Below, in pieces: positions 1 to 64,000 of a stretch of DNA of 64,000 nt; within the stretch, counting starts at the first letter, position 1; every line of letters starts with the position of its first letter. Origin of the DNA: Frondihabitans peucedani (GTDB taxonomy: Bacteria; Actinomycetota; Actinomycetes; Actinomycetales; Microbacteriaceae); NCBI RefSeq assembly GCF_039537585.1, contig NZ_BAABAU010000001.1:248001-312000 (forward strand), read 5' to 3'. A program made the position numbers and the translations under genes. The notes under the pieces are model-generated. The model ran no database searches and was not told where the DNA came from. It was given only the letters and a program-made list of their open reading frames with translations.

Positions 1-39
1 GCTTTCGAAGACCACGACGGGTTCGCCATGCTGACCTGA
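1..39 (+). CDS. 3' end of an upstream gene (partial)
   Basis: The first 39 bases read through as AFEDHDGFAMLT followed by TGA, with C or G at most third codon positions, as in the neighbouring genes. This looks like the last twelve codons of a same-strand gene that begins before the window. It lies 40 bp upstream of the MurR/RpiR-type regulator and could belong to the same operon. The fragment is too short for a family call. Confidence 0.4.
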   Translation, partial: AFEDHDGFAMLT

Positions 40-79
40 ACGGGCAGCGCCGAACACCCGTCAACCGAGAGGGAGCAGC

Positions 80-967
80 ATGTCGATCAACGATGAGATC
101 TTCGCCCGCATGGGCGAACTCAGCCCGGCCGAGAAGAAGGTCGCCAGGACACTCCTGGCCTCCTACCCGAGCGCCGGGCTCGAGAGCGCCGCGACGGTCG
201 CGAAGGCCGCGGGCACCTCGACGCCCACCGTCCTCCGTCTCGTGACCCGGCTCGGCATCGGCAGCTACCCCGACTTCCAGAAGCGTCTCCGCGACGAGAT
301 CACCCACCACATGAACAGCCCGGTGAGCCGCACCGTCGAGGGCATCCGCGACCACGCCCCCGAACCGGTCTTCGAGGCGGCGATGACGGAGAAGACCGCG
401 CTGATCGAGAAGCTCGGCCAGTTCGTGCCCCCGAGCGAGTTCGAGCTGGCCGTGCAGGCGCTCGCGGCGAGGCCCCGGCAGATCGCGATCTCCGGCGGCT
501 ACTTCAGCCGCTACCTCGCGATGCTCCTCGCCACCCAGCTCGATCAGGCGGTGCCAGGGGTCGACTTCGTCGCCGAACCCCTGGGGCACGACATCGGGAA
601 GATCCTGCGCCTGACCGCGGGATCGGTCGCCGTCATCATCGACTTCCGCCGCTACGAGCTCACGGCCAAGCAGGCGGCCGACATCGCCAAGCGGCAGGGC
701 GCGACCGTCATCGTCATCACCGACCAGGGCCTCTCGCCCGCTGCCGAGGGCGCAGACATCGTCCTCCCGGTGCCGGTCGACGGGATCCCGTTCGACTCGT
801 TCGTCGGCCTGCTGGCGCTCCTCGAGGCCCTGGTCGAAGGGGTCCTTCAGGCCACCGACGGCCGCGGGATCGACCGCATGAAGGAGTGGGAGGACACGGT
901 GCAGATCGCCCGCGCCTACCGAGCCACCTCGGTGCTCCAGACCGACTCCGACACCGACGAGAGCTGA
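80..967 (+). CDS. MurR/RpiR family transcriptional regulator (HTH + SIS)
   Basis: A 295-aa sugar-phosphate-responsive regulator. An N-terminal HTH_6/RpiR domain has its recognition region near residues 37-61 (ATVAKAAGTSTPTVLRLVTR). A SIS phosphosugar-binding domain follows from about residue 120 to 250 (RQIAISGGYFSRYLAMLLA). A GAGGGAG ribosome site sits just before the ATG. Such proteins usually bind a phosphorylated sugar or similar ligand and control the adjacent catabolic genes. The SDR gene begins 3 bp downstream, so it probably regulates the following oxidoreductase/hydrolase operon. The ligand cannot be read from sequence. Confidence 0.9.
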   Translation: MSINDEIFARMGELSPAEKKVARTLLASYPSAGLESAATVAKAAGTSTPTVLRLVTRLGIGSYPDFQKRLRDEITHHMNSPVSRTVEGIRDHAPEPVFEAAMTEKTALIEKLGQFVPPSEFELAVQALAARPRQIAISGGYFSRYLAMLLATQLDQAVPGVDFVAEPLGHDIGKILRLTAGSVAVIIDFRRYELTAKQAADIAKRQGATVIVITDQGLSPAAEGADIVLPVPVDGIPFDSFVGLLALLEALVEGVLQATDGRGIDRMKEWEDTVQIARAYRATSVLQTDSDTDES

Positions 968-970
968 GAC

Positions 971-1669
971 ATGACGACATTCGAGGGCCGCACCGCCGTG
1001 GTCACCGGCACCGCCCAGGGCATCGGCAGCGCGATCGCCGCCCTCCTCGACGAGAACGGCGCCACGGTCCACCGCGTCGACCGCGACACGGTCGACCTCT
1101 CCGACACGCGAGCCGTCGAGGAGTTCTTCGAGCGGGTCGGCGGCGTCGACGTGCTCGTGAACAACGCCGGCGGGGTCGTCGGCCAGACGCACGTGCCGAT
1201 CGACGAGCTCGACGACGCCGCCTGGGACGCCGTGATGAACGCCAACATCACCACGACGCGCAACTGCACGAGGGCGGCTGCGCGCTCCATGAAGGCCCGC
1301 GGCTTCGGGCGGATCGTCACGATCTCGTCCGGGGCCGGCCGGAGCGTCAGCCTCACCGGCATCCAGGCCTACGCAACCGCGAAGGCCGCCCAGATCGGCT
1401 TCACCCGGCAGATGGCCCACGAGCTCGGCCCGTTCGGCGTGACAGTCAACTGCATCGCCCCCGGCTTCGTGCTCTCGAACCCCACGACCCAGGCGCAGTG
1501 GGAGTCGTACGGCGACGACGGCCAGCGCGCCCTCCTCGACCGCATCGCCACCCGCCGCACCGGCACCCCGTTCGACATCGCCCGCGGCGTCCTCTTCTTC
1601 GCCGACCCGGAGGCCTCCTGGATCAGCGGCCAGACCATCTCGATCGACGGAGGACACTCCCTCTTCTAG
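971..1669 (+). CDS. SDR family NAD(P)-dependent oxidoreductase
   Basis: A 232-aa classical short-chain dehydrogenase. The cofactor motif TGTAQGIG is at residues 12-19, NNAG at 64-67, catalytic Ser at 119/120 and YxxxK at Tyr134-Lys138. The C-terminal FFADPEASWISGQTISIDGG is typical of FabG-like enzymes. It starts 3 bp after the regulator stop and is followed 14 bp later by the DUF885 gene, so it belongs to the same operon. It probably oxidises or reduces a small hydroxy or keto compound. The substrate is unknown. Confidence 0.9.
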   Translation: MTTFEGRTAVVTGTAQGIGSAIAALLDENGATVHRVDRDTVDLSDTRAVEEFFERVGGVDVLVNNAGGVVGQTHVPIDELDDAAWDAVMNANITTTRNCTRAAARSMKARGFGRIVTISSGAGRSVSLTGIQAYATAKAAQIGFTRQMAHELGPFGVTVNCIAPGFVLSNPTTQAQWESYGDDGQRALLDRIATRRTGTPFDIARGVLFFADPEASWISGQTISIDGGHSLF

Positions 1670-1683
1670 AGGGCGGCATACCC

Positions 1684-3402
1684 ATGAGCATCCGAGACCC
1701 CCGGCTCCTCGCCCTTGGCGAACGCTATTTCGAGACCCAGCACACCTACGACCCCTACAACGCCACCCTCCTCGGCATCGACCGGTTCGACGGTCTCGCA
1801 GGCGACCCGTCGCTCGCCGCGAGCGAGAGCGCCGCAGCGGCGCTCGCCGCGATCGGCCGCGATGTCGACGCCCTCGACACGACGGGGTTCAGCGACGACG
1901 AGCTCGCCGACCGCGACGTGCTCGCCGTCCTGGTGCGAGGAGCGCAGGAGGACGCGGAGCACTCCCTGTGGGCCACCAACGCCTCGGCCAAGGGCTACGT
2001 CAGCAGGCAGGGCCTCGTGTTCCAGGCCGTGCCGGCGATGACGGCGAACGACGACGTGAGCGCCGCCCGCTACCTCTCCCGCCTCGGCGGCCTGGCGGGG
2101 TTCTTCGAGGGCCTCGGGAGGCGCTACGTCGAGGAGGCGGCCCGCGGCCGCACCCCGACGCGCACCGGTGTCGAGCAGGCGATCGCGCAGCTGCAGGGGC
2201 ACCTCGCGCTCGACGCCTCCGACGACGCCCTGCTGGGGCCGGCTCGCGGGGCCTCCGATCCTGCGCTTCTCGATTCGGCCCGCAGGATCGTCGAGAACGA
2301 GATCCGCCCCGCCCTCCGCGCCCTCGTCGACCTGCTGCGAACCGAGCTGCTGCCCGTCGGCCGGGAGGGAGACCGGGTCGGCATCCACGCGGTGCCGGGC
2401 GGCGACACGGCGTACGCGGCCGCGATCCGTCGTCACACGACCACCGACCTCACCGCCGCCGAGATCCACCGCATCGGCCTCGACGTGCTCGACGAGATGC
2501 TCGCCGAGTGGAGCGAGGTCGGCGAGCGGGCCCTCGGCGAGCGGGAGTTCCCCGTCATCGCGGAGCGGCTCCGGAGCGATCCCGCCCTCCGCTTCGAGAC
2601 CAGCGACGAGATCATCGCCGTCGCCCGGGGCGCCCTCGATCGCGCGGACGCCGTCCGCGATGCGTACTTCCCGCGCACCGAGATCCCCGAGTGCGTGATC
2701 GAGATCATCAACCCGATCGACGCCGCCGGCAGCGCCCTCGGCTACTACAGGCCGCCGGCCGTCGACGGCAGCCGGCCGGGCGCCTACTGCGTGCTCGCCA
2801 CCGACCCGGAGGAGCACTTCCGCTACGAGTACGAGTCGCTGTCGTTCCACGAGTCGGTGCCGGGCCACCACCTGCAGCTCGCCACCGCGCAGACCCTCGA
2901 CATCCCCCGCTACCGGCGCTACCTCGACGTCGAGGCGTGCAGCTTCAACGAGGGCTGGGGTCTCTACTCGGAGCAGCTGGCCGACGAGGCGGGCCTCTAC
3001 AGCGACGACCTCTCCCGCCTCGGAATGCTGTCGTTCCGCGCCCTTCGCGCCTGCCGCCTCGTCGTCGACACCGGCATCCACCACTTCGGCTGGACCCGCG
3101 AGCGCGCCGTCGAGTTCATGTACGCGCACACCGCGACGACGCTCGAGCACGTCACGAGCGAGGTCGACCGGTACATCGCGTGGCCGGGACAGGCGCTCGC
3201 CTACATGATCGGCCGGCGCGAGATCCTGCGGCTCCGCGAGGAGGCCCGGGAGGCGCTCGGCGACCGGTTCTCGATCGTGGACTTCCACGGGGTCGTGCTC
3301 GGCTCGGGCGCGGTCCCGCTGACCGTGCTCGCCGGCAACGTCGCCCGCTGGCAGGAGCGCCTGCTCCGCGAGCCCCTCTCCCCCACCGAAAGCGAGAAGT
3401 GA
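1684..3402 (+). CDS. DUF885 family protein (predicted zinc metallopeptidase-like)
   Basis: A 572-aa DUF885 protein. The start ATG (MSIRDPRLLALGERYF) is chosen because it has a GAGGGCGG ribosome site and follows the SDR stop; longer readings overlap the SDR gene. The zinc motif HESVPGHH is at residues 389-396. A downstream NEGWGLYSEQLADE segment carries the likely third metal ligand Glu, as in M1/gluzincin-like DUF885 proteins. No signal peptide is seen, so it is probably cytoplasmic. In this operon it may hydrolyse a peptide- or amide-linked substrate, which is inference. Confidence 0.88.
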   Translation: MSIRDPRLLALGERYFETQHTYDPYNATLLGIDRFDGLAGDPSLAASESAAAALAAIGRDVDALDTTGFSDDELADRDVLAVLVRGAQEDAEHSLWATNASAKGYVSRQGLVFQAVPAMTANDDVSAARYLSRLGGLAGFFEGLGRRYVEEAARGRTPTRTGVEQAIAQLQGHLALDASDDALLGPARGASDPALLDSARRIVENEIRPALRALVDLLRTELLPVGREGDRVGIHAVPGGDTAYAAAIRRHTTTDLTAAEIHRIGLDVLDEMLAEWSEVGERALGEREFPVIAERLRSDPALRFETSDEIIAVARGALDRADAVRDAYFPRTEIPECVIEIINPIDAAGSALGYYRPPAVDGSRPGAYCVLATDPEEHFRYEYESLSFHESVPGHHLQLATAQTLDIPRYRRYLDVEACSFNEGWGLYSEQLADEAGLYSDDLSRLGMLSFRALRACRLVVDTGIHHFGWTRERAVEFMYAHTATTLEHVTSEVDRYIAWPGQALAYMIGRREILRLREEAREALGDRFSIVDFHGVVLGSGAVPLTVLAGNVARWQERLLREPLSPTESEK

Positions 3403-3404
3403 CC

Positions 3405-4256
3405 ATGGATGTCGTCATCAACGGAGCACGCCTGAACGTCGAAGTGGTGGGATCGGACGACGGGCCGGTGCTGATCGCGCACCACGGCGGCGGCGGGATC
3501 GGCTCGCTCGCCGAACCCAGGGCGACCTTCGGCACCCTGGCCGACCGCTTCCGCGTCATCGTCTTCGACGCGCGCGGCTGCGGCCTGAGCGAGGGCGTCG
3601 GCCCCTACTCGCACGAGCAGTGGGCCGCCGACGTCGACGGGCTCCGGCAGTGGGCGGGTGTCGACCGCGTCGCGGTGGCCGGCGGGTCGTACGGCGGCTT
3701 CATCGCCCTCGAATACGCCGTGCGGTACCCGGAGCACGTGTCGGCGATCATCCTGCGCGACACCTCCGCCGACGGGTCGAACCTCGAGCTCGCGTTCGAG
3801 AACGCGCGCGCGCAGACGCGGGTCGAGATCGACTGGGAGCACTTCGACCGCTACTGGGGCGGCACGGTGCGGAGCGACGCCGAGCTCAAGGCCCTGTGGG
3901 CCGAGCTGATCCCGCTCTACGACTTCGAGTACGACGAGGAGAAGTCGACAGCCGCCGTCGAGGCGGGCATCTACCGGCACGAGTCGCACAACGCCTGCTT
4001 CCAGGAGAACTTCCCCACCTACGACCTGAAGGACGACCTGCCGAACGTCGCGGTGCCGACCCTCGTCACGGTCGGGCGCGGCGACTGGGTCACCCCGGTC
4101 AGTGCGTCCGAGACCATCGCGCGTCTCATCCCGGGCAGCGAGCTGGTCGTCTTCGAGAAATCCGGCCACTCGCCGCAGACCGAGGAGCCGGAGAAGTTCC
4201 AGGCGGTGCTGCGGTCGTTCGTCGACCGCGCGGTGCCGGCCCCCGTCACCGCCTGA
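3405..4256 (+). CDS. Alpha/beta-fold hydrolase
   Basis: A 283-aa alpha/beta hydrolase. The nucleophile elbow GGSYGG places Ser at residue 95. The oxyanion loop region is HHGGGGIG near residues 22-29. A C-terminal Asp region (VGRGDWVTP) and His (GHSPQTEEPEKF) complete a normal triad. The ATG begins 2 bp after the DUF885 stop. It resembles proline iminopeptidase and haloalkane/ester hydrolase subfamilies, but the substrate is unknown. It is likely co-expressed with the DUF885 protein. Confidence 0.9.
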   Translation: MDVVINGARLNVEVVGSDDGPVLIAHHGGGGIGSLAEPRATFGTLADRFRVIVFDARGCGLSEGVGPYSHEQWAADVDGLRQWAGVDRVAVAGGSYGGFIALEYAVRYPEHVSAIILRDTSADGSNLELAFENARAQTRVEIDWEHFDRYWGGTVRSDAELKALWAELIPLYDFEYDEEKSTAAVEAGIYRHESHNACFQENFPTYDLKDDLPNVAVPTLVTVGRGDWVTPVSASETIARLIPGSELVVFEKSGHSPQTEEPEKFQAVLRSFVDRAVPAPVTA

Positions 4257-4308
4257 GTCCGGCCCTGCCCGCAGCCTGTTCGCGTCTAACCCCCTCCCGA
4301 GGAGAACC

Positions 4309-5262
4309 ATGAAGATCCACATCATCGGAGCAGGCGCCATCGGCGGCACGCTCGGCGCCCGCATGGCCAGAGACGGCCACGACGTCACCCTCGTCGATGC
4401 CGACGAGGCGCACGTGCGGGCGATCCAGGAGCACGGGCTCCACATCGAGGGCCCGGTCGACGACTTCACCGTCCGCGTCCCGGCCATCACCCCCGACGAG
4501 CTGCCCGCGTCGATCGACCGCGCCATCGTCGCGGTGAAGAGCCTCCACACGGCCTCGGCCGCCGCCCTGCTCCGCGACCGGCTCGCCCCGGAGGGCGTCG
4601 TGCTCACGGTACAGAACGGCCTCACCGCCGACACCCTCGTCGAGGCCGTCGGGCGCGAGCGCATCCTCTGCAGCTTCGTCAACATCGGCGCCGATGTGCT
4701 GGGACCCGGCCGCGTGCTGCAGGGCAACGTGGCCACCTTCCGCGTCGGCGAGATCGATCCCGGGCCGATCACCGACCGCGCGCGGGAGTTCGCCGACGCC
4801 CTCCCCTACGCCGAGGCGACCGACAACGTGCTCGGCTACCTCTGGGGCAAAGAGGTCTACGGAGCGATGATGTGGGCGGGCGCCGTCAGCGACCTCGCCA
4901 TCGCCGAGACGCTCGAGCGCCCCGAGTACCGCCCGCTCATGACCGCGCTCTCCGAAGAGGTGCTCGCCCAGGCGCCCGTGCGCGTCGAGGGCTTCGACGG
5001 CTTCGAGCCGGACGACCTCCCCGGCTCGTTCGACCGCCTCGCCGCGTTCAACCGCCGAAGCGCCAAGACCCACTCGGGCATCTACCGCGACCTCATGGTG
5101 AGAAAGCGCAAGACCGAGGTCGACGAGGTCCACAAAGACATCCAGGGGCCGATCTTCGACCGGGTGGTCGAGATGATCCACGACATCGAAGAGGGCCGCC
5201 GCACCTGCGAGGTCGCCAACCTCGACGAACTCGCAGCCCACGTCGACCGCGTCCGCGCCTGA
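4309..5262 (+). CDS. Ketopantoate reductase-like (ApbA/PanE family) oxidoreductase
   Basis: A 317-aa protein with an N-terminal Rossmann motif IIGAGAIGG and the helical ApbA C-terminal domain. The start ATG has GAGGAG immediately upstream. The family reduces 2-ketopantoate to pantoate with NADPH. Many catabolic operons carry paralogues with other 2-keto or hydroxy substrates. The context here (no pan genes, SDR and ADH neighbours) favours such a paralogue over the housekeeping PanE. Confidence 0.85.
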   Translation: MKIHIIGAGAIGGTLGARMARDGHDVTLVDADEAHVRAIQEHGLHIEGPVDDFTVRVPAITPDELPASIDRAIVAVKSLHTASAAALLRDRLAPEGVVLTVQNGLTADTLVEAVGRERILCSFVNIGADVLGPGRVLQGNVATFRVGEIDPGPITDRAREFADALPYAEATDNVLGYLWGKEVYGAMMWAGAVSDLAIAETLERPEYRPLMTALSEEVLAQAPVRVEGFDGFEPDDLPGSFDRLAAFNRRSAKTHSGIYRDLMVRKRKTEVDEVHKDIQGPIFDRVVEMIHDIEEGRRTCEVANLDELAAHVDRVRA

Positions 5263-5315
5263 TCCGCTACCGGCGTCTCCATCCCCCGCTTCTCTGCATC
5301 CCCGAAAGGTCCACC

Positions 5316-6362
5316 ATGCGCGCAGCCGTCTACCAGTCCGCCGGAGTCGTCGAGGTCGTCGAGGTCCCCGACGCGTCGATCAGCGATCCCAAAGACGCCC
5401 TCGTGAGGGTCGTCCGCTCCTGCATCTGCGGATCCGACCTCTGGGCCTACCGCGGCATCATCGACCGGGCCGCAGGATCACGACTCGGTCACGAGTTCAT
5501 CGGCGTGGTCGAGGCAGTCGGTTCGGAGGTGACGACCGTGAAACCGGGCGACTTCGTGGTCGCGCCGTTCCAGTGGTCGGACAACACCTGCCCCGCCTGC
5601 CTCGACGGCATCCAGACCCGCTGTGAGCACGGCGGCACCTTCGGTGCTCCCGGAACCGACGGGGGCCAGGGCGAAGCCGTGCGCGTGCCCGAGGCGGACG
5701 GCACCCTCGTCGTCGTTCCCGGCGGCCTCGAATCGACCGACCCGCACCTCCTCCCCGGCCTCCTCGCCCTCAGCGACGTCGCGGCCACCGGTCTCCACGG
5801 AGCCGTGCTCGCCGGCGTGACCGAGGGATCGACCGTCGCCGTCGTGGGCGACGGCGCCGTCGGACTCCTGGCCGTCCTCGGCGCGGTGAAGATCCTGAAG
5901 GCCGAGCGCGTGATCCTGATGAGCAGGCACGACGACCGCGCGGCCCTCGGCCGCAGCTACGGGGCCACCGACGTCGTCGCCGAACGCGGCGAGGAGGGCA
6001 TAGCCCGAGTGCGCGACCTCACCGACGGACTCGGCGTCCGCCACGTCGTCGAGGCCGTCGGCACCCCGGAGTCGTGGGAGATGTCGCTCGGCATGGCCCG
6101 GGTCGGCGGCACTGTCGGCGCTGTCGGCGTGCCGCACACCAGCCCGCAGCTCGGCATCTTCACGCCGTTCCGGCAGCACCTGACCCTCCGGTTCGGGATC
6201 GCGCCCGTCAGGCACTACCTGCCCGACCTCGTCCCGCGGGTCATGGACGGCAGCTACGACCCGGGCGCCGTCTTCGACCTGACGCTGCCGCTCGCCGAAG
6301 CCGCCGACGGGTATCTCGCCATGTCGGAGCGCCGATCCATCAAGACCGCGCTCGCCGGATGA
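5316..6362 (+). CDS. Zinc-dependent alcohol dehydrogenase family protein
   Basis: A 348-aa medium-chain dehydrogenase. The catalytic zinc ligands are Cys38 (CGSD) and the His59-Glu60 pair (GHE). The structural-zinc loop is reduced to Cys92, Cys95 and Cys103 (CPACLDGIQTRC), a pattern seen in some bacterial zinc ADH subgroups. A cofactor motif GDGAVG lies mid-protein. It is the last gene of the operon led by the MurR/RpiR regulator, 53 bp after the ketopantoate-reductase-like gene, with a GAAAGG ribosome site. The substrate alcohol or polyol is unknown. Confidence 0.9.
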   Translation: MRAAVYQSAGVVEVVEVPDASISDPKDALVRVVRSCICGSDLWAYRGIIDRAAGSRLGHEFIGVVEAVGSEVTTVKPGDFVVAPFQWSDNTCPACLDGIQTRCEHGGTFGAPGTDGGQGEAVRVPEADGTLVVVPGGLESTDPHLLPGLLALSDVAATGLHGAVLAGVTEGSTVAVVGDGAVGLLAVLGAVKILKAERVILMSRHDDRAALGRSYGATDVVAERGEEGIARVRDLTDGLGVRHVVEAVGTPESWEMSLGMARVGGTVGAVGVPHTSPQLGIFTPFRQHLTLRFGIAPVRHYLPDLVPRVMDGSYDPGAVFDLTLPLAEAADGYLAMSERRSIKTALAG

Positions 6363-6396
6363 GGTAGGTTCGGCACAACGTCCAAGGGGGGCCTCC

Positions 6397-6723
6397 ATGA
6401 TCCTGTTCGGCTCGCGCACCACGCAGAAGCTCGTCGCGGCACTGATCTTCGTCTGCACCGTCTGCCAGCACGAGGCCGCCCAGCGGCTCGTGCGGCGACG
6501 CACCTGGTTCACGCTGTTCTTCGTCCCGATCTTCCCGTTCGGCCACGGCTCGTACACGATCTCCTGCGCCTACTGCGGCAACACGTACGGGGTCTCGCGG
6601 GAGAACGCCGACAGGTTCGTGGCTGACGCCGAAGCGGCGCACGTGAATGCGGAGGCCGACCGGATCCTGTCCGACGAGGACGCCCGGATCCGCGGCGAGC
6701 AGCAGCAGTCCGACCGCGACTGA
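6397..6723 (+). CDS. Zinc-ribbon domain protein, probably membrane-associated
   Basis: A 108-aa protein with an AAGGGGGG ribosome site. Two Cys pairs, CTVC near residue 20 and CAYC near residue 52, form a split zinc ribbon around a hydrophobic stretch TWFTLFFVPIFPF. The C-terminus is charged. It matches the small zinc-ribbon-containing proteins common in Actinobacteria, which have no established function. It lies between the ADH gene and a sensor kinase on the same strand. Confidence 0.75.
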   Translation: MILFGSRTTQKLVAALIFVCTVCQHEAAQRLVRRRTWFTLFFVPIFPFGHGSYTISCAYCGNTYGVSRENADRFVADAEAAHVNAEADRILSDEDARIRGEQQQSDRD

Positions 6724-6745
6724 CGAGGTCCGGCCGCTGCGGCAC

Positions 6746-6751
6746 TAGCGT
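6746..6751 (+). promoter_or_regulatory. -10 box for the sensor kinase (leaderless-type)
   Basis: TAGCGT stands 7 nt before the GTG start at 6759, so transcription would begin at or near the start codon. No ribosome site is visible in between. Confidence 0.45.
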
Positions 6752-6758
6752 TGCAGGG

Positions 6759-8033
6759 GTGTGGACCTCGATCGAACGCCGACCCCTCCTCGTCGACGTC
6801 ATCGTCGCCGTCGTGGCGTTCGCGTTCTTCGGCGTGCTCGACGTCACCCGGACCGGCTGGCAGACGCTGCCGGTCGACGCCCTCTTCGCTCTGGCGGTCG
6901 CCTTCCGGCGCCGCTCCCCCGGCGTAGGCCTGGCGATCGCCTGGGTCGGCGCCGTCGTCCAGCTGGTCGTCCTGCCGTCGTTCATCAACGGCGACGTGCT
7001 GATCGCCGTCGTGATCTTCGCGACGAGTCTGGCCCGGCAGCCGGTCGTCCAGCGCCTCGGGCTCGTGTCGAGCGTCGCGGGCGGCATCATCGCGAGCGTC
7101 AAGCTCGTCCTCGTCACCGGCGACTTCCTACCCCACGGCCAGTCGGACTCGCAGGAGGCGTTCTCCCGGGTCATCTACTCCGTCGGTGTGGCCGGCGTCG
7201 TCGCCGCCGCGCTGGCGCTGTTCTGGCTCCTCGGGATGATCGCGCGCGTCCGCCGCGAACTGCTGACGGCGCGGCTCGAGCGGCTCGAGGGCGAGCAGGA
7301 TCTCCTCCGCGCCGAGCTCCGAGTCGCTCAAGAGACGGAGCGCACCCGCATCTCCCGCGAGATGCACGACGCCATCGGGCACTCGCTCGCGGTGATCATC
7401 GCCCAGTCCGACGGGGCGAGGTACGCGGTCGCGAAGAACCCCGCCGCCGCCACCGACGCGCTCGGCGTGATCAACCGGTCGGCGCGGTCGGCGCTCGACG
7501 ACGTGAGCGAGCTCCTGAGCGTCCTCGCCACCTCGACCGGGCACGAGGGCTCCCTCGGCGTCGCCGACCTCGACACCCTGCTGACGAACATGGAGTCGTC
7601 GGGCCTCGCGATCTCGTTCAACGAGACGGGCGACCGGCTGGATCTGTCGCGATCCTGCGATCTCGCGCTGTTCCGGGTCGTGCAGGAGGTTCTGACCAAC
7701 GCCCTCAAGCACGGCGGCCCCGGCACGACGGTCTCGGTCGCCCTTACCTGGTCGACGCAGGCCGTGACGGTCGACTCGGTCACGACCGAGACCGACGGCC
7801 CTGACCTGCTCGGGCGCGATGCCGACGGCCCCGACCTGCTCGGGCGCGCGGAGGCCGACGACGGCCCGCCGTCGGCCGAGCCGGCACCGACCCGCGGCGG
7901 GCACGGCATCGCGGGCATGGTCGAGCGCGTCCGGCTCGTCGGCGGCAGCGTGACGGCGGGCCCTCGCGCCGACGGAGTCCGCGGCTTCGCGGTCCACGCC
8001 ACGATCCCCCACGCACCCGGAGGTGCCGAATGA
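6759..8033 (+). CDS. Two-component sensor histidine kinase (HisKA_3, NarL-partner type)
   Basis: A 424-aa kinase starting at GTG. Four or five N-terminal membrane segments span about residues 7-175, followed by a coiled linker. The HisKA_3 dimerisation domain has phospho-His203 in REMHDAIGHS, and HATPase_c carries GHGIAGMVERV. An unusual acidic insert with a 30-bp in-frame tandem duplication (DGPDLLGR twice) sits just before the GHGIAGM box, in the ATP-lid region. The gene overlaps its response regulator by ATGA. The signal is unknown. Confidence 0.93.
   Translation: MWTSIERRPLLVDVIVAVVAFAFFGVLDVTRTGWQTLPVDALFALAVAFRRRSPGVGLAIAWVGAVVQLVVLPSFINGDVLIAVVIFATSLARQPVVQRLGLVSSVAGGIIASVKLVLVTGDFLPHGQSDSQEAFSRVIYSVGVAGVVAAALALFWLLGMIARVRRELLTARLERLEGEQDLLRAELRVAQETERTRISREMHDAIGHSLAVIIAQSDGARYAVAKNPAAATDALGVINRSARSALDDVSELLSVLATSTGHEGSLGVADLDTLLTNMESSGLAISFNETGDRLDLSRSCDLALFRVVQEVLTNALKHGGPGTTVSVALTWSTQAVTVDSVTTETDGPDLLGRDADGPDLLGRAEADDGPPSAEPAPTRGGHGIAGMVERVRLVGGSVTAGPRADGVRGFAVHATIPHAPGGAE
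7792..7848 (+). repeat. 30-bp in-frame tandem duplication inside the kinase gene
   Basis: The block starting CCGACGGCC recurs 30 bp later with one silent difference (C to T) over 27 bases. It encodes DGPDLLGR twice. Confidence 0.85.
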
Positions 8034-8701
8034 CCACGATCCGTGTCGGTCTGGCCGACGATCAGCCGCTCTTCCGCGCCGGGATCCGCATGATCCTCGA
8101 CTCGCAGGACGACTTCGAGGTCGTCTGGGAGGCCGGTGACGGCGCCGAGGCCGTCGACCGGTCCCGCGCGGAGCCGGTCGACCTGGTGCTGATGGATCTC
8201 GAGATGCCCCGCATGGGCGGGGTCGAGGCGACCTCGGCGATCCTGCACCCCGACGATCCCGCCGATGTGGTCGCGGGCCTCCGCATCGTCGTCCTGACGA
8301 CCTTCGAACTCACCGACACCACGTTCAAGGCGATCCAGGCCGGGGCGAGCGGGTTCCTGCTGAAGAACGCCGACCCGGAGTTCCTCCTCGCCTCGCTCCG
8401 GACGATCCACGCAGGATCGGCCGTGGTCGCCCCGTCGGTGATGACCGGCCTGGTCGAGCGGTTCGCCCGCCGCTCGGCGGTGGTCGACACCGACGCCCTC
8501 GAGCAGCTCACCGCGCGCGAGCGCGAGATCTTCGCCCTGCTGGCCGCAGGGCTCAGCAACAACGAGATCGCCGCCGACCGTCAGCTGAGCGATGCGACGG
8601 TGAAGACCCACGTGAGCAGGATCCTCGGCAAGCTCGAGCTCCGAGACCGCGTCCAGCTGGTGATCTTCGCCTACGAGAACGGACTCGTCTCCACGGCCTG
8701 A
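8030..8701 (+). CDS. NarL/FixJ family response regulator
   Basis: A 223-aa regulator. The receiver domain has the acidic pair Asp10-Asp11 and phospho-acceptor Asp56 (LVLMDLEMP). The C-terminal LuxR-type HTH (LTAREREIFALLAAGLSNNEIA) lies near residues 160-215. The start overlaps the kinase stop by 4 nt, so the two are translationally coupled. Targets are not evident. Confidence 0.95.
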   Translation: MTTIRVGLADDQPLFRAGIRMILDSQDDFEVVWEAGDGAEAVDRSRAEPVDLVLMDLEMPRMGGVEATSAILHPDDPADVVAGLRIVVLTTFELTDTTFKAIQAGASGFLLKNADPEFLLASLRTIHAGSAVVAPSVMTGLVERFARRSAVVDTDALEQLTAREREIFALLAAGLSNNEIAADRQLSDATVKTHVSRILGKLELRDRVQLVIFAYENGLVSTA

Positions 8702-8713
8702 CCGGCGCGCCGG
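8702..8713. terminator. Palindrome between convergent genes
   Basis: A perfect 12-bp palindrome, CCGGCGCGCCGG, directly follows the response-regulator stop and faces the convergent glycosyltransferase stop at 8730. There is no T-tract, so a terminator role is only possible. Confidence 0.25.
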
Positions 8714-8729
8714 CCGACTCGGGAGCTCG

Positions 8730-9878
8730 TCAGACCGAGGCGGGAGTCGTGGTCGTCGGAGCTGTCTCGGTCGGGGCGCCCTCGACGATGTCGTCGATGG
8801 TGACGGGCTTCTCGTGCTGCTTGTAGACGACCCGCGACTGGTACAGGAAGCGGAGCGTGAAGCCGATGGCGATCAGTCCGGCCTGCACGAGCACGCTGTG
8901 GAGCGAGGTCGTCTCGACGATCACCCAGAGGGCGAAGGTGCGGATGGCCGACTCGGTGCCGTTGAAGGCGAAGGTGTGCCACCAGCGCTTCCAGACGCTC
9001 CGGGCACCGGCGCGCAGGTCGTCGAAGATGAAGCGCTCCTGGAGGAGGAAGTTGCCGATGATCGTGAGGACCGCGGCGACGCAGGCGGCGGCGAGGTAGC
9101 CCACGCCGAACTTCTGCAGGCCCCAGAGGATGAGCAGGTTCGCGACCGCGCCGAGGGCGCCGATGGCGGCGAAGCCGGAGATGCGGCCGAACTTGAGGTC
9201 GAAGAGCTGGCGGCCGAGGGCGATGCCCTGCTTCATGTCGGCCTTCGACGTGCCGGCGAGGCGGGCGTCGAAGACGAGCGGCACCTCGGCGACGGTGAAG
9301 TCCTGGCGGGCGAGGATCTCGAGGAGGATCTTGAAGCCGCGCGGGTGCAGCCCGTCGAGCTGGACGGAGCCGCGGTGGATGCCGAAGAACCCGGACATCG
9401 GGTCGGTCGTCCCGTGGAGGCGCGTCGGGAACAGGGCCTTGGTGACCTTGATGGAGAGCTGCGAGACAGCCCGGCGGACGCCGCCGGAGAGGCCGTCGCT
9501 CGATCCGCCGTCGACGTGACGCGAGGCGACCACGACGTCGGCGCCGGTCTCGCGGCCCTTCGCGAGGACGGAGGGGAGCGTCTCGGGGCGGTGCTGCAGG
9601 TCGCCGTCCATGACGACGGCCCACTCCCCCTCGGCGGCGCGGAGCCCGGCGATCACAGCGCCCGACAGGCCTCCGACGGGCGCGTCGCGGTGCAGGAGGC
9701 GGACGGGGATGGCGTGCTCGCCGGCCACCCGGGTGACGACGTCGGGAGTGTCGTCGGTGGAGTCGTCGACGAAGAGGATCTCGGTGTCGATGCCGAGAGT
9801 CGCCTTCTCGATGCGCTCCACCAGCTCAGCGACGTTCGGTGCCTCGTTGTAGGTGGGGATGACGACGGAGAGCTCCAT
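8730..9878 (-). CDS. GT2 glycosyltransferase fused to GtrA-like membrane domain
   Basis: A 382-aa protein. The N-terminal GT2 domain resembles polyprenol-phosphate sugar (mannose) synthase: VVIPTYNEAPNVAEL at the start and the DxD region VVMDGDLQHRPETL. From about residue 235 it has four GtrA-type membrane helices. This architecture is typical of enzymes that load a sugar from NDP-sugar onto undecaprenyl or polyprenyl phosphate at the inner membrane face, with GtrA assisting flipping. The ATG is preceded by a TAGGCT -10 box 6 nt away. Confidence 0.88.
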   Translation of the reverse strand: MELSVVIPTYNEAPNVAELVERIEKATLGIDTEILFVDDSTDDTPDVVTRVAGEHAIPVRLLHRDAPVGGLSGAVIAGLRAAEGEWAVVMDGDLQHRPETLPSVLAKGRETGADVVVASRHVDGGSSDGLSGGVRRAVSQLSIKVTKALFPTRLHGTTDPMSGFFGIHRGSVQLDGLHPRGFKILLEILARQDFTVAEVPLVFDARLAGTSKADMKQGIALGRQLFDLKFGRISGFAAIGALGAVANLLILWGLQKFGVGYLAAACVAAVLTIIGNFLLQERFIFDDLRAGARSVWKRWWHTFAFNGTESAIRTFALWVIVETTSLHSVLVQAGLIAIGFTLRFLYQSRVVYKQHEKPVTIDDIVEGAPTETAPTTTTPASV

Positions 9879-9884
9879 GACTCG

Positions 9885-9890
9885 AGCCTA
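9885..9890 (-). promoter_or_regulatory. -10 box for the GT2-GtrA gene (leaderless-type)
   Basis: TAGGCT on the minus strand lies 6 nt before the ATG at 9878. The remaining intergenic DNA up to 9978 holds a CACATGTG palindrome at 9943-9950, of unknown relevance. Confidence 0.45.
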
Positions 9891-9978
9891 CGAGTCCGGC
9901 TGCCGCTGCGTCCTCGGCCGATCGGGCGAACTTCGACGTCAACACATGTGATGACGCCGGCGCCGGGCGGCCGGTGGT

Positions 9979-10446
9979 TCAGGCCAGCAGACCCCGGAGC
10001 CGCTCGACCAGCTGCGCCGGCTCGATGTGCTCGTCGGTCGCCTCCAACTCGGCGAGGGTCCACCAGCGCGAGGCGAGGATGTCGACCTTCTCGTCGTCGG
10101 TCCACTCGTCGTCGACGATCTCGAAGTGCGGCAGCCGCACCAGGTAGAACTCGGCGTGGCCGTGCGTGTGGTCGGCTGCGTCCCACGGCACCTCGAAGTC
10201 CTCGGTGAAGAGCACCGGCCCCGGGTCGGCGATGACCTGCCCGGTCTCCTCGCGGAGCTCCCGGACGGCCGCCTGCTCGTGCGACTCCCCCGGGTCGACT
10301 CCTCCGCCCGGCGTGATCCAGCGGCTCGCCCCCGACGTGTCGGGCGACTTCGTCAGCATGAGGAGCACGCGGTCGTCCTGGTCGACGACGATGAGGCGCG
10401 AGGTGGGGCGCAGGATCACGCCGCTCGGGTCGGAGGAGCCGGTCAC
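9979..10446 (-). CDS. NUDIX hydrolase
   Basis: A 155-aa protein with a complete Nudix box (GGGVDPGESHEQAAVRELRE then ETGQ) that binds Mg and hydrolyses nucleoside-diphosphate-linked compounds. It starts at GTG 2 bp after the SDR stop and is therefore coupled to it. It could clean up damaged nucleotides or hydrolyse a small NDP-linked metabolite; the substrate is not predictable. Confidence 0.9.
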   Translation of the reverse strand: MTGSSDPSGVILRPTSRLIVVDQDDRVLLMLTKSPDTSGASRWITPGGGVDPGESHEQAAVRELREETGQVIADPGPVLFTEDFEVPWDAADHTHGHAEFYLVRLPHFEIVDDEWTDDEKVDILASRWWTLAELEATDEHIEPAQLVERLRGLLA

Positions 10447-10448
10447 GG

Positions 10449-11216
10449 TCAGACCTCGGCGTGGAAGTCGGAGACGTCGCCGACCAGGCGGGTGTGGTCG
10501 GAGGGGATCTCCTCGACGGCGGCGAGGGCCACCTCGGCGGCGAACTCGGCGACGTTGTAGAGCTTCCCGGCCGACTCGCGTCGGGACGAGATCGCGCCGG
10601 GGTTGGAGCGCTCGAGCAGGGTGGCCGTGATGGTGCCCTCGATCATGTCGCCGGAGACGACGACGAACGCCACGCCCTTCTCGTCGAGCTCGGGGACGAG
10701 GTCTCGGAGGGCGTCCTCGCCCGCGCGCTTCGAGAGAGCCACAGGGAGGTACTCGGGCATCGTCTCGGTGGTGCGGATGAAGTGCGCCTGGTGGCTCGTG
10801 ACGAAGACGACGCGCGAGCCCGGGGCCATCAGCGGCAGGGCCTGGCGGAGCACGTCGACCTGCGCGTCGCGGTTGAGGAGCAGCGCGTAGTTCTCGGCCA
10901 TGCCGGTCTCCATGCCGCCCGAGGCGTTCAGGACGAGGAGGTCGAGTTCGCCGAACTCGGTCGTGACGGTCTCGATCATCGACGCGACCGACGCAGGATC
11001 GGTGAGGTCGGCCCGGATCGCGAGGGCGCTGCCGCCCGCCTCCTCGATCTTCGAGACGAGCTGCTGGGCGCGCTTCTCCTTGTTTCGGTAGTTGATGACG
11101 ACGCGCGCGCCGGCCTCGGCGAGGAACCGCGCGGTGTCGGCGCCGACGCCCCGGGAGGAGCCGGTCACGAGTGCTCTCGTGCCCGAGAGGGAACCGGTTG
11201 CGAGGGGGTTGGACAC
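10449..11216 (-). CDS. SDR family oxidoreductase
   Basis: A 255-aa short-chain dehydrogenase. The cofactor motif TGSSRGVG is near residues 17-24 and is followed by an NADP-type basic residue (NYRNKEKR). The NAG motif is altered to LNASGG. The active-site region reads FVTSHQAHFIRT, with no canonical YxxxK immediately after, so activity may be atypical. Minus-strand SD (AGGAGCACC) precedes the start. It forms a two-gene operon with the Nudix gene. Confidence 0.85.
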   Translation of the reverse strand: MSNPLATGSLSGTRALVTGSSRGVGADTARFLAEAGARVVINYRNKEKRAQQLVSKIEEAGGSALAIRADLTDPASVASMIETVTTEFGELDLLVLNASGGMETGMAENYALLLNRDAQVDVLRQALPLMAPGSRVVFVTSHQAHFIRTTETMPEYLPVALSKRAGEDALRDLVPELDEKGVAFVVVSGDMIEGTITATLLERSNPGAISSRRESAGKLYNVAEFAAEVALAAVEEIPSDHTRLVGDVSDFHAEV

Positions 11217-11360
11217 GGAGGTGCTCCTGTTCGTCGTGGGCGATCGGCGGCGCGGCGGCCGCCCCTGAGAATACAGGCCCGACGGGCTCCGCCCTCGGCC
11301 CGGGCTGCTAATGTACGAACACCAGCGTGAGATATGACACCACCGAGGGGGATGGTCCGG

Positions 11361-11849
11361 ATGATCGAGTTCTTCACCGACTACTCGTGGGTCCTCTGGG
11401 TCGCGCTGGTCCTGCTCTTCGTGATCGTCGAGGTCGCGACCGTCGACTTCACCTTCCTGATGCTCGCCATCGGGAGCGTGGGCGGCCTCCTGGCCGGTCT
11501 CTTCGGCGCCCCGTTCTGGCTGCAGATCATCGTGGCCGCGGTCGTGTCGATCCTGCTGCTCTTCACGGTCCGGCCCCCGCTCCTCCGCGCACTGAAGCGC
11601 GGTGGCGACCCGACGCCCTCGAACATCGAGGCCCTCCTCGGCGCGCGCGGCGTCGTCGTGGTGCCCCTGATCGACCGTCAGGGCGACTCCGGGCTCGGGC
11701 AGGTCAAGCTCTCCAACGGCGAGACCTGGACGGCGCGGCTCCTCGCGCCGACGGGCCAGGACTCGCTCGACACCGGGGCGACCGTCGTCGTCACCGCGAT
11801 CGAGGGGTCGACGGCGGTCGTCGTCCCCGGCGAAAGGACACCCTCATGA
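11361..11849 (+). CDS. NfeD family membrane protein
   Basis: A 162-aa protein. The ATG at 11361 is preferred because GAGGGGG lies 9 nt upstream; in-frame ATGs at 11334 and 11352 are poorly placed. Two or three N-terminal membrane helices (WVLWVALVLLFVIVEV and on) are followed by a C-terminal OB-fold NfeD domain (GARGVVVVPL, then GEWTARL-like GETWTARL). NfeD proteins partner with SPFH/stomatin proteins, and the next gene, overlapping by ATGA, is exactly that. Probably part of membrane microdomain maintenance. Confidence 0.88.
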   Translation: MIEFFTDYSWVLWVALVLLFVIVEVATVDFTFLMLAIGSVGGLLAGLFGAPFWLQIIVAAVVSILLLFTVRPPLLRALKRGGDPTPSNIEALLGARGVVVVPLIDRQGDSGLGQVKLSNGETWTARLLAPTGQDSLDTGATVVVTAIEGSTAVVVPGERTPS

Positions 11850-12808
11850 CCGGCGCTCCCACCATCGGCGGCATCGTGCTCGCCGTCGTCCTGCTCATCG
11901 TCGTGATCTTCGTCCTGGTCATCCTCTTCCGGGCGGTCAGGATCATCCCGCAGGCGACGGCGGGCGTGGTCGAGCGGCTCGGCAAGTACCACAAGACGCT
12001 GGCCCCGGGGCTCAACATCCTGGTGCCCTTCATCGACCGCGTTCGGCCTCTGCTCGACATGCGCGAGCAGGTCGTCTCGTTCCCGCCTCAGCCCGTCATC
12101 ACCGAGGACAACCTGGTCGTCTCGATCGACACGGTCGTCTACTTCCAGGTCACCGACGCGCGCGCCGCCACCTACGAGATCGCGAACTACCTCGGTGCGG
12201 TCGAGCAGCTCACCACGACCACGCTCCGCAACGTCGTCGGTGGCCTCAACCTCGAAGAGGCGCTCACCAGCCGTGACAACATCAACGGCCAGCTCCGCAT
12301 CGTCCTCGACGAGGCGACGGGCAAGTGGGGCATCCGCGTCGGCCGCGTCGAGCTCAAGGCCATCGAGCCGCCCCTGTCGATCCAGGACTCCATGGAGCAG
12401 CAGATGCGCGCCGAGCGCGACCGCCGCGCCCAGATCCTCCGCGCCGAGGGCACCAAGCAGGCGGCCATCCTCCAGGCCGAGGGCTCGCGTCAGGCCAGCA
12501 TCCTCGAGGCCGAGGGTGCAGCGAAGTCGCAGGTGCTCCGCGCGCAGGGCGAGGCCGAGGCGATCCAGACGGTGTTCAAGGCCATCCACGACGGCGACCC
12601 CGACCCCAAGCTCCTCGCGTACCAGTACCTCCAGACGCTCCCGAAGATCGCCGACGGCAACGCCAGCAAGGTGTGGATGATCCCGTCGGAGTTCACCGAG
12701 GCGCTCAAGGGCGTCGGGGCCGGGTTCCTGGGAGCTCGCGAGGCCGTCAAGGGCGAGCCCGGAGCAGCTCCGGCCGCGACCGGCAGCACCGCTCCCCCGC
12801 AGCCGTAG
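11846..12808 (+). CDS. SPFH/Band 7 (slipin/stomatin-like) protein
   Basis: A 320-aa protein. One N-terminal membrane anchor covers about residues 8-30, then an SPFH domain (IIPQATAGVVERLGKYHKTL, RNVVGGLNLEEALTSR), then a coiled-coil tail with repeated ILRAEGTKQAAILQAEGSRQ units ending in a Pro/Ala-rich tip. The start ATG overlaps the NfeD stop by 4 nt. Oligomerises at the cytoplasmic membrane; no enzymatic activity is expected. Confidence 0.93.
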   Translation: MTGAPTIGGIVLAVVLLIVVIFVLVILFRAVRIIPQATAGVVERLGKYHKTLAPGLNILVPFIDRVRPLLDMREQVVSFPPQPVITEDNLVVSIDTVVYFQVTDARAATYEIANYLGAVEQLTTTTLRNVVGGLNLEEALTSRDNINGQLRIVLDEATGKWGIRVGRVELKAIEPPLSIQDSMEQQMRAERDRRAQILRAEGTKQAAILQAEGSRQASILEAEGAAKSQVLRAQGEAEAIQTVFKAIHDGDPDPKLLAYQYLQTLPKIADGNASKVWMIPSEFTEALKGVGAGFLGAREAVKGEPGAAPAATGSTAPPQP

Positions 12809-12814
12809 GCCGCC

Positions 12815-13567
12815 GTGACCGCGTGGTTCACCCCTGGCCCGCCCAGGATCATCGCGCACCGCGGGCTCGCCACCGAGGCTCCCGAGAACACGCTGCTCGC
12901 CTTCGTGAGCGCTCTCGCGCTCGGGGTCACGCATCTCGAGACGGACGTCCACGCGACGAGCGACGGCGTGGCGGTGCTGAGTCACGATCCCGACCTCGCA
13001 CGGCTCACGGGGCGGGCGACGGCCATCGCGTCGACGAGCCTCGCCGCGCTGCAGCGGATCGACCTCGGGGCCGATCAGCAGGTCCCGACCCTGCGTGAGA
13101 CGCTGCGGGCCTTCCCCGACGCCCGTTTCAACATCGACATCAAGGCCGATGCAGCCCTCCAGCCGACGATCGACGCGATCCTGCGCGAGAGGGCCGTCGA
13201 GAGGGTGCTCGTCACGTCGTTCGACGACGCGAGGCGGAAGGCCGCCGTCGCGGCTCTCCCCGGCGTCGCGACGTCGCCCTCGTCGCGCGGCGTGGTCCTC
13301 GCGGCGCTCGCGTCGCGGGCGCCGACAGCGAGGCTCAGGAGGCTCGGGTTCCGCGACATCGACGCGATCCAGGTTCCGGAGCGCTACCGCGGCGTCCCGA
13401 TCGTTACGGGGCGCCTGGTCGAGGCCGCCCACGAGAGCGGCGTCGAGGTCCACGTGTGGACGATCGACGACGCGGACGACATGCGGCGCCTGTTCGCCCT
13501 CGGAGTCGACGGTGTCATCACCGACCGCGCCGACATCGGCCTCGAGGTGCTGACGCGCCTGGTCTGA
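12815..13567 (+). CDS. Glycerophosphodiester phosphodiesterase family protein
   Basis: A 250-aa GDPD. The catalytic HRG motif is at about residues 15-17 (IIAHRGLATEAPENT), followed by ETDVHATSDGVAVLSHDPDL with the metal-binding Glu/Asp and second His, and the C-terminal VEVHVWTIDD. It starts at GTG 6 bp after the SPFH stop and has no signal peptide. The family hydrolyses glycerophosphodiesters to glycerol-3-phosphate and an alcohol. Confidence 0.93.
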   Translation: MTAWFTPGPPRIIAHRGLATEAPENTLLAFVSALALGVTHLETDVHATSDGVAVLSHDPDLARLTGRATAIASTSLAALQRIDLGADQQVPTLRETLRAFPDARFNIDIKADAALQPTIDAILRERAVERVLVTSFDDARRKAAVAALPGVATSPSSRGVVLAALASRAPTARLRRLGFRDIDAIQVPERYRGVPIVTGRLVEAAHESGVEVHVWTIDDADDMRRLFALGVDGVITDRADIGLEVLTRLV

Positions 13568-13643
13568 CGCGGCGCCGATCTCGGTGCACTACCGGATCGC
13601 GCCTCCTGAAGTCCTGAGTGCGCACTGTGAAAGCACGGCATGC

Positions 13644-13669
13644 GGAACAACCCTCCATGCTAAACGGTT
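13644..13669 (+). promoter_or_regulatory. SigR/SigH-type (thiol-oxidative stress) promoter of rbpA
   Basis: GGAAC at 13644-13648, an 18-nt spacer, then GTT at 13667-13669 matches the actinobacterial SigR/SigH consensus (GGAAY-N18-GTT). The rbpA start is 36 nt further on, with a GAGAGGAG ribosome site. In Streptomyces rbpA is a known SigR target, so the match fits biology as well as sequence. Confidence 0.65.
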
Positions 13670-13705
13670 ACAAAGGGAGATTGCAACGCGAGAGGAGACC
13701 GCACC

Positions 13706-14071
13706 ATGGCAGATCGCAGTTTGCGCGGAATGAGGCTCGGGAGTCAGAGCCTGCAGAGCGAAGAGGGAGTGGAGTTCTCTCCCCGGAAGAAGGCCGTGTA
13801 CCAGACGGCCGACGGGGCGACGTTCGATGTCGTCTTCGCCGCTGAGGCCGAGATCCCCGACGCCTGGCAGTCACCGAAGACCGGTCAGGAGGGCCGTCTG
13901 CTCTCCGCCGACGGCAAGCCCGTCGAAATCGATCGCGGCGACGTCAAGGTTCCGCGGACCCACTGGGACATGCTGCTGGAACGCCGCACGCGCCCCGAGC
14001 TCGAGGAGCTCCTCCAGGAGCGCCTCGACTTCCTCAGGGCTCGCAAGGGCCAGCAGAAGATCGGCGCCTGA
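13706..14071 (+). CDS. rbpA: RNA polymerase-binding protein RbpA
   Basis: A 121-aa RbpA. The N-terminal tail (RSLRGMRLGSQSLQSE) is followed by the core beta-barrel (FDVVFAAEAEIPDAW), a basic linker, and the C-terminal sigma-interaction helix (PRTHWDMLLERRTRPELEELL). It binds RNA polymerase with group 1/2 sigma factors and stabilises open complexes. The core segment AWQSPKTGQEG lacks the cysteines that bind zinc in the Streptomyces protein. Chromosomal context (next to lnt and helY) matches M. tuberculosis Rv2050. Confidence 0.96.
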   Translation: MADRSLRGMRLGSQSLQSEEGVEFSPRKKAVYQTADGATFDVVFAAEAEIPDAWQSPKTGQEGRLLSADGKPVEIDRGDVKVPRTHWDMLLERRTRPELEELLQERLDFLRARKGQQKIGA

Positions 14072-14104
14072 CGCCGACCGGTGTGCCGTTCTGGGCGGCA
14101 CGCC

Positions 14105-15679
14105 TCACCTCCGAGAGCGTCGGCTGATGTCGGCGCTTTTCGTCTGCCCGGAGTCGGGCGACGGGCCGGTTCGCAGCAGGATCGCCGCCATCGCGAGCAC
14201 CGCGAGCCCGAAGAGCGACACCAGCCCTTCCAGCGCCCCGCCGATCGCGATGGCCGGAGTGATCCCCTTCCCGAGCGTGACCGTCGTCTCGAGGACGCCG
14301 GGCGCATAGGCCGGGATCTCGTCGACGGTGGAGCCGTCGGCGGCGATGACGGCGCTCGAGCCCACGGTCGAGATGTTGACGAGCGGCCGCGACGACTCGA
14401 TGGCCCGCAGTCGCGCGATCGCCAGCTGCTGGGTGTTCTCATCGGTCCGGCCGAAGTCGGCGTTGTTCGTCTGCGCCAGGATCACCTGAGCGCCGCCCCG
14501 CACCATCCGGGTGGTGAGGGCGTCGTCGACGATGTCGAAGCAGATCGAGATCCCGGCTCGGATCCGGCCGACGTCGAGGACGTTCGGCTTCGACCCGATC
14601 GTGTAGTCGCGGGCGATCAGGTCGACGAGCGACGGGGCGAAGGGGCGCCAGAACGACCGGTCGGGCACGTACTCCCCGAACGGCACCAGGTGGATCTTGT
14701 CGTACTGTGCCGTGACCCTCCCACCCGACCAGACGATCGACGAGTTGTAGATCTTCTTGCCCCGCTGGGTGATGACGCCCGAGACGAGCGGCGCGCCGTA
14801 GGCCTTCGAGATGGTGTCGAAGACGTAGGTGCCGTACCGGTCGCGGGTGGGATCGCGGTCGCTCGCCCCCTCCGGCCAGACGATCATGTCGACCTTCTTC
14901 GACGTCGACAGCCCGTCGTAGGTGGCGAGCACCTGGGCGTCGGTGAGGTCGCCGTACTGGCGCTTGTCGAAGTAGCCCGCCCTGCCGTTCCCCTGCACGG
15001 CCGCGATGGTCGAGGTCCCGGCCGACTGCACGGGCCAGGCCGGGATCGCCAGGATCGCGACGACCGTGGTGGCAGCGACGAGCACGCGGGTCCGGCGCAG
15101 GATCGGCTTCTCGACCACGAGCTGCACGAGGAGGGCAGTCACCCCCACCAGGAGGAAGCTCAGCCCGGAGATCCCCACCCAGGCCACCAGCGACGCGAAC
15201 GGGCTCTCGGACTGGCTCTCGGCGACGCGGCCCCAGGAGAATCCGCCGTACGGCCAGTGGCCGGACGCGTACTCCCGCGCCGTCCAGAGACCGGCGACCG
15301 TGACCGGCAGGAGCACGAGGCGGCCGACGGACGACGGCCACACCCGCGGCACCCAGCGGTAGGCGAGCGTGATCAGCACGGCCCCGACGGCGAAGAAGAG
15401 CGCCTCGAGGGTGGAGAGGGCGACCCAGGGCAGCGCGCCCAGGTAGAGGCTCGTCCACTGCACGTGGACGAGGAAGAAGGACAGGCCGCCGACGAGGCCC
15501 ACGAGGAACGATCCGCCGATCCTGCGCCCGGCGAACGCGACGAGGTAGAGCGCGACGCCGACGAACGCCAGCGGCCACACGCCCTTGTCGGGGAAGGCGG
15601 CGTCGAGGATCGGGCCCGCGCCGAGCGCCACCACGACGGCGGCCCAGAGAGGCAGGTGGAAGTCGGGGGTGCGGGGCAC
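14105..15679 (-). CDS. lnt: Apolipoprotein N-acyltransferase
   Basis: A 524-aa integral membrane enzyme with about six N-terminal helices, then a nitrilase-like domain. Catalytic regions: Glu in IVWPEGASD, Lys in YDKIHLVPFGEYVP, Cys in AGISICFDIVDD. A final helix near the C-terminus anchors the domain. It N-acylates lipoproteins using phospholipid. The GTG at 15679 is chosen because TACACT lies 6 nt before it; an alternative GTG at 15745 would overlap the helY stop by GTGA. Unlike mycobacterial Ppm1 there is no fused polyprenol-phosphomannose synthase, and none lies between lnt and rbpA. Confidence 0.93.
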   Translation of the reverse strand: MPRTPDFHLPLWAAVVVALGAGPILDAAFPDKGVWPLAFVGVALYLVAFAGRRIGGSFLVGLVGGLSFFLVHVQWTSLYLGALPWVALSTLEALFFAVGAVLITLAYRWVPRVWPSSVGRLVLLPVTVAGLWTAREYASGHWPYGGFSWGRVAESQSESPFASLVAWVGISGLSFLLVGVTALLVQLVVEKPILRRTRVLVAATTVVAILAIPAWPVQSAGTSTIAAVQGNGRAGYFDKRQYGDLTDAQVLATYDGLSTSKKVDMIVWPEGASDRDPTRDRYGTYVFDTISKAYGAPLVSGVITQRGKKIYNSSIVWSGGRVTAQYDKIHLVPFGEYVPDRSFWRPFAPSLVDLIARDYTIGSKPNVLDVGRIRAGISICFDIVDDALTTRMVRGGAQVILAQTNNADFGRTDENTQQLAIARLRAIESSRPLVNISTVGSSAVIAADGSTVDEIPAYAPGVLETTVTLGKGITPAIAIGGALEGLVSLFGLAVLAMAAILLRTGPSPDSGQTKSADISRRSRR

Positions 15680-15685
15680 CCGAGA

Positions 15686-15691
15686 AGTGTA
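15686..15691 (-). promoter_or_regulatory. -10 box for lnt (leaderless-type)
   Basis: TACACT on the minus strand, 6 nt before the proposed GTG start at 15679. Confidence 0.35.
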
Positions 15692-15741
15692 GGAGCCCGT
15701 TGCTTGGGAGGAGCCCCGAGCGCGGACGGCGAAGAGGACGC

Positions 15742-18264
15742 TCACACGGCGCTGTACGACACGATGCCGCGCCGCACCGCGTCGAGGGCCTTCCGCGCCA
15801 CCGGGCCGACCGGAGGATCGGCCACGACCGAGAGCTGGTCGAGGAGGTCGATCGTCTGCTTCGTCCAGCGGACGAAGTCGCCGGCGGCGAGCTCGGCGTC
15901 GTCGAGGACCGAGTCGAGGTCGGCTCCGCGGGCCCAGCGGTGCATGGCGAGTGCGAGCCCCGGAGCCGGCTGCTGCGTGCCGGGCAGCTTGTGCGCCTGC
16001 TCCAGGTCGTCGAGCTCGCTCCAGATCGTCCTGGTGCGGTCGAGGGCGGTGCGGAACTCGCCCCGGGGCAGGTAGCGCTCCGACACGGTGCCCTCGTCGC
16101 GCCGCGGCTCGTAGACGAGGGTCGCGGCCATGGCGGCGAGCGACGGGGCGTCGAGCTGCTTCCAGACGCCGCGGCGGAGGCACTCGGCGACGAGGAGGTC
16201 GCGGTCGCCGTAGATGCGGCGGAGGGTCCGGCCCGGGGTGGCGACGTCGACCTCGGCGAGCCGCGACACCGACGAGGAGTCGTAGGTCGCCTGCTCGGCG
16301 GCGTTCGAGCCGTCGCGGGGAACCAGGTAGCCGAGGTCGAGGAGGACGTCGGTCACGCGGTCGAAGATCTTGGCGACCGCGCCGGTGCGGCTGCGGATCT
16401 GAGCCGACAGCTGGTCGGTCTGCTTCTTGAGCTTGTACCAGCGCTCCGCCCACCGCGCGTGCTGCTCGCGCTCGGGGCAGGCGTTGCACGGGTGCTGGCG
16501 GAGCTCGCGGCGGAGGGCCGTGATCTTCTCCTGGCGGCGGTCGCGCTCGCTCCGGCTCTGGCTCTCCGCCCTCGACGCGCCCTGCTTCTCGAGGTCGGCG
16601 ATGCCCTGACGGAGGGTCATGTACTCGCCGAAGTCGCCGAGGTGGCACTGCATCGAGGCGGCGTAGCCGTCGAGCGACTGCTGCTGGGTGCGGACCTTGC
16701 GCGCCAGGTCGACGACGGCCCGGTCGGCCTGGAACTGCGCGAAGGACGTCTCGAGCACCTCGCGGGTGCGCGACCGGCCGAACTGCTCGATCAGGTTGAC
16801 GGCCATGTTGTAGGTCGGCCGGAAGCTGGAGTTGAGCGGGTAGGTGCGCCTGGAGGCGAGAGAGGCGACGGCCTGCGGGTCGAGGCCCTGAGCCCACTGG
16901 ATGACGCTGTGGCCCTCGACGTCGATGCCGCGGCGCCCGGCGCGACCGGTGAGCTGGGTGTACTCCCCCGGCGTGATCGGCACGCGGGCCTCGCCGTTGA
17001 ACTTCTCGAGCTTCTCGAGGACGACGCTCCGGGCCGGCATGTTGATGCCGAGGGCGAGGGTCTCGGTGGCGAACACGACCTTGACCAGCTTCTTCTGGAA
17101 CAGCTCCTCGACGACCTCCTTGAAGGCGGGCAGGAGTCCTGCATGGTGGGCGGCCACACCGCGCTCGAGGCCCTCCACCCACTCGTAGTAGCCGAGCACG
17201 GCGAGGTCCTCGTCGCGGAGGGTGCGGCAGTGGTCGTCGACGATCTCCCGGATCTCCTCGCGCTCGGTAGCGGTCGTCAGCCGGATGCCCGAGCGGAGCA
17301 CCTGGCGGACGGCCTGATCGCAGCCGACCCGGCTGAAGACGAAGAAGATCGCGGGCAGGAGGTTCTTGCCGTCGAGGAGCTCGACGATCTTCCAGCGGTC
17401 CATCCGGCCGAAGCTCTGCGGACCGCTCTGCTGCGAGCGGGAGGTCGCGGGACCCCGGTAGCCGTGCGACCCCGATCCTGGTCGGCCCCCTCGGTCTCGG
17501 CGCCCGGAGGTGCGGGTCGAGAGGGAGGCCGCGCGGACCAGCTCCGGATTCACGCGGTTCGTCGCGGCCTTGCCGCTCGAGTCGAACAGGTCGAGGTACT
17601 TCGACCCCACGAGCACGTGCTGCTGGAGCGGGACGGGGCGCTCCTCGGAGACGATGACGTCGGTGTCGCCGCGGACGGTCATCAGCCAGTCGCCGAACTC
17701 CTCCGCATTCGAGACGGTGGCGCTGAGCGACACCAGCCGGACGTCGAGGGGCAGGTGGATGATGACCTCCTCCCAGACCGCACCGCGGAACCGGTCGCCC
17801 AGGAAGTGCACCTCGTCGAGGACGACGTAGCGGAGGTCGTCGAGGAGGTCGCTCCCCGCGTAGAGCATGTTGCGGAGCACCTCGGTGGTCATCACGACGA
17901 TGCGCGCCCGGGAGTTCACGTTGGTGTCGCCAGTGAGGAGCCCGACCTCGGAGGCGCCGTACTCGGCGACCAGCTCCTGGTACTTCTGGTTCGACAGCGC
18001 CTTCATCGGAGCCGTGTAGAAGACCTTGTCGCGGGGATCCTGCATGGCCAGGTGGATGGCGAACTCGGCCACCAGCGTCTTGCCGGCGCCGGTGGGGGCC
18101 GCGACGAGGACGCTCCTGCCCTCCTCGACCACCTCGCAGGCGGCGATCTGGAAGTCGTCGAGCCCGAAGGTCAGCCGGGAGCGGAACGCCTGGAGCTGCG
18201 GGGTCTTCGAGCGGCTCTTCGAGGCGGCGAAGCGCTCGGCCGGCGACGGTTCGGTGCTGGTCAC
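15742..18264 (-). CDS. helY: Ski2/Mtr4-type DExH RNA helicase HelY
   Basis: An 840-aa superfamily 2 helicase. Walker A APTGAGKTLVAEF is near residue 55, DEVH in VVLDEVHFLGD, SAT motif III in SLSATVSNAEEF, and a C-terminal helicase domain with QLTGRAGRRG. The DSHCT-like C-terminal half contains a CNACPER Cys pair. The start is GTG. It lies downstream of tatA-tatC but behind a strong hairpin, so it probably has its own promoter. Likely role is 3'-5' RNA unwinding in RNA turnover. Confidence 0.94.
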   Translation of the reverse strand: MTSTEPSPAERFAASKSRSKTPQLQAFRSRLTFGLDDFQIAACEVVEEGRSVLVAAPTGAGKTLVAEFAIHLAMQDPRDKVFYTAPMKALSNQKYQELVAEYGASEVGLLTGDTNVNSRARIVVMTTEVLRNMLYAGSDLLDDLRYVVLDEVHFLGDRFRGAVWEEVIIHLPLDVRLVSLSATVSNAEEFGDWLMTVRGDTDVIVSEERPVPLQQHVLVGSKYLDLFDSSGKAATNRVNPELVRAASLSTRTSGRRDRGGRPGSGSHGYRGPATSRSQQSGPQSFGRMDRWKIVELLDGKNLLPAIFFVFSRVGCDQAVRQVLRSGIRLTTATEREEIREIVDDHCRTLRDEDLAVLGYYEWVEGLERGVAAHHAGLLPAFKEVVEELFQKKLVKVVFATETLALGINMPARSVVLEKLEKFNGEARVPITPGEYTQLTGRAGRRGIDVEGHSVIQWAQGLDPQAVASLASRRTYPLNSSFRPTYNMAVNLIEQFGRSRTREVLETSFAQFQADRAVVDLARKVRTQQQSLDGYAASMQCHLGDFGEYMTLRQGIADLEKQGASRAESQSRSERDRRQEKITALRRELRQHPCNACPEREQHARWAERWYKLKKQTDQLSAQIRSRTGAVAKIFDRVTDVLLDLGYLVPRDGSNAAEQATYDSSSVSRLAEVDVATPGRTLRRIYGDRDLLVAECLRRGVWKQLDAPSLAAMAATLVYEPRRDEGTVSERYLPRGEFRTALDRTRTIWSELDDLEQAHKLPGTQQPAPGLALAMHRWARGADLDSVLDDAELAAGDFVRWTKQTIDLLDQLSVVADPPVGPVARKALDAVRRGIVSYSAV

Positions 18265-18297
18265 ACCATCGATTCTGTCACGCCGGCACCGAGAAGA

Positions 18298-18340
18298 GCC
18301 GGGCCGCCGCGGTGCTCCTGGAGCACTGCGGCGGCCCGGC
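18298..18340 (-). terminator. Hairpin terminator after tatA-tatC
   Basis: A long GC-rich stem (GCCGGGCCGCCGC with its complement, continued by GTGCTCC/GGAGCAC) is followed on the minus strand by a TCTTCTC stretch. It separates tatC from helY. Confidence 0.7.
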
Positions 18341-18354
18341 CCGGGGTCGAACGG

Positions 18355-19197
18355 CTATTCGCCGGCGAGCTCCGCATCGAGCTCGGCGTCGAGAGCGGCG
18401 ACGCGCCTGGCGGCGCGGCGGTCGTGCAGCAGCGTGACGGCGCACGCGGCGAGGTAGAGCAGGATCATCGGCACGGCGAGCAGCAGCATCGAGATCACGT
18501 CGGCCGCCGGGGTGACGATGGCGGTGAAGAGCACGATGAGGATGATCGCGACGCGCCAGCTCTTGATGATCGACTTCGCCGAGATGACGCCGACGAAGTT
18601 GAGCAGGACGAGGAAGACGGGCAGGACGAAGGCGACGCCGACGGCCAGCACCAGCTTCAGCACGAAGTCGTAGTACGTCTTCGCGTCGATGATGCTGGAG
18701 TCTTGCTGGGCGATGAAGCTCGTCATGACCTGCACGATGTGAGGCAGGACGAAGTAGCCCGCGCAGCAGCCCCCGAGGAACAGCGGGATCGCCGTCAGCA
18801 GGAAGCCGAGCGCGTACAGCTTCTCTTTGCGGACCAGCGCCGGGACGATGAACGCCCAGATCTGGTACAGCCACACGGGGCTCGAGATGATAACGCCCAC
18901 CGTGATGGTGATCGTCAGCTTCAGGTCGAAGGCGCCGGTGATGTTGGCGAAGTTGAGGGACGCCTGACGGTTGTCAGAACCGGCGATCTGCAGCACCGGG
19001 GCGCGCAGAGCGTCGAGCACGTACGGCGAGAGGAACCAGCCCGCGACGGAGCACACCACGATCGCCAGGGCGGCGAAGAACAGCCGCCGCCGGAGCTCGA
19101 GGAAGTGCTGGCCGAGAGACATGCGCCCCTCGCGACTCTTCGTCTGCCGAGGGGCGCTGCCGGATCCTTCGTCGCCGCGCACGGAGGTCGCGGCCAC
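18355..19197 (-). CDS. tatC: Sec-independent protein translocase TatC
   Basis: A 280-aa protein with six membrane helices. The conserved cytoplasmic N-terminal signal-recognition segment is SLGQHFLELRRRLFFA near residue 27, after a charged 25-residue extension. A second in-frame ATG at MSLGQHF could be the true start. It forms the twin-arginine receptor with TatA, encoded 3 bp upstream. Confidence 0.95.
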   Translation of the reverse strand: MAATSVRGDEGSGSAPRQTKSREGRMSLGQHFLELRRRLFFAALAIVVCSVAGWFLSPYVLDALRAPVLQIAGSDNRQASLNFANITGAFDLKLTITITVGVIISSPVWLYQIWAFIVPALVRKEKLYALGFLLTAIPLFLGGCCAGYFVLPHIVQVMTSFIAQQDSSIIDAKTYYDFVLKLVLAVGVAFVLPVFLVLLNFVGVISAKSIIKSWRVAIILIVLFTAIVTPAADVISMLLLAVPMILLYLAACAVTLLHDRRAARRVAALDAELDAELAGE

Positions 19198-19200
19198 GTG

Positions 19201-19464
19201 CTACGACTTCGGCGGGTAGTCGGTCGACGACGGGGTGTGGTACTCGTCGTTCGGGGTCGACGTGTTCGTGGTGCCCGCCGAGGGAGCTGCACTGCTTCCG
19301 TTCGGCGTGGTGTTGTGCGAGTTGGGGCCCATCTCCGTGCGGAAGATCTTCATCGACTGGGCGATGCTCTTCGCGAGACCCGGCAGCTTCGGCGCACCGA
19401 AGAGGAGCAGCAGGATCGCGAGGATGATGATCAGGTGGGGCCAACCGAGGGCGTTACCGAACAT
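19201..19464 (-). CDS. tatA: Twin-arginine translocase subunit TatA
   Basis: An 87-aa TatA with one N-terminal helix (WPHLIIILAILLLLFGAPKLPGLAKS), an amphipathic helix and a Ser/Thr/Asn/Pro-rich tail. The ATG is chosen because AAGGAGGC lies 6 nt upstream. Forms the translocation pore with TatC. It is 83 bp downstream of pafC on the same strand, as in other Actinobacteria. Confidence 0.95.
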   Translation of the reverse strand: MFGNALGWPHLIIILAILLLLFGAPKLPGLAKSIAQSMKIFRTEMGPNSHNTTPNGSSAAPSAGTTNTSTPNDEYHTPSSTDYPPKS

Positions 19465-19547
19465 GGCGTTTGCCTCCTTGCAAGTTCGTGGAGATGCAAG
19501 TCTAACTCGACGCCGGACGATTCCCGCTGTCTCGGGCAGACGCACAT

Positions 19548-20522
19548 CTAGTTGTCGTATTTCGACGCCGCGCGCCTCGCCCAGTCGGCGACTGCTGCTC
19601 GCGCCGCCGCCGGGGCGATGACGCGGGGCCGCCCCGGGAGGCCCGCGATCAGGCGGGAGAGCGAGCCGAACTGCGTGACCCGGACGAGCATCCTGCTGCG
19701 TCCGTCGGGGAGGTCCTCGATCTCGTCGGGCGCGTAGTCGGCCAGGAACGACACGGCCGGGGTGTCGATCTCGACCGTGACCAGGACGTCGTCGGGCGAG
19801 CCCTCGAACAGGGTCTCGGGCAGGGTGACGTCGGCCGCCCGGTAGGCGATCGGGCTCGTGCTGACGGCGGCGCGGCTGATGCGGTCGAGGCGGAACGTCC
19901 GGATCGCCTCGCGGAGGTGGTCGTACCCCCGGAGGTACCAGTCGGCGTCGAGCGACTCGACCCGGAGCGGATCCACTCGACGGCGCTCCGTCTGACCGCG
20001 GACGCCGGCGTAGTCGAACTCCAGCTGCACGCCCTCGGACGTCGCGCGCCGCACGAGCGCGAGCAGCTGGTTCGTCTCGCTGTTCTCGACCGCCACCTGG
20101 CTCGGCGCACCGGAGGATCCGCGGCTGAGCTTCGACATCAGGCTCGCGATCGCCTGGCGGTCGGCATTCTCGGGCAGCGACGAGAGGTACTGCAGCCCCG
20201 CGATGAGCGCCGCCGCCTCGCGCGACGAGAACCGGGGCGAGTCGTCGATGGCGACCAGGTTGGTCAGGACGATGACGTCGTTCTGCTCGAAGTCGTCCCA
20301 GGCGATGTCGAAGAGGTCGCCATGCTGGTACTGCGTCGTCTCGCCGGGGATGCCCGACACCGCGATCAGCTCGACGGCGCGCCGGATCTGCGCGACCGGG
20401 ACCCCGAAGTGCGCGGCGGCCTCGGCGACGCTCACGCTTCCGCGGTCCATGAGGTAGGGCACGAGAGAGAGCAGGAAGGCCAGCTTGTCTTGCGCCTGGA
20501 GAGGCGTCTGCCGCTCAGCCAC
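19548..20522 (-). CDS. pafC: WYL-domain transcriptional regulator PafC
   Basis: A 324-aa regulator with an N-terminal winged HTH (VSVAEAAAHFGVPVAQIRRAVELI), a WYL domain with DADWYLRGYDHLREAIRTF, and a WCX C-terminal domain. It partners with PafB, whose gene overlaps by 8 bp, to form the PafBC activator of the LexA/RecA-independent DNA-damage response known from mycobacteria. The pafA ligase gene that normally precedes pafB is absent from this window. Confidence 0.93.
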   Translation of the reverse strand: MAERQTPLQAQDKLAFLLSLVPYLMDRGSVSVAEAAAHFGVPVAQIRRAVELIAVSGIPGETTQYQHGDLFDIAWDDFEQNDVIVLTNLVAIDDSPRFSSREAAALIAGLQYLSSLPENADRQAIASLMSKLSRGSSGAPSQVAVENSETNQLLALVRRATSEGVQLEFDYAGVRGQTERRRVDPLRVESLDADWYLRGYDHLREAIRTFRLDRISRAAVSTSPIAYRAADVTLPETLFEGSPDDVLVTVEIDTPAVSFLADYAPDEIEDLPDGRSRMLVRVTQFGSLSRLIAGLPGRPRVIAPAAARAAVADWARRAASKYDN

Positions 20523-21519
20523 GGGGACTCCCCTCGTGGTCGGTGACGAGTGTCTCGAGGCGGCCTCGGACGAGCGCCCGGATCGTCTCGGGCGAGCGGA
20601 CCTCCACCTCCGGCCCGAACGAGGCGAGCTCGTCGGCCAGCAGGTGGCGGTCCGACCAGTGCACGGTCAGCGCGCCGTCGTCTGAGCGCGTGGTGCCGCG
20701 CCGCTTCAGCAGCCGGGTCTCGGCGTCGGACGCAGGATCGACGAGCACCACGGCCGTCTGCTTCTCCCACAGCTCCTCGAGGTCGGCCAGGGCGCGCTCG
20801 GCCGTGGCGTCGGCCGGCCGCTCGACCACCTCGGCCGTGAGGCTCACCGCGCCGACGATGCGAGAGAGCAGGAAGGTGCGGCGGCCGCCCGACTCCTGGT
20901 CGATGGCCGAGCACATCCAGCGCCCCTGGAACTGGACGAGGGCGTACGGCAGCACTCGTCTCGGCCTCGGGGCCTGCTCCCCCGGCTTGAGGTAGGCGAA
21001 GCGGACGACGACGGAGCGGTCGAGCGCCGTCCGGAGCGGATCGAACGCGTCGTCGCGGGAGCGGATGCGCGGCACGTAGTCGAGCTCCGGGACGGGGGCG
21101 GTGCCGCCGAGGCTCCGGAGCTTCAGGAGGGCGCGGCGGCTCTCGCCCGACAGCGTGCCCTCCCGCCACACCATCGCGGCGAGGGTCAGCAGCGCGGTCT
21201 CCTCCGACGAGAAGGAGATGTCGTCGGGGAGCTCGTAGGCGCCGCGCGGGATGCGGTACCGGAGGTTCTGGTTGTTGCCGCTCGAGCCCGGCTCCTCGAT
21301 GGTCTCGAGGGGCACGCCGAGCTCGCGGATGTCGTCTTTGTCGCGCTCGAACTGGCGCTCGAGAGCGGCGTTGTCGTCGGACGACCAGCGCTGGCGGTAC
21401 CCCTGCACGGTCGACAGGATCTCGGTCTTCGTCAGGCCCGTCTCGGTCGCGAGCAGGGCGAGAACCAGGCTGAACAGCCTTTCTTCGACGGGGACGCGCG
21501 GAACGCGTGGTGACGGCAC
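20515..21519 (-). CDS. pafB: WYL-domain transcriptional regulator PafB
   Basis: A 334-aa regulator with a winged HTH (TKTEILSTVQGYRQRWSSDD), a WYL-type domain whose motif is changed (QGRWMCSAIDQESGGRRTF) and a WCX domain. It starts at GTG with TAAGAT 7 nt upstream, suggesting a leaderless transcript heading the pafB-pafC-tatA-tatC operon. The PafBC dimer activates DNA-repair genes. Confidence 0.93.
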   Translation of the reverse strand: MPSPRVPRVPVEERLFSLVLALLATETGLTKTEILSTVQGYRQRWSSDDNAALERQFERDKDDIRELGVPLETIEEPGSSGNNQNLRYRIPRGAYELPDDISFSSEETALLTLAAMVWREGTLSGESRRALLKLRSLGGTAPVPELDYVPRIRSRDDAFDPLRTALDRSVVVRFAYLKPGEQAPRPRRVLPYALVQFQGRWMCSAIDQESGGRRTFLLSRIVGAVSLTAEVVERPADATAERALADLEELWEKQTAVVLVDPASDAETRLLKRRGTTRSDDGALTVHWSDRHLLADELASFGPEVEVRSPETIRALVRGRLETLVTDHEGSPRG

Positions 21520-21526
21520 GTCGTCG

Positions 21527-21532
21527 ATCTTA
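21527..21532 (-). promoter_or_regulatory. -10 box for pafB-pafC-tatAC (leaderless-type)
   Basis: TAAGAT on the minus strand, 7 nt before the GTG start at 21519. Confidence 0.5.
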
Positions 21533-21575
21533 GATCAGGACCGGCGTGCGCCGACGCCCGGGCGGGTGCTCCGGA

Positions 21576-22514
21576 TCAGAGCGCGCCCAGCACGTCGAAG
21601 ACGTAGACGTAGGTCGTCGACGAGCCGCTCGCCGAGGTGGGCGGCGTGACGACCATGACCTGCGATCCGACGGTCTTCCCGATGAGGGCCGACCGGATCT
21701 GCGCGGGGACGTCGGTCGAGCCGAGCGGGATCGGGTTCGCGGAGTCGCCGTCGGTCCAGGTGGAGCCCTGGACGGTCGGCTTGGCGCCGGTGCCCGGTGC
21801 CGGCCAGTCGACCGCCGTGTACTGGAGGATCGCGGTGTCTTTCTTGGTCAGCGTCTTGCCGCTGCCCTTCCGGACGACCTGCACCTTCTCGCGGGTGGGG
21901 GCCTTGATGTCGGGGATGCTGATGCCCGGGGCACCGTTGGCCGCGGTCACGACCGCGGGCATGTTGTTCACGCCGAGCTGCAGGGCTCCGTCGGCCCTCG
22001 GGAGGAAGGCCTTGACGATGTCGATGACGGCGACGTCGGCAGGACCGGACTTCTCGTTCTTCTTCGTGGACGCCGTCGAGCTGAGATCGCTCGCCTTGAC
22101 GGCGACCGCGATCCTGGAGCCCACGCGGGAGCACTCGAGCGCGTCGATGATCGGACCGCCCTTGGTCGCACCGACGGTGACGGGAGCGGTGGGGTCGCTG
22201 TAGGAGCTCGAGGAGAGCACCTTGCCGGTGCTGCCGCTGTAGATCGTGTACTCGATGAGCGCGGGCGTGCCGTCGGTCAGGACTCGGCCGTCGCCCTCGA
22301 CCAGCGTCGAGACCTCGGTGTGGCGGGTGTTCAGCGGGGTGGGGATCGTGACCTTCGGCTTCGAGCCGAAGGCGCCCGTGGCCTCGACGACCGACGACGC
22401 CTCGCCGGAGGCAGGGGTCGTGCAGCCGGCGGAGCCGGGTGCCGCGCTCGTGGAGCAGGCGGTCAGGGTGGCCAGGAGGCCGGCCACGACGATGAGCGCG
22501 GGGAGCTTGCGCAC
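21576..22514 (-). CDS. FKBP-like lipoprotein (degenerate peptidyl-prolyl isomerase)
   Basis: A 312-aa secreted lipoprotein. The signal peptide MRKLPALIVVAGLLATLTAC ends in a lipobox with Cys20. A repeated FKBP-like domain pair follows; the C-terminal one (ILQYTAVDWPAPGTGAKPTV then SALIGKTVGSQVMVVTPP) keeps the fold signature but lacks several active-site aromatics, so isomerase activity is doubtful. Tandem with a better-conserved paralogue upstream. Likely an extracytoplasmic folding factor. Confidence 0.85.
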   Translation of the reverse strand: MRKLPALIVVAGLLATLTACSTSAAPGSAGCTTPASGEASSVVEATGAFGSKPKVTIPTPLNTRHTEVSTLVEGDGRVLTDGTPALIEYTIYSGSTGKVLSSSSYSDPTAPVTVGATKGGPIIDALECSRVGSRIAVAVKASDLSSTASTKKNEKSGPADVAVIDIVKAFLPRADGALQLGVNNMPAVVTAANGAPGISIPDIKAPTREKVQVVRKGSGKTLTKKDTAILQYTAVDWPAPGTGAKPTVQGSTWTDGDSANPIPLGSTDVPAQIRSALIGKTVGSQVMVVTPPTSASGSSTTYVYVFDVLGAL

Positions 22515-22612
22515 GGATCCTCTTTCTACGTCACTCCGGGACGCCCGGAGCTGCTGACAGCGATGCTGGTGCCGGTAGCCGGCGGGCAGCCTGCACAGCC
22601 TATCGGTTCGGG

Positions 22613-23569
22613 CTAGGACACCTTGCCGAGGATGTCGACCACGAAGACGAGCGTCGAATCAGCAGGGATCCCGGTCTGCGCGTTCGAGCCGTAGCCCTCC
22701 TTCGGCGGGATCGTGAGCAGCACCTGCGAGCCCACGGTCTTGCCCGAGAGGCCGTCCACCCAGCCGGGGATGATCGAGCCGGTCGTGAGGGTCGCGACGA
22801 ACGGCTGCTTCTTCGCCCACGAGGAGTCGAAGACCGTGCCGGTCTTGTACACGGCGCCCGTGTACTGGACCATGATCGAGTCGCCCTTGGCGACCTTCGA
22901 GCCGGAGCCCTTGATCAGCGTCGTGGCCTTCAGCGTCGTCGGCGGGGTCGCCTTCGACACGGTGATCGTCGGGGTGCCGTTCTTGGCGACCTTCACCGTC
23001 GACTCGCCCGCGACGGGCTTCTCGGCCGTTCCGGTGGCCTTCGCGGGGAACGCCTTCAGGATGTCGGCCACGAAGACGACGGAGTCTTTCGCGCCGATCT
23101 TGTACTGGCTGATCCCCTGGCCGTTCGTGCTGTCTTTCGCGCTGCCGGCGATCGCGATCCGGTCGCCCACGTGCGAGCAGACGAGACCCTCGCTGAGCGC
23201 GTTCAGGCTCTCGCCCTTCCCTGCCACCAGGTACGTGCCGCTCGAGGTGTAGTCGGTCGCGGTCGCCTTCTTGCCGGTGGCGCCGTCGTAGAGGCTGACC
23301 TGGAAGACGACGGGCTGACCCGCCTTGACGAGCGAGCCCTTGCCCTTGACGATGGTCGACTTCTGCGTGGTCTTCGTCGTCAGCTTCTTCTCGAACGACA
23401 CCTTGGGCGCCTTGCCGACGGCGCCGGTCGCCTTGATCGAGTCGGAGACGCTTCCGGACGACGTGCCGCAGCTCGCCGAGGTGTCTTTCGACGACGAGCA
23501 GCCAGCGAGGCCGAGGGACACCAGCGCGCCCGCGGTCGCCGCGATCGCGAGCGTCTTGGTGATCTTCAT
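22613..23569 (-). CDS. FKBP-type peptidyl-prolyl cis-trans isomerase, lipoprotein
   Basis: A 318-aa lipoprotein with a signal peptide and lipobox LAGC (Cys24). The C-terminal FKBP domain is well conserved: IMVQYTGAVYKTGTVFDSSW, then IIPGWVDGLSGKTVGSQVLL and IPPKEGYG. The N-terminal half is a degenerate FKBP copy. The ATG at 23569 is used; a GTG at 23575 would overlap the trmI stop as GTGA, like the next junction upstream, and is equally possible. Confidence 0.9.
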   Translation of the reverse strand: MKITKTLAIAATAGALVSLGLAGCSSSKDTSASCGTSSGSVSDSIKATGAVGKAPKVSFEKKLTTKTTQKSTIVKGKGSLVKAGQPVVFQVSLYDGATGKKATATDYTSSGTYLVAGKGESLNALSEGLVCSHVGDRIAIAGSAKDSTNGQGISQYKIGAKDSVVFVADILKAFPAKATGTAEKPVAGESTVKVAKNGTPTITVSKATPPTTLKATTLIKGSGSKVAKGDSIMVQYTGAVYKTGTVFDSSWAKKQPFVATLTTGSIIPGWVDGLSGKTVGSQVLLTIPPKEGYGSNAQTGIPADSTLVFVVDILGKVS

Positions 23570-23571
23570 CT

Positions 23572-24603
23572 TCACAGCGGGGTGTCCTGTCCGGTGGGGG
23601 TCGTGGGGGTGCCAGGCGTCTGGGCTCCGGCCGTCGCCTTCGCGGCGGCGTCCTGAGCCTGACGGGCTGTCTTGCGGAGCTTCTTCGGGCTGGCCGTGCG
23701 GTCGCCGAGAGCGCCGGGCGTCCAGAGCTCGACGTCCTCGTCGCTGAAGTCCGACTTCGAGGCGCGGCGCTTCAGCTCGGGCAGGACCGCGCCCGGAGCC
23801 AGACGGCGGGCCGTCATGAGGAACCCGGTGTGCGCGATCATCCTGTGGTCGGGTCTCACCGCGAGCCCCTCGACGTGCCAGGACCGCACGAGGGTCTCGG
23901 AGGAGTCGGGCTCGGTGAACAGGCCCGACGCGCGGAACGCCTCCGCCGTGCGGGAGAGCTGCGTCACCGTCGCGATGTAGCAGACCACGAGGCCGCCGGG
24001 CTTGAGGGTCTCGGCCGTCGCGGCGACGCACTCCCACGGGGCGAGCATGTCGAGGACGACGCGGTCGGCGGTGCCGGGCTCGACGACGCCGGGGAGCTCG
24101 TCGACGAGGTCGCCGACGGTGATGCTCCAGTTGTCGGGGCTGGCGCCGAGGAAGCTGGTGACGTTGCCCTGGGCGACGTCGGCGAACTCCTGCCGCCGCT
24201 CGAACGACGCGAGGCGGCCCTCGGGGCCGATCGCGCGGAGCAGCGACAGCGAGAGCGCACCGGATCCGACGCCCGCCTCGACGACGGTGGCGCCGGGGAA
24301 GATGTCGGCGAAGGTGACGATCATCGCCGCGTCTTTGGGGTAGACGATGGCGGCGCCGCGCGGCATCGACATGACGAAGTCGGCCAGGAGCGGCCGGAGC
24401 GCGAGGTACTCGTCGCCGGTCGTGCTGACGAGCACGGAGCCGTCGGGCAGTTCGACGACGTCGTCGTGCCGGATGATGCCCCGGTGCGTGTGGAACTCGC
24501 CTCCGGGGGTCAGGGTGATCGTGTGCATCCTGCCCTTGGGGCCGGTCAGCTGCACCTTGTCGCCCCAGAGGAACGGGCCGCTCTGGCGGCGGAGCGCGCT
24601 CAC
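23572..24603 (-). CDS. trmI: tRNA (adenine-58-N1)-methyltransferase TrmI
   Basis: A 343-aa enzyme with an N-terminal beta domain (GPFLWGDKVQLTGPKGRMHTI) and a Rossmann SAM site VVEAGVGSGALSLSLLRAIG. It methylates N1 of A58 in the tRNA T-loop. The GTG start overlaps the HAD stop by 4 nt. In most Actinobacteria this gene borders the proteasome locus (M. tuberculosis Rv2118c); here the next genes are FKBPs and pafB. Confidence 0.94.
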   Translation of the reverse strand: MSALRRQSGPFLWGDKVQLTGPKGRMHTITLTPGGEFHTHRGIIRHDDVVELPDGSVLVSTTGDEYLALRPLLADFVMSMPRGAAIVYPKDAAMIVTFADIFPGATVVEAGVGSGALSLSLLRAIGPEGRLASFERRQEFADVAQGNVTSFLGASPDNWSITVGDLVDELPGVVEPGTADRVVLDMLAPWECVAATAETLKPGGLVVCYIATVTQLSRTAEAFRASGLFTEPDSSETLVRSWHVEGLAVRPDHRMIAHTGFLMTARRLAPGAVLPELKRRASKSDFSDEDVELWTPGALGDRTASPKKLRKTARQAQDAAAKATAGAQTPGTPTTPTGQDTPL

Positions 24604-25322
24604 GCGTCGCCCTCGGGCAGGTCGGCGAGGAGGCGGCCGCGCGACAGGATCTCGCGGAGGTCGTCGAGACGGACGCCCTCGAGCGTCGCGCGGTGCACGA
24701 AGTCGCCGTCGGTCCGCAGCGGGGCGTGGTGCTCCACGCCGATCGCGGTCGTGCCGGCGGCCACGGCGGACGCGAGGCCGGTGGGGCTGTCCTCGATGGC
24801 GATGCAGGAGGACGGATCGACGCCGAGGGCCTCCGCCGCGCGGAGGTAGGGGTCGGGGTGCGGCTTCGCGTGCTCCACCTCGTCGCCCGCGACGACGACG
24901 TCGAACGCGTCGAAGTCGACGGCGGCCGCGATGTGGTCGGCCATCCGGCGGATCGACATCGTGACGAGGGCCGTCTTGATGCCGGCGTCGCGCACCTCGC
25001 GGAGGAGCTCGCGCGCACCGGGCCGCCAGGGCAGGTGCTTCTCGATCGAGACCAGGACGTCGTCGGTCATCCGGTCGATGATCTCCTGCTCGCTCAGCTT
25101 CACGCCGTGCTCCTGGAGCACCCGCGCCGAGTGCCACAGACCGGAGCCGATCAGCGAGTCGCCGTCTTCCCTGCTCCAGCTGCCGCCGTGCTCGGCGACG
25201 AGCACCACCTGCGACTCCTGCCAGTACGGCTCGGTGTCGACCAGCGTGCCGTCCATGTCCCACAGGACGGCGTCGGGCAGGGGCAGGTCTCGGCCGGCGG
25301 CTGCGGAGATGGTTTCGGTCAC
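24600..25322 (-). CDS. HAD family hydrolase (beta-phosphoglucomutase-like)
   Basis: A 240-aa HAD phosphatase with DMDGTLVDTE at the N-terminus (nucleophile Asp and acid/base Asp), a helical cap, motif II (LVTMS), motif III Lys (AKPHPDPY) and motif IV Asp (CIAIEDSPTGLASAVAAG). Starts at GTG behind a TAGACT box and overlaps trmI by GTGA. The substrate is a small phosphoester of unknown identity. Confidence 0.9.
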   Translation of the reverse strand: MTETISAAAGRDLPLPDAVLWDMDGTLVDTEPYWQESQVVLVAEHGGSWSREDGDSLIGSGLWHSARVLQEHGVKLSEQEIIDRMTDDVLVSIEKHLPWRPGARELLREVRDAGIKTALVTMSIRRMADHIAAAVDFDAFDVVVAGDEVEHAKPHPDPYLRAAEALGVDPSSCIAIEDSPTGLASAVAAGTTAIGVEHHAPLRTDGDFVHRATLEGVRLDDLREILSRGRLLADLPEGDA

Positions 25323-25330
25323 GACGATCG

Positions 25331-25336
25331 AGTCTA
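25331..25336 (-). promoter_or_regulatory. -10 box for HAD-trmI-FKBP genes (leaderless-type)
   Basis: TAGACT on the minus strand, 8 nt before the GTG at 25322. The rest of this divergent intergenic region (to 25440) carries a GCGGCGACC/GGGTCGCCGC hairpin at about 25354-25378. Confidence 0.45.
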
Positions 25337-25440
25337 GGCGCAGCGCTGATGGGCGGCGACCTCGACGGGTCGCCGCACGGTCTATCGTGGAGGGTCAACG
25401 CGCGAGGGACGAACCGGTGCCTGCGCAGTGAGGAACTCAG

Positions 25441-26361
25441 GTGTCGCCAACGTCACGCTTTGCCGAGGGACGGCTGCTCGTCGTCGCGTTCGAGGGCTGG
25501 AACGACGCCGGCGAGGCCGCCAGCAACGTCGCGCGCTCCCTCGTCGACTCCCTCGACATGACGACCCTGGCCGAGCTCGACGGCGAGGCCTACATCGACT
25601 ACCAGTTCAACCGGCCCGAGGCTGCCCACGACGACGACGGCGCCTCGATCCTGGTCTGGCCCCGCATCCTGCTGCACGGCACCCCCGCCGTCACGAGCCC
25701 GGTGCTCGGAATCGACGGCTCCCTCGAGACCTCCGACTCCGCCGCCGACGGCGGCCTGCTCGTGCTCCTCGGAGCCGAGCCGTCGCGCAGCTGGCGGAGC
25801 TTCGCGGCCGAGGTCGTCGACCTCGTCGACGTCCACGACGTGACCGGCGTCGTCTTCGTCGGCGCCATGCTCGCCGACGTGCCGCACACGCGGCCGATCT
25901 CGATCTACGTCGGCAGCGAGAACAGCGACGTCCGGGGCGAGCTCGGCGTCGAGCGGAGCACCTACGAGGGCCCGGTCGGAATCCTGTCCGTCCTGGCCCA
26001 GGCCCTCGAGGCCGCCGGCGTCCCCACCCTCTCGATCTGGGCCTCCGTGCCCCACTACGTGCACAACGCGCCGTCGCCCAAGGCGTCGCTCGCGATCCTC
26101 GAGAAGGTCGAGGAGATCACGGGCGTGTCCATCCCCCGCGGCGACCTCGTCGAGGAGGCGGCGGCCTGGGAGAGCGGCATCGACGCACTCGCGGCCGACG
26201 ACGACGACATGGCCGGCTACATCGAGCAGCTCGAGCAGGCCCGCGACACCGTCGACTCCCCCGAGGCGTCCGGCGAGGCGATCGCGCAGGAGTTCGAGCG
26301 CTACCTCCGCAAGCGCGACGGCAAGTCGGGCGACGACCCCTGGCGGCCCTCCGCCTCCTAG
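25441..26361 (+). CDS. PAC2 family protein (proteasome assembly chaperone-like)
   Basis: A 306-aa PAC2 protein: LLVVAFEGWNDAGEAASNVA at the start, GAMLADVPHTRPISIY mid-protein, and PTLSIWASVPHYVHNAPSPKASLAIL. Starts at GTG. Actinobacterial PAC2 proteins are widespread and of unproven function. The gene sits beside the former proteasome neighbourhood (M. tuberculosis Rv2125 is the counterpart), yet no proteasome genes are present in this window. Confidence 0.9.
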   Translation: MSPTSRFAEGRLLVVAFEGWNDAGEAASNVARSLVDSLDMTTLAELDGEAYIDYQFNRPEAAHDDDGASILVWPRILLHGTPAVTSPVLGIDGSLETSDSAADGGLLVLLGAEPSRSWRSFAAEVVDLVDVHDVTGVVFVGAMLADVPHTRPISIYVGSENSDVRGELGVERSTYEGPVGILSVLAQALEAAGVPTLSIWASVPHYVHNAPSPKASLAILEKVEEITGVSIPRGDLVEEAAAWESGIDALAADDDDMAGYIEQLEQARDTVDSPEASGEAIAQEFERYLRKRDGKSGDDPWRPSAS

Positions 26362-26388
26362 GCCGGTCCCCTCCGCCCCAGGCGGGCG

Positions 26389-26415
26389 ACCCCGAGGGCA
26401 CGGAGCCCTCGGGGT
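26389..26415. terminator. Bidirectional hairpin between PAC2 and mshC
   Basis: A perfect 10-bp stem (CCCCGAGGGC / GCCCTCGGGG) with an ACGGA loop lies between two convergent stops at 26361 and 26431. An additional A-T pair extends the stem. Confidence 0.75.
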
Positions 26416-26430
26416 GGCTGCACGACCGAC

Positions 26431-27669
26431 CTAGGCGCGGAGGTCGATGCCGAGCAGGGCGTCGACGGCGTCGAGGTCGACTGTCGTCGGCACGGCGCCG
26501 GACGCGACGCTCCGCTCGACCGCCTCGACGGCCCGAGGCGTGTCGAGGTCGTCGCGGAGGGCCTGCCGCAGCTCCGCGAGGAGCGGCGTCTCGGCGTCGC
26601 CGTCCGTCGCACCGGCAGCCCAGCGCGACCAGTGCGACAGACGGGCGATGGCGCCGAACACGTCGTCGTCGAACCACTCCCAGTCGCTCCGGTAGTGGTG
26701 CTGCAGGAGGGCGAGGCGGATCGCCCGCGGGTCGACCTCCTCGGCCACGAGCTCCGACACCTTGACCAGGTTGCCGAGCGACTTCGACATCTTCTCGCCC
26801 TGGTAGGCGACCATGCCGGCGTGCGCGTAGTGGGAGGCGAACGTCTCGCCCGTGAGCGCGGTGCCGTGGCCGGCGCTCATCTCGTGGTGCGGGAAGACGA
26901 GGTCGGAGCCGCCGCCGTTGACCGACACGGGCCTGCCGAGGTGCCGGAGCGCGATCACCGTGCACTCGATGTGCCAGCCCGGGCGCCCCTCGCCGACCGC
27001 CGACGGCCACGACGGCTCGCCCTTCCGCGCCGAGCGCCAGAGCAGCGGATCGAGCTCGCTGCGCTTGCCGATCCTGGCGGGGTCGCCGCCGCGCTCGGTG
27101 AAGAACCGGAGCATCGTGTCGGCGTCGAGACGGCTCTCGATCCCGAGGTGCCAGGAGGTCGACGAGGACGCCCCCTCGACGTCGAAGTAGAGGTCGTCGC
27201 CGGCGTCGGAGTCGGGCGTCTCGACGCGGTACGCGAGACCCTTCTCGACCAGCGCCGCGACGGCGTCGGCGATCGGCTCGACGACCTCGGTCACGGCCGT
27301 GAAGTGATCCGGCGGCACCACCCGGAGGTGCTCCATGTCGGAGCGGAACAGGTCGGTCTGCGACTCGGCGAGCTCGCGCCAGTCGACCCCGGTGGCCTCG
27401 GCGCGCTCGAGCAGGGGATCGTCGACGTCGGTGGTGTTCTGCGCGTAGACCACGTCGACGCCGGCGTCGCGCCACACGCGTCCGAGCGTGTCGAAGGCGA
27501 GGTAGGTGGCCGCGTGTCCGAGGTGCGTCGCGTCGTAGGGGGTGATCCCGCAGACGTACAGCTGACCGCCGGTCGTCTCGCGGGCCTCGCCGGTGGCCGT
27601 GTCGAACAGGACCGGCACGGGGCCGCGTCCGGGGAGGCCGGGGATCCGCGGTGCGCTCCAGGAGCGCAT
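26431..27669 (-). CDS. mshC: Cysteine:glucosaminyl-inositol ligase MshC (mycothiol synthesis)
   Basis: A 412-aa class I aminoacyl-tRNA-synthetase-like enzyme joining cysteine to GlcN-inositol with ATP. HIGH-type motif HLGH in CGITPYDATHLGHAATYL, zinc/active-site WHIECTVIALRHLG, and EKMSKSLGN. It is distinguished from CysS by its length and by the N-terminal MRSWSAPRIPGLPG with PVPVLFDTATGE. The ATG overlaps the uppP stop by one base. Shows that the organism makes mycothiol. Confidence 0.95.
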   Translation of the reverse strand: MRSWSAPRIPGLPGRGPVPVLFDTATGEARETTGGQLYVCGITPYDATHLGHAATYLAFDTLGRVWRDAGVDVVYAQNTTDVDDPLLERAEATGVDWRELAESQTDLFRSDMEHLRVVPPDHFTAVTEVVEPIADAVAALVEKGLAYRVETPDSDAGDDLYFDVEGASSSTSWHLGIESRLDADTMLRFFTERGGDPARIGKRSELDPLLWRSARKGEPSWPSAVGEGRPGWHIECTVIALRHLGRPVSVNGGGSDLVFPHHEMSAGHGTALTGETFASHYAHAGMVAYQGEKMSKSLGNLVKVSELVAEEVDPRAIRLALLQHHYRSDWEWFDDDVFGAIARLSHWSRWAAGATDGDAETPLLAELRQALRDDLDTPRAVEAVERSVASGAVPTTVDLDAVDALLGIDLRA

Positions 27670-28511
27670 CAGCCGATCACCCCGGTGCCGAGGAGCACGA
27701 ACAGGACGATGCCGAGCACGATCCGGTAGACGACGAACGGCAGGAAGCTGCGCTTCGAGATGTAGTTCATGAAGAACGCGATCACCACGAAGCCCACGAG
27801 GAAGGCCACCACGGTCGCGGCGATCGTGTCGCCCCACGAGAAGGGGTTGTACGCCGAGTCGTGGACGGCCTGGTACGTCTCGAAGAGACCGGAGCCGAAG
27901 ACGGCCGGGATCGCCAGCAGGAACGAGAACCGGGCGGCAGCCGGACGCGTGTAGCCGAGCGCCAGACCGGCGGACGTCGTCGCGCCCGAGCGCGAGACGC
28001 CGGGGACCAGCGCGAGCACCTGAGCGATGCCGATCGCGATCCCGTGACCCCACTTCATGTCCTCGAAGCGAGCCGCCTTGCGGCCGAACACGTCGGCGGC
28101 GGCCAGGACCAGGCCGAAGACGATCAGGACCGAGGCGAGCAGCCACAGCGAGCGGAACTCGTTCGCGATGAACTTCTGGGTCAGGACGCCGACGAGCACG
28201 ATCGGGACGGTGCCGATGATGACCAGCCAGCCCATCCGGACATCCTGGTCACGCCTGTCGACCTTGCCGAAGAGCGCCAGGAACCAGCGCGAGACGATCC
28301 GCGAGACGTCTTTCCAGAAGTAGATCAGGACGGCGAGCTCGGTGCCGAGCTGGATGATCGCGGTGAAGGCGGCGCCCGGATCGAACTCCTTGCCGGCCGC
28401 GTGCGGGAAGAAGAGCCCGACGAGGCGGATGTGACCGCTCGACGAGATGGGCAGGAATTCCGTCAGCCCCTGGACGAGGCCGAGCAGGAGCGCCTGGAGG
28501 AAGTGTTCCAC
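27669..28511 (-). CDS. uppP: Undecaprenyl-diphosphatase UppP
   Basis: A 280-aa polytopic membrane enzyme. GTG at 28511 (VEHFLQALLLG) is chosen over an upstream ATG that would overlap the M20 gene. Signature regions: GLVQGLTEFLPISSSGH near the N-terminus and PGVSRSGAT in the middle. It recycles undecaprenyl pyrophosphate to the monophosphate carrier used for cell wall and glycan synthesis. Adjacent to mshC as in other Actinobacteria. Confidence 0.95.
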   Translation of the reverse strand: MEHFLQALLLGLVQGLTEFLPISSSGHIRLVGLFFPHAAGKEFDPGAAFTAIIQLGTELAVLIYFWKDVSRIVSRWFLALFGKVDRRDQDVRMGWLVIIGTVPIVLVGVLTQKFIANEFRSLWLLASVLIVFGLVLAAADVFGRKAARFEDMKWGHGIAIGIAQVLALVPGVSRSGATTSAGLALGYTRPAAARFSFLLAIPAVFGSGLFETYQAVHDSAYNPFSWGDTIAATVVAFLVGFVVIAFFMNYISKRSFLPFVVYRIVLGIVLFVLLGTGVIG

Positions 28512-28527
28512 GTGGCGAGGAGACCTC

Positions 28528-29838
28528 TCAGTAGGTGGCGAGGAGATCGCGGAGCACGCGACTGCCAAATGTTAGTGCCGAAAGCGGGACCCGCTCGTCG
28601 ACGCCGTGGAACATCGCCGGGAAGTCCATCTCCTCCGGCAGCCGCAGCGGTGCGAAGCCGTAGCCCTTGATGCCGAGGAGGCTGAGCGCCTTGTTGTCGG
28701 TGCCGCCGCTCAGGAGGTAGGGCAGCACGGGGGCTCCCGGGTCGTGACGGCCGAGGGTCGACACGATCGACTCCACGAGCGGGCCGCCGAACTCCGTCTC
28801 GAGGCCGATGTCGGTGTGCATGGTGACGATCTCGATGTCGTCGCCGACGAGGCTCTGCACCTCGGCCAGCACGTCCGCCTCCTGCCCCGGCATGCAGCGG
28901 ATGTCGATGAGGGCCTCGGCCGTGTCGGGCACGACGTTGTGCTTGTAGCCGGCATCCAGCTTCGTCGGGTTCGTCGTCACCCGGAGGCTCCCCCGGATGA
29001 AGCCCGACGCCGTGCCCGTCTTCAGGACGAGCTCGTCGGGGCTCGTCGTCTCGGGATCGACGTCGAGGATGCGGGCGACCTCGCGGAGGAGCTCCGTCGT
29101 GGTCCCGGTGAGCTCCACCGGCCACTCCTGCCGGCCGAGGACCGCCACGGCCTCCGCGAGGCGGGTGACCGCGTTGTCGCGGATCATCTGCGAGCCGTGA
29201 CCCGCCGTGCCCCGCGCGATCAGCTTGATCCAGATGAGCGCCTTCTCGCCCGTCTGCAGCAGGTAGGCGCGCTTGCCCTCGATGAACGTCGAGTAGCCGC
29301 CGACCTCGCTGATCGCCTCGCCCATGCCCTCGAAGACCTCCGGGTGGTTCTTCACCAGGAAGTGCGAGCCGAGCACGCCGCCGGCCTCCTCGTCGGCGAG
29401 GAACGCCACCACGAGATCGCGCTCCGGCTGCTCGCCGCTCCGCAGGATGTCGCCGACGCTCGTCAGCATCATCGCGTCCATGTTCTTCATGTCGACGGCC
29501 CCGCGGCCCCACAGCATGCCGTCGCGGACCACTCCCCCGAACGGATCGACCGTCCAGTTCGCAGGATCCGCGGGCACCACGTCGAGGTGGCCGTGGACGA
29601 CGAGCCCCGGCTTCGACCGGTCCCGGCCCTCCACCCGCGCCAGGACGCTGTGGCGCCCCGGCTCCGACTCGAACATCTGCGGCGACAGCCCCAGGCCGCT
29701 CAGGTGCGCCTCCACGTACTCGGCCGCATCCGTCTCGCCGTTCGACCGGCCGTCACCGAAGTTCGTCGTGTCGAAACGGATGAGATCGCGAGCGATCCGC
29801 GCGGTCTCGTCCAGCGAGTCGTCGTCGAGTTGCGTCAT
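28528..29838 (-). CDS. M20/M25/M40 family metallopeptidase
   Basis: A 436-aa peptidase with a di-zinc site: HGHLDVVPAD with the first ligand, WGRGAVDMKNMDAMM with the bridging Asp, catalytic Glu pair in FLADEEAGG, and a late His (LSGGTDNKA region). A dimerisation domain occupies the middle. No signal peptide. Resembles dipeptidase/acetylornithine deacetylase-like clan members; substrate unknown. ATG with TAGCGT 6 nt upstream. Confidence 0.93.
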   Translation of the reverse strand: MTQLDDDSLDETARIARDLIRFDTTNFGDGRSNGETDAAEYVEAHLSGLGLSPQMFESEPGRHSVLARVEGRDRSKPGLVVHGHLDVVPADPANWTVDPFGGVVRDGMLWGRGAVDMKNMDAMMLTSVGDILRSGEQPERDLVVAFLADEEAGGVLGSHFLVKNHPEVFEGMGEAISEVGGYSTFIEGKRAYLLQTGEKALIWIKLIARGTAGHGSQMIRDNAVTRLAEAVAVLGRQEWPVELTGTTTELLREVARILDVDPETTSPDELVLKTGTASGFIRGSLRVTTNPTKLDAGYKHNVVPDTAEALIDIRCMPGQEADVLAEVQSLVGDDIEIVTMHTDIGLETEFGGPLVESIVSTLGRHDPGAPVLPYLLSGGTDNKALSLLGIKGYGFAPLRLPEEMDFPAMFHGVDERVPLSALTFGSRVLRDLLATY

Positions 29839-29844
29839 GCCACC

Positions 29845-29850
29845 ACGCTA
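29845..29850 (-). promoter_or_regulatory. -10 box for the M20 peptidase (leaderless-type)
   Basis: TAGCGT on the minus strand, 6 nt before the ATG at 29838. Confidence 0.45.
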
Positions 29851-29919
29851 CCCGGACGCCGGAGCGACCAGCGACGGGCCCTGTGCCCCGACGTGTCAGA
29901 GCGGCCCCCCGAGTCGTGC

Positions 29920-29925
29920 TAATGT
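29920..29925 (+). promoter_or_regulatory. -10 box for tRNA-Leu
   Basis: TAATGT preceded by TGC (extended -10) lies 29 bp before the mature tRNA 5' end. No strong -35 is seen. Confidence 0.45.
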
Positions 29926-29954
29926 CTTCGAGGCGGTTACGCCGCACAACACTC

Positions 29955-30039
29955 GTCCGGGTGGCGGAAATGGCAGACGCGCTAGCTTGAGGTGCTAGTG
30001 CCCGTATAGGGCGTGGGGGTTCAAGTCCCCCCTCGGACA
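29955..30039 (+). tRNA. tRNA-Leu (anticodon GAG)
   Basis: An 85-nt class II tRNA. The acceptor stem GTCCGGG pairs with CTCGGAC (one G-T pair). The anticodon stem CTAGC/GCTAG encloses loop TTGAGGT with GAG at 29989-29991. A long variable arm (TGCCCGTATAGGGCG) is typical of Leu, and the T-arm reads GGGGGTTCAAGTCCCCC. Discriminator A follows. CCA is not encoded. Confidence 0.96.
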
Positions 30040-30050
30040 CGAACAAATAG

Positions 30051-30083
30051 AACGGCTCTGCCCCACGGGGTGGGGCCGTTTTT
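30051..30083 (+). terminator. Rho-independent terminator of tRNA-Leu
   Basis: The stem ACGGC..TGCCCC / GGGG..GCCGT is followed by five T. Flanking GAACAAA and TTTGTTC extend the symmetry. The following 160 bp up to the aldo/keto reductase hold only GC-rich sequence with no gene. Confidence 0.85.
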
Positions 30084-30243
30084 GTTCGTAGTGCCTTCTG
30101 GCCGCCTCCGGCGGCATGCGGCCCTTCGGGCGCAGAAGAGGTGAGGCCCGCCAGGCCCGAGTGGCACGGGGGCCGCGGACGCTTCGCTGAGCTGCCGGGT
30201 GCGCGGTCGCTCCGCTCCGCGCCGGGGGTGTAGACCGGGAGGC

Positions 30244-31221
30244 ATGGACTACGTACGACTCGGAAACAGCGGCCTCGAAGTATCGGCGATCACCCTCGGC
30301 ATGATGAGCTACGGCGATCCTGCGCGGGGAGGCCACGAATGGAGCCTCCCCGAAGAGGAGAGCCGGCCCTTCATCCAGCGGGCCCTCGAAGCGGGCATCA
30401 CCACCTTCGACACCGCCAACGTGTACAGCGACGGCTCGAGCGAGGAGATCACCGGCCGCGCGCTCGCCGACTTCGCAAAGCGCGACGAGGTCGTCATCGC
30501 CACCAAGCTCAACGGCAGGATGCGCCCCGGCCCCAACGGCGCCGGCCTCTCGCGCCTCGCCGTCATGACCGAGGTCGACAACAGCCTCCGCCGCCTCGGC
30601 ACCGACTACATCGACCTCTACCAGATCCACCGCTTCGACCCGCTCGTGCCCGTCGAGGAGACGATGGAAGCGCTCCACGACGTCGTGAAGGCCGGGAAGG
30701 TGCGCTACATCGGCGCCTCCTCCATGTACGCCTGGCAGTTCGCGAAGATGCAGTACACCGCCGACCTCGGCGGCTGGACCCGGTTCGTCTCCATGCAGGA
30801 CCAGTACAACCTCATCCAGCGCGAAGAAGAGCGGGAGATGCTGCCCTTCTGCCTCGACCAGGGCGTCGGCGTCCTGCCCTGGAGCCCCCTCGCCCGCGGC
30901 CGCCTCACCCGCGACCCCGACGAGACCACCGCCCGCAGCGAGACCGACCTCTTCGGGAAGACGCTCTACAAGCAGCAGGAGGAGAGCGACCGCAGGATCA
31001 TCGACGCCGTCACCTCCGTCGCCTCGGCCCGGGGTGTGCCGCGGGCGCAGGTCGCGCTGGCCTGGGTCCGTCAGCAGGACGCCGTCACCTCTCCCATCGT
31101 CGGCGCCACGAAGCCGCACCACCTCGACGACGCGGTGGCGAGCGTCGACCTGGTGCTGACCGACGACGAGCTCGACGCCCTCGAGTCGCCCTACACGGCA
31201 CGCGGCGCCGAGGGCTTCTGA
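30244..31221 (+). CDS. Aldo/keto reductase
   Basis: A 325-aa NADPH-dependent reductase of the AKR beta-barrel type. Catalytic tetrad regions: Asp/Tyr in FDTANVYSDGSSEE, Lys in VVIATKLNG, His in YQIHRFDPL. C-terminal cofactor segment PIVGATKPHHLDDAV. The start ATG has GGGAGG 6 nt upstream. It most resembles the AKR11/12-like bacterial general reductases; natural substrate unknown. Confidence 0.93.
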   Translation: MDYVRLGNSGLEVSAITLGMMSYGDPARGGHEWSLPEEESRPFIQRALEAGITTFDTANVYSDGSSEEITGRALADFAKRDEVVIATKLNGRMRPGPNGAGLSRLAVMTEVDNSLRRLGTDYIDLYQIHRFDPLVPVEETMEALHDVVKAGKVRYIGASSMYAWQFAKMQYTADLGGWTRFVSMQDQYNLIQREEEREMLPFCLDQGVGVLPWSPLARGRLTRDPDETTARSETDLFGKTLYKQQEESDRRIIDAVTSVASARGVPRAQVALAWVRQQDAVTSPIVGATKPHHLDDAVASVDLVLTDDELDALESPYTARGAEGF

Positions 31222-31319
31222 TCGCTCCGTCCCACTCCCTCACGTCGCCCTCCGGAGGGTGCATAGTGGATCCAGCGCGGAGGGCGACGGTGCCCGCCGG
31301 ACGACGAACGGAGCCGACC

Positions 31320-31613
31320 GTGACCGAAGACGAGCAGAGCGACCAGTCGCAGGACGACCGCAACGGCGATCACAACCAGGCGCAGGCCGCCCAGACCGGG
31401 CAGAAGCAGACCGACGCGGCCACGGACGCCCCGCTGAACGGCGGCGAGCACGTGGAGTCCGGCTCGTACACCGGCACCCACGAGCACGGCGTCGACTACG
31501 ACGGGGCCTTCACCGACAGCGAGATCCCCGAGGACGACATCGCGCCCGGACAGACCGAGGCCGACCGAGCGGGCTTCGAGGGGTCGTACACCGAGAGCGA
31601 AGGCACGGAGTAG
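31320..31613 (+). CDS. Small acidic, disordered hypothetical protein
   Basis: A 97-aa protein starting at GTG (GGAG about 8 nt upstream; a GTG at 31266 is an alternative). It is rich in Asp, Glu, Gln, Gly and Thr, with no hydrophobic core. The motif GSYTGTHEHG recurs in shortened form as GSYTESEG near the C-terminus. Function unknown. Codon use is normal for the region and a strong hairpin follows, so it is probably a real gene. Confidence 0.65.
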   Translation: MTEDEQSDQSQDDRNGDHNQAQAAQTGQKQTDAATDAPLNGGEHVESGSYTGTHEHGVDYDGAFTDSEIPEDDIAPGQTEADRAGFEGSYTESEGTE

Positions 31614-31628
31614 CGCTGCCGACCGGCC

Positions 31629-31662
31629 CGGCCGGAGCGCCCTCGAGGGCGGTCTCCGGCCG
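31629..31662 (+). terminator. Hairpin after the small acidic gene
   Basis: CGGCCGGAG pairs with CTCCGGCCG around an inner GCCCTCGAGGGC palindrome. No long T-tract follows. Confidence 0.6.
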
Positions 31663-31702
31663 GTGTTCGGCGTGCGGTGCGCGAAGCGGCTCCCTCGCGG
31701 AG

Positions 31703-31708
31703 TAGCGT
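31703..31708 (+). promoter_or_regulatory. -10 box for the NADH dehydrogenase (leaderless-type)
   Basis: TAGCGT, 7 nt before the ATG at 31716; no ribosome site is visible. Confidence 0.45.
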
Positions 31709-31715
31709 CGACCCC

Positions 31716-33041
31716 ATGACAACACGAATCGTTATTCTGGGTGGTGGTTCGGCGGGTCTCCACACCGCGCTCGCTCTGCAGAAGAAGCGCCCGCCGCAGA
31801 GTGCCAGCATCACGGTGATCGACCCGAGCCCGTACATGACCTACCAGCCGTTCCTGCCGGAGGTCGCCGGCGGTCACATCGATCCCAGAGACGTGACCGT
31901 GCCCCTCCGCAAGACCCTCCGCCGGTCGAAGTTCATCCAGGGCGCGATGACGGGCATCGACACGGCCGCGAAGAAGGTGACCGTCGCCCACGTCGACGGC
32001 CGCACCTCCGACGTCGCCTACGACCACCTCGTCGTCGCGATCGGCGCGGTCACCCGCACGTTCCCGACTCCCGGCCTCGCCGAGAACGCGGTCGGCTTCA
32101 AGACCGTCGAGGAGGCCTCGTACGTCCGCAACCGCATGCTCAGCAACATCGAGAAGGCGGCGGCGACCGACGACCCGGCCGAGCGCGCCAAGCTCCTCAC
32201 GATCCTGTTCGTCGGCGGCGGCTACACCGGCGTCGAGGCTCTCGGAGAACTAAACGACGCGGCCAACGCGGCCGTCGACCAGTACCCGAACCTCTCCCGC
32301 CACGAGCTCCGCTTCGTCCTCGTCGAGGCCCTCGACCGCGTCGCACCCGAGGTCGGGCCCGAGCTGTCGAAGTGGACCCTCGGCGCTCTCCGCGCCCGCG
32401 GCATCGACATCCGCCTGAAGACCACGATGCCGTCGTGCGAGAACGGCGACTGCGTGCTCAGCGACGGCGAGACCGTCCCGGCCGGCACCATCGTCTGGAC
32501 GGCCGGCGTCAAGCCGAACCCGGCCCTCGACGGCACCGACCTCCCCCGCGGCCCCAAGGGCCACGTGAACGCGAACGCGAAGCTCGAGGTCGTCACCGAG
32601 GATGGAAAGCGCGTCGACGGCGTGTGGGCCCTCGGCGACAACGCGCAGGTCCCCGACCTGACCGCTGCCAAGCAGCCGGCGTACTACCCGCCGAACGCGC
32701 AGAACGCCGTCCGTCAGGCCGTGACCGTCGCCGACAACATCCTGGCGTCCATGGCCGGCGAGCCGCTCGTCGAGTACCGCCACGAGTCGGTGGGGACCGT
32801 CGCCAGCTACGGCATCGGCAAGGGTGCCGCCCTCATCCAGGGCGTGCACCTGAAGAACGTGCTTGCCTGGCTCGCGCACCGCGGGTACCACCTGCTCGCT
32901 ATGCCGACCTACACGCGCAAGTGGCGCATCCTGACCGGCTGGATCACGAACTTCGTGTCCGGCCGCGACGAGACGACGCTCGAGAACATGAACGACCCCC
33001 GCTCGCAGTTCGTCTCCCTCGCCGGAGGCGTCAAGAAGTAG
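31716..33041 (+). CDS. Type II NADH dehydrogenase (NAD(P)/FAD-dependent oxidoreductase)
   Basis: A 441-aa flavoprotein. FAD motif VILGGGSAGLHTALAL near residue 5, second dinucleotide motif ILFVGGGYTGVEALGEL near residue 167, and FAD-binding WALGDNAQVPD. The C-terminal region (LAHRGYHLLAMPTYTRKWR) resembles the membrane-anchoring end of NDH-2. It would oxidise NADH and reduce menaquinone without proton pumping. Single-gene unit with its own terminator. Confidence 0.9.
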   Translation: MTTRIVILGGGSAGLHTALALQKKRPPQSASITVIDPSPYMTYQPFLPEVAGGHIDPRDVTVPLRKTLRRSKFIQGAMTGIDTAAKKVTVAHVDGRTSDVAYDHLVVAIGAVTRTFPTPGLAENAVGFKTVEEASYVRNRMLSNIEKAAATDDPAERAKLLTILFVGGGYTGVEALGELNDAANAAVDQYPNLSRHELRFVLVEALDRVAPEVGPELSKWTLGALRARGIDIRLKTTMPSCENGDCVLSDGETVPAGTIVWTAGVKPNPALDGTDLPRGPKGHVNANAKLEVVTEDGKRVDGVWALGDNAQVPDLTAAKQPAYYPPNAQNAVRQAVTVADNILASMAGEPLVEYRHESVGTVASYGIGKGAALIQGVHLKNVLAWLAHRGYHLLAMPTYTRKWRILTGWITNFVSGRDETTLENMNDPRSQFVSLAGGVKK

Positions 33042-33057
33042 CTGTCGGCGCTGTGTG

Positions 33058-33094
33058 GAGGGCCCTCGTCGCGATCGCGGCGGGGGTCCTCTTT
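33058..33094 (+). terminator. Rho-independent terminator of the NADH dehydrogenase gene
   Basis: A continuous 15-bp stem (with G-T pairs) between GAGGGCCCTCGTCGC and GCGGCGGGGGTCCTC encloses a GATC loop and is followed by TTT. Confidence 0.85.
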
Positions 33095-33153
33095 CGTCGG
33101 TGACCAGGCGGCAGACATCCGGTGAACGCACCGGGGCCGAAGCCCCGCCCAGT

Positions 33154-33170
33154 TCACCCGTCTCACCCGT
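33154..33170. repeat. Paired TCACCCGT direct repeat
   Basis: Two TCACCCGT copies start at 33154 and 33163 (9 bp apart), inside and just after the 3' arm of an inverted repeat. Confidence 0.6.
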
Positions 33171-33396
33171 TCGCGCAACCCGGGGTACAACCTCTGAGGT
33201 CATTCGAGGGGACTCCCTGCGACGCCCGGATCCCTTGATCATGAAGGTTTTCAGCCGAGATACTTCTGCCTGACGAGGCCTATCCACGCGGATCCCCATG
33301 AATCCGGGCGTCAAGAGCAGACCAGACCGAACCGGATGGTCGTGCCTGTGCCGAGTCGACGACGGGTGCCGCCGAGAGAACCCCCGAATCGGAGCC

Positions 33397-33429
33397 ACTC
33401 ACCCGTTCGGGGGTGACACTCACCCGTTC
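33397..33429. repeat. Paired 12-bp direct repeat ACTCACCCGTTC
   Basis: Two perfect copies at 33397-33408 and 33418-33429, exactly 21 bp apart (two helical turns). An inverted copy of the core, GACGGGTG, is at 33361-33368. The layout suggests a dimeric regulator binding one DNA face. Confidence 0.65.
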
Positions 33430-33841
33430 CGCTCCCCCCGCGAGGGGGGTGCCGAGTCCCCCAAAGTGGGGTCATGCCGGGGAGGGTGCCGATGGCATAC
33501 GTTCGCTTCAGACGCACCGCAGGGTGTGGACAGAGATCACACCCGAAATGTCGATCTCGAACCCGTGAAGCACCCGAACCTTCCCGAATCGTCGACTCGC
33601 AAGCGAGCCTCGAGACCAGCCGTACCCGACGGCCCTCACAGGATCAGAACGCAGTCGTCACCCGAGCAGCCGGCCGACACCCGATCCTTCGGCCGTCAGC
33701 TCGATCCCCGGTTCCTGGACGTACCCGAATCGCGCCCAGGAGCGAACGCACCGCCTACCCGAACCCGAGATCCATGCTTACCCTGCTCATTTCTCGTACG
33801 CCTCCGCGTACCCTCGACCGCCCCGAATCGGACGAGGAATC

Positions 33842-35401
33842 ATGACCGGCATCAGCCGCGACGTCGGCGAGAGCCGCCGTGTCAGCTGGCCCGCGTCTGC
33901 GCGGCAGTCGAACGCGGGATGGGTGGATCTCGGCGAACGGGTGGGCGGTGCCGAAACGGGCGCCTCCTGGGCCATCCGCTACCGCCGCCGCCTCCTCGCG
34001 TCCGACGCGGTCATCATCACCGCCGCCGTCGTCATCGCCTCCTTCGTCGAGGCCGTCCGCGGAGGCCTCGACAAGACCGCTGCGGGCCTCGCGACCGCGT
34101 CGACGCAGCCCCTCCTCGAGACGATCGGCTACCCCGTCGGCATCGGTGTCCTCTGGGCGCTCTGCCTCGCCTTCCAGCGCACCCGCGACCTGGCCGTCGT
34201 CGGCACCGGCGCTGCCGAGTACAAGCGCGTGCTCAACGCGACCGTCCTGACCTTCACGCTCATCGCCCTGGTCATCTCGATCACCGGCCACGAGAGCATG
34301 CGCGCCTACTTCTTCGTGGCGCTCCCGGGCGGAGCGCTCGGTCTCATCGGCTCGCGCTACGGCCTCCGCCGGTGGCTCCTCCACCAGCGCCGCCTCGGCA
34401 ACTTCCTGTCGCGGGCGATCGTCGTCGGCTCCCGCGCCGACGTGCGCTACGTCATCGACAGGATCGACGAGAAGCCCGGCGCCCTCTACGACGTCGTCGG
34501 CGCGGTGGTCGACGACGACGACCCCTCCGGGATCCCGTTCGGGTCGCGCGTCGTCCCGATCGTCGCGGGCCTCGACGACGTCTCCCGTGCCGTCTGGAAG
34601 CTGTCGGTCGAGAGCGTCATCGTCGCCGGCGACCCGCGGCACGGCACCGACTACGTCCGCGACCTCGGCTGGAGCCTCGAAGGCCGCGCCACCGAGCTCG
34701 TGATCGCGTCGCGGCTGGCCAACATCGCCGGCCCGCGCATCCACTTCCGTCCCGTCGAGGGACTCCCCCTCATGCACGTGGAGCTCCCCCAGTTCGACGG
34801 TCCGAAGCACGTGATGAAGCGCGCCACCGACGTCGTCCTGTCCGGTCTCGGCATCCTGTTCCTGCTGCCCCTCATGGCCGTGATCGCCCTGATGATCCGC
34901 GCCGAGGGCGACGGACCGGTGCTGTTCCGCCAGGAGCGCGTCGGCCGCGACGGCCAGCACTTCACGATGCTGAAGTTCCGCACCATGGTGGTGGACGCCG
35001 AAGCGCGCCTCGCCGACCTGCAGGCGCTGTCCGACGGCCAGGGACTCCTGTTCAAGATGAAGGACGACCCCCGGGTCACCCGCATCGGCAGGATCCTGCG
35101 GAAGTACTCCCTCGACGAGGTCCCCCAGCTGTTCAACATCTTCCGCGGGACCATGAGCATCGTCGGGCCCCGCCCGCCGCTGCCCACCGAGGTCGAGGGC
35201 TACGCCGACCACGTCCACCGCCGCCTGTACATCAAGCCCGGCCTGACCGGCATGTGGCAGGTGGGCGGACGCAGCGACCTCTCGTGGGAGGAGAGCGTCC
35301 GGCTCGACCTCTACTACGTGGAGAACTGGTCGATGACCGTCGACTTCGTCCTCATGTGGCGGACCGTCAAAGTGATCCTGCGGCCGGAGGGGGCCTACTG
35401 A
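33842..35401 (+). CDS. Polyprenyl-phosphate sugar-1-phosphate transferase (initiating enzyme)
   Basis: A 519-aa PHPT-type transferase. N-terminal membrane helices, a CoA-binding-like domain (VVGSRADVRYVIDRI), then the catalytic bac_transf domain: one helix (DVVLSGLGILFLLPLMAVIA), FRQERVGRDGQHFTMLKFRT, and DEVPQLFNIFRG with IVGPRPPLPTEV. It transfers a sugar-1-phosphate from UDP-sugar to undecaprenyl phosphate, starting repeat-unit assembly. First gene of the operon; the next ATG overlaps its stop by one base. Confidence 0.93.
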   Translation: MTGISRDVGESRRVSWPASARQSNAGWVDLGERVGGAETGASWAIRYRRRLLASDAVIITAAVVIASFVEAVRGGLDKTAAGLATASTQPLLETIGYPVGIGVLWALCLAFQRTRDLAVVGTGAAEYKRVLNATVLTFTLIALVISITGHESMRAYFFVALPGGALGLIGSRYGLRRWLLHQRRLGNFLSRAIVVGSRADVRYVIDRIDEKPGALYDVVGAVVDDDDPSGIPFGSRVVPIVAGLDDVSRAVWKLSVESVIVAGDPRHGTDYVRDLGWSLEGRATELVIASRLANIAGPRIHFRPVEGLPLMHVELPQFDGPKHVMKRATDVVLSGLGILFLLPLMAVIALMIRAEGDGPVLFRQERVGRDGQHFTMLKFRTMVVDAEARLADLQALSDGQGLLFKMKDDPRVTRIGRILRKYSLDEVPQLFNIFRGTMSIVGPRPPLPTEVEGYADHVHRRLYIKPGLTGMWQVGGRSDLSWEESVRLDLYYVENWSMTVDFVLMWRTVKVILRPEGAY

Positions 35402-36600
35402 TGACTCAGATTCCATTCACCCAGGACGCCCTGGCGCCCGGCTTCCGGCGCGGCGGACGACGCGGCCGCGTGCTGATCGTCCATTCCTCCGACGAGATGT
35501 ACGGCTCCGACCGCATCGTGCTCGAGGTCGTCGCGGAGCTCGTCGCCGACGACTCCCTCGACGTGACCGTCTGGCTGCCGAGCGACGTCGCACCCGGGCC
35601 GCTCGGCCCGCGCCTCCGCGAGCTCGGAGCGCGCGTCGAGAGGCAGCCCCTCCCGATCCTGCGCCGCCTGAAGCTCACCCCCGGCGGCTTCTTCCGCCTC
35701 GGTCGCGACGCCGTGAAGACGCTGTCGCGCCTCCGCGGCCGCCGCTTCGACCTCGTCTACTGCGCTACCAGCGCCTGCCTGCCCGTCGCACCCCTCGCCC
35801 GCCTCGCCGGGATCCGCAGGGTGATCGGGCACCTCCAAGAACCATGGGGAAGGAAGGACCGGGTAGGTCTTCGTCCCCTGGCAAACGCGTGCACCGCCCT
35901 CGTGGCGGTCTCGCGTTCGGTCCTCGGCGCGTCGGGTCTCGCCGAGGACCCGCGGGCGGTGGTGGTGCACAACGGTGTTCCCCATCGCTCGCGTGAGCTT
36001 CCCGCTGCCGCGCCCGAGCACGGACGGCCCCACTACGTCGTGGCGAGCCGCTGGAACCCCCACAAGGGCCACGGCACCCTGCTCAAGGCGTGGGAGAAGG
36101 CAGGATGCCCGGGTGAGCTCGTGATCCTGGGCGCCGTGCCTGCCGCGGGCCTCGGCGTCGACGTCCCCGCGCTCGTCCGCGAGCACGTGTCGAGGCCGGA
36201 GACGGTCCTCGTCGTCGGCGAGGTCGACGACTCCACGCCGTACCTTCAGGCGGCCGACGCCGTCGTGCTCCCGACCGACACCCTCGAGGGCTTCGGCCTG
36301 GTCACCGTCGAGGCGTTCAGCGAGGGCCGCCCGGTCATCGCGAGCCGCTCCGGCGGGCCCGAGGAGGTCATCACCGACGGCGAGACCGGCTGGCTGTTCG
36401 ACTGCCAGGACGTCGACGCGCTCGCGACCCTGTTCTCGACCCTCGACGTCGAGTCGCTCGCTGCCGCCGGCAAGCGCGCCGAGCAGGTCTACCGCGAGGA
36501 GTTCACCCCCGAGCGGATGCGCCGGAGGATCGGCGCCGTCGTCGACGGCGAGCTCCACCGCACCGGACGCCGCACGTCTCCCCTGGCGGTGGCCTCGTGA
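35401..36600 (+). CDS. Family 4 glycosyltransferase
   Basis: A 399-aa GT-B enzyme. N-terminal domain begins VLIVHSSDEMYGSDRIVLEV; the C-terminal domain has YVVASRWNPHKGHGTLLKAW and the donor-binding TLEGFGLVTVEAFSEGRPVI. It probably adds the second sugar to the lipid-linked unit. The ATG overlaps the previous stop as TGATG, and its own stop overlaps the next gene by GTGA. Confidence 0.92.
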   Translation: MTQIPFTQDALAPGFRRGGRRGRVLIVHSSDEMYGSDRIVLEVVAELVADDSLDVTVWLPSDVAPGPLGPRLRELGARVERQPLPILRRLKLTPGGFFRLGRDAVKTLSRLRGRRFDLVYCATSACLPVAPLARLAGIRRVIGHLQEPWGRKDRVGLRPLANACTALVAVSRSVLGASGLAEDPRAVVVHNGVPHRSRELPAAAPEHGRPHYVVASRWNPHKGHGTLLKAWEKAGCPGELVILGAVPAAGLGVDVPALVREHVSRPETVLVVGEVDDSTPYLQAADAVVLPTDTLEGFGLVTVEAFSEGRPVIASRSGGPEEVITDGETGWLFDCQDVDALATLFSTLDVESLAAAGKRAEQVYREEFTPERMRRRIGAVVDGELHRTGRRTSPLAVAS

Positions 36601-37430
36601 GCCGCGCTGCCGGAGGCGAGACCTACGCCGGCTCGCTCGCCCGCCTGTCGACCGCTCAGAAGGGCTCGAGCGGCGCCCCCGCCTACTCCCGCTTCATCAA
36701 CCGCCGCCTCGGCCGCTACCTCGCAGCCGGCGCCTACCAGCTCGGCATGACGCCGAACCAGGTGACGGCCGTCAGCGCCCTGTTCACCTTCGCGGGCATC
36801 GCCGTGATCGCGTTCGTCCCCACGACGATCTGGTCGGCCGTGGCCGTCGTCCTCCTGCTCGTCATCGGCTACGCGCTCGACTCCGCCGACGGGCAGCTCG
36901 CCCGCCTCCGAGGCGGCGGCAGCCCCGCCGGCGAGTGGCTCGACCACGTGATCGACGCGACGAAGATCGGCGTCCTGCACCTCGCGGTGTTCGGGAACTG
37001 GCTCCGTGAGCCGCAGGGCCGCGAGGCCGTCCTCGGTGTGCCCCTCGCCTACGAGGTCGTCGCCGCGGTGGCGTTCTTCGCGATCGTCCTCACCGACCAG
37101 CTGCGACGGGCCCAGCACGTCCGGACGGGCATCCCCACCCGCGGGAGCCGCCGCACCAGCGCGCTCTACTCGCTGGCGGTCGTCCCGACCGACTACGGCC
37201 TCATGTGCCTGGCCTTCGTCCTCCTGGCCTGGCCGCTCGGCTTCACCGTCGTCTACATCGCGTTCTTCGCCGCCAACACGCTCTACCTGCTGCTCGCGCT
37301 GCCGAAGTGGTTCCGCGAGCTCAAGGGCCTCGGCGAACTGCCCGACGCCGGCGCGGCGTCGGCGTCCGCCGCCTCCGACACCGGCCTCGCCGCCTCCGAC
37401 ACCGGCCTCGCCGCTGAGGCGCGTCCGTGA
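36597..37430 (+). CDS. CDP-alcohol phosphatidyltransferase family protein
   Basis: A 277-aa membrane enzyme with the complete family signature D-x2-DG-x2-AR-x8-G-x3-D-x3-D in DSADGQLARLRGGGSPAG followed by EWLDHVID. About six membrane helices. It moves a phospho-alcohol from a CDP-alcohol onto an acceptor hydroxyl. Next to a cytidylyltransferase, it may decorate a glycan or its lipid carrier with a phospho-alcohol (inference). The C-terminus carries a 21-bp in-frame tandem duplication (ASDTGLA twice). Confidence 0.9.
   Translation: MSRAAGGETYAGSLARLSTAQKGSSGAPAYSRFINRRLGRYLAAGAYQLGMTPNQVTAVSALFTFAGIAVIAFVPTTIWSAVAVVLLLVIGYALDSADGQLARLRGGGSPAGEWLDHVIDATKIGVLHLAVFGNWLREPQGREAVLGVPLAYEVVAAVAFFAIVLTDQLRRAQHVRTGIPTRGSRRTSALYSLAVVPTDYGLMCLAFVLLAWPLGFTVVYIAFFAANTLYLLLALPKWFRELKGLGELPDAGAASASAASDTGLAASDTGLAAEARP
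37371..37412 (+). repeat. Perfect 21-bp in-frame tandem duplication
   Basis: Two identical 21-bp units (37371-37391 and 37392-37412) beginning GCCTCCGACACC encode ASDTGLA twice at the C-terminus of the CDP-alcohol enzyme. Confidence 0.9.
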
Positions 37431-38662
37431 CGGCCACGCCTCGCGACCGCACCGGCTTCTTCGACCTCGTGGCGCAGCTGCGGTCGAAGTGGGCCATCGT
37501 GGTCGCGGGCGGCCTCCTCGGGCTCGTCGTCGGCGTGATCGTCTCGCCCGTCGGCGGAGGCGTCGCGGGGCAGGACGCCGCGCGGTACGTCTCGCTCCTC
37601 ATCCTGCTGGTCGCGGCCCTCGCCGGGCTCGTGGTCGGATTCGTCGTGGGGCTCGTCCTCACGTACCTGCAGCCCCGTGTCACGACGGCCGACGACGTCC
37701 GTCGTGTCACGGGGCTCCCCGTCCTGGCCCAGCTGCCCGCCTACATCGTCGACGCCGACGACTTCGACGAGCGCGCCACCTCGAGGCGCATGCGGACCTC
37801 CCTCCGCGAGGCGGTCATGAACACGCGTTCGCTCGCCGGCGGAGTCCTGCCGAAGCGACTCGTGGTGGCCCGCACGGACAGCGCAGCGGAGTCGAGCGGG
37901 GTGGACGGCGGTCTCGCGCGCGCTCTCGTCGAGAGCGGCTTCGTGCCGGCGCTCGTCCAGACCGACTTCGAGTCGCGTCTGCTCGTCCGTCCCTCCACGG
38001 TCGACTTCGGCACGACGAGCATCGGCGACGAGGGCGAGATCGAGCGTCCCGACGCGGCCGGGTACCAGCGCGTGCCGGTGCCCGACCGGGTCGCCTCCGC
38101 TCGCCCGGCCGACCGGACCGGAGAGGTCGACGACCTCCTGGATCTCCTCGGCGACCGCTACGACGTCACCGTCGCCCAGGCCGCCAGCAACTCGTTCCCG
38201 GTGCCGCTCCGCGGGATCGCGCCCGTCGCCGACGCCGTCCTCCTCGTGGTCCGGTCCAACCGGACGACCGTCGAGGGGCTGCTCTCGCTCTACGGGGAGC
38301 TGCTGAGCCTCGGCGTCGCCCCGCTCGGAGTGGTCATGACCGGCGTGGCGGCACGGCACCGCGTCCTGCTGCGGCAGACCTGGGTGCCGTCGGACTTCCG
38401 CGAGAGCGCCGCTGCCGGTGCCTCTCGCGCCGGCGCCGCTGCTGCCGTGCCGGCCGCGGTGCCGGCCGGCGTGCCGGTCGCGGTGCCGGTCGGCGTGCAG
38501 GTCGCGGTGCCGGCCGGCGTGCCGGTGTCGGCTGCCGCCGTGGTGGTGCCCGGGGATCCTGCACCGGCCCGCTCCGGGTTCTCCATCGCCGACCTGGCGA
38601 CCCTCGCTTCGAACACCTCGGCAGGCGCAGTGCCCGCCGACGCCCGAAAGGACAAGTCATGA
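37427..38662 (+). CDS. Wzz/tyrosine-kinase-like protein with minimal extracytoplasmic loop
   Basis: A 411-aa protein. Two membrane helices (about 22-42 and 60-83) are separated by only about 15 residues; the usual Wzz extracytoplasmic domain is missing. After PRVTTADDVRRVTGLPVLAQLP, typical of the Wzz-BY-kinase junction, comes a kinase-like fold (VVARTDSAAESSGVDGGLARALVESGF) without a Walker A lysine motif, so it is probably catalytically dead. The C-terminus has seven VPxx units. It may regulate chain length or export. Overlaps both neighbours by 4 nt. Confidence 0.75.
   Translation: MTATPRDRTGFFDLVAQLRSKWAIVVAGGLLGLVVGVIVSPVGGGVAGQDAARYVSLLILLVAALAGLVVGFVVGLVLTYLQPRVTTADDVRRVTGLPVLAQLPAYIVDADDFDERATSRRMRTSLREAVMNTRSLAGGVLPKRLVVARTDSAAESSGVDGGLARALVESGFVPALVQTDFESRLLVRPSTVDFGTTSIGDEGEIERPDAAGYQRVPVPDRVASARPADRTGEVDDLLDLLGDRYDVTVAQAASNSFPVPLRGIAPVADAVLLVVRSNRTTVEGLLSLYGELLSLGVAPLGVVMTGVAARHRVLLRQTWVPSDFRESAAAGASRAGAAAAVPAAVPAGVPVAVPVGVQVAVPAGVPVSAAAVVVPGDPAPARSGFSIADLATLASNTSAGAVPADARKDKS
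38447..38530 (+). repeat. Seven 12-bp units encoding VPxx
   Basis: GTGCCGG-based 12-bp units give VPAA, VPAG, VPVA, VPVG, VQVA, VPAG, VPVS from residue 341 of the Wzz-like protein. Confidence 0.85.
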
Positions 38663-39114
38663 CGAACTCCCCCCGGGTCGGCTACGCCGCCGGCGCCTAC
38701 GACCTGTTCCACATCGGTCACCTGAACCTCCTCCGGCACGCGAAGTCGCAGTGCGACTTCCTGATCGCCGGAGTCGTCGCCGACGAGATGCTCGAGCTCA
38801 CCAAGAGGATCTCGCCCATGGTGCCGCTCGCCGAGCGCCTCGAGATCGTGGAGCACATCGACTACGTCGACCGCGCCTACGCCGAGACGGTGCCCGACAA
38901 GATGGATGTGTGGCGCGAGCTGCACTTCGACGTCTTCTTCAAGGGTGACGACTGGCGGGGCACCGAGAAGGGCCTGAAGCTCGAGCGCGAGTTCGCCGAG
39001 GTCGGCGTCGAGGTCGTCTACTTCCCGTACACGATGTCGACGTCGAGCACGGTGCTGCGTCGTGCCGTCGCTGCTCTCGACGGCGTGCGCCTCTCCTCCA
39101 CAGGCGGCGAATAA
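38659..39114 (+). CDS. TagD-like nucleotidyltransferase (probable glycerol-3-phosphate cytidylyltransferase type)
   Basis: A 151-aa enzyme of the cytidylyltransferase superfamily: GAYDLFHIGHLNLLRHAKSQ with the HxGH motif, then KRISPMVPLAERLEIV, a GDDW motif (FFKGDDWRGTEKG) and the variant signature YTMSTSSTVLRR in place of RTxGISTT. It would activate a phospho-alcohol as a CDP derivative, a plausible donor for the CDP-alcohol transferase two genes upstream. ATGA overlap with the previous gene. Confidence 0.88.
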   Translation: MTNSPRVGYAAGAYDLFHIGHLNLLRHAKSQCDFLIAGVVADEMLELTKRISPMVPLAERLEIVEHIDYVDRAYAETVPDKMDVWRELHFDVFFKGDDWRGTEKGLKLEREFAEVGVEVVYFPYTMSTSSTVLRRAVAALDGVRLSSTGGE

Positions 39115-39181
39115 CAGCGCAGGATCCCGCGGCCTGTGGAGAGGCCCGGCACCGGACGGCGACCCGCGTCACCCTCGACGC

Positions 39182-39760
39182 ATGACACTCGTTGCTGACA
39201 CCACGTACGACCACGACTCGACCCTGACCGCTCCTGCTGGGCCTGCTGCTGGCCTGGCTGCTGCTGCTGGCCTGGCTGCTGCCGGCCTGGCTGCTGCCGG
39301 CTCTGCCGGTGGTGCTGACCTCCTTCACGCCGAGGCGCCGCCGGCGGTCCCCCGCTACGACCCGCACTGCCGGCTGACCACCCGGCGCGACCTCGACGAC
39401 CGGGTCGAGGGCCTGCTGCCCACCGCGGTGGTCCGGCAGCTCTGGCTCCTCCTGCTCGATGCCGACGACGTGCAGATGCCGGCGATGATCCCCATCGGCG
39501 ACCTGCCGCTCCGCCAGGGAGACGCCGACGGCGAGGGCGTGGGCGAGCTCCTCACCACGCTCGACCGCGAGTTCGGCGTGGCCAGCTTCGTCTTCGTCCT
39601 CGAGCGGCCGGGCTCCCCCGACCTCACCGACGACGACCGCACCTGGCTCGCCCACGTCCTGACCCTCGGCGACGGGCGTCCGTTCGCCGTGCGAGCCGCG
39701 TACCTCTGTCACGACGACGGGGTGACGCAGTATCAGCGGGAGGACGTCGCCGTGGGATGA
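39182..39760 (+). CDS. Hypothetical protein with Ala/Gly/Leu repeat N-terminus
   Basis: A 192-aa protein of unknown family. Residues about 17-45 are a low-complexity Ala-Gly-Leu run made by tandem GGCCTGGCTGCTGC units. The rest looks globular: LDDRVEGLLPTAVVRQLWLLLLDADDVQMPAMIPIGDLP and a C-terminal FVFVLERPGSPDLTDDDRTW. No transmembrane segment or known motif was recognised. It follows the cytidylyltransferase by 67 bp and may be separately transcribed. Confidence 0.7.
   Translation: MTLVADTTYDHDSTLTAPAGPAAGLAAAAGLAAAGLAAAGSAGGADLLHAEAPPAVPRYDPHCRLTTRRDLDDRVEGLLPTAVVRQLWLLLLDADDVQMPAMIPIGDLPLRQGDADGEGVGELLTTLDREFGVASFVFVLERPGSPDLTDDDRTWLAHVLTLGDGRPFAVRAAYLCHDDGVTQYQREDVAVG
39231..39314 (+). 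repeat. GC-rich tandem repeat encoding Ala/Gly/Leu
   Basis: About four units of GGCCTGGCTGCTGC(C/T) with 15-18 bp spacing inside the hypothetical gene at 39182. Confidence 0.8.
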
Positions 39761-39783
39761 CCGGCTCGGGCGAGGCGCCGGGT

Positions 39784-39818
39784 CATCCGCGTGCGGCTCC
39801 AGCCCATCCGCGTGCGGC
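39784..39818. repeat. Two 14-bp direct repeats between convergent genes
   Basis: CATCCGCGTGCGGC occurs at 39784-39797 and 39805-39818, 21 bp apart, between the convergent genes ending at 39760 and 39830. Confidence 0.7.
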
Positions 39819-39829
39819 GCCGGGCTCCG

Positions 39830-40033
39830 TCACGCGCCGGTGTCGCGGTGGCGCCACCAGGCCTCCTCGGCGTGGTGAGCCGAGGTGTAGACGCCGAGGG
39901 AGCGTCGCTCCGCTTCGACGAGCGACCAGCTCGTCAGCCGGAAGCCGCGCGCGAAGCCCTCGACGAGCGCTTCCGGCGGAGCGTCGTCGCGGGCGCGGAC
40001 CAGCCACGTCTCCGGTCCCGTCTCGTCGAGCAT
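39830..40033 (-). CDS. Small hypothetical protein (67 aa)
   Basis: Starts at ATG 40033 (MLDETGPETWLVRARDD) with TACAGT 6 nt upstream; an ATG at 40087 would give 85 aa. The sequence has a balanced, globular-looking composition (RGFRLTSWSLVEAERRSLGV, then YTSAHHAEEAWWRHRD) and good third-base GC bias, unlike spurious frames nearby. No family is recognised. Confidence 0.6.
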   Translation of the reverse strand: MLDETGPETWLVRARDDAPPEALVEGFARGFRLTSWSLVEAERRSLGVYTSAHHAEEAWWRHRDTGA

Positions 40034-40039
40034 CCTGCC

Positions 40040-40045
40040 ACTGTA
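40040..40045 (-). promoter_or_regulatory. -10 box for the 67-aa gene (leaderless-type)
   Basis: TACAGT on the minus strand, 6 nt before the ATG at 40033. Confidence 0.35.
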
Positions 40046-40088
40046 GATCGCTGCGGCGGGCTCGTGCTGTTCTGCTCCGGCCGGCACG

Positions 40089-40507
40089 TCGGCGGGTGCT
40101 GGCAGGCCGCTGGGGGTGCTGCTGCGCGTGTGGGCGGGTGCCGGTAGGAGTGGGCGCCCCTCCGGGGGCCCGCCGACGCCTGCGAGTACCCGCCGATGCA
40201 GCCCGGCAGCGCTGCTCGGAGCGTGCCGCTGCGTGCGGGTACTGCCTGCGTGTGTGGCGTCGTTGGAGGGGCCCGCGCGCGTGGGCGGGTCCCCGCAGGA
40301 GTGGGCGCCCCTCCGGGGACGCGCCCACGCCTGCGAGTACCCGCCGAAGCAGCCGGCAGTGCTGCTCGCGGCTTACCGCGGCGTGCGAGTGCTGCACGCG
40401 CGTGTGGCCCCCTCGCAGGTGCCCGCGCGCGGGGGCGGGTGTTCGCAGGAGTGGGCGCCCCTCAGGGGGCCCGCCGACGCCTGCCAGCACCCGCCGACGG
40501 GCAGCGG
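40089..40507. repeat. Array of about 150-bp tandem repeats bounded by an 18-bp inverted repeat
   Basis: Units begin at 40131, 40282 and 40432 (151 and 150 bp apart), with a shrunken copy at 40090-40130 and a truncated last copy. The best-conserved part (about 70 bp) has GGGCGGGT, an AGGAGTGGGCGCCCCTC near-palindrome, then CCTGCxAGxACCCGCCGA, so each unit can fold with GGCGGGT pairing ACCCGCC. The outermost copies, TCGGCGGGTGCTGGCAGG (40089-40106) and its exact reverse complement (40480-40497), form a perfect 18-bp inverted repeat. Unequal unit length and no shared open frame argue against coding. Confidence 0.85.
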
Positions 40508-40524
40508 AGGCGCAGGAACGAAAG

Positions 40525-42384
40525 CTAGCGGCGGTTGCCGATCCTGCCGCGCAGCACGTCGATCCGCTTCTGGATCTGCTCGGTGCTCGCCTGGGCCACG
40601 GAGGGGCCGCCGCTGATGCGCCGGAGGTCGGCGTGGATGACGCCGTGGGGCTCGTTGGAGTGGCGCGACCAGATGGAGACGAGCCGGCTGAGCTCCTGCC
40701 GCTGCTCCTTGATCGTCTGGTACAGCGGGCGCGGCGTCTCGGCCTGCGCGGGCAGCCCGGTCTTCGGGACCCGCTTCGCGCGGCCGGCCTGCGTGGCCTG
40801 ACGCTGGCGGAGGAGGTCGCGCACCTGGTCGGGCTCGAGGAGACCCGGGATGCCGATGAAGTCGAGCTCCTCCAGGCTGCCGATCTCGCCGCCGGAGCCG
40901 AACTCGCCGCCGTCGTAGAGGACACGGTCGAACGAGGCCTGTGCGTCGAGCGCCTCAAAGGGCTGCTGCTCGAGCAGGCTCGACGCCTTCTCCTCGCGGT
41001 TGGCCTCCGCCATGAGAGCGTCCTCTTCGGGCGTGAAGAGACCGTCGTCGGCGGTGGTCGGGCGGTCGAGCGCGTGATCGCGCTCGAGCTCGAGCTGGCC
41101 GGCAAGAGCCATGAGCCCCGGGACGCTCGGCAGGAAGATCGAGGCGGTCTCGCCGCGGCGGCGCGCCCGGACGAACCGGCCGACGGCCTGGGCGAAGAAG
41201 AGCGGCGTGGAGGCGCTCGTGGCGTAGACACCGACGGCGAGGCGTGGCACGTCGACCCCCTCGGACACCATGCGGACCGCGACCATCCAGCGGGACTCCC
41301 CCGCGGAGAAGGCGGCGATGCGGTCGGAGGCGGCCTTCTCGTCGGAGAGCACGACGGTCGGCCGCTCGCCGGTGAGGCGAGTGAGGATGGTCGAGTACGC
41401 GCGGGCTGCGGTGTGGTCGGTGGCGATCACCAGGCCGCCCGCGTCGGGCACGCCCCGGCGCACCTCGGTCAGGCGCTTGTCGGCGGCCGAGAGGACGGCG
41501 GCGATCCAGTCGCCCTGGGGCGAGAGGGCCGTGCGCCAGGCCTGGGCGGTGATGTCTTTCGTCACCGCTTCGCCGAGCGTGGCGCTCATCTCGTCGCCCA
41601 TGCGCGTTCGCCAGCGCATCTGGCCGGCGTAGGCCATGAAGAGCACCGGCCGGACGACGCCGTCGGCGAGGGCGCGCCCGTAGCCGTACGCGTAGTCGGA
41701 CTGCGAGGTGCGGATTCCGTGCTCGTCGGGGGCGTACTGGACGAACGGGATCGGCGCGGTGTCGGAGCGGAACGGGGTGCCGGTGAGCGACAGGCGGCGC
41801 GTGGCATTGCCGAACGCCTCGCGGATCCCGTCTCCCCAGGTGAGAGCGTCGCCGCCGTGGTGCACCTCGTCGAGGATGACCAGCGTTCGGCCGGCCTCGG
41901 TGATGGCCTTGTGCACCTCGGGCTTCATGCCGACCTGCGCGTACGTGATCGCAACACCGTGGTAGTGGCGCCCGAAGGTGACGTCGTTGTTCTTGAACAT
42001 CGGGTCGAGCCGCAGGTTGACGCGGTCGGCGGCGTCGGCCCACTGCCTCTTCAGGTGCTCGGTCGGCGCGACGACGACGATGCGGTCGACCTCGCCGCGC
42101 GACAGGAGCTCGGTCGCGAGTCGCAGGGCGAAGGTGGTCTTGCCGGCGCCGGGGGTCGCAGCCGCGAGGAAGTCGCGGGGCGAGGTGGCGAAGTACTTCT
42201 CGAGGGCTTCCGCCTGCCAGGCGCGGAGCTTGCTCGCCGTGCCCCAGGCGGCCCGCTCGGGGAAGGCCGGGGAGAGGTGCTCGGCTGCCGAGTTGCCGGC
42301 GATCGCGCCGATTTCGAGTTCGGTGGCGGTGCCCGGAGAGGGGTTCTCGGGCTCGGGTGAAACGGACGCGCTGCTCATACTCAC
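40525..42384 (-). CDS. DExH-box superfamily 2 helicase
   Basis: A 619-aa helicase. Walker A TPGAGKTTFALRLATELL, Walker B LVILDEVHHGGDAL, motif III SLTGTPFRSD, and C-terminal motifs MVSEGVDVPRLAVGV and QAVGRFVRARRRGE. It resembles the DEAD/DEAH proteins of Actinobacteria related to UvrB/RecG-like helicases but has no nuclease or other recognised domain. Start GTG at 42384, or ATG at 42378. TAAACT overlapping the dinB stop codon could serve as a local -10. Sits 12 bp after dinB. Confidence 0.88.
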   Translation of the reverse strand: MSMSSASVSPEPENPSPGTATELEIGAIAGNSAAEHLSPAFPERAAWGTASKLRAWQAEALEKYFATSPRDFLAAATPGAGKTTFALRLATELLSRGEVDRIVVVAPTEHLKRQWADAADRVNLRLDPMFKNNDVTFGRHYHGVAITYAQVGMKPEVHKAITEAGRTLVILDEVHHGGDALTWGDGIREAFGNATRRLSLTGTPFRSDTAPIPFVQYAPDEHGIRTSQSDYAYGYGRALADGVVRPVLFMAYAGQMRWRTRMGDEMSATLGEAVTKDITAQAWRTALSPQGDWIAAVLSAADKRLTEVRRGVPDAGGLVIATDHTAARAYSTILTRLTGERPTVVLSDEKAASDRIAAFSAGESRWMVAVRMVSEGVDVPRLAVGVYATSASTPLFFAQAVGRFVRARRRGETASIFLPSVPGLMALAGQLELERDHALDRPTTADDGLFTPEEDALMAEANREEKASSLLEQQPFEALDAQASFDRVLYDGGEFGSGGEIGSLEELDFIGIPGLLEPDQVRDLLRQRQATQAGRAKRVPKTGLPAQAETPRPLYQTIKEQRQELSRLVSIWSRHSNEPHGVIHADLRRISGGPSVAQASTEQIQKRIDVLRGRIGNRR

Positions 42385-42396
42385 TGGGCGTCGAGT

Positions 42397-43764
42397 TTAC
42401 TCGGACACGGGGCGTCGACCCGACACGGAGCCCGACACGGAGCCCGACGCGGAGTCGGGACCGGAGCCGGGGCGAGGAGCGTCGGCGGCGTGCGTCGAGG
42501 TGCCGGACGCGTTCCGCGAGAGCCGCCTCGACGAGGAGCCGAGGAGGCTCGCCGACGTCACGCTGCCCGGGCCGAACCGGGCGCGCAGGGCGTCCATCGT
42601 CGTCTCGGCCTCGCGCCAGTCGGCGTCGTCGTCCCAGAGCCCGATGGCGCCGGACGAGTCGCCGGCGAAGGCGAGCTGCTCCATCCGGACGCCGACCAGC
42701 CGGATCGGCGTCGCCGGGCCGTTCGAGTCGTCGTGGCCGGACGCCTCGTAGACGCCCCGCACCTCCTCGTAGATGCGGCGACCGAGATCGGTCGGCTCGG
42801 CGAGGGTCTTGGAGCGGGTGATGGTCTCGAAGTCGCCGAAGCGGAGCTTCAAGACGACCGTCCGCCCCGTGGCGCCGGCCGCTCGCAGCCGTCGGCCGAC
42901 CTGGTCGCTCAGTCGGAAGAGCTCGCGCCGGATGCGGTCGGCCTCGCGGACGTCGTGCTCGAAGGTGACCTCGTGGCCGACGCTCTTCTCCTCGGAGCGC
43001 GTGGTGACCTCGCGGGGGTCGCGCCCCCAGGCGAGTGCGTGGATCTTCGCGCCGCCGGCTGCGCCGATGGCGCGCTGGAGCGTGTCGAGCGGGGTGTTCG
43101 CCACGTCGCCGATGGTCGACAGCCCGTAGCTGCGGAGGGTCTCCTCGGTGCGTCCGCCGACTCCCCAGAGGTTGCCGATCGGTCTCGGGTGGAGGAACGC
43201 GAGGGTCTCGTCGTGCGGGACGATGAGGAGCCCGTCGGGCTTGGCGACGCTCGAGGCGAGCTTCGCGACGAACTTCGTGGACGCGGCCCCGACGCTGCAG
43301 TGGAGGCCCGTCTCGCGGTGGACGCGCTGGCGCAGCTCGGTGGCGATGCGGAACGGCGACCCGTAGAGGCGCCTCGAGCCACTGACGTCGAGGAAGGCCT
43401 CGTCGATGCCGAGGCGCTCGACGAGCGGAGTGACGTCGTCGAACATCGCCATCACCTGCTTCGAGTAGTGCTGGTAGCGCTCGAAGTGCGGCTCGAGCAC
43501 GACCGCCTGCGGGCAGCGCCGGAGGGCGACCGCCATCGGCATCGCCGAGTTCACGCCGAACTTCCGGGCCTCGTAGGTGGCCGCGGTGACGACGGAGCGC
43601 TGCGACCGGTGCCCCACGACGACGGGGAGGCCCCGGAGGTCGGGCCGCTCTAGGAGCTCGACGGAGGCGAAGAAGGCGTCCATGTCGACGTGCAGGATGC
43701 TCGCGGTCGCGTCGTCTGTCGGCACCGTCGTCACGATGCGTCCGCTGCCGTCCTGCTTGCTCAT
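42397..43764 (-). CDS. dinB: DNA polymerase IV (Y family)
   Basis: A 455-aa translesion polymerase. Catalytic ILHVDMDAFFASVELLERPD near residue 30, YEARKFGV, and ERLGIDEAFLDVSGSRRLYG, followed by thumb HhH and little-finger domains. ATG at 43764 is chosen for its GAGAGGGG ribosome site. The C-terminal tail is Ser/Gly-rich with SGSVSGSVSG from three 12-bp repeats; no clear beta-clamp motif ends the protein. PafBC control is possible, not shown. Confidence 0.94.
   Translation of the reverse strand: MSKQDGSGRIVTTVPTDDATASILHVDMDAFFASVELLERPDLRGLPVVVGHRSQRSVVTAATYEARKFGVNSAMPMAVALRRCPQAVVLEPHFERYQHYSKQVMAMFDDVTPLVERLGIDEAFLDVSGSRRLYGSPFRIATELRQRVHRETGLHCSVGAASTKFVAKLASSVAKPDGLLIVPHDETLAFLHPRPIGNLWGVGGRTEETLRSYGLSTIGDVANTPLDTLQRAIGAAGGAKIHALAWGRDPREVTTRSEEKSVGHEVTFEHDVREADRIRRELFRLSDQVGRRLRAAGATGRTVVLKLRFGDFETITRSKTLAEPTDLGRRIYEEVRGVYEASGHDDSNGPATPIRLVGVRMEQLAFAGDSSGAIGLWDDDADWREAETTMDALRARFGPGSVTSASLLGSSSRRLSRNASGTSTHAADAPRPGSGPDSASGSVSGSVSGRRPVSE
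42419..42454 (-). repeat. Three 12-bp tandem units in the dinB tail
   Basis: CCCGACACGGAG, CCCGACACGGAG, CCCGACGCGGAG on the plus strand encode a Ser/Gly/Val-rich repeat in the polymerase C-terminus. Confidence 0.85.
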
Positions 43765-43911
43765 GCGCCCCTCTCGAAGGCGCGCCCCGACTCGGGCTGC
43801 CCTTCGAAGACATGTTCGCACGGGCCACCGACAACCGGCGCTCAGCAGCCGGGTCGGCCCGCCACGGGCCCTAGCAGCCGGGTCAGCCCGCCGCGGGCGC
43901 TGGCGCCCGGG

Positions 43912-45090
43912 TCAGCCCGCAGCGGGCCCGAGCAGCCGGTTCGCCACCGTCGCGTGCGCGGAGTCGCTGGAGGACGGGTGGAACCTCCCCGCCAGCACGT
44001 CGCGGTAGAGGCGGCCGAGCTCGGAGGTCCGGCGGAACGCGGCGCCGCCCGCGACCGTGACGGCGCCGTCGACGATGCTCGACGCGGTGCTCGTGGCGCG
44101 GTGCTTCAGGCCGACCAGTCTCGGGAACCAGTCGGCCCCGTGGTCGACGAGGTCGTCGAGATCCTGCGCGATCCGGTCGACCTGGGGCTCGAGCCCGTCG
44201 AGGGCGATGGCGAGGTCGGCGATGCGCCAGCGGGTCACCGGGTCGTCCGCCCCGGTCGCCCCGGTGCGCCGCGAGGTGCGGTTCACGGCCGCGTCGACGG
44301 CGAGCTCGACGGCGCGGCGCGCGATCCCCCGGTAGACGGACGCGATGAGCGTCTCGAAGGCCGCGAAGATGCCGAAGACGAGCGAGTCGGCGCTCGGGCC
44401 GACCGGCAGGCGCCGGACGATCCGCGACGCGTCGACGACGACGCCGTCGAGCACCGTCGTGTGGCTCTGCGTCGCGCGCATGCCGACGGTGTCCCAGTCG
44501 CCGAGCGAGGAGTGCCCGGCCGTGTCGCGGGTGGCGAAGCCGTGGACGACGACGGGCGCTCCGGGCTCCGAGTCGTCACGGCCGAAGACCCCGAGCCTCG
44601 TCCAGACCGGCGAGAGGGACGTGAAGATCTTCGTGCCGGTGAACGAGTACGAGCCGTCTGCCAGGGGCACGGCGGTCGTCGTCGAGTCGAAGAGCACGAG
44701 GTCGTTGCAGGGCTCGCTGACGCCGAACGCGAAGACCTCGCCTCGGGCGGCGTCGTCGAGCACCAGCGAGAGCGTCGTGTCGCCGCGGGCGGCGAGGACG
44801 GCCGCGGTGACGGTCCAGACGAGGTGCATGTTGATCGCCAGCGCCGTGGCGGGCGCTGCGGTCGCCAGCCGGCTCTGCAGGGCCGCGATCTCGAGCAGCC
44901 CGAGCCCGTGACCGCCCTGCGACGCGGGCACGGCGAGCCGGGTGTAGCCGAGCTCCACCAGCTCGTCGAAGTCGTCCTGCGGGAACGCGTTCTCCTCGTC
45001 GTACCCGGCCGCTCGGGAACGGAACCGCTCGAGCAGATCGTCGGGCAGGAGGCGCGCAGGATCGAAGTCGGGGCCGGGTGTCGGGGTCAC
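43912..45090 (-). CDS. Acyl-CoA dehydrogenase family protein
   Basis: A 392-aa protein with ACAD N-terminal helical, middle (FAFGVSEPCNDLVLF, GTKIFTSLSPVWTRLGVFG) and C-terminal domains. The catalytic Glu position is not clear from sequence, and the fold resembles DszC/flavin monooxygenase-like ACADs. GTG 45090 is chosen; longer starts overlap the divergent SGNH gene. It probably acts on a small organic substrate with FAD or FMN. Confidence 0.82.
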   Translation of the reverse strand: MTPTPGPDFDPARLLPDDLLERFRSRAAGYDEENAFPQDDFDELVELGYTRLAVPASQGGHGLGLLEIAALQSRLATAAPATALAINMHLVWTVTAAVLAARGDTTLSLVLDDAARGEVFAFGVSEPCNDLVLFDSTTTAVPLADGSYSFTGTKIFTSLSPVWTRLGVFGRDDSEPGAPVVVHGFATRDTAGHSSLGDWDTVGMRATQSHTTVLDGVVVDASRIVRRLPVGPSADSLVFGIFAAFETLIASVYRGIARRAVELAVDAAVNRTSRRTGATGADDPVTRWRIADLAIALDGLEPQVDRIAQDLDDLVDHGADWFPRLVGLKHRATSTASSIVDGAVTVAGGAAFRRTSELGRLYRDVLAGRFHPSSSDSAHATVANRLLGPAAG

Positions 45091-45100
45091 GTCCCCACGG

Positions 45101-45106
45101 TACGTT
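45101..45106 (+). promoter_or_regulatory. -10 box for the SGNH hydrolase (leaderless-type)
   Basis: TACGTT, 6 nt before the ATG at 45113, in the 22-bp gap to the divergent ACAD gene. Confidence 0.4.
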
Positions 45107-45112
45107 GGAAGC

Positions 45113-45898
45113 ATGACGGAAGCCCACCCCTGGTCCCGGTACGTCGCCATCGGCGACTCGTTCACCGAGGGGATCGGCGACCCCGATCCTGCGACTCCGG
45201 GCGGCTTCCGCGGCTGGGCCGACCGGACGGCCGAGGTCCTCGCCTCGACCGCCGACGACTTCGCCTACGCGAACCTCGCGATCCGGGGCCGCCTCCTGCA
45301 GCAGATCATCGACGAGCAGGCGGAGGCGGCGCTGGCCCTCCACCCCGACCTCGTCACGGTGTCGGCGGGCGGCAACGACATCATCCGCCCCGGCACCGAT
45401 CCCGACGAGGTGGCCGGGCGGCTCGAGGGGCTCGTGCAGACCCTGTCGTCGGAGGGGGCGACCGTGGTCGTCTTCACCGGGCCCGACATCGGTGCCACCC
45501 CGGTGCTCGGCAGGATGCGCGGCAAGGTCGCGATCTACAACGAGAACATCCACGCGGTCGCCCTCCGCAACGACGCCGTCGTCGCCGACATGTGGTCGCT
45601 CCGCGAGCTCGCCGATCCCCGCATGTGGGCGCCCGACCGGCTGCACTTCTCGCCGCTCGGCCACCACACCATCGCCCGCGCCGTGCTGGCGTCGCTGAAC
45701 GTCGAGAACGACCTCGAAGACCAGGTGCTGCCCGAGGCCGCGCCCCGTCAGTGGCGTGCGGCGAGGCGCGAGGACATCGGCTGGGCCCGCGAGTACTTCG
45801 TGCCGTGGGTGCTCCGGCGGGTGCGGCACCAGTCGTCGGGCGACGGCCGGAGCGCCAAGCGCCCCGACGCGGTCTCGGTCGTCTACCGCCAGGAGTGA
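45113..45898 (+). CDS. SGNH/GDSL hydrolase family protein
   Basis: A 261-aa esterase. Block I VAIGDSFTEGIGDPD with Ser near residue 16, block III GGND (VSAGGNDIIRPG) and block V PDRLHFSPLGHH with the catalytic Asp/His. No signal peptide, so it is intracellular. Substrate unknown. Ends 17 bp before the convergent carboxypeptidase. Confidence 0.93.
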   Translation: MTEAHPWSRYVAIGDSFTEGIGDPDPATPGGFRGWADRTAEVLASTADDFAYANLAIRGRLLQQIIDEQAEAALALHPDLVTVSAGGNDIIRPGTDPDEVAGRLEGLVQTLSSEGATVVVFTGPDIGATPVLGRMRGKVAIYNENIHAVALRNDAVVADMWSLRELADPRMWAPDRLHFSPLGHHTIARAVLASLNVENDLEDQVLPEAAPRQWRAARREDIGWAREYFVPWVLRRVRHQSSGDGRSAKRPDAVSVVYRQE

Positions 45899-45914
45899 GC
45901 GGGAAGCCCGAGGC

Positions 45915-47147
45915 TCAGAACACCTCGCCGGGGTTCGTGATGCGCCACCAGGCGCCGGGCTCCGTGACCGGCCGGTCGAGCTTCAGGGGAACCGTGGTCG
46001 TCTGCCCGCCGATCCTGACCCTCAGTCGGCCGACCGTCGATCCTGCTCGGGCGCTCCCGACCTTCTCGAGGGTCGGCACGGCGGTCACCCCGACGTCGCC
46101 GTAGACGAGCCGGCTGACCCCCTCGGCCGCCTCCGCATGGGCCCTGTCGCCCCACTTCGTGGCGTACGTGCCGTAGACGTCGCCGACGCGGACGGCGTCG
46201 ACGGTCTGGAAGCCGGCCTTCACGCCGGCGAGGAGCCGCTGGATGTCGGCGTCGAGCGAGTCGTGGTCTCTCCCGCCGAGCATGACGCCGACGACGGTCA
46301 CCGTGTGACCCTCGATCGCCTCTCGGGTCGCGAACAGGAGGCACGCGCCCGCCTGGTCGAGGGTGCCCGTCTTGATGCCGACCACGTCGTCGATCCCGAG
46401 CAGCTTGTTCGAGTTCGTGACGGTCCCGACGCCCGGCACGGCGAGGGACTTCGTCGACACGATCTTCGCGATGTCGGGGTTCGCCAGCGCGAGCTTGCCG
46501 AGGGCGACGAGGTCGGTCGCGGTCGAGGTGTTCCCGGGGTTCAGGCCCGTCGGTTCGCGGAGGGTGGTGTGGTCGAGGTGATGCTCGCTGAGCCAGGCGG
46601 AGGCCGCCTTCACGTAGCCGGCGTTCGACCCGAACGCCCAGTTCGCCAGAGCGCCCGCATAGTTGTTCGCCGACTTGATGAGGGCGACCTGGAGCACCTG
46701 CCGCTCCGTCAGCGTGAGCCCGATCGGCATCGCCGCGACCTCGCCGTCCTGCGCGAGGTACTTGGCGTACAGGGCGTTGTCGGCGGCGGTGAAGGTGATG
46801 TCGGGGCCCGACCCGCCCTTCAGCGGCTTCGCGTCGAGGACCACGAGGGCGGTCACGATCTTCGAGATGGACGCGATCGAGCGCGGCTTCGAGTCGCCCG
46901 ACGTCTTCAGACTGTCGTCGAAGCCCACGGCCTCCACCGCGGTCGCACCGTAGCTGGGGAACGTCAGGTCGAGCTTCGTCTCGACCGGGGCCTTGAACGA
47001 GGTCACGACCGCCGACGCCGGCTGGATCGGGGCGAGGAGCGTCGCCGGGAAGTAGACGCCGCAGGCGACGAGGAGCGCCAGGAGGGCTCCGACGCCGACA
47101 CGACGGCGGATCAGGCGGGAGCGGCTCGGGCGGCGTCGGGCGGTCAC
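45915..47147 (-). CDS. D-alanyl-D-alanine carboxypeptidase (penicillin-binding protein, S11-like)
   Basis: A 410-aa secreted serine peptidase. A positively charged N-terminus (RRRPSRSRLIRRRVG) and signal/anchor helix GALLALLVACGVYFPATLL, then S-x-x-K in SIASISKIVTAL, SxN in KSANNYAGALANW and KTG in GIKTGTLDQAG. Trims the terminal D-Ala of peptidoglycan stem peptides. Starts at GTG overlapping the methyltransferase stop (GTGA), so the two are coupled. Confidence 0.92.
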   Translation of the reverse strand: MTARRRPSRSRLIRRRVGVGALLALLVACGVYFPATLLAPIQPASAVVTSFKAPVETKLDLTFPSYGATAVEAVGFDDSLKTSGDSKPRSIASISKIVTALVVLDAKPLKGGSGPDITFTAADNALYAKYLAQDGEVAAMPIGLTLTERQVLQVALIKSANNYAGALANWAFGSNAGYVKAASAWLSEHHLDHTTLREPTGLNPGNTSTATDLVALGKLALANPDIAKIVSTKSLAVPGVGTVTNSNKLLGIDDVVGIKTGTLDQAGACLLFATREAIEGHTVTVVGVMLGGRDHDSLDADIQRLLAGVKAGFQTVDAVRVGDVYGTYATKWGDRAHAEAAEGVSRLVYGDVGVTAVPTLEKVGSARAGSTVGRLRVRIGGQTTTVPLKLDRPVTEPGAWWRITNPGEVF

Positions 47148-47989
47148 GCCGAGGCTCCGGCCGGAGCGCTCGCCGCAGTGCCGTCGGAGGGGACCCGCAG
47201 CGCCCACAGCGCCACGGCCGCCGCGGCGGCGACGTTCAGGCTGTCGACCCCGTGCAGCATCGGGATCGTGACGACCCGGTCGGCCGCCTCGAGTGCTGAG
47301 CGCGACAGGCCGTCGCCCTCCGTGCCGAGGAGCAGCGCGACCCGCTCCGGAGCGTGGGCCGCGTACTCGTCGAGAGCCACGGCGTCGTCGCTGAGGGCGA
47401 GGGCCGCGATCTCGAAGCCGGCCGAGCGCAGGATGCCCTGCGCCTCCGGCCACTCCGGCAGCCGGGTCCACGGCACCTGGAGCACCGTCCCCATCGACAC
47501 TCGGACGCTCCGGCGGTACAGCGGGTCGGCCGAGCGCGGGGTGACGAGCACGGCGTCGGCGCCGAGCCCCGCCACCGCCCGGAAGATCGCCCCGACGTTC
47601 GTGTGGTCGACGATGTCCTCCAGGACGACGACGCGCCGGGCTCCCCGCAGCACGTCGGCGACCGCGGGCAGCTCCGGCCGGTGCATCGACGCCAGCGCCC
47701 CGCGGTGCAGGTGGTAGCCGGTCAGCTGCTCGAGCAGGTCGGCCTCCCCCACGAAGATGTCGCCCTCGAACGGCTCGACGAGAGGCTCGATGTCGGCGAG
47801 CCACTTCTCTGTCAGCAGCACCGAGCGCGGGACGTGCCCCGCAGCCAGCGCCCTCGTGATGACCTTCGACGACTCGGCGATGTAGAGCCCGCCCGCCGGC
47901 TCCGACTTCCGGCGGAGGACCACGTCGGTGAGCCGCGAGTAGTCTGCGAGGTCGTCGGCGTCGAGATCGGTGATGCGGGTGATGCGCAC
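47144..47989 (-). CDS. TrmH/SpoU family RNA 2'-O-methyltransferase
   Basis: A 281-aa SPOUT enzyme with an N-terminal substrate-binding region and a C-terminal knot: VVLEDIVDHTNVGAIFRAVAG, VALLLGTEGDGLS and IPMLHGVDSLNVAAAAAVAL (motifs 1-3). Methylates ribose in rRNA or tRNA. Starts at GTG with GGAG about 8 nt upstream. Operon with the carboxypeptidase. Confidence 0.92.
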   Translation of the reverse strand: MRITRITDLDADDLADYSRLTDVVLRRKSEPAGGLYIAESSKVITRALAAGHVPRSVLLTEKWLADIEPLVEPFEGDIFVGEADLLEQLTGYHLHRGALASMHRPELPAVADVLRGARRVVVLEDIVDHTNVGAIFRAVAGLGADAVLVTPRSADPLYRRSVRVSMGTVLQVPWTRLPEWPEAQGILRSAGFEIAALALSDDAVALDEYAAHAPERVALLLGTEGDGLSRSALEAADRVVTIPMLHGVDSLNVAAAAAVALWALRVPSDGTAASAPAGASA

Positions 47990-48066
47990 GTCACGCTCCA
48001 GGGGCGGCTCCGGGGACGCCGGTCGGTGCAGAACGGTCAGGAGCCGGAAACATATCGGAAAGAGTC

Positions 48067-48085
48067 GTTGTTTAGGCTAACGTCA
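48067..48085. promoter_or_regulatory. Promoter -10 overlapping a possible DtxR/IdeR iron box
   Basis: TTAGGCTAAC at 48072-48081 matches the core of the DtxR/IdeR consensus; over 19 bp about 14 positions agree. The embedded TAGGCT (48073-48078) can act as a -10 box for the sirtuin gene, whose GAGGAG ribosome site is at 48095-48100. Confidence 0.35.
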
Positions 48086-48107
48086 CCTGCCTTTGAGGAG
48101 CTCCACC

Positions 48108-48953
48108 ATGCCGAACGCCCTAGTCACCGCGAGCACCACCAGCGCGGAGCTCGACCAGGCCACGGCTGTCCTCCGCGGCCGACAGGTCTCGGTCCTCACG
48201 GGAGCGGGCCTCTCGACCGACTCCGGGATCCCCGACTACCGCGGGGAGGGAGCCCCGGTCCGGCACCCGATGACCTTCCAGCAGTTCCGGTCGAACGCCG
48301 AGTTCCGGAAGCGCTACTGGGCAGGCAGCCACCTCGGCTTCCGCGCGTTCGCTGCTGCCGGGCCGAACGACGGACACCGCGCGCTCGCCGCGCTCGAGGC
48401 CGCCGGGGTGACGAACGGCGTCGTGACGCAGAACGTCGACGGCCTGCACCTCCGGGCCGGGTCCTCCCGCGTCGTCGACCTGCACGGCACGGTCGACCGC
48501 GTGGTCTGCCTCACCTGCGGGCAGACCTTCGCCCGCGAGACGGTCGCTCAGCGCATGGCGGAGGCGAACCCGTGGCTCGAACGGCCCGACGAGATCCGGC
48601 TGAACCCCGACGGCGACGTCGAGGTCACCGACATCGACGCCTTCGAGGTGCCGGTCTGCACGGTCTGCTCGGGGCTCCTGAAGCCCGACGTCGTCTTCTT
48701 CGGCGAGTTCGTGCCCATCGAGCGCTTCGCCGAGGCGAAGGCGATGGTCGCGGGCTCCGACGCGCTGGTGGTCGCAGGATCGTCGCTGGTCGTCAACTCC
48801 GGCATCCGACTCCTCGAGACGGCGCTCCGGAAGAAGCTGCCGGTGGTCATCATCAACCGCGGCGTCACCAAGGGCGACTCGCGGGCCACCGTTAAGCTGA
48901 ACGCGGGCACGTCGGAGTCGCTGACGGCCCTGGCCGGACGCCTGGTCGACTGA
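48108..48953 (+). CDS. NAD-dependent protein deacetylase, SIR2 family
   Basis: A 281-aa sirtuin. NAD motifs VLTGAGLSTDSGIPDYRG and TQNVDGLH, catalytic His in VDLHGTVDRVVC, zinc Cys pairs CLTCGQ and CTVCSG, then KPDVVFFGEFVP and VAGSSLVVNSG. GAGGAG is 7 nt before the ATG. Deacylates lysines using NAD, producing O-acyl-ADP-ribose. No acetyltransferase partner is adjacent. Confidence 0.94.
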   Translation: MPNALVTASTTSAELDQATAVLRGRQVSVLTGAGLSTDSGIPDYRGEGAPVRHPMTFQQFRSNAEFRKRYWAGSHLGFRAFAAAGPNDGHRALAALEAAGVTNGVVTQNVDGLHLRAGSSRVVDLHGTVDRVVCLTCGQTFARETVAQRMAEANPWLERPDEIRLNPDGDVEVTDIDAFEVPVCTVCSGLLKPDVVFFGEFVPIERFAEAKAMVAGSDALVVAGSSLVVNSGIRLLETALRKKLPVVIINRGVTKGDSRATVKLNAGTSESLTALAGRLVD

Positions 48954-49029
48954 CCGTCCCCGCAGAAGCGGCGGCGCGCGCGGCCGATGGGGCGCTCGGG
49001 CTGTGACCTCCTGCCGAGAGACCCGACCG

Positions 49030-49668
49030 ATGACACTGCTCTACCTCGTCCGCCACGGCGAGACCGACTGGAACAAGGCCCGGAAGATCCAGGGCTCCAC
49101 CGACATCCCCCTCAACGACAACGGCCGCCGCCAGGCTGCGGCCGCTGCGGCGCTGCTGGCCAGGAGGCGGTTCGACGCCGTCGTCGCGAGCCCCCTGGAG
49201 CGGGCCCACGAGACGGGCTCGATCATCGCCCGGCGCCTCGGGCTCCCCGAGCCCGTGATCGTGCCGGGAGTCGTCGAGCGCGCCTACGGCGAGGCGGAGG
49301 GGCTGACCTTCGAGGAGGTCGAGGCGCGCTTTCCCGACGGAGTCGAGGTGTCCGGCCGTGAGAGCCGCTCCGGGCTCCTCGAGCGCGTCCAGGCGTCGCT
49401 CCTCGAGATCGCCCGCGAGCACGCCGGCCAGGCGGTCGTCGTCGCGACCCACGGCGCGGTCATCCGCGCGATCGTGAACCACGTCGCCCCCGAGCACGAG
49501 GCGCGACTGGGCGTGCCGATCCGCAACGGCTCGATCCACTCCTTCGAGGTGTCGGGCGGCGAGCTCGCGCTCGTCGCGTTCGACGATCCGATCGAGGTCG
49601 AGTCGGAGGCCGCCGGGCGCTACGCGTTCGACTACCAGAACGCCCTGGAGGGCCGCGGCGACGCGTGA
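49030..49668 (+). CDS. Histidine phosphatase family protein
   Basis: A 212-aa phosphatase with phospho-His motif LVRHGETDWNKARKIQG near residue 9 and second His in VVATHGAVIRAI. Related to phosphoglycerate mutase-like phosphatases such as CobC/GpmB types. ATG at 49030; a GTG at 49003 is possible. 76 bp after the sirtuin gene on the same strand. Substrate unknown. Confidence 0.92.
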   Translation: MTLLYLVRHGETDWNKARKIQGSTDIPLNDNGRRQAAAAAALLARRRFDAVVASPLERAHETGSIIARRLGLPEPVIVPGVVERAYGEAEGLTFEEVEARFPDGVEVSGRESRSGLLERVQASLLEIAREHAGQAVVVATHGAVIRAIVNHVAPEHEARLGVPIRNGSIHSFEVSGGELALVAFDDPIEVESEAAGRYAFDYQNALEGRGDA

Positions 49669-49707
49669 TCCTGCTCAGTCGACGCGGCGACGCGTGACCC
49701 TGCGCCC

Positions 49708-50811
49708 TCAGCGGCCTGCGGCCACCCTCTCGAGCAGGTCGAGCAGGATCGCGGCCGAGCGGTCCCAGCTGAAGTGCGACGCCTGCTCGACCCCGCGGGC
49801 GCTCCGGGCCTCCCACTCCGCCGGCGTGTCGAGGCGTCGGAGCGCCTCGGCGATCGACGAGGGCGACTCCGGATCAAAGTAGAGGGCCGCGTCGCCGCCG
49901 ATCTCGCGGAAGATCGGGATGTCGCTGACGACGGCCGGGGTGCCGAGGGCCATGCCCTCGATGACCGGGATGCCGAAGCCCTCGGCTCGCGAGGCGGTCA
50001 CGGCGGCGGTGGCCCCGAGCAGCACCTCGCGGTACTCCTCGTCGCTCGCGCCGTCGTGGAAGACCAGGCTTCCGGGCGCCGCGAGGCCCTCGAGCTCCTG
50101 GCGCTCGCGGTCCGAGACACGGCTCATCAGGTGCAGGCGGTAGCCGGGCAGGAGGGCGAGGGCGCGGACGAGGGCTCGGACGTTCTTGTACGGCATGAAG
50201 GAGCCCATGTACACGAGGTCGCGCGACTCGGGCTTCACCCGCCGCTCTGCCTCCTGCGGGTCGGCGGCGTTCGTGACGACCGTCACCGGCTTCGAGGTGA
50301 GGCGGTGGGCGGCGATCTCGCGCGCCGTCGTCTCGCTGACGGTCACGACGGCGTCGGCGCGGTTCAGCAGCAGCCGCTGCGGCCACCAGGCGAGGTGGTA
50401 CAGCCTCCACAGCAGCCGGATGGGCGCTGCGAACTCCGGCGGCGGCGTGCGGTTGGTGTAGTAGATGAGGTCGTGCAGGGTGAGCACGAGCCGGTACCGG
50501 CGCCCGAACGACCCCATCGTCTGCATCGGCGACCAGACGATGTCGGGGTGCAGCCGGTTCACCTGGAGAGCGACGAGCGGCTCGAGGGGGCTCGTGGGAG
50601 CCGAGACGAGGCGGTGCGGCGCGTCCGGCAGCTTGTCGAGCTGCCGCACGTCGTTCACGAGCAGGGTCAGCTCGGTGTGCTCCGCGAGGGCGTTCACGAC
50701 TCCCGCGGTGAAGCGGCTGATGCCGTCGTGGCGGCCCACCCGGACGTACCGGCAGTCGACGACGATCCTCGGCCGGCCGCTCTCCCCGCGGTCTCCGTGG
50801 GCTCCGCTCAT
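49708..50811 (-). CDS. Family 4 glycosyltransferase
   Basis: A 367-aa GT-B enzyme. N-terminal VRVGRHDGISRFTAGVVNAL, acceptor domain HDLIYYTNRTPPPEF, and donor domain LVYMGSFMPYKNVRALVRAL with ASRAEGFGIPVIEGMALGTP. Related to mannosyl- and glucosyltransferases of cell-envelope glycans. Overlaps the preceding alpha/beta hydrolase gene by 4 nt. Confidence 0.9.
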   Translation of the reverse strand: MSGAHGDRGESGRPRIVVDCRYVRVGRHDGISRFTAGVVNALAEHTELTLLVNDVRQLDKLPDAPHRLVSAPTSPLEPLVALQVNRLHPDIVWSPMQTMGSFGRRYRLVLTLHDLIYYTNRTPPPEFAAPIRLLWRLYHLAWWPQRLLLNRADAVVTVSETTAREIAAHRLTSKPVTVVTNAADPQEAERRVKPESRDLVYMGSFMPYKNVRALVRALALLPGYRLHLMSRVSDRERQELEGLAAPGSLVFHDGASDEEYREVLLGATAAVTASRAEGFGIPVIEGMALGTPAVVSDIPIFREIGGDAALYFDPESPSSIAEALRRLDTPAEWEARSARGVEQASHFSWDRSAAILLDLLERVAAGR

Positions 50812-51722
50812 CGGAGGAAGTCCGTGATCAGCGTGGCCGCCTCGAGCGGCTTCTCGTAGTGGATGAGGTGCCCCACCCCGTGGACGACGTCGAGCTGAGC
50901 GTCGGGGAAGAGCGCCTGCAGCTCGTATTGCCTCGGCAGAGCCGTGATGTCGTCGCGGTCGGCGGCGATCAGGAGCGTGGGTGTCGTGATCCTGCGGGCG
51001 TAGGTCGAGACGTCGCTCGACACCGACGCGGTGAAGGCCTCCAGCACGACGCGCCGGTTCTGGAACCTCGAGAAGTAGGAGTCGTGCTGATCGTGGATCC
51101 AGGCGGTGAGTGACCGGCTCCTCGTCTTGACCATCGCCATGCTCGTCACCCGCGTCACGATCCGGGAGCGCAGGATCGCCTGGCCCACCGGCTCCGGGAG
51201 CCGCGCGCCCAGCCAGTGGTACAGGATCGCCAGCCTGCTCAGGATGCCACGGGGCCCCTTCAGCGCGGGCGCCGCGATCGGATTCACCAGCACCAGCCTC
51301 GACGCCGGAAGCCCCGACGCCAGGGCCGCGCTCGCGACGATCGACCCGAACGAGTGCCCGAGGACGACGACGTCTCGCCCGATCCCCACCGCCTCGGCGA
51401 AGACCTCCAGCCAGGACGCGTAGCTCGCCACCGAGTGGTCGCGGTCTCGGAACGCCTCCGACTCGCCGAAGCCCGGCAGGTCGGGAGCGATCACGCGGAC
51501 GCCCTCGAGGTACGCCACCACCGGCTCGAGGCCGTGGTGCTCGCCCCGGAACCCGTGGACCACCAGCACGGTCACCGGGGCGTCGTCGTCGCCGTACACC
51601 CAGTAGTCGCTCCGGCTCCCGAACACCTCGGCCGACAGGTGCCGCACCGGGATCGCGGCCAGCCGCTCCGCGTACGGCGAGGGGACGGACGGCTCGGGCG
51701 GGAGGCGGCGGGGCGGAGTCAC
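50808..51722 (-). CDS. Alpha/beta hydrolase
   Basis: A 304-aa alpha/beta hydrolase with nucleophile motif GHSFGS near residue 123, VLVVHGFRGEHHG oxyanion loop, acid region LIAADRDDITALP and His in HGVGHLIHYEKP. No signal peptide; N-terminus Pro-rich. Two-gene operon with a glycosyltransferase suggests a role with a lipid or glycan ester, but this is inference. GTG start with TAGACT 6 nt upstream. Confidence 0.9.
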   Translation of the reverse strand: MTPPRRLPPEPSVPSPYAERLAAIPVRHLSAEVFGSRSDYWVYGDDDAPVTVLVVHGFRGEHHGLEPVVAYLEGVRVIAPDLPGFGESEAFRDRDHSVASYASWLEVFAEAVGIGRDVVVLGHSFGSIVASAALASGLPASRLVLVNPIAAPALKGPRGILSRLAILYHWLGARLPEPVGQAILRSRIVTRVTSMAMVKTRSRSLTAWIHDQHDSYFSRFQNRRVVLEAFTASVSSDVSTYARRITTPTLLIAADRDDITALPRQYELQALFPDAQLDVVHGVGHLIHYEKPLEAATLITDFLR

Positions 51723-51728
51723 CCGGCC

Positions 51729-51734
51729 AGTCTA
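51729..51734 (-). promoter_or_regulatory. -10 box for the hydrolase-glycosyltransferase pair (leaderless-type)
   Basis: TAGACT on the minus strand, 6 nt before the GTG at 51722. Confidence 0.45.
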
Positions 51735-51840
51735 AGGAGACACCCGTCGGGCGAGTCTGAACCGACGGGCGGGGTCCGTTCTAGAGTGAACGAGTCACCG
51801 GCACGGGTGGCGTCCGCTGTCGCACCTCGCAAGGAGACCG

Positions 51841-53598
<1,758 letters not shown>

Positions 53599-53623
53599 GC
53601 CGCGGCATGTCGGTGGCTGGCTC

Positions 53624-53629
53624 TAGGCT
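53624..53629 (+). promoter_or_regulatory. -10 box for the exonuclease (leaderless-type)
   Basis: TAGGCT, 6 nt before the GTG at 53636. Confidence 0.45.
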
Positions 53630-53635
53630 TCAGGC

Positions 53636-54364
53636 GTGAGTGAGACGACGATCGGCCCGGTTCCCGAGTCCTGGTGGGAGGGCCTCGGGGTCTTCGACCT
53701 CGAGACCACGGGCATCGACGTCGAGACCGCGCGCATCGTCACAGCGCACGTCGGCCTGATCGACTCGAGCGGCGCGTCGATCGCCCACGGCGAGTGGCTC
53801 GCCGACCCCGGTGTCGACATCCCCGTGCAGGCCTCGGCCGTGCACGGCATCAGCACCGAGCAGGCGCAGGCGGAGGGGCGCCCGGCTCCCGAGGTCGTCG
53901 CCGAGATCATCGCGGCCCTCCGCGCCGTCTTCACCCGTGGTGTGCCGCTCGTCATCTACAACGCCCCCTACGACCTCACCGTCCTCGACCGCGAGGCGCG
54001 GCGTTACGGCATCACGCCCCTCGAGGTCGAGGCCGGCTGCGTCGTCGACCCCCTCGTCATCGACAAGGCGGTCGACCGCTACCGCAAGGGCAAGCGCACC
54101 CTCGAGGCCGCCGCCGAGTACTACGAGGTCGTGCTCGACGACGCCCACAACGCCGGCGCCGACGCCATCGCGGCCGGCCGCGTCGCGCAGGCCATGGCGA
54201 AGCGCCACCTCGACAAGCTCGACGTGCCCGCGACCGACCTCCACTCGCTCCAGGTCGGCTGGTGCGCCGAGCAGGCGGCGAGCTTCCAGGAGTACATGCG
54301 CCGCAAAGACCCGACGTTCACGGCGTCCGGCGACTGGCCGGCTCGGGCCCTCTCCGCCTCGTGA
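53636..54364 (+). CDS. DEDDh 3'-5' exonuclease
   Basis: A 242-aa DnaQ-like exonuclease with Exo I FDLETTG (Asp, Glu), a central Exo II region NAPYDLTVLDREAR and Exo III DDAHNAGADAIA (His-x4-Asp). The family includes the epsilon proofreading subunit, RNase T and WYL-linked exonucleases; short length and solitary position suggest a DNA repair or RNA processing role. GTG start. Confidence 0.92.
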   Translation: MSETTIGPVPESWWEGLGVFDLETTGIDVETARIVTAHVGLIDSSGASIAHGEWLADPGVDIPVQASAVHGISTEQAQAEGRPAPEVVAEIIAALRAVFTRGVPLVIYNAPYDLTVLDREARRYGITPLEVEAGCVVDPLVIDKAVDRYRKGKRTLEAAAEYYEVVLDDAHNAGADAIAAGRVAQAMAKRHLDKLDVPATDLHSLQVGWCAEQAASFQEYMRRKDPTFTASGDWPARALSAS

Positions 54365-54376
54365 TCAGCTGAGCGT

Positions 54377-54394
54377 CGCCTGAATCGTCAGGCG
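54377..54394. terminator. Perfect inverted repeat between exonuclease and terC-like gene
   Basis: CGCCTGA, a 4-nt ATCG loop and TCAGGCG form a perfect 7-bp stem. There is no T-tract. It overlaps the -35 region of the next promoter, so it may be an operator rather than a terminator. Confidence 0.45.
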
Positions 54395-54402
54395 CGAAGC
54401 CC

Positions 54403-54408
54403 TACAAT
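54403..54408 (+). promoter_or_regulatory. -10 box of the Ter cluster
   Basis: TACAAT, with CTGAAT 17 bp upstream as a partial -35. Transcription would start near 54415, leaving a leader of about 65 nt before the TTG start at 54481. Confidence 0.55.
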
Positions 54409-54414
54409 CGAAGC

Positions 54415-54480
54415 CGGGGGCGAACGACGTCCGCGTCGCCGGAAGGCGAACCCTGAAACGCAGTTGGGGGCTAAAAAGCC
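54415..54480 (+). promoter_or_regulatory. Structured 5' leader of the TerC-like gene
   Basis: Three short stems can be drawn: GACG-TCCG-CGTC, GCC-GGAA-GGC and GGCT-AAAA-AGCC, the last lying between a GGGGG ribosome-site-like run and the TTG start. TerC-family genes are often preceded by yybP-ykoY Mn-sensing riboswitches, but the conserved sequence of that class is not clearly present here. Confidence 0.35.
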
Positions 54481-55602
54481 TTGTTCCTGAAGACCTTCGG
54501 ATGGTCGCTCGTGATCACCGCGATCGCGCTCGCCATAGCACTCGTGTACGGAGGCCCGGCCGGGCTCGCCATCGCCGCCATCCTCGGCATCCTCGAGATC
54601 AGCCTCAGCTTCGACAACGCCGTGGTCAACGCGCGCATCCTCGAGAAGATGAGCGCGTTCTGGCAGCGGATCTTCCTGACCGTCGGCATCCTCATCGCCG
54701 TCCTCGGCATGCGCATCCTGTTCCCGCTGCTCATCGTGGCCGTCACGGCCCGGCTGAACCCGGTCGAGGCGATCCGGCTCGCCCTCGAGAAGGGGTCGAT
54801 CGAGACGCCCGGCTCGTACGCGTACATCCTCCAAGACGCCCATCCGCAGATCGCCGCCTTCGGTGGGATCTTCCTGCTCATGATCTTCCTCGACTTCATG
54901 TTCGAAGAGCGGGAGATCCGCTGGCTCAGCGTGCTCGAGAAGCCGCTGGCCCGGATCGGCAGGCTCAACGCGGCGTCGCTGGTCGTGGGCCTCCTCGCCC
55001 TGGTCGTCGCGTCGCTCGCCGCGGGCGACAAGCAGGCCATCGTCCTGCTCGCCGGCATCCTCGGCATGGTGCTGTACTTCCTGGTCAACGGGCTCGGCGC
55101 GCTGTTCGAGGTCGACGACGCCGACGACGACGGCGAGATCGACGCCGACGAGGTCGACAAGCGCGCCGGCGTCATCTCGGGCTCCACCACCCGGGGCGTC
55201 GGCAAGGTCGTCGGCCGGGCCGCCTTCCTCCTGTTCCTCTACCTCGAGGTCATCGACGCGTCGTTCTCGTTCGACGGCGTCATCGGCGCCTTCGCGATCA
55301 CGTCCGACCCGATCCTCATCGCGCTGGGGCTCGGCCTCATCGGCGCGATCTTCGTCCGGTCGCTCACCGTCTTCCTGGTCCGCCAGGGCACCCTCGACGA
55401 GTTCGAGTACCTCGACCACGGTGCTCACTGGGCCATCGGCGCCCTCGCCGTCATCCTCCTGATCACCATCACGACCGAGGTCAGCGAGGTCATCACCGGG
55501 CTCATCGGCGTGGTGTTCATCGCCGCGGCGTTCATCTCGTCGATCGTGCGCAACAAGCGTTCCCGATCGACATCCGACGAGAGCGTCACGGTCGGCGTCT
55601 GA
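54481..55602 (+). CDS. DUF475/TerC-like integral membrane protein with an EF-hand loop
   Basis: A 373-aa polytopic protein. TTG at 54481 (MFLKTFGWSL) is forced by an in-frame TAA just upstream. The TerC-type motif SLSFDNAVVNA is near residue 43, and helices span most of the protein. Between helices, residues 213-224 read D-A-D-D-D-G-E-I-D-A-D-E, a textbook EF-hand Ca-binding loop. TerC-family proteins are implicated in metal (Mn) efflux and tellurite/phage stress. It heads the Ter cluster; TerD partners are themselves Ca-binding. Confidence 0.88.
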   Translation: MFLKTFGWSLVITAIALAIALVYGGPAGLAIAAILGILEISLSFDNAVVNARILEKMSAFWQRIFLTVGILIAVLGMRILFPLLIVAVTARLNPVEAIRLALEKGSIETPGSYAYILQDAHPQIAAFGGIFLLMIFLDFMFEEREIRWLSVLEKPLARIGRLNAASLVVGLLALVVASLAAGDKQAIVLLAGILGMVLYFLVNGLGALFEVDDADDDGEIDADEVDKRAGVISGSTTRGVGKVVGRAAFLLFLYLEVIDASFSFDGVIGAFAITSDPILIALGLGLIGAIFVRSLTVFLVRQGTLDEFEYLDHGAHWAIGALAVILLITITTEVSEVITGLIGVVFIAAAFISSIVRNKRSRSTSDESVTVGV

Positions 55603-55713
55603 GCACCCGCTCGTCGCCTCGCTCACCGACCGCACCACGGCAACACCGCAGCACCGAACGAACGCAGTACCGCACGACCGCACCACCGCCAACGGAGACA
55701 AGAGGAGATCGTC
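55603..55713 (+). promoter_or_regulatory. C/A-rich, G-poor spacer before the first terD
   Basis: The spacer is made of loosely repeated CCGCACCAC/CCGCAGCAC words and is C/A-rich with few T. The transcript would be unstructured, as in rut sites. It ends with an AAGAGGAG ribosome site for the first terD. Confidence 0.3.
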
Positions 55714-56304
55714 ATGGGTTTGAGCCTTCAGAAAGGGCAGTCGCTTTCGCTGACCAAGTCGGACGGAGGGTCGCTGTCGCGGGTCCGCATGGGTCTCGGC
55801 TGGGACAGCGCCGCCCCCGTCAAGCGCGGCTTCTTCGGCAAGGCCAAGGCGGCCGACGTCGATCTCGACGCCTCGGCGATCTTCTTCGACGCGCAGGGCG
55901 CAGTCCTCGACACGGTCTGGTTCAACCAGCTGGCATCGAAAGACGGCTCGACAAAGCACACCGGCGACAACCTCACCGGGGCCGGTGACGGCGACGACGA
56001 GACGATCCTGGTCGACCTCCCCCGCGTCTCCCCCGCCGTCGCCCAGATCGTCTTCGTCATCTCGAGCTACAGCGGTCAGACCTTCGACACCGTCGAGAAC
56101 GCCTTCTGCCGCCTCGTCGACGACTCGACCCCGGCCCTGCCGGAGGTCGCGCGCTACCAGCTCACCGACACCGGCACCCACACCGCCATGATCATGGCCA
56201 AGGTGTCGCGCGAGGGGGCCGGCTGGTCCTTCACGGCCATCGGGGAGCGGGCGAACGGGCGATCGGTCCGCGACCTGCTCGTGCCGGCCGCGCGGTTCCT
56301 CTGA
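55714..56304 (+). CDS. TerD family protein
   Basis: A 196-aa TerD domain protein: LSLQKGQSLSLTKSDGG, VRMGLGWD, the Ca-binding DVDLDASA and [17 protein letters not shown], and the C-terminal GAGWSFTAIGERANGRS. A short Lys/Gly insert (PVKRGFFGKAKA) precedes DVDLDASA, and the C-terminus departs from the usual QGYxxGLxG ending. TerD proteins bind two Ca ions and act in stress signalling near the membrane. Preceded by an AGAGGAG ribosome site. Confidence 0.93.
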   Translation: MGLSLQKGQSLSLTKSDGGSLSRVRMGLGWDSAAPVKRGFFGKAKAADVDLDASAIFFDAQGAVLDTVWFNQLASKDGSTKHTGDNLTGAGDGDDETILVDLPRVSPAVAQIVFVISSYSGQTFDTVENAFCRLVDDSTPALPEVARYQLTDTGTHTAMIMAKVSREGAGWSFTAIGERANGRSVRDLLVPAARFL

Positions 56305-56357
56305 CCGGGCCGAGCGGTTCTCAGCCAGATCGAGAAGTAGCAGAGTAGGGAGAACAC

Positions 56358-56939
56358 ATGGCTAGTCTTTCGCTTTCCAAGGGGCACAACCTGTCGCTGA
56401 CGAAGGCCGACCCCGGCCTCAAGCGCGCGATGGTCGGTCTGGGCTGGGACCCTCGCACGACGAGCGGCACCGACTTCGACCTCGACGCCTCGGCGCTGCT
56501 CATCGGCGCCGACGGCAAGGTGCGCTCGAACGACGACTTCATCTTCTACAACCAGCTGCAGTCGGCCAACGGCTCGGTCATCCACCAGGGTGACAACCGC
56601 ACCGGCGCCGGTGACGGCGACGACGAGCAGATCCTGATCGACCTGAGTCTCGTGGAGCCCGACGTGCAGCGCATCGTCATCACGGTGACGATCGACCAGG
56701 GCGACGAGCGCCGGCAGAACTTCGGACAGGTCCGCGACGCGTTCTGTCGCGTCGTCAACGAAGACACCCAGCAGGAGATCGTGCGGTACGACCTCACCGA
56801 AGACGCCGCGGCCGAGACGGCCATGATCTTCTCCGAGATCTACCGCAACGGCTCCGAATGGAAGTTCCGTGCGGTCGGCCAGGGGTACTCGACCGGCCTC
56901 CGCGGCATCGCCACCGACTTCGGCATCATCCTCGACTGA
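56358..56939 (+). CDS. terD: TerD family protein (canonical)
   Basis: A 193-aa canonical Ter[57 protein letters not shown], and the ending [20 protein letters not shown]. All Ca-ligand Asp/Asn positions are intact. ATG 53 bp after the previous TerD gene. Confidence 0.95.
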
Positions 56940-56952
56940 AAGCGACAGAACA

Positions 56953-57531
56953 ATGGCAGGACTCAGCCTCGAAAAGGGCAACAACCTCTCTCTCACCAAG
57001 ACCAGCCCCGGCCTCACGGTCGCGACGGTCGGCCTCGGCTGGGACCCTCGCACCACGAGCGGCGAGGCGTTCGACCTCGACGCCTCGGCACTCCTCCTGG
57101 GCGCCGACGGCAAGGTCCTTTCGTCGGCCGACTTCATCTTCTACAACCAGAAGTCGACCCCCGACGGCTCCGTCGTCCACCAGGGCGACAACCGCTCCGG
57201 CGAGGGCGACGGAGACGACGAGCAGATCGACGTCGAGCTGCTGAAGGTCGCGCCCGACGTGCAGCGCATCGTGATCGCCGTCTCGATCGACAAGGCCGAC
57301 GAGCGGCGCCAGAACTTCGGCCAGGTCCGGAGCGCGTACTGCCGCGTCGTCGACCAGGACGGCCAGGAGATCGTGCGCTTCGACCTGAGCGAGGACGCCG
57401 CCCCCGAGACGGCGATGGTCTTTGCGGAGGTGTACCGCAACGGCTCCGACTGGAAGTTCAAGGCCGTCGGCCAGGGCTACACCTCCGGGCTCGCCGGCAT
57501 CGCCGACGACTTCGGCGTCCAGCTCGGCTGA
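56953..57531 (+). CDS. terD: TerD family protein (canonical)
   Basis: A 192-aa TerD, close paralogue of its neighbour at 56358: [75 protein letters not shown]. The two look like a recent duplication. 13 bp separates them. Confidence 0.95.
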
Positions 57532-57571
57532 CGCCCTTCTCGCCCGCCCCCCTTTCGAAGGAGAATCGACC

Positions 57572-58822
57572 ATGGCTTCCCCCCTGACACCGCCGACCGA
57601 CGACGAGGCCGCACTGGTCCTCCGGGCACCCGAGGCGCCGGAGATCGTGCAGGCCGACGACGCGCCCGGCATGGTCCCCGTGCCGGCCGAGCGCCAGGCC
57701 GAGATCCAGGCTCAGGCCAGGCAGTTCGTGGCCGAGGTTGCCTCTCTCGATCCGAGGTCGCCCGAGTTCACCACCAAGGTCGACGGCATCTCCGCCCTCG
57801 CCGGCAACGAGATGCGGTCGTCGGGCGACTTCTCGTCGCGCATGCTCGAGCGCTCGTCGTCGTCGGTCTCCGGGGCGAAGAAGACGAAGGACTCCGCGCA
57901 GATCGCGGTCGCCTCGACTCTCGGCGATCTCCGTTCGACGGTGGAGGACCTCACGCCGAACCAGGCCGACCTCGGGGTCGGCCGGAAGATCCTCGGGTTC
58001 ATCCCCGGCGGCAACAAGCTGGCGAAGTACTTCCAGAAGTACGAGTCGGCCCAGACGCAGCTCGACCACATCATCAAGTCGCTGATGTCGGGTCAGGACG
58101 AGTTGCTGAAAGACAACGCCTCACTCGCCGGCGAGAAGGTGCAGCTCTGGGAGACCATGCAGCAGCTCAGCGAGTACGCGGTCTTCGCCAAGGCGCTCGA
58201 CGGCGCGACGGTCGAGAAGATCGACTCGTACCGGTCGTCGGGCCGGGTCGACGAGGCGCAGAAGCTCGAGGCCGACGTGCTGTTCCCGATCCGGCAGCGC
58301 CACCAGGACATCCTGACTCAGCTGGCCGTCTCGGTGCAGGGATATCTCGCGATGGACCTCATCCGGAAGAACAACCTCGAGCTCATCAAGGGCGTCGACC
58401 GGGCCCGCACCACGACCATCGCGGCCCTCCGGACGGCCGTGATCGTGGCGCAGGCGCTGGCCAATCAGAAGATGGTGCTCGACCAGATCGACGCCATCAA
58501 CACGACGACCAACAACATGATCCTCAAGACCAGCGAGATGCTCCGCGATCAGACGACGCGGATCCACGAGCAGGCGTCGAGCTCCGGGGTCAGCGTCGAG
58601 ACGCTGCAGAAGGCGTTCGACAACGTGTTCGCCACGATGGACTCCATCGACTCGTTCCGGTCGCAGGCGGCTGCGAACATGCAGGGCACCGTCTCGGCCC
58701 TCGAGCAGGGCATCGAGCGGTCGAGGCCCTACCTCGAGCGCAGTCGCCAGGGCGAAGCGGCCGAGAACTCGTCGCAGATCGGCTCCGGCCGCCCCACCGG
58801 CCAGATCGGGAGCGGGCGGTAG
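57572..58822 (+). CDS. telA: Toxic anion resistance protein TelA
   Basis: A 416-aa TelA/KlaA-like protein, mostly helical: LDPRSPEFTTKVDGISALAGNEMRSS is the conserved start, followed by FIPGGNKLAKYFQKYESAQT and long amphipathic helices (KNNLELIKGVDRARTTTIAAL). The C-terminal tip repeats QIGSGRPTGQIGSGR. It probably forms a cytoplasmic or membrane-bound scaffold acting with TerD. AAGGAG lies 8 nt before the ATG. Confidence 0.93.
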   Translation: MASPLTPPTDDEAALVLRAPEAPEIVQADDAPGMVPVPAERQAEIQAQARQFVAEVASLDPRSPEFTTKVDGISALAGNEMRSSGDFSSRMLERSSSSVSGAKKTKDSAQIAVASTLGDLRSTVEDLTPNQADLGVGRKILGFIPGGNKLAKYFQKYESAQTQLDHIIKSLMSGQDELLKDNASLAGEKVQLWETMQQLSEYAVFAKALDGATVEKIDSYRSSGRVDEAQKLEADVLFPIRQRHQDILTQLAVSVQGYLAMDLIRKNNLELIKGVDRARTTTIAALRTAVIVAQALANQKMVLDQIDAINTTTNNMILKTSEMLRDQTTRIHEQASSSGVSVETLQKAFDNVFATMDSIDSFRSQAAANMQGTVSALEQGIERSRPYLERSRQGEAAENSSQIGSGRPTGQIGSGR

Positions 58823-58825
58823 TCG

Positions 58826-59341
58826 GTGGCAGGACGATTCCTCGGGAGCCTCTTCGGCCGGCCGCCCGTCGAGGTGGTCGACGACACCCCGGTCGACGAG
58901 GTCCAGGCCGATGCCGAGCGCGCCGCGCGTGAGCTGGACGCTCTGCGCGCGCTGGTGCGGCGCTCCGGCGCCCTCCTGCCGCCCGTCGTGTCGTCGAGGT
59001 TGCGTCACCTCGACGACCTCCTCCGCGTGGTCCTCCAGGCCGCCGACGCGGAAGACGCGTCGACCGAGCAGCGGTACCTCCTCGACGCGATGATCCGCGA
59101 CTACCTGCCGACCCCGCTCCACTCGTACCTCGCCCTGCCCGAGAGCGACCGCGCCGTCACGGCCGGCCCCACGGTCCTCCTGCTCGGTCAGCTCGAGGTG
59201 CTCGAAGAGACCGTCCGCGACCTCCTCAACCAGATCCGGATCCACGCGATCGCCGAGCTCTCCACCCACGGCCGGTTCCTCGCCGACAAGTTCGACGGCC
59301 CCTCGCTGGTGCTCGACTCGCCGTCCTCGACCTCGTCGTGA
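58826..59341 (+). CDS. Uncharacterised helical protein of the Ter cluster
   Basis: A 171-aa protein starting at GTG 3 bp after telA and overlapping the next terD gene by 4 nt. Composition predicts a helical bundle: AERAARELDALRALVRRSGA, VVSSRLRHLDDLLRVVLQAA, VLLLGQLEVLEETVRDLLNQ. No known domain. Its fixed position between telA and a TerD gene suggests a TelA-associated scaffold or adaptor (inference). Confidence 0.75.
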   Translation: MAGRFLGSLFGRPPVEVVDDTPVDEVQADAERAARELDALRALVRRSGALLPPVVSSRLRHLDDLLRVVLQAADAEDASTEQRYLLDAMIRDYLPTPLHSYLALPESDRAVTAGPTVLLLGQLEVLEETVRDLLNQIRIHAIAELSTHGRFLADKFDGPSLVLDSPSSTSS

Positions 59342-59892
59342 CCGTGACGATGGTCCCCGGGGCGAACGCCGCCCTGACGGCGGAGAACCCCGATCTCACC
59401 CGCGTCGTCGTGGCCCTCGGCTGGGACGTCATCGAGAGCCACGGCCCCGAGGCGGAACTCGTCCCGCTGGCGGTCCTCTGCGGCGACGACGGCCGCGCCC
59501 TCTCGAACGAGCACCTGGTCTTCTTCAATCAGATCGTCAGTCACGACGGCTCGGTGGCGTTCGTCGACGACGCAGACGACGAGGAGATCGACGTCGACCT
59601 GTCGGCGGTGCCGCCGGAGGTCGCGAAGATCGTCTTCCTGGTCTACGTCGACCCCGACGTCCGCGGGGTGGGCACCTTCGCGTCCGTCCGGTCGGCCTAC
59701 ATCCGGGTCGCCACCGAGGACGGTCGCGAGCTCGTGCGGTTCACGGTCCCCTCGGGCGACAACCGCAGCATCAACGCGATGATCTTCGGCGAGCTGTACC
59801 GGAACCGCGACCAGTGGAAGTTCCGGGCCCAGGGGCAGGGCTACACCAGCGGGCTCCGGGGCGTCGCCGACGACTTCCGGATCAGCCTGTGA
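59338..59892 (+). CDS. Divergent TerD family protein lacking Ca-binding residues
   Basis: A 184-aa TerD fold: the end ([27 protein letters not shown]) and VVVALGWD match TerD. The two Ca sites are lost: DFDLDASA is replaced by ELVPLAVLCGDDGRAL, and GDNxTGxGDGDDE by HDGSVAFVDDADDEEIDVDL. It may be a regulatory or structural partner of the intact TerD proteins. Starts at GTG, overlapping the neighbouring genes on both sides. Confidence 0.85.
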   Translation: MTVTMVPGANAALTAENPDLTRVVVALGWDVIESHGPEAELVPLAVLCGDDGRALSNEHLVFFNQIVSHDGSVAFVDDADDEEIDVDLSAVPPEVAKIVFLVYVDPDVRGVGTFASVRSAYIRVATEDGRELVRFTVPSGDNRSINAMIFGELYRNRDQWKFRAQGQGYTSGLRGVADDFRISL

Positions 59893-60665
59893 CGGCGGGG
59901 GGGCCGACGACGACCCGGAGCGACCTCGTCTTCCTGCGACGGCGCGTGCGACCCGAGCGGGAGCGTCCGCAGCAAGTGGAGCGTCCGCAGCAGGCCCCGC
60001 GTCCGCAGCACGCGACGCATCAGCAGCAGGCACCGCGTCCGCAACAGGCGCCGCGTCCGCAGGCCGCCCAGGCCCGACCGCCGGCCTCCACCGGTCTCTC
60101 GCTGGGGGCACCGTCGACCGCTGCTCCGAGGCCCGCGCGCCCTCGTCTGCCGCAGCCCTTCGCGGCTCCCGGCCTCGGCGACGTGCGCGAGATCGACGGG
60201 CGGTCTCCCGTCGTCAGAGTCGATCGGGTGCGCTCGGCCGTCGGCACGCTGATCATCGCCGGGGCCTCGAGTGTGGCCTGGGAGTCGGTCTCGGGTGTCA
60301 CCGGCGCGGCCACCAGCGAGGGCGAGATCACCGGATCGGCGGCGCCGACCGACGGCAACCGGCCTCTCGTGGAGTTCGAGAACGGAGCGGTGCTGGTGAC
60401 GCTCCGGCACGTCCGGGAACTCCGCCGGGCCCTCGTCCTGGGCCGCCGGACGGAGGCTCTCGCCCTCCGCTTCTTCGACGGCGCGACGCTGACGGTTCCG
60501 ACGGGAGTGCCGGAGCGGCTCTCCCTGCTCCAGATCCTCGTCGTCGACGGCATGCTCGAGCTGCGCTCGGAGCCCGTCGACCCGTCTCTGGCAGATCCGA
60601 GCATTCACCAGGAGTTCGGTTTCTCGATGACGCGTCGATTCGCTCTCCCCGACGGCCCGGGCTGA
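59889..60665 (+). CDS. Uncharacterised Ter-cluster protein with RPQQ-repeat linker
   Basis: A 258-aa protein starting at GTG that overlaps the divergent TerD stop. Residues about 25-60 are six units of (R/H)(P/Q)Q(Q/H/A)xx from a perfect 18-bp repeat. A Pro-rich stretch follows, then a beta-rich C-terminal domain (VGTLIIAGASSVAWESVSGV, LVEFENGAVLVTLRHVREL). No family recognised. Possibly a Ter cluster effector with a flexible linker. 9 bp before the lyase gene. Confidence 0.7.
   Translation: MTAGGPTTTRSDLVFLRRRVRPERERPQQVERPQQAPRPQHATHQQQAPRPQQAPRPQAAQARPPASTGLSLGAPSTAAPRPARPRLPQPFAAPGLGDVREIDGRSPVVRVDRVRSAVGTLIIAGASSVAWESVSGVTGAATSEGEITGSAAPTDGNRPLVEFENGAVLVTLRHVRELRRALVLGRRTEALALRFFDGATLTVPTGVPERLSLLQILVVDGMLELRSEPVDPSLADPSIHQEFGFSMTRRFALPDGPG
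59963..60070 (+). repeat. Six 18-bp in-frame units encoding RPQQxx
   Basis: GCGTCCGCAGCA-type units start at 59963, 59981, 59999, 60017 (GCATCAGCAGCA), 60035 and 60053, exactly 18 bp apart. Confidence 0.92.
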
Positions 60666-60674
60666 GAATCAAGG

Positions 60675-61859
60675 ATGCGCCACTTCCCCTTCCTGACCGA
60701 CGAGCAGCGGACGAGGCTCTTCTCCGTCGAGCCGCGCGAACTGACCGTGGCGAGTCCGGCGCCCCTGGTCGCCGCGGCCCTCGGCGCCACGCTGTACTCG
60801 CCGGGAGACCGGCCGACGCTGGTCGCCGACGTGCAGAAGATGGCGGCCCGGGGCTGCTTGAGCATGGTGCTCTGCCTCGAAGACAGCATCTCCGACCGCG
60901 CGGTCCCCGAGGCCGAGCAGACCGTCGTCGACGCCGTCGTCGAGCTCGCGCGCCTCGACGCCGAGAAGCTGCTCGTCGACGAGCTGCCGCTGCTGTTCGT
61001 CCGCGTCCGCACTCCCGAGCAGATGCGGAGCATCACCGACCGCATGGGGGCGGCCGTCGCGATCCTGGCCGGCTTCGTCATCCCGAAGTTCCGCGCGGGC
61101 GAGGGGTACGGCCAGGCGTTCCTCGACGCCCTGCACGACATCCGGAGGGCTGCACCCGAGCAGGCGCACCGTCTCCGCATCATGCCGATCCTCGAGTCGC
61201 CCGAGATGATCCACTCCGAGACGCGGGTCGAGGCGCTGGCCGACATCGCGACCGTGCTCCGCGAAAACCGCGACGACGTCCTCGCTGTGCGGATCGGCGC
61301 GACCGACCTGTCGAGCATCTTCGGTCTCCGGCGTTCCCGTGATCTCACGATCTACGACGTGAAGGTCGTGTCGTCGGTGATCTCCGACGTGGTGAACGTC
61401 CTCGGACGGACCGACGGCGGCTTCGTCATCACCGGGACCGTCTGGGAGCATTTCGCCGACACGGAGCGGCTCCTCCGCCCGCAGCTGCGTCTCACGCCGT
61501 TCGTCGACGCCAGCGACGAGGATCTACGCCGCCGCCTCCTCCTGCAGAACTTCGACGGCCTCATGCGCGAGATCTCGCTCGATCAGGCCAACGGGCTCCT
61601 CGGGAAGACCGTCATCCACCCCTCCCACGTCCCGGTCGTGCACGCCATGAGCGTCATCAGCTCCGAGGAGTACCTCGACGCTCTGGCCATCGACGCCGAC
61701 CTCGGTGGCGGTGTGTCGGCGTCGCCGTCGCGCAACAAGATGAACGAGATGAAGCCCCATCAGGCCTGGGCGCAGAAGACCCTTCTGCGCGCCGCCGCCT
61801 TCGGGGTCGCGGCCCAGGACGTCACCTACGTCGACCTGCTCGAAGCGAGCATGCGGTGA
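60675..61859 (+). CDS. HpcH/HpaI aldolase/citrate lyase family protein (Ter-associated CitE-like)
   Basis: A 394-aa protein with the CitE/HpcH TIM barrel: LSMVLCLEDSISDRAVPEAE with the Mg-binding Glu/Asp, IMPILESPEMIHSETRVEAL, AVRIGATDLSSIFGLRRSRD, and TVIHPSHVPVVHAMSV. CitE-like C-C lyases are a fixed member of the Ter biosynthetic module with a PRTase, StiP, HAD and ATP-grasp genes. The product is an unidentified small molecule. AAGGATG start; overlaps the next gene. Confidence 0.88.
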   Translation: MRHFPFLTDEQRTRLFSVEPRELTVASPAPLVAAALGATLYSPGDRPTLVADVQKMAARGCLSMVLCLEDSISDRAVPEAEQTVVDAVVELARLDAEKLLVDELPLLFVRVRTPEQMRSITDRMGAAVAILAGFVIPKFRAGEGYGQAFLDALHDIRRAAPEQAHRLRIMPILESPEMIHSETRVEALADIATVLRENRDDVLAVRIGATDLSSIFGLRRSRDLTIYDVKVVSSVISDVVNVLGRTDGGFVITGTVWEHFADTERLLRPQLRLTPFVDASDEDLRRRLLLQNFDGLMREISLDQANGLLGKTVIHPSHVPVVHAMSVISSEEYLDALAIDADLGGGVSASPSRNKMNEMKPHQAWAQKTLLRAAAFGVAAQDVTYVDLLEASMR

Positions 61860-63322
61860 ACGACGAGCATGGGCTGTCCGGCGTCGTCGACCCGGGCGGA
61901 TTCGTCGCGGAGCGCTTCGGCGTCCGACTCCACACCGATCAGGAGGCGAGCGTCGTCCCCGTCGGACGACTGGTCGGGCTCGCGCTCCGGAAGAACCCGC
62001 GCCGGGCCCACCTCCTCGTCTCGACCGTCCTGGCGAAGCACGTGCCGACCGACCCGGCGACGACGATCGCCGCGGGTGCCCTGCTCGGCGTGCTGGTCGC
62101 CGAGCTCCTCGCCGCCGAGGGCGGGGTCCCGCGGCTGCCGTCGGCCCGGGCGAGGGCGTTCGGCGATCGACTCACGGAGGTCCTCGAAGGGAGGGGCAGA
62201 GCCGACGGTCTCCGGGCCCTCCTCGTCGACGCGAGGGTCTCCGATCCTGCGCTGTCGGTGATCGGATACGCCGAGACGGCGACCGGCCTCGGCAGGATCG
62301 TGGCCGACACGCTCGGAGCGGCGTACATCCACTCCACGCGCCTCGACGTGCCCGGCTCGCGCTCGTTCGCCGGCTTCGAGGAGGAGCACTCGCACGCGAC
62401 GAGTCACCGGCTGCTCCCCCGCCGGAGCGACTGGTTCCGCGCCGGAGGGACCGTCGTGCTGGTCGACGACGAGGTGAGCACCGGATCGACGATCATCAAC
62501 ACGATCCGTTCGCTGCACGCCGTCGTGCCGCAGCGCCGGTGGGTGGTCGCCGCGCTGATCGACCTCCGCTCCGGGGTCGACCGGGCCCGCTTCGACGCCC
62601 TCGCGGCCGAGCTCGGCGCCGCGATCGACGTCGTGGCCCTCGGGACCGGCAGCATCGACCTCCCGAGCGGTCTTCTCGACGAGGCACAGCGGTTCTTCGC
62701 AGACACGGCTGATGCCGTTGTGCCCGACGCGCACGTCTCCGCGCCGGGAGCCGTGTCGCTCGTCGACCTCCGCGCGCACCCGCCCGTCCCCCTCGACCGG
62801 TTCGGCACCCTCGCCGACGAGCGTCCCGACCTCCTCGCCGGGTCCGAGACGGCGCGTGCCCTCGCGGCGGCCGTCGCGGCGGAGGCCGCGGTCCCGCGGC
62901 GAGATCCGCAGGATCACGACAGCCCGCCTCGCGTCCTCGTCCTCGGCACCGAGGAGGCCATCGCCCTCCCGCTGGCCGTCGCCGACGCGCTCCGCGAGGC
63001 GACGACGGCCGAGGTGGTCTTCTCGACGACGACGCGCTCTCCCATCCACCCTCTCGACCGCGGCGACTACGCGATCCAGACGGCGGTCCGCTTCGACCGG
63101 CACGACCGGGTGCTCGATGACGAGCCGCGGCGCTACGCCTACAACCTCACCCGGGGCGGCGAACGCTTTGACGAGATCGTGCTCGTCCCCGAGCCCGGCA
63201 CACCGGAAGACGCCCTGACCGGGCCGGGCAGCGTGACCGAGGCCCTCGCGGGCGTCGCCTCCCGGGTGACCGTGATCCTGCTGACCGCCCCTCTCGCCCC
63301 TTCGGAGTCCTCCCGTGCCTGA
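61856..63322 (+). CDS. Phosphoribosyltransferase family protein (Ter-associated)
   Basis: A 488-aa protein. The N-terminal half is a PRTase domain with PRPP-binding VLVDDEVSTGSTIINTIRSL near residue 207; an orotate-PRTase-like AATGLGRIVADTLG region precedes it. A second domain (VLVLGTEEAIALPLAVADAL, TTRSPIHPLDRGDYAIQTAV) is the TRSP domain of this family. Predicted to join a base-like moiety to phosphoribose for the Ter metabolite. GTG start overlaps the lyase stop by 4 nt. Confidence 0.88.
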   Translation: MNDEHGLSGVVDPGGFVAERFGVRLHTDQEASVVPVGRLVGLALRKNPRRAHLLVSTVLAKHVPTDPATTIAAGALLGVLVAELLAAEGGVPRLPSARARAFGDRLTEVLEGRGRADGLRALLVDARVSDPALSVIGYAETATGLGRIVADTLGAAYIHSTRLDVPGSRSFAGFEEEHSHATSHRLLPRRSDWFRAGGTVVLVDDEVSTGSTIINTIRSLHAVVPQRRWVVAALIDLRSGVDRARFDALAAELGAAIDVVALGTGSIDLPSGLLDEAQRFFADTADAVVPDAHVSAPGAVSLVDLRAHPPVPLDRFGTLADERPDLLAGSETARALAAAVAAEAAVPRRDPQDHDSPPRVLVLGTEEAIALPLAVADALREATTAEVVFSTTTRSPIHPLDRGDYAIQTAVRFDRHDRVLDDEPRRYAYNLTRGGERFDEIVLVPEPGTPEDALTGPGSVTEALAGVASRVTVILLTAPLAPSESSRA

Positions 63323-64000
63323 GCCCCTCACCTCCCCCGCCTTCGGGTCGTACTCCCCCGACGACGTCGGCTGGCTCCTCCACGACCTCGGCGACCTCGC
63401 CCTCGAGGCCGACGCGGCGACCCGCGAGGCCGAGATCCAGTCCGGGCGGGCGAACTACGCCGAGTCGCTGCCGATCGAGTACGTCCCGACCGCCGAGTAC
63501 CAGGCGCTCTATCGCGAGGCGCTCGAGCGGTCGAGTCGCAGGATCGCCGAGGCGGTCGGGGTGGTCACCGAACTCGCCCTCGCCGCGCGGCGGGCGACAC
63601 CGGTCTTCGTGTCTCTGGCCCGTGCCGGGACCCCCGTCGGCGTCCTGATGCGGCGCTGGGCCCGGGAGGTCCGCGGGCTCGACGTGCCGCACTACACGAT
63701 GAGCATCGTCCGGGGCGTCGGGATCGACGAGACGGCCCTCCACTACCTGGCCGAGCACCACGATCCCGGAGACGTCGTGTTCGTCGACGGCTGGACGGGC
63801 AAGGGCGCGATCGCCCGCGAGCTCTCGGCGGCGCTCGCCCTCTTCGCGGAGCGGACCGGCATCCGATTCTCCGACGACCTGGCGGTGCTCGCCGATCCCG
63901 GTCACTGCGTCACGATCTTCGGCACGCGAGACGACTACCTGATCCCCTCGGCGTGCCTCAACTCGACCGTGTCCGGTCTCGTGTCGCGGACCGTCTACAG
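63315..64000 (+). CDS. Cysteine protease StiP family protein (partial, cut by window end)
   Basis: A GTG-start gene open to the window end (228 codons visible). FGSYSPDDVGWLLHDLGDLA begins the protein; VFVSLARAGTPVGVLMRRW is followed by a PRTase-like loop, VFVDGWTGKGAIARELSAAL, and CLNSTVSGLVSRTV. It matches the StiP/PELOTA-linked protein of Ter clusters. It overlaps the phosphoribosyltransferase stop by 8 nt. The rest of the module (HAD, ATP-grasp) would lie beyond 64000. Confidence 0.85.
   Translation, partial: MPEPLTSPAFGSYSPDDVGWLLHDLGDLALEADAATREAEIQSGRANYAESLPIEYVPTAEYQALYREALERSSRRIAEAVGVVTELALAARRATPVFVSLARAGTPVGVLMRRWAREVRGLDVPHYTMSIVRGVGIDETALHYLAEHHDPGDVVFVDGWTGKGAIARELSAALALFAERTGIRFSDDLAVLADPGHCVTIFGTRDDYLIPSACLNSTVSGLVSRTVY

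What the first reader, a model, noticed from the sequence alone, without database searches (positions are those of the whole stretch)
1..64000. Octamer GATCCTGC/GCAGGATC is about twenty times more frequent than base composition predicts
Counting by eye I find about 47 copies in the window (about 23 as GATCCTGC, 24 as GCAGGATC), on both strands, in and between genes, with core context CGATCCTGCG. With about 70% GC and independent bases the expectation is about 2. In several genes the word uses codons that are rare here: in-frame GAT CCT GCG at 2257, 30316, 45185 and 62243; in-frame GCA GGA TCG at 8411, 48774 and 53320. A palindromic double copy, GCAGGATCCTGC, is at 35088-35099. The absence of strand bias argues against a KOPS-like polar motif. 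It could be a recombination, uptake, nucleoid-binding or methylation word, similar in kind to HIP1 or DUS. The function is unknown.
Basis: partly seen in the sequence, partly recalled or inferred. Interest (0 to 1): 0.8.

Follow-up and report, generated by a model that had tools for sequence, protein, structure and literature searches.

The report
Genome-wide DNA word with species dialects
This actinobacterium's chromosome is sprinkled with thousands of copies of one eight-letter DNA word, and its relatives carry differently spelled versions of that word, a pattern so far familiar from the tags that some bacteria use to recognise and take up their own kind's DNA.

Summary
In detail: the window has 23 GATCCTGC and 24 GCAGGATC, and the whole genome (a Frondihabitans, Microbacteriaceae) has 3208, against 22 for the reversed control. 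It is not codon usage. In 695 called genes there are 552 copies against about 71 after synonymous-codon shuffling, with all six frames enriched, and intergenic density equals genic density. There is no strand polarity. The surprise lies outside the window: all 7 Frondihabitans held are enriched, but the favoured spelling shifts. GTTCCTGC has 1394 copies in one species, 173-304 in the other six. CGGATCCTT has 460 in another, 11-26 in the rest. Other Microbacteriaceae use GCATCCGT, up to 2154 copies, against 76-154 in the six Frondihabitans counted. The words align as N-H-T-C-C-K-K-C. Best explanation: a DNA-uptake-type self-recognition word spread by molecular drive, like DUS/USS dialects. The genome has a type IV pilus operon and ComEC, but uptake is not shown, and type IV pili are missing from several word-rich genera. 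KOPS, RecBCD-Chi and HIP1 are disfavoured. The paper listings I saw did not describe it.

The parts
601..608 (+). GATCCTGC site
   Evidence: exact match
2257..2264 (+). GATCCTGC site, in-frame GAT CCT GCG
2282..2289 (-). GATCCTGC site
3222..3229 (+). GATCCTGC site
5472..5479 (-). GATCCTGC site
7295..7302 (-). GATCCTGC site
7651..7658 (+). GATCCTGC site
8239..8246 (+). GATCCTGC site
8411..8418 (-). GATCCTGC site, in-frame GCA GGA TCG
8616..8623 (-). GATCCTGC site
10410..10417 (-). GATCCTGC site
10993..11000 (-). GATCCTGC site
11549..11556 (+). GATCCTGC site
13177..13184 (+). GATCCTGC site
14176..14183 (-). GATCCTGC site
15097..15104 (-). GATCCTGC site
15518..15525 (+). GATCCTGC site
18036..18043 (+). 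GATCCTGC site
18459..18466 (-). GATCCTGC site
19410..19417 (-). GATCCTGC site
20732..20739 (-). GATCCTGC site
29561..29568 (-). GATCCTGC site
30316..30323 (+). GATCCTGC site, in-frame GAT CCT GCG
30992..30999 (-). GATCCTGC site
35088..35095 (-). GATCCTGC site, left half of palindromic double copy
35092..35099 (+). GATCCTGC site, right half of palindromic double copy
35374..35381 (+). GATCCTGC site
35655..35662 (+). GATCCTGC site
38555..38562 (+). GATCCTGC site
39119..39126 (-). GATCCTGC site, not wholly inside a called gene
40540..40547 (+). GATCCTGC site
44160..44167 (+). GATCCTGC site
45056..45063 (-). GATCCTGC site
45185..45192 (+). GATCCTGC site, in-frame GAT CCT GCG
46039..46046 (+). GATCCTGC site
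48774..48781 (-). GATCCTGC site, in-frame GCA GGA TCG
49667..49674 (+). GATCCTGC site, not wholly inside a called gene
49743..49750 (-). GATCCTGC site
50988..50995 (+). GATCCTGC site
51170..51177 (-). GATCCTGC site
52089..52096 (+). GATCCTGC site (treS)
53320..53327 (-). GATCCTGC site, in-frame GCA GGA TCG (treS)
62243..62250 (+). GATCCTGC site, in-frame GAT CCT GCG
62292..62299 (-). GATCCTGC site
62908..62915 (-). GATCCTGC site
63274..63281 (+). GATCCTGC site
63538..63545 (-). GATCCTGC site

Best explanation
GATCCTGC (extended CGATCCTGCG) is the Frondihabitans dialect of a highly iterated, non-palindromic word found in many Microbacteriaceae. The most likely mechanism is that of a DNA uptake sequence: a cell-surface, probably pilus-borne receptor prefers fragments that carry the word; these are imported through ComEC and recombined into the chromosome; alleles that happen to carry the word are therefore transferred more often and accumulate wherever the protein sequence tolerates them (molecular drive). 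When the receptor's preference shifts, a new dialect builds up while the old one decays. SHOWN here: the excess, its presence in all frames and between genes, strand balance, absence of polarity, graded near-matches, turnover of single sites at about the background rate, species dialects that share a core, low counts in two low-GC stretches (one with a relaxase), and a type IVa pilus operon plus a ComEC homologue in this genome. INFERRED: that a receptor reads the word, that it acts in DNA uptake, and that drive is the cause of the accumulation.
For: Density 0.87/kb, balanced strands. All six frames enriched (GAT CCT GCN 114 vs 2.3; GCA GGA TCN 68 vs 0.8; NGC AGG ATC 87 vs 8.0; NNG CAG GAT C 66 vs 4.7; NNG ATC CTG C 211 vs 54.9; NGA TCC TGC 6 vs 0.17) and intergenic = genic density. 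114 of 586 CCT codons and 177 of 1134 GAT codons in the sampled genes lie in the word. No polarity. Spacing indistinguishable from random (595 gaps, KS p 0.41). Graded excess 7.6x / 1.42x / 1.03x at 0 / 1 / 2 mismatches, as described for uptake words (PMC1939737, passages seen). Dialects by whole-genome counts: GATCCTGC 844-3208 in the 7 Frondihabitans and 1559 in G052 of another genus; GTTCCTGC 1394 in G005 and 173-390 in the other 11 genomes searched; CGGATCCTT 460 in G002 and 11-31 in the other 11; GCATCCGT up to 2154 in other genera but 76-154 in the six Frondihabitans listed. In seven GCATCCGT-rich genomes the excess is in all six frames. Neisseriaceae DUS show dialects around a conserved core (PMC3630211, passages seen). 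Low density in C2:1-20000 with a TrwC relaxase (0.05/kb) and in C4:300001-320000 (0.15/kb), both about 64% GC. Machinery: type IVa pilus operon between rpoC and rpsL; ComEC in 29 of 29 genomes.
Against: No uptake or transformation data exist here. The retraction ATPase PilT is above cut-off in only 123 of 249 family genomes; the word-rich G062, G146, G217 and G039 lack it. Over all 85 one-per-genus rows PilT+ genomes have more GCATCCGT (125 vs 92 per Mb, p 0.018), but this vanishes when genomes under 2 Mb are left out (125 vs 120, p 0.46). In genus g79 the one PilT+ genome (G197) has fewer copies than the three without it. Tad pili could substitute (TadE strong in 8 of the 9 non-Frondihabitans positives, weak in G052), but that cut was chosen after seeing the data, and TadE is weak or absent in the 7 Frondihabitans. 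Pili plus ComEC also occur in genomes without a detected word (G021, G073, G036; Tad only in G035, G064). Minor pilins do not follow dialect: G002 (different dialect) is 79-80% identical to G000, G006 (same word) 38-41%. Word sites are not conserved better than arbitrary control words (36 of 149 vs 40.6 expected; controls 88 of 348 vs 95.3). Inverted pairs are rare and mostly inside genes.
Confidence: 0.5

Rival explanations
1. The word is the binding site of an intracellular DNA protein, for example a regulatory site of the actinobacterial end-resection machine (AdnAB or AddAB type, Chi-like) or an abundant nucleoid protein, and selection keeps many copies for repair or chromosome organisation.
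For: The word is widespread and its density does not depend on PilT among genomes of 2 Mb or more; genic and intergenic DNA are alike.
Against: No strand polarity, which Chi and segregation words usually have (recalled). RecC is absent in 29 of 29 genomes, so the E. coli-type Chi reader is missing; AdnAB and AddAB were not searched. Dialect change within one genus would need very many sites to be rebuilt for an intracellular protein. Single sites are not conserved beyond background.
Confidence: 0.25
2. The word marks self DNA for a defence or modification system (an orphan or restriction methyltransferase, HIP1-like), and is enriched because modified copies are protected or regulate replication.
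For: GATC and GGATCC lie inside several dialects; HIP1 is tied to methyltransferases (PMC4390886, abstract start in search listing).
Against: Dialects GTTCCTGC and GCATCCGT have no palindrome in common with GATCCTGC; classic restriction leads to avoidance, not excess (recalled). Methylation and methyltransferase content were not examined.
Confidence: 0.12
3. A context-dependent mutation or repair bias (like very-short-patch repair in E. coli) creates the word without any function.
For: GATCCTAC is absent from the called genes of the 752-kb sample and GATCCTTC is not in excess, the kind of neighbour one would lose under biased repair at one base.
Against: The expectation for GATCCTAC is only 2.0. 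Orthologous positions differ at all eight bases, not one. Dialects differ at several positions. Vsr genes were not searched.
Confidence: 0.07
4. Composition or codon-pair artefact.
For: Frame NNG ATC CTG C uses preferred codons and alone gives 55 of the 71 copies expected by codon shuffling.
Against: 552 vs 71 after codon shuffling, excess in antisense and rare-codon frames and between genes; the 79 TreS loci of other species have 0-8 copies each in 9-22 kb, that of F. sucicola 22.
Confidence: 0.01

Closest known systems
DNA uptake sequence (DUS) of Neisseriaceae and its dialects
   Same: Short non-palindromic word in very many copies on both strands, in genes and between them; species dialects around a shared core; near-matches also in excess (PMC3630211 and PMC1939737, passages).
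   Different: Monoderm actinobacteria; no uptake data; no identified receptor; few inverted repeats; shared core is TCC rather than the DUS core CTG (although GATCCTGC happens to contain CTG).
Uptake signal sequence (USS) of Pasteurellaceae
   Same: Density near 0.8 per kb and two dialect types in one family (both recalled); accumulation explained by molecular drive (PMC1939737, passages).
   Different: Sequence unrelated; Gram-negative machinery; USS has AT-rich flanking parts (recalled), none seen here.
HIP1 of cyanobacteria
   Same: Octamer highly iterated throughout the chromosome.
   Different: HIP1 is a palindrome with associated methyltransferases (PMC4390886, search listing); this word is not palindromic and its dialects share no palindrome.
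Chi and KOPS
   Same: Over-represented octamers (recalled).
   Different: Strand polarity relative to replication absent here; RecC absent.

Membership tests
DNA uptake sequence (DUS/USS) | Non-palindromic short word in large excess over codon and composition expectation | tested here: met
   552 vs 71; 3208 vs 22 reversed control
[quoted passage not shown]
   max 54.3% vs null mean 55.3% on 446 sites of contig C1; 291 vs 339 by GC skew. The origin was not located.
DNA uptake sequence (DUS/USS) | Graded excess of near-matches | tested here: met
   7.6x, 1.42x, 1.03x at 0, 1, 2 mismatches
DNA uptake sequence (DUS/USS) | Family dialects with a shared core | tested here: met
   no word detected in 8 of the sampled genomes
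DNA uptake sequence (DUS/USS) | Rare in recently acquired DNA | tested here: inconclusive
   the two lowest of 34 stretches of 20 kb (1 and 3 sites) are 64% GC; one has a relaxase, the other glycosyl- and glycerophosphotransferases but also COX1, so its acquired origin is not shown
DNA uptake sequence (DUS/USS) | Part of the copies as inverted repeats at gene ends | tested here: not met
   18 inverted pairs 8-60 nt apart: 12 of one arrangement, 6 of the other; 4 of the 12 between genes, 2 of these just after a gene's 3' end. Only about 10% of DUES are inverted repeats per PMC1939737, so not a strict requirement
DNA uptake sequence (DUS/USS) | Competence machinery (type IV or Tad pilus plus ComEC) | tested here: met
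   for this genome; across the family type IV pilins (PF07963) are missing from 4 of 16 word-positive genomes
DNA uptake sequence (DUS/USS) | Sequence-specific pilin receptor that tracks dialect | tested here: inconclusive
   minor pilins diverge strongly but do not follow dialect
DNA uptake sequence (DUS/USS) | The word raises uptake or transformation of DNA | not testable with these tools
   needs a transformation assay
HIP1 | Palindrome | tested here: not met
   GATCCTGC and the dialects GTTCCTGC, CGGATCCTT and GCATCCGT are not palindromes
HIP1 | Cognate methyltransferase | not tested
   methyltransferases and methylation were not examined
KOPS (FtsK) | Strong polarity toward the terminus | tested here: not met
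Chi (RecBCD) | Presence of RecC; leading-strand bias | tested here: not met
   RecC 0 of 29, with E. coli ringing in the control; no bias. Other nucleases (AdnAB, AddAB) not tested
Vsr-type biased repair | Excess produced by substitution at one base of the word | tested here: not met
   mismatches in relatives at all eight positions; Vsr genes not searched

The most novel reading that the evidence does not exclude
Microbacteriaceae, and perhaps other monoderm actinobacteria, run a self-recognition DNA uptake system with species-specific spellings (GATCCTGC, GTTCCTGC, CGGATCCTT, GCATCCGT and others). It would be the first dialect-bearing uptake word outside the Gram-negative families known for it (recalled), read by a receptor on a type IV or Tad pilus, and acting as a genetic barrier between sister species.
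Probability: 0.45. Interest if true: 0.9.

Novelty: new variant of a known kind. Interest (0 to 1): 0.76.

Why it matters
If the word is an uptake tag, it would show directed, kin-biased transformation in a large Gram-positive family, could explain species barriers to gene flow there, and would give a new, independent case in which the evolution of uptake dialects can be studied (three spellings within one genus confirmed by whole-genome counts, and a fourth suggested by samples of G004). If it is not an uptake tag, then a family-wide, fast-changing, strand-symmetric chromosomal word with no known reader is itself unexplained. Either way the word may serve as a simple marker for foreign DNA in these genomes (inferred; only two low-count stretches were looked at).

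Tried and rejected
One search mixed relatives' loci into the 'own genome' counts and was superseded. One search crashed on N, and (expectation-maximisation motif search) converged on codon periodicity in most genomes; codon-shuffle counting replaced them. GATCCTAC = 0 looked like biased repair, but the codon-shuffle expectation is only 2.0. The idea that inverted pairs are terminators failed (8 of the 12 hairpin-type pairs lie inside genes). The idea that type IVa pili explain the family distribution failed for genomes of 2 Mb or more (p 0.46), although 9 of the 10 densest GCATCCGT genomes among the 85 rows have PilT. A minor pilin as the dialect determinant is not supported. A combined 'any pilus' association (16 of 16 word-positive vs 5 of 13 word-negative, p 0.0003) uses a TadE cut chosen after seeing the data, ignores shared ancestry, and rests for five of the negatives (G015, G018, G035, G064, G072) on whole-genome counts of two words only; I do not lean on it. 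Chi via RecBCD rejected. Of the family genomes I asked to sample, two (G083, G055) gave no stretch and G028 only 5 kb, so they do not count. Papers: I saw passages of PMC4322843, PMC3630211 and PMC1939737; all other papers only as search listings, most of them capped.
Full report
WHAT IS THERE. The window holds 23 GATCCTGC and 24 GCAGGATC; 18 of 47 have the extended form CGATCCTGCG. Expectation is 2.2 from base composition, 9.9 from a third-order and 30.1 from a fifth-order Markov model. The genome (3,692,699 bases, 12 contigs; the window is C1:248001-312000) has 1629 + 1579 copies against 10 + 12 of the word read backwards, 0.87 per kb. The maltose glucosyltransferase (TreS) of the window is 94% identical to that of Frondihabitans sucicola, the best named hit, so this is taken to be a Frondihabitans (Microbacteriaceae).

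IT IS NOT CODON USAGE. In 752 kb sampled from this genome (about 8 kb of it N or short pieces) I called 695 genes. The word occurs 552 times in genes; shuffling synonymous codons within genes gives 70.9. All six frames are enriched, including those that force rare codons (GAT CCT GCN 114 vs 2.3; GCA GGA TCN 68 vs 0.8; NGC AGG ATC 87 vs 8.0). Density between genes, 0.84/kb, equals that in genes, 0.83/kb. 114 of 586 CCT codons (19.5%) and 177 of 1134 GAT codons (15.6%) lie inside the word. Copies with one mismatch are 1.42 times expectation, with two 1.03 times.

DISTRIBUTION. Orientation shows no relation to GC skew (291 on the G-rich strand, 339 on the other), and the largest polarity for any choice of origin and terminus on contig C1 is 54.3% (446 sites, 23 stretches), below the mean of random orientation (55.3%); the origin itself was not located. 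Sense copies outnumber antisense ones (331 vs 221), as expected from the favourable frame NNG ATC CTG C. Distances between neighbours fit an exponential (595 gaps, KS p 0.41). Ten overlapping palindromic doubles (GCAGGATCCTGC) occur among 630 sites. Inverted pairs 8-60 nt apart number 18 (12 of one arrangement, 6 of the other); 4 of the 12 are between genes, and two of these just follow a gene's 3' end, so they are not in general terminators. Counts per 20 kb range from 1 to 31 in 34 stretches. The two lowest are 64% GC; one carries a TrwC relaxase, the other glycosyl- and glycerophosphotransferase genes but also COX1, so only the first is clearly mobile.

DIALECTS. All 7 Frondihabitans genomes held are enriched in GATCCTGC (844 to 3208 copies). 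Of the other genomes among 249 drawn from the family most have roughly 0.02-0.2 per kb; one of another genus, G052, has 1559 in 2.9 Mb. Codon-shuffle tests on 87-667 kb of coding sequence per Frondihabitans or G052 genome show that the best word differs: GATCCTGC in G000, G006, G001, G003 and G052; GCATCCTGC and GCTCCTGC alongside it in G004; GTTCCTGC in G005; CGGATCCT(T) in G002. Whole-genome counts confirm two of the variants: GTTCCTGC 1394 in G005 (reversed control 197) against 173-304 in the other six Frondihabitans and 214-390 in five other genomes; CGGATCCTT 460 in G002 against 11-26 and 14-31. Outside the genus, 41 TreS loci (L022-L062, nearly all named as Microbacteriaceae) together show GCATCCGT 106 against 20. 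In whole genomes it reaches 2154 copies in 3.3 Mb (G034), 1973 (G030), 1779 (G058) and 1585 (G062), but 76-154 in the six Frondihabitans listed there. Seven GCATCCGT-rich genomes together show the excess in all six frames; their intergenic density (11 sites, 0.31/kb) is a little below the genic one (162 sites, 0.42/kb). G039 prefers GGATCCGTC. The words align on a common frame, N-H-T-C-C-K-K-C (H = A, C or T; K = G or T). No clear word was seen in the samples of G050, G036, G021, G022, G019, G100, G056 and G073 (17-56 kb of coding sequence each), so the word may not be universal, though small samples can miss weaker ones.

SITE TURNOVER. In 149 comparisons of own sites with orthologous positions in six Frondihabitans and G052 the word is identical in 36; all 8-mers in the same codon phase predict 40.6. 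A set of seven control words does the same (88 of 348 against 95.3), while one-mismatch words are held less (56 of 400 against 100.2). Single sites are thus not held more firmly than other sequence. Mismatches in relatives fall on all eight positions. This favours a process that keeps creating sites over one that guards individual sites, and argues against a repair bias at one base.

MACHINERY. The genome has a type IVa pilus operon between rpoC and rpsL: pilB, pilT, pilC, two pilA, two minor pilins, a PilX-like protein, pilD, pilM, pilN, pilO (Pfam supports pilB/pilT/pilC/pilA/one minor pilin/pilD/pilM; the names of pilN, pilO, the 458-aa minor pilin, the PilX-like gene and the flanking rpoC and rpsL are inferred from sequence and position). 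ComEC is present in 29 of 29 genomes tested. Type IV pilins (PF07963) are in 12 of 16 word-positive and 3 of 13 word-negative genomes (p 0.009, not corrected for ancestry). PilT is above cut-off in 123 of 249 family genomes. Among 85 one-per-genus rows, 9 of the 10 with most GCATCCGT per Mb have PilT, and PilT+ rows have more of it overall (125 vs 92 per Mb, p 0.018), but not when genomes under 2 Mb are left out (125 vs 120, p 0.46). TadE is strong in 8 of the 9 non-Frondihabitans positives (not in G052) and weak or absent in the 7 Frondihabitans. In Micrococcus luteus, another actinobacterium, transformation needs Tad pili; the term 'uptake sequence' does not occur in that paper (PMC4322843, passages). 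So a pilus of one kind or the other is present in each of the 16 word-positive genomes examined, but also in 5 of the 13 word-negative ones. Minor pilins are among the fastest-diverging parts (36-80% identity within the genus where PilB is 93-96%; PilO is similar), but they do not follow dialect. RecC is absent from all 29 genomes.

INTERPRETATION. The combination of strand balance, presence in genes and between them, graded near-matches, turnover of sites and dialects that change between sister species around a shared core is that of DNA uptake sequences (PMC3630211 and PMC1939737, passages). I know of no other class of word with species dialects (recalled). I put the uptake reading at 0.5, an intracellular reader at 0.25, a methylation or defence mark at 0.12, and a mutational origin at 0.07.

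WHAT IS KNOWN. Searches for over-represented octamers with HIP1, DNA uptake sequences in Actinobacteria (no paper), dialects, Microbacteriaceae competence, the words themselves (no paper) and Frondihabitans genomes showed no description of this word or of uptake words in Actinobacteria in the titles and abstract starts listed. Searches matched more papers than the 10-15 listed, and subscription journals are mostly not in that library, so absence from print is not proven.

Noticed in passing
L096 (Intrasporangium flavum TreS locus, 21.7 kb): Palindrome GACGCGTC is strongly over-represented: strand-summed count 26 (13 sites) in called genes against 4.7 expected after codon shuffling.
   Followed up: no
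G034 stretches L163, L183, L184: Palindrome TCTCGAGA, in the context GTCTCGAGAC: strand-summed count 22 against about 0.8 expected, beside that genome's GGCATCCGTC word.
   Followed up: no
own genome sample (752 kb): Palindrome ATCGCGAT: strand-summed count 130 against 29.6 by third-order Markov.
   Followed up: no
G003:C1:2981383-2982173: ComEC appears split over two reading frames in this Frondihabitans; broken gene or assembly error.
   Followed up: no
   Followed up: no
window 20740-29560 and 53328-62242: Two gaps of about 9 kb without any copy of the word (mean spacing in the genome sample 1.1 kb); the second ends inside a gene with PRTase_2 and TRSP domains.
   Followed up: no
TreS loci L063-L100 (mostly Micrococcaceae): Words AATCCGCA (56 vs 17) and GATCCGCA (107 vs 50) are in excess and also contain ATCC; possibly related words in neighbouring families.
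   Followed up: no
L058 (Agrococcus baldri TreS locus): GCGATGCC/GGCATCGC is about eight times more frequent than in the other TreS loci (16 vs 1.9); it is not in the later codon-shuffle listing.
   Followed up: partly
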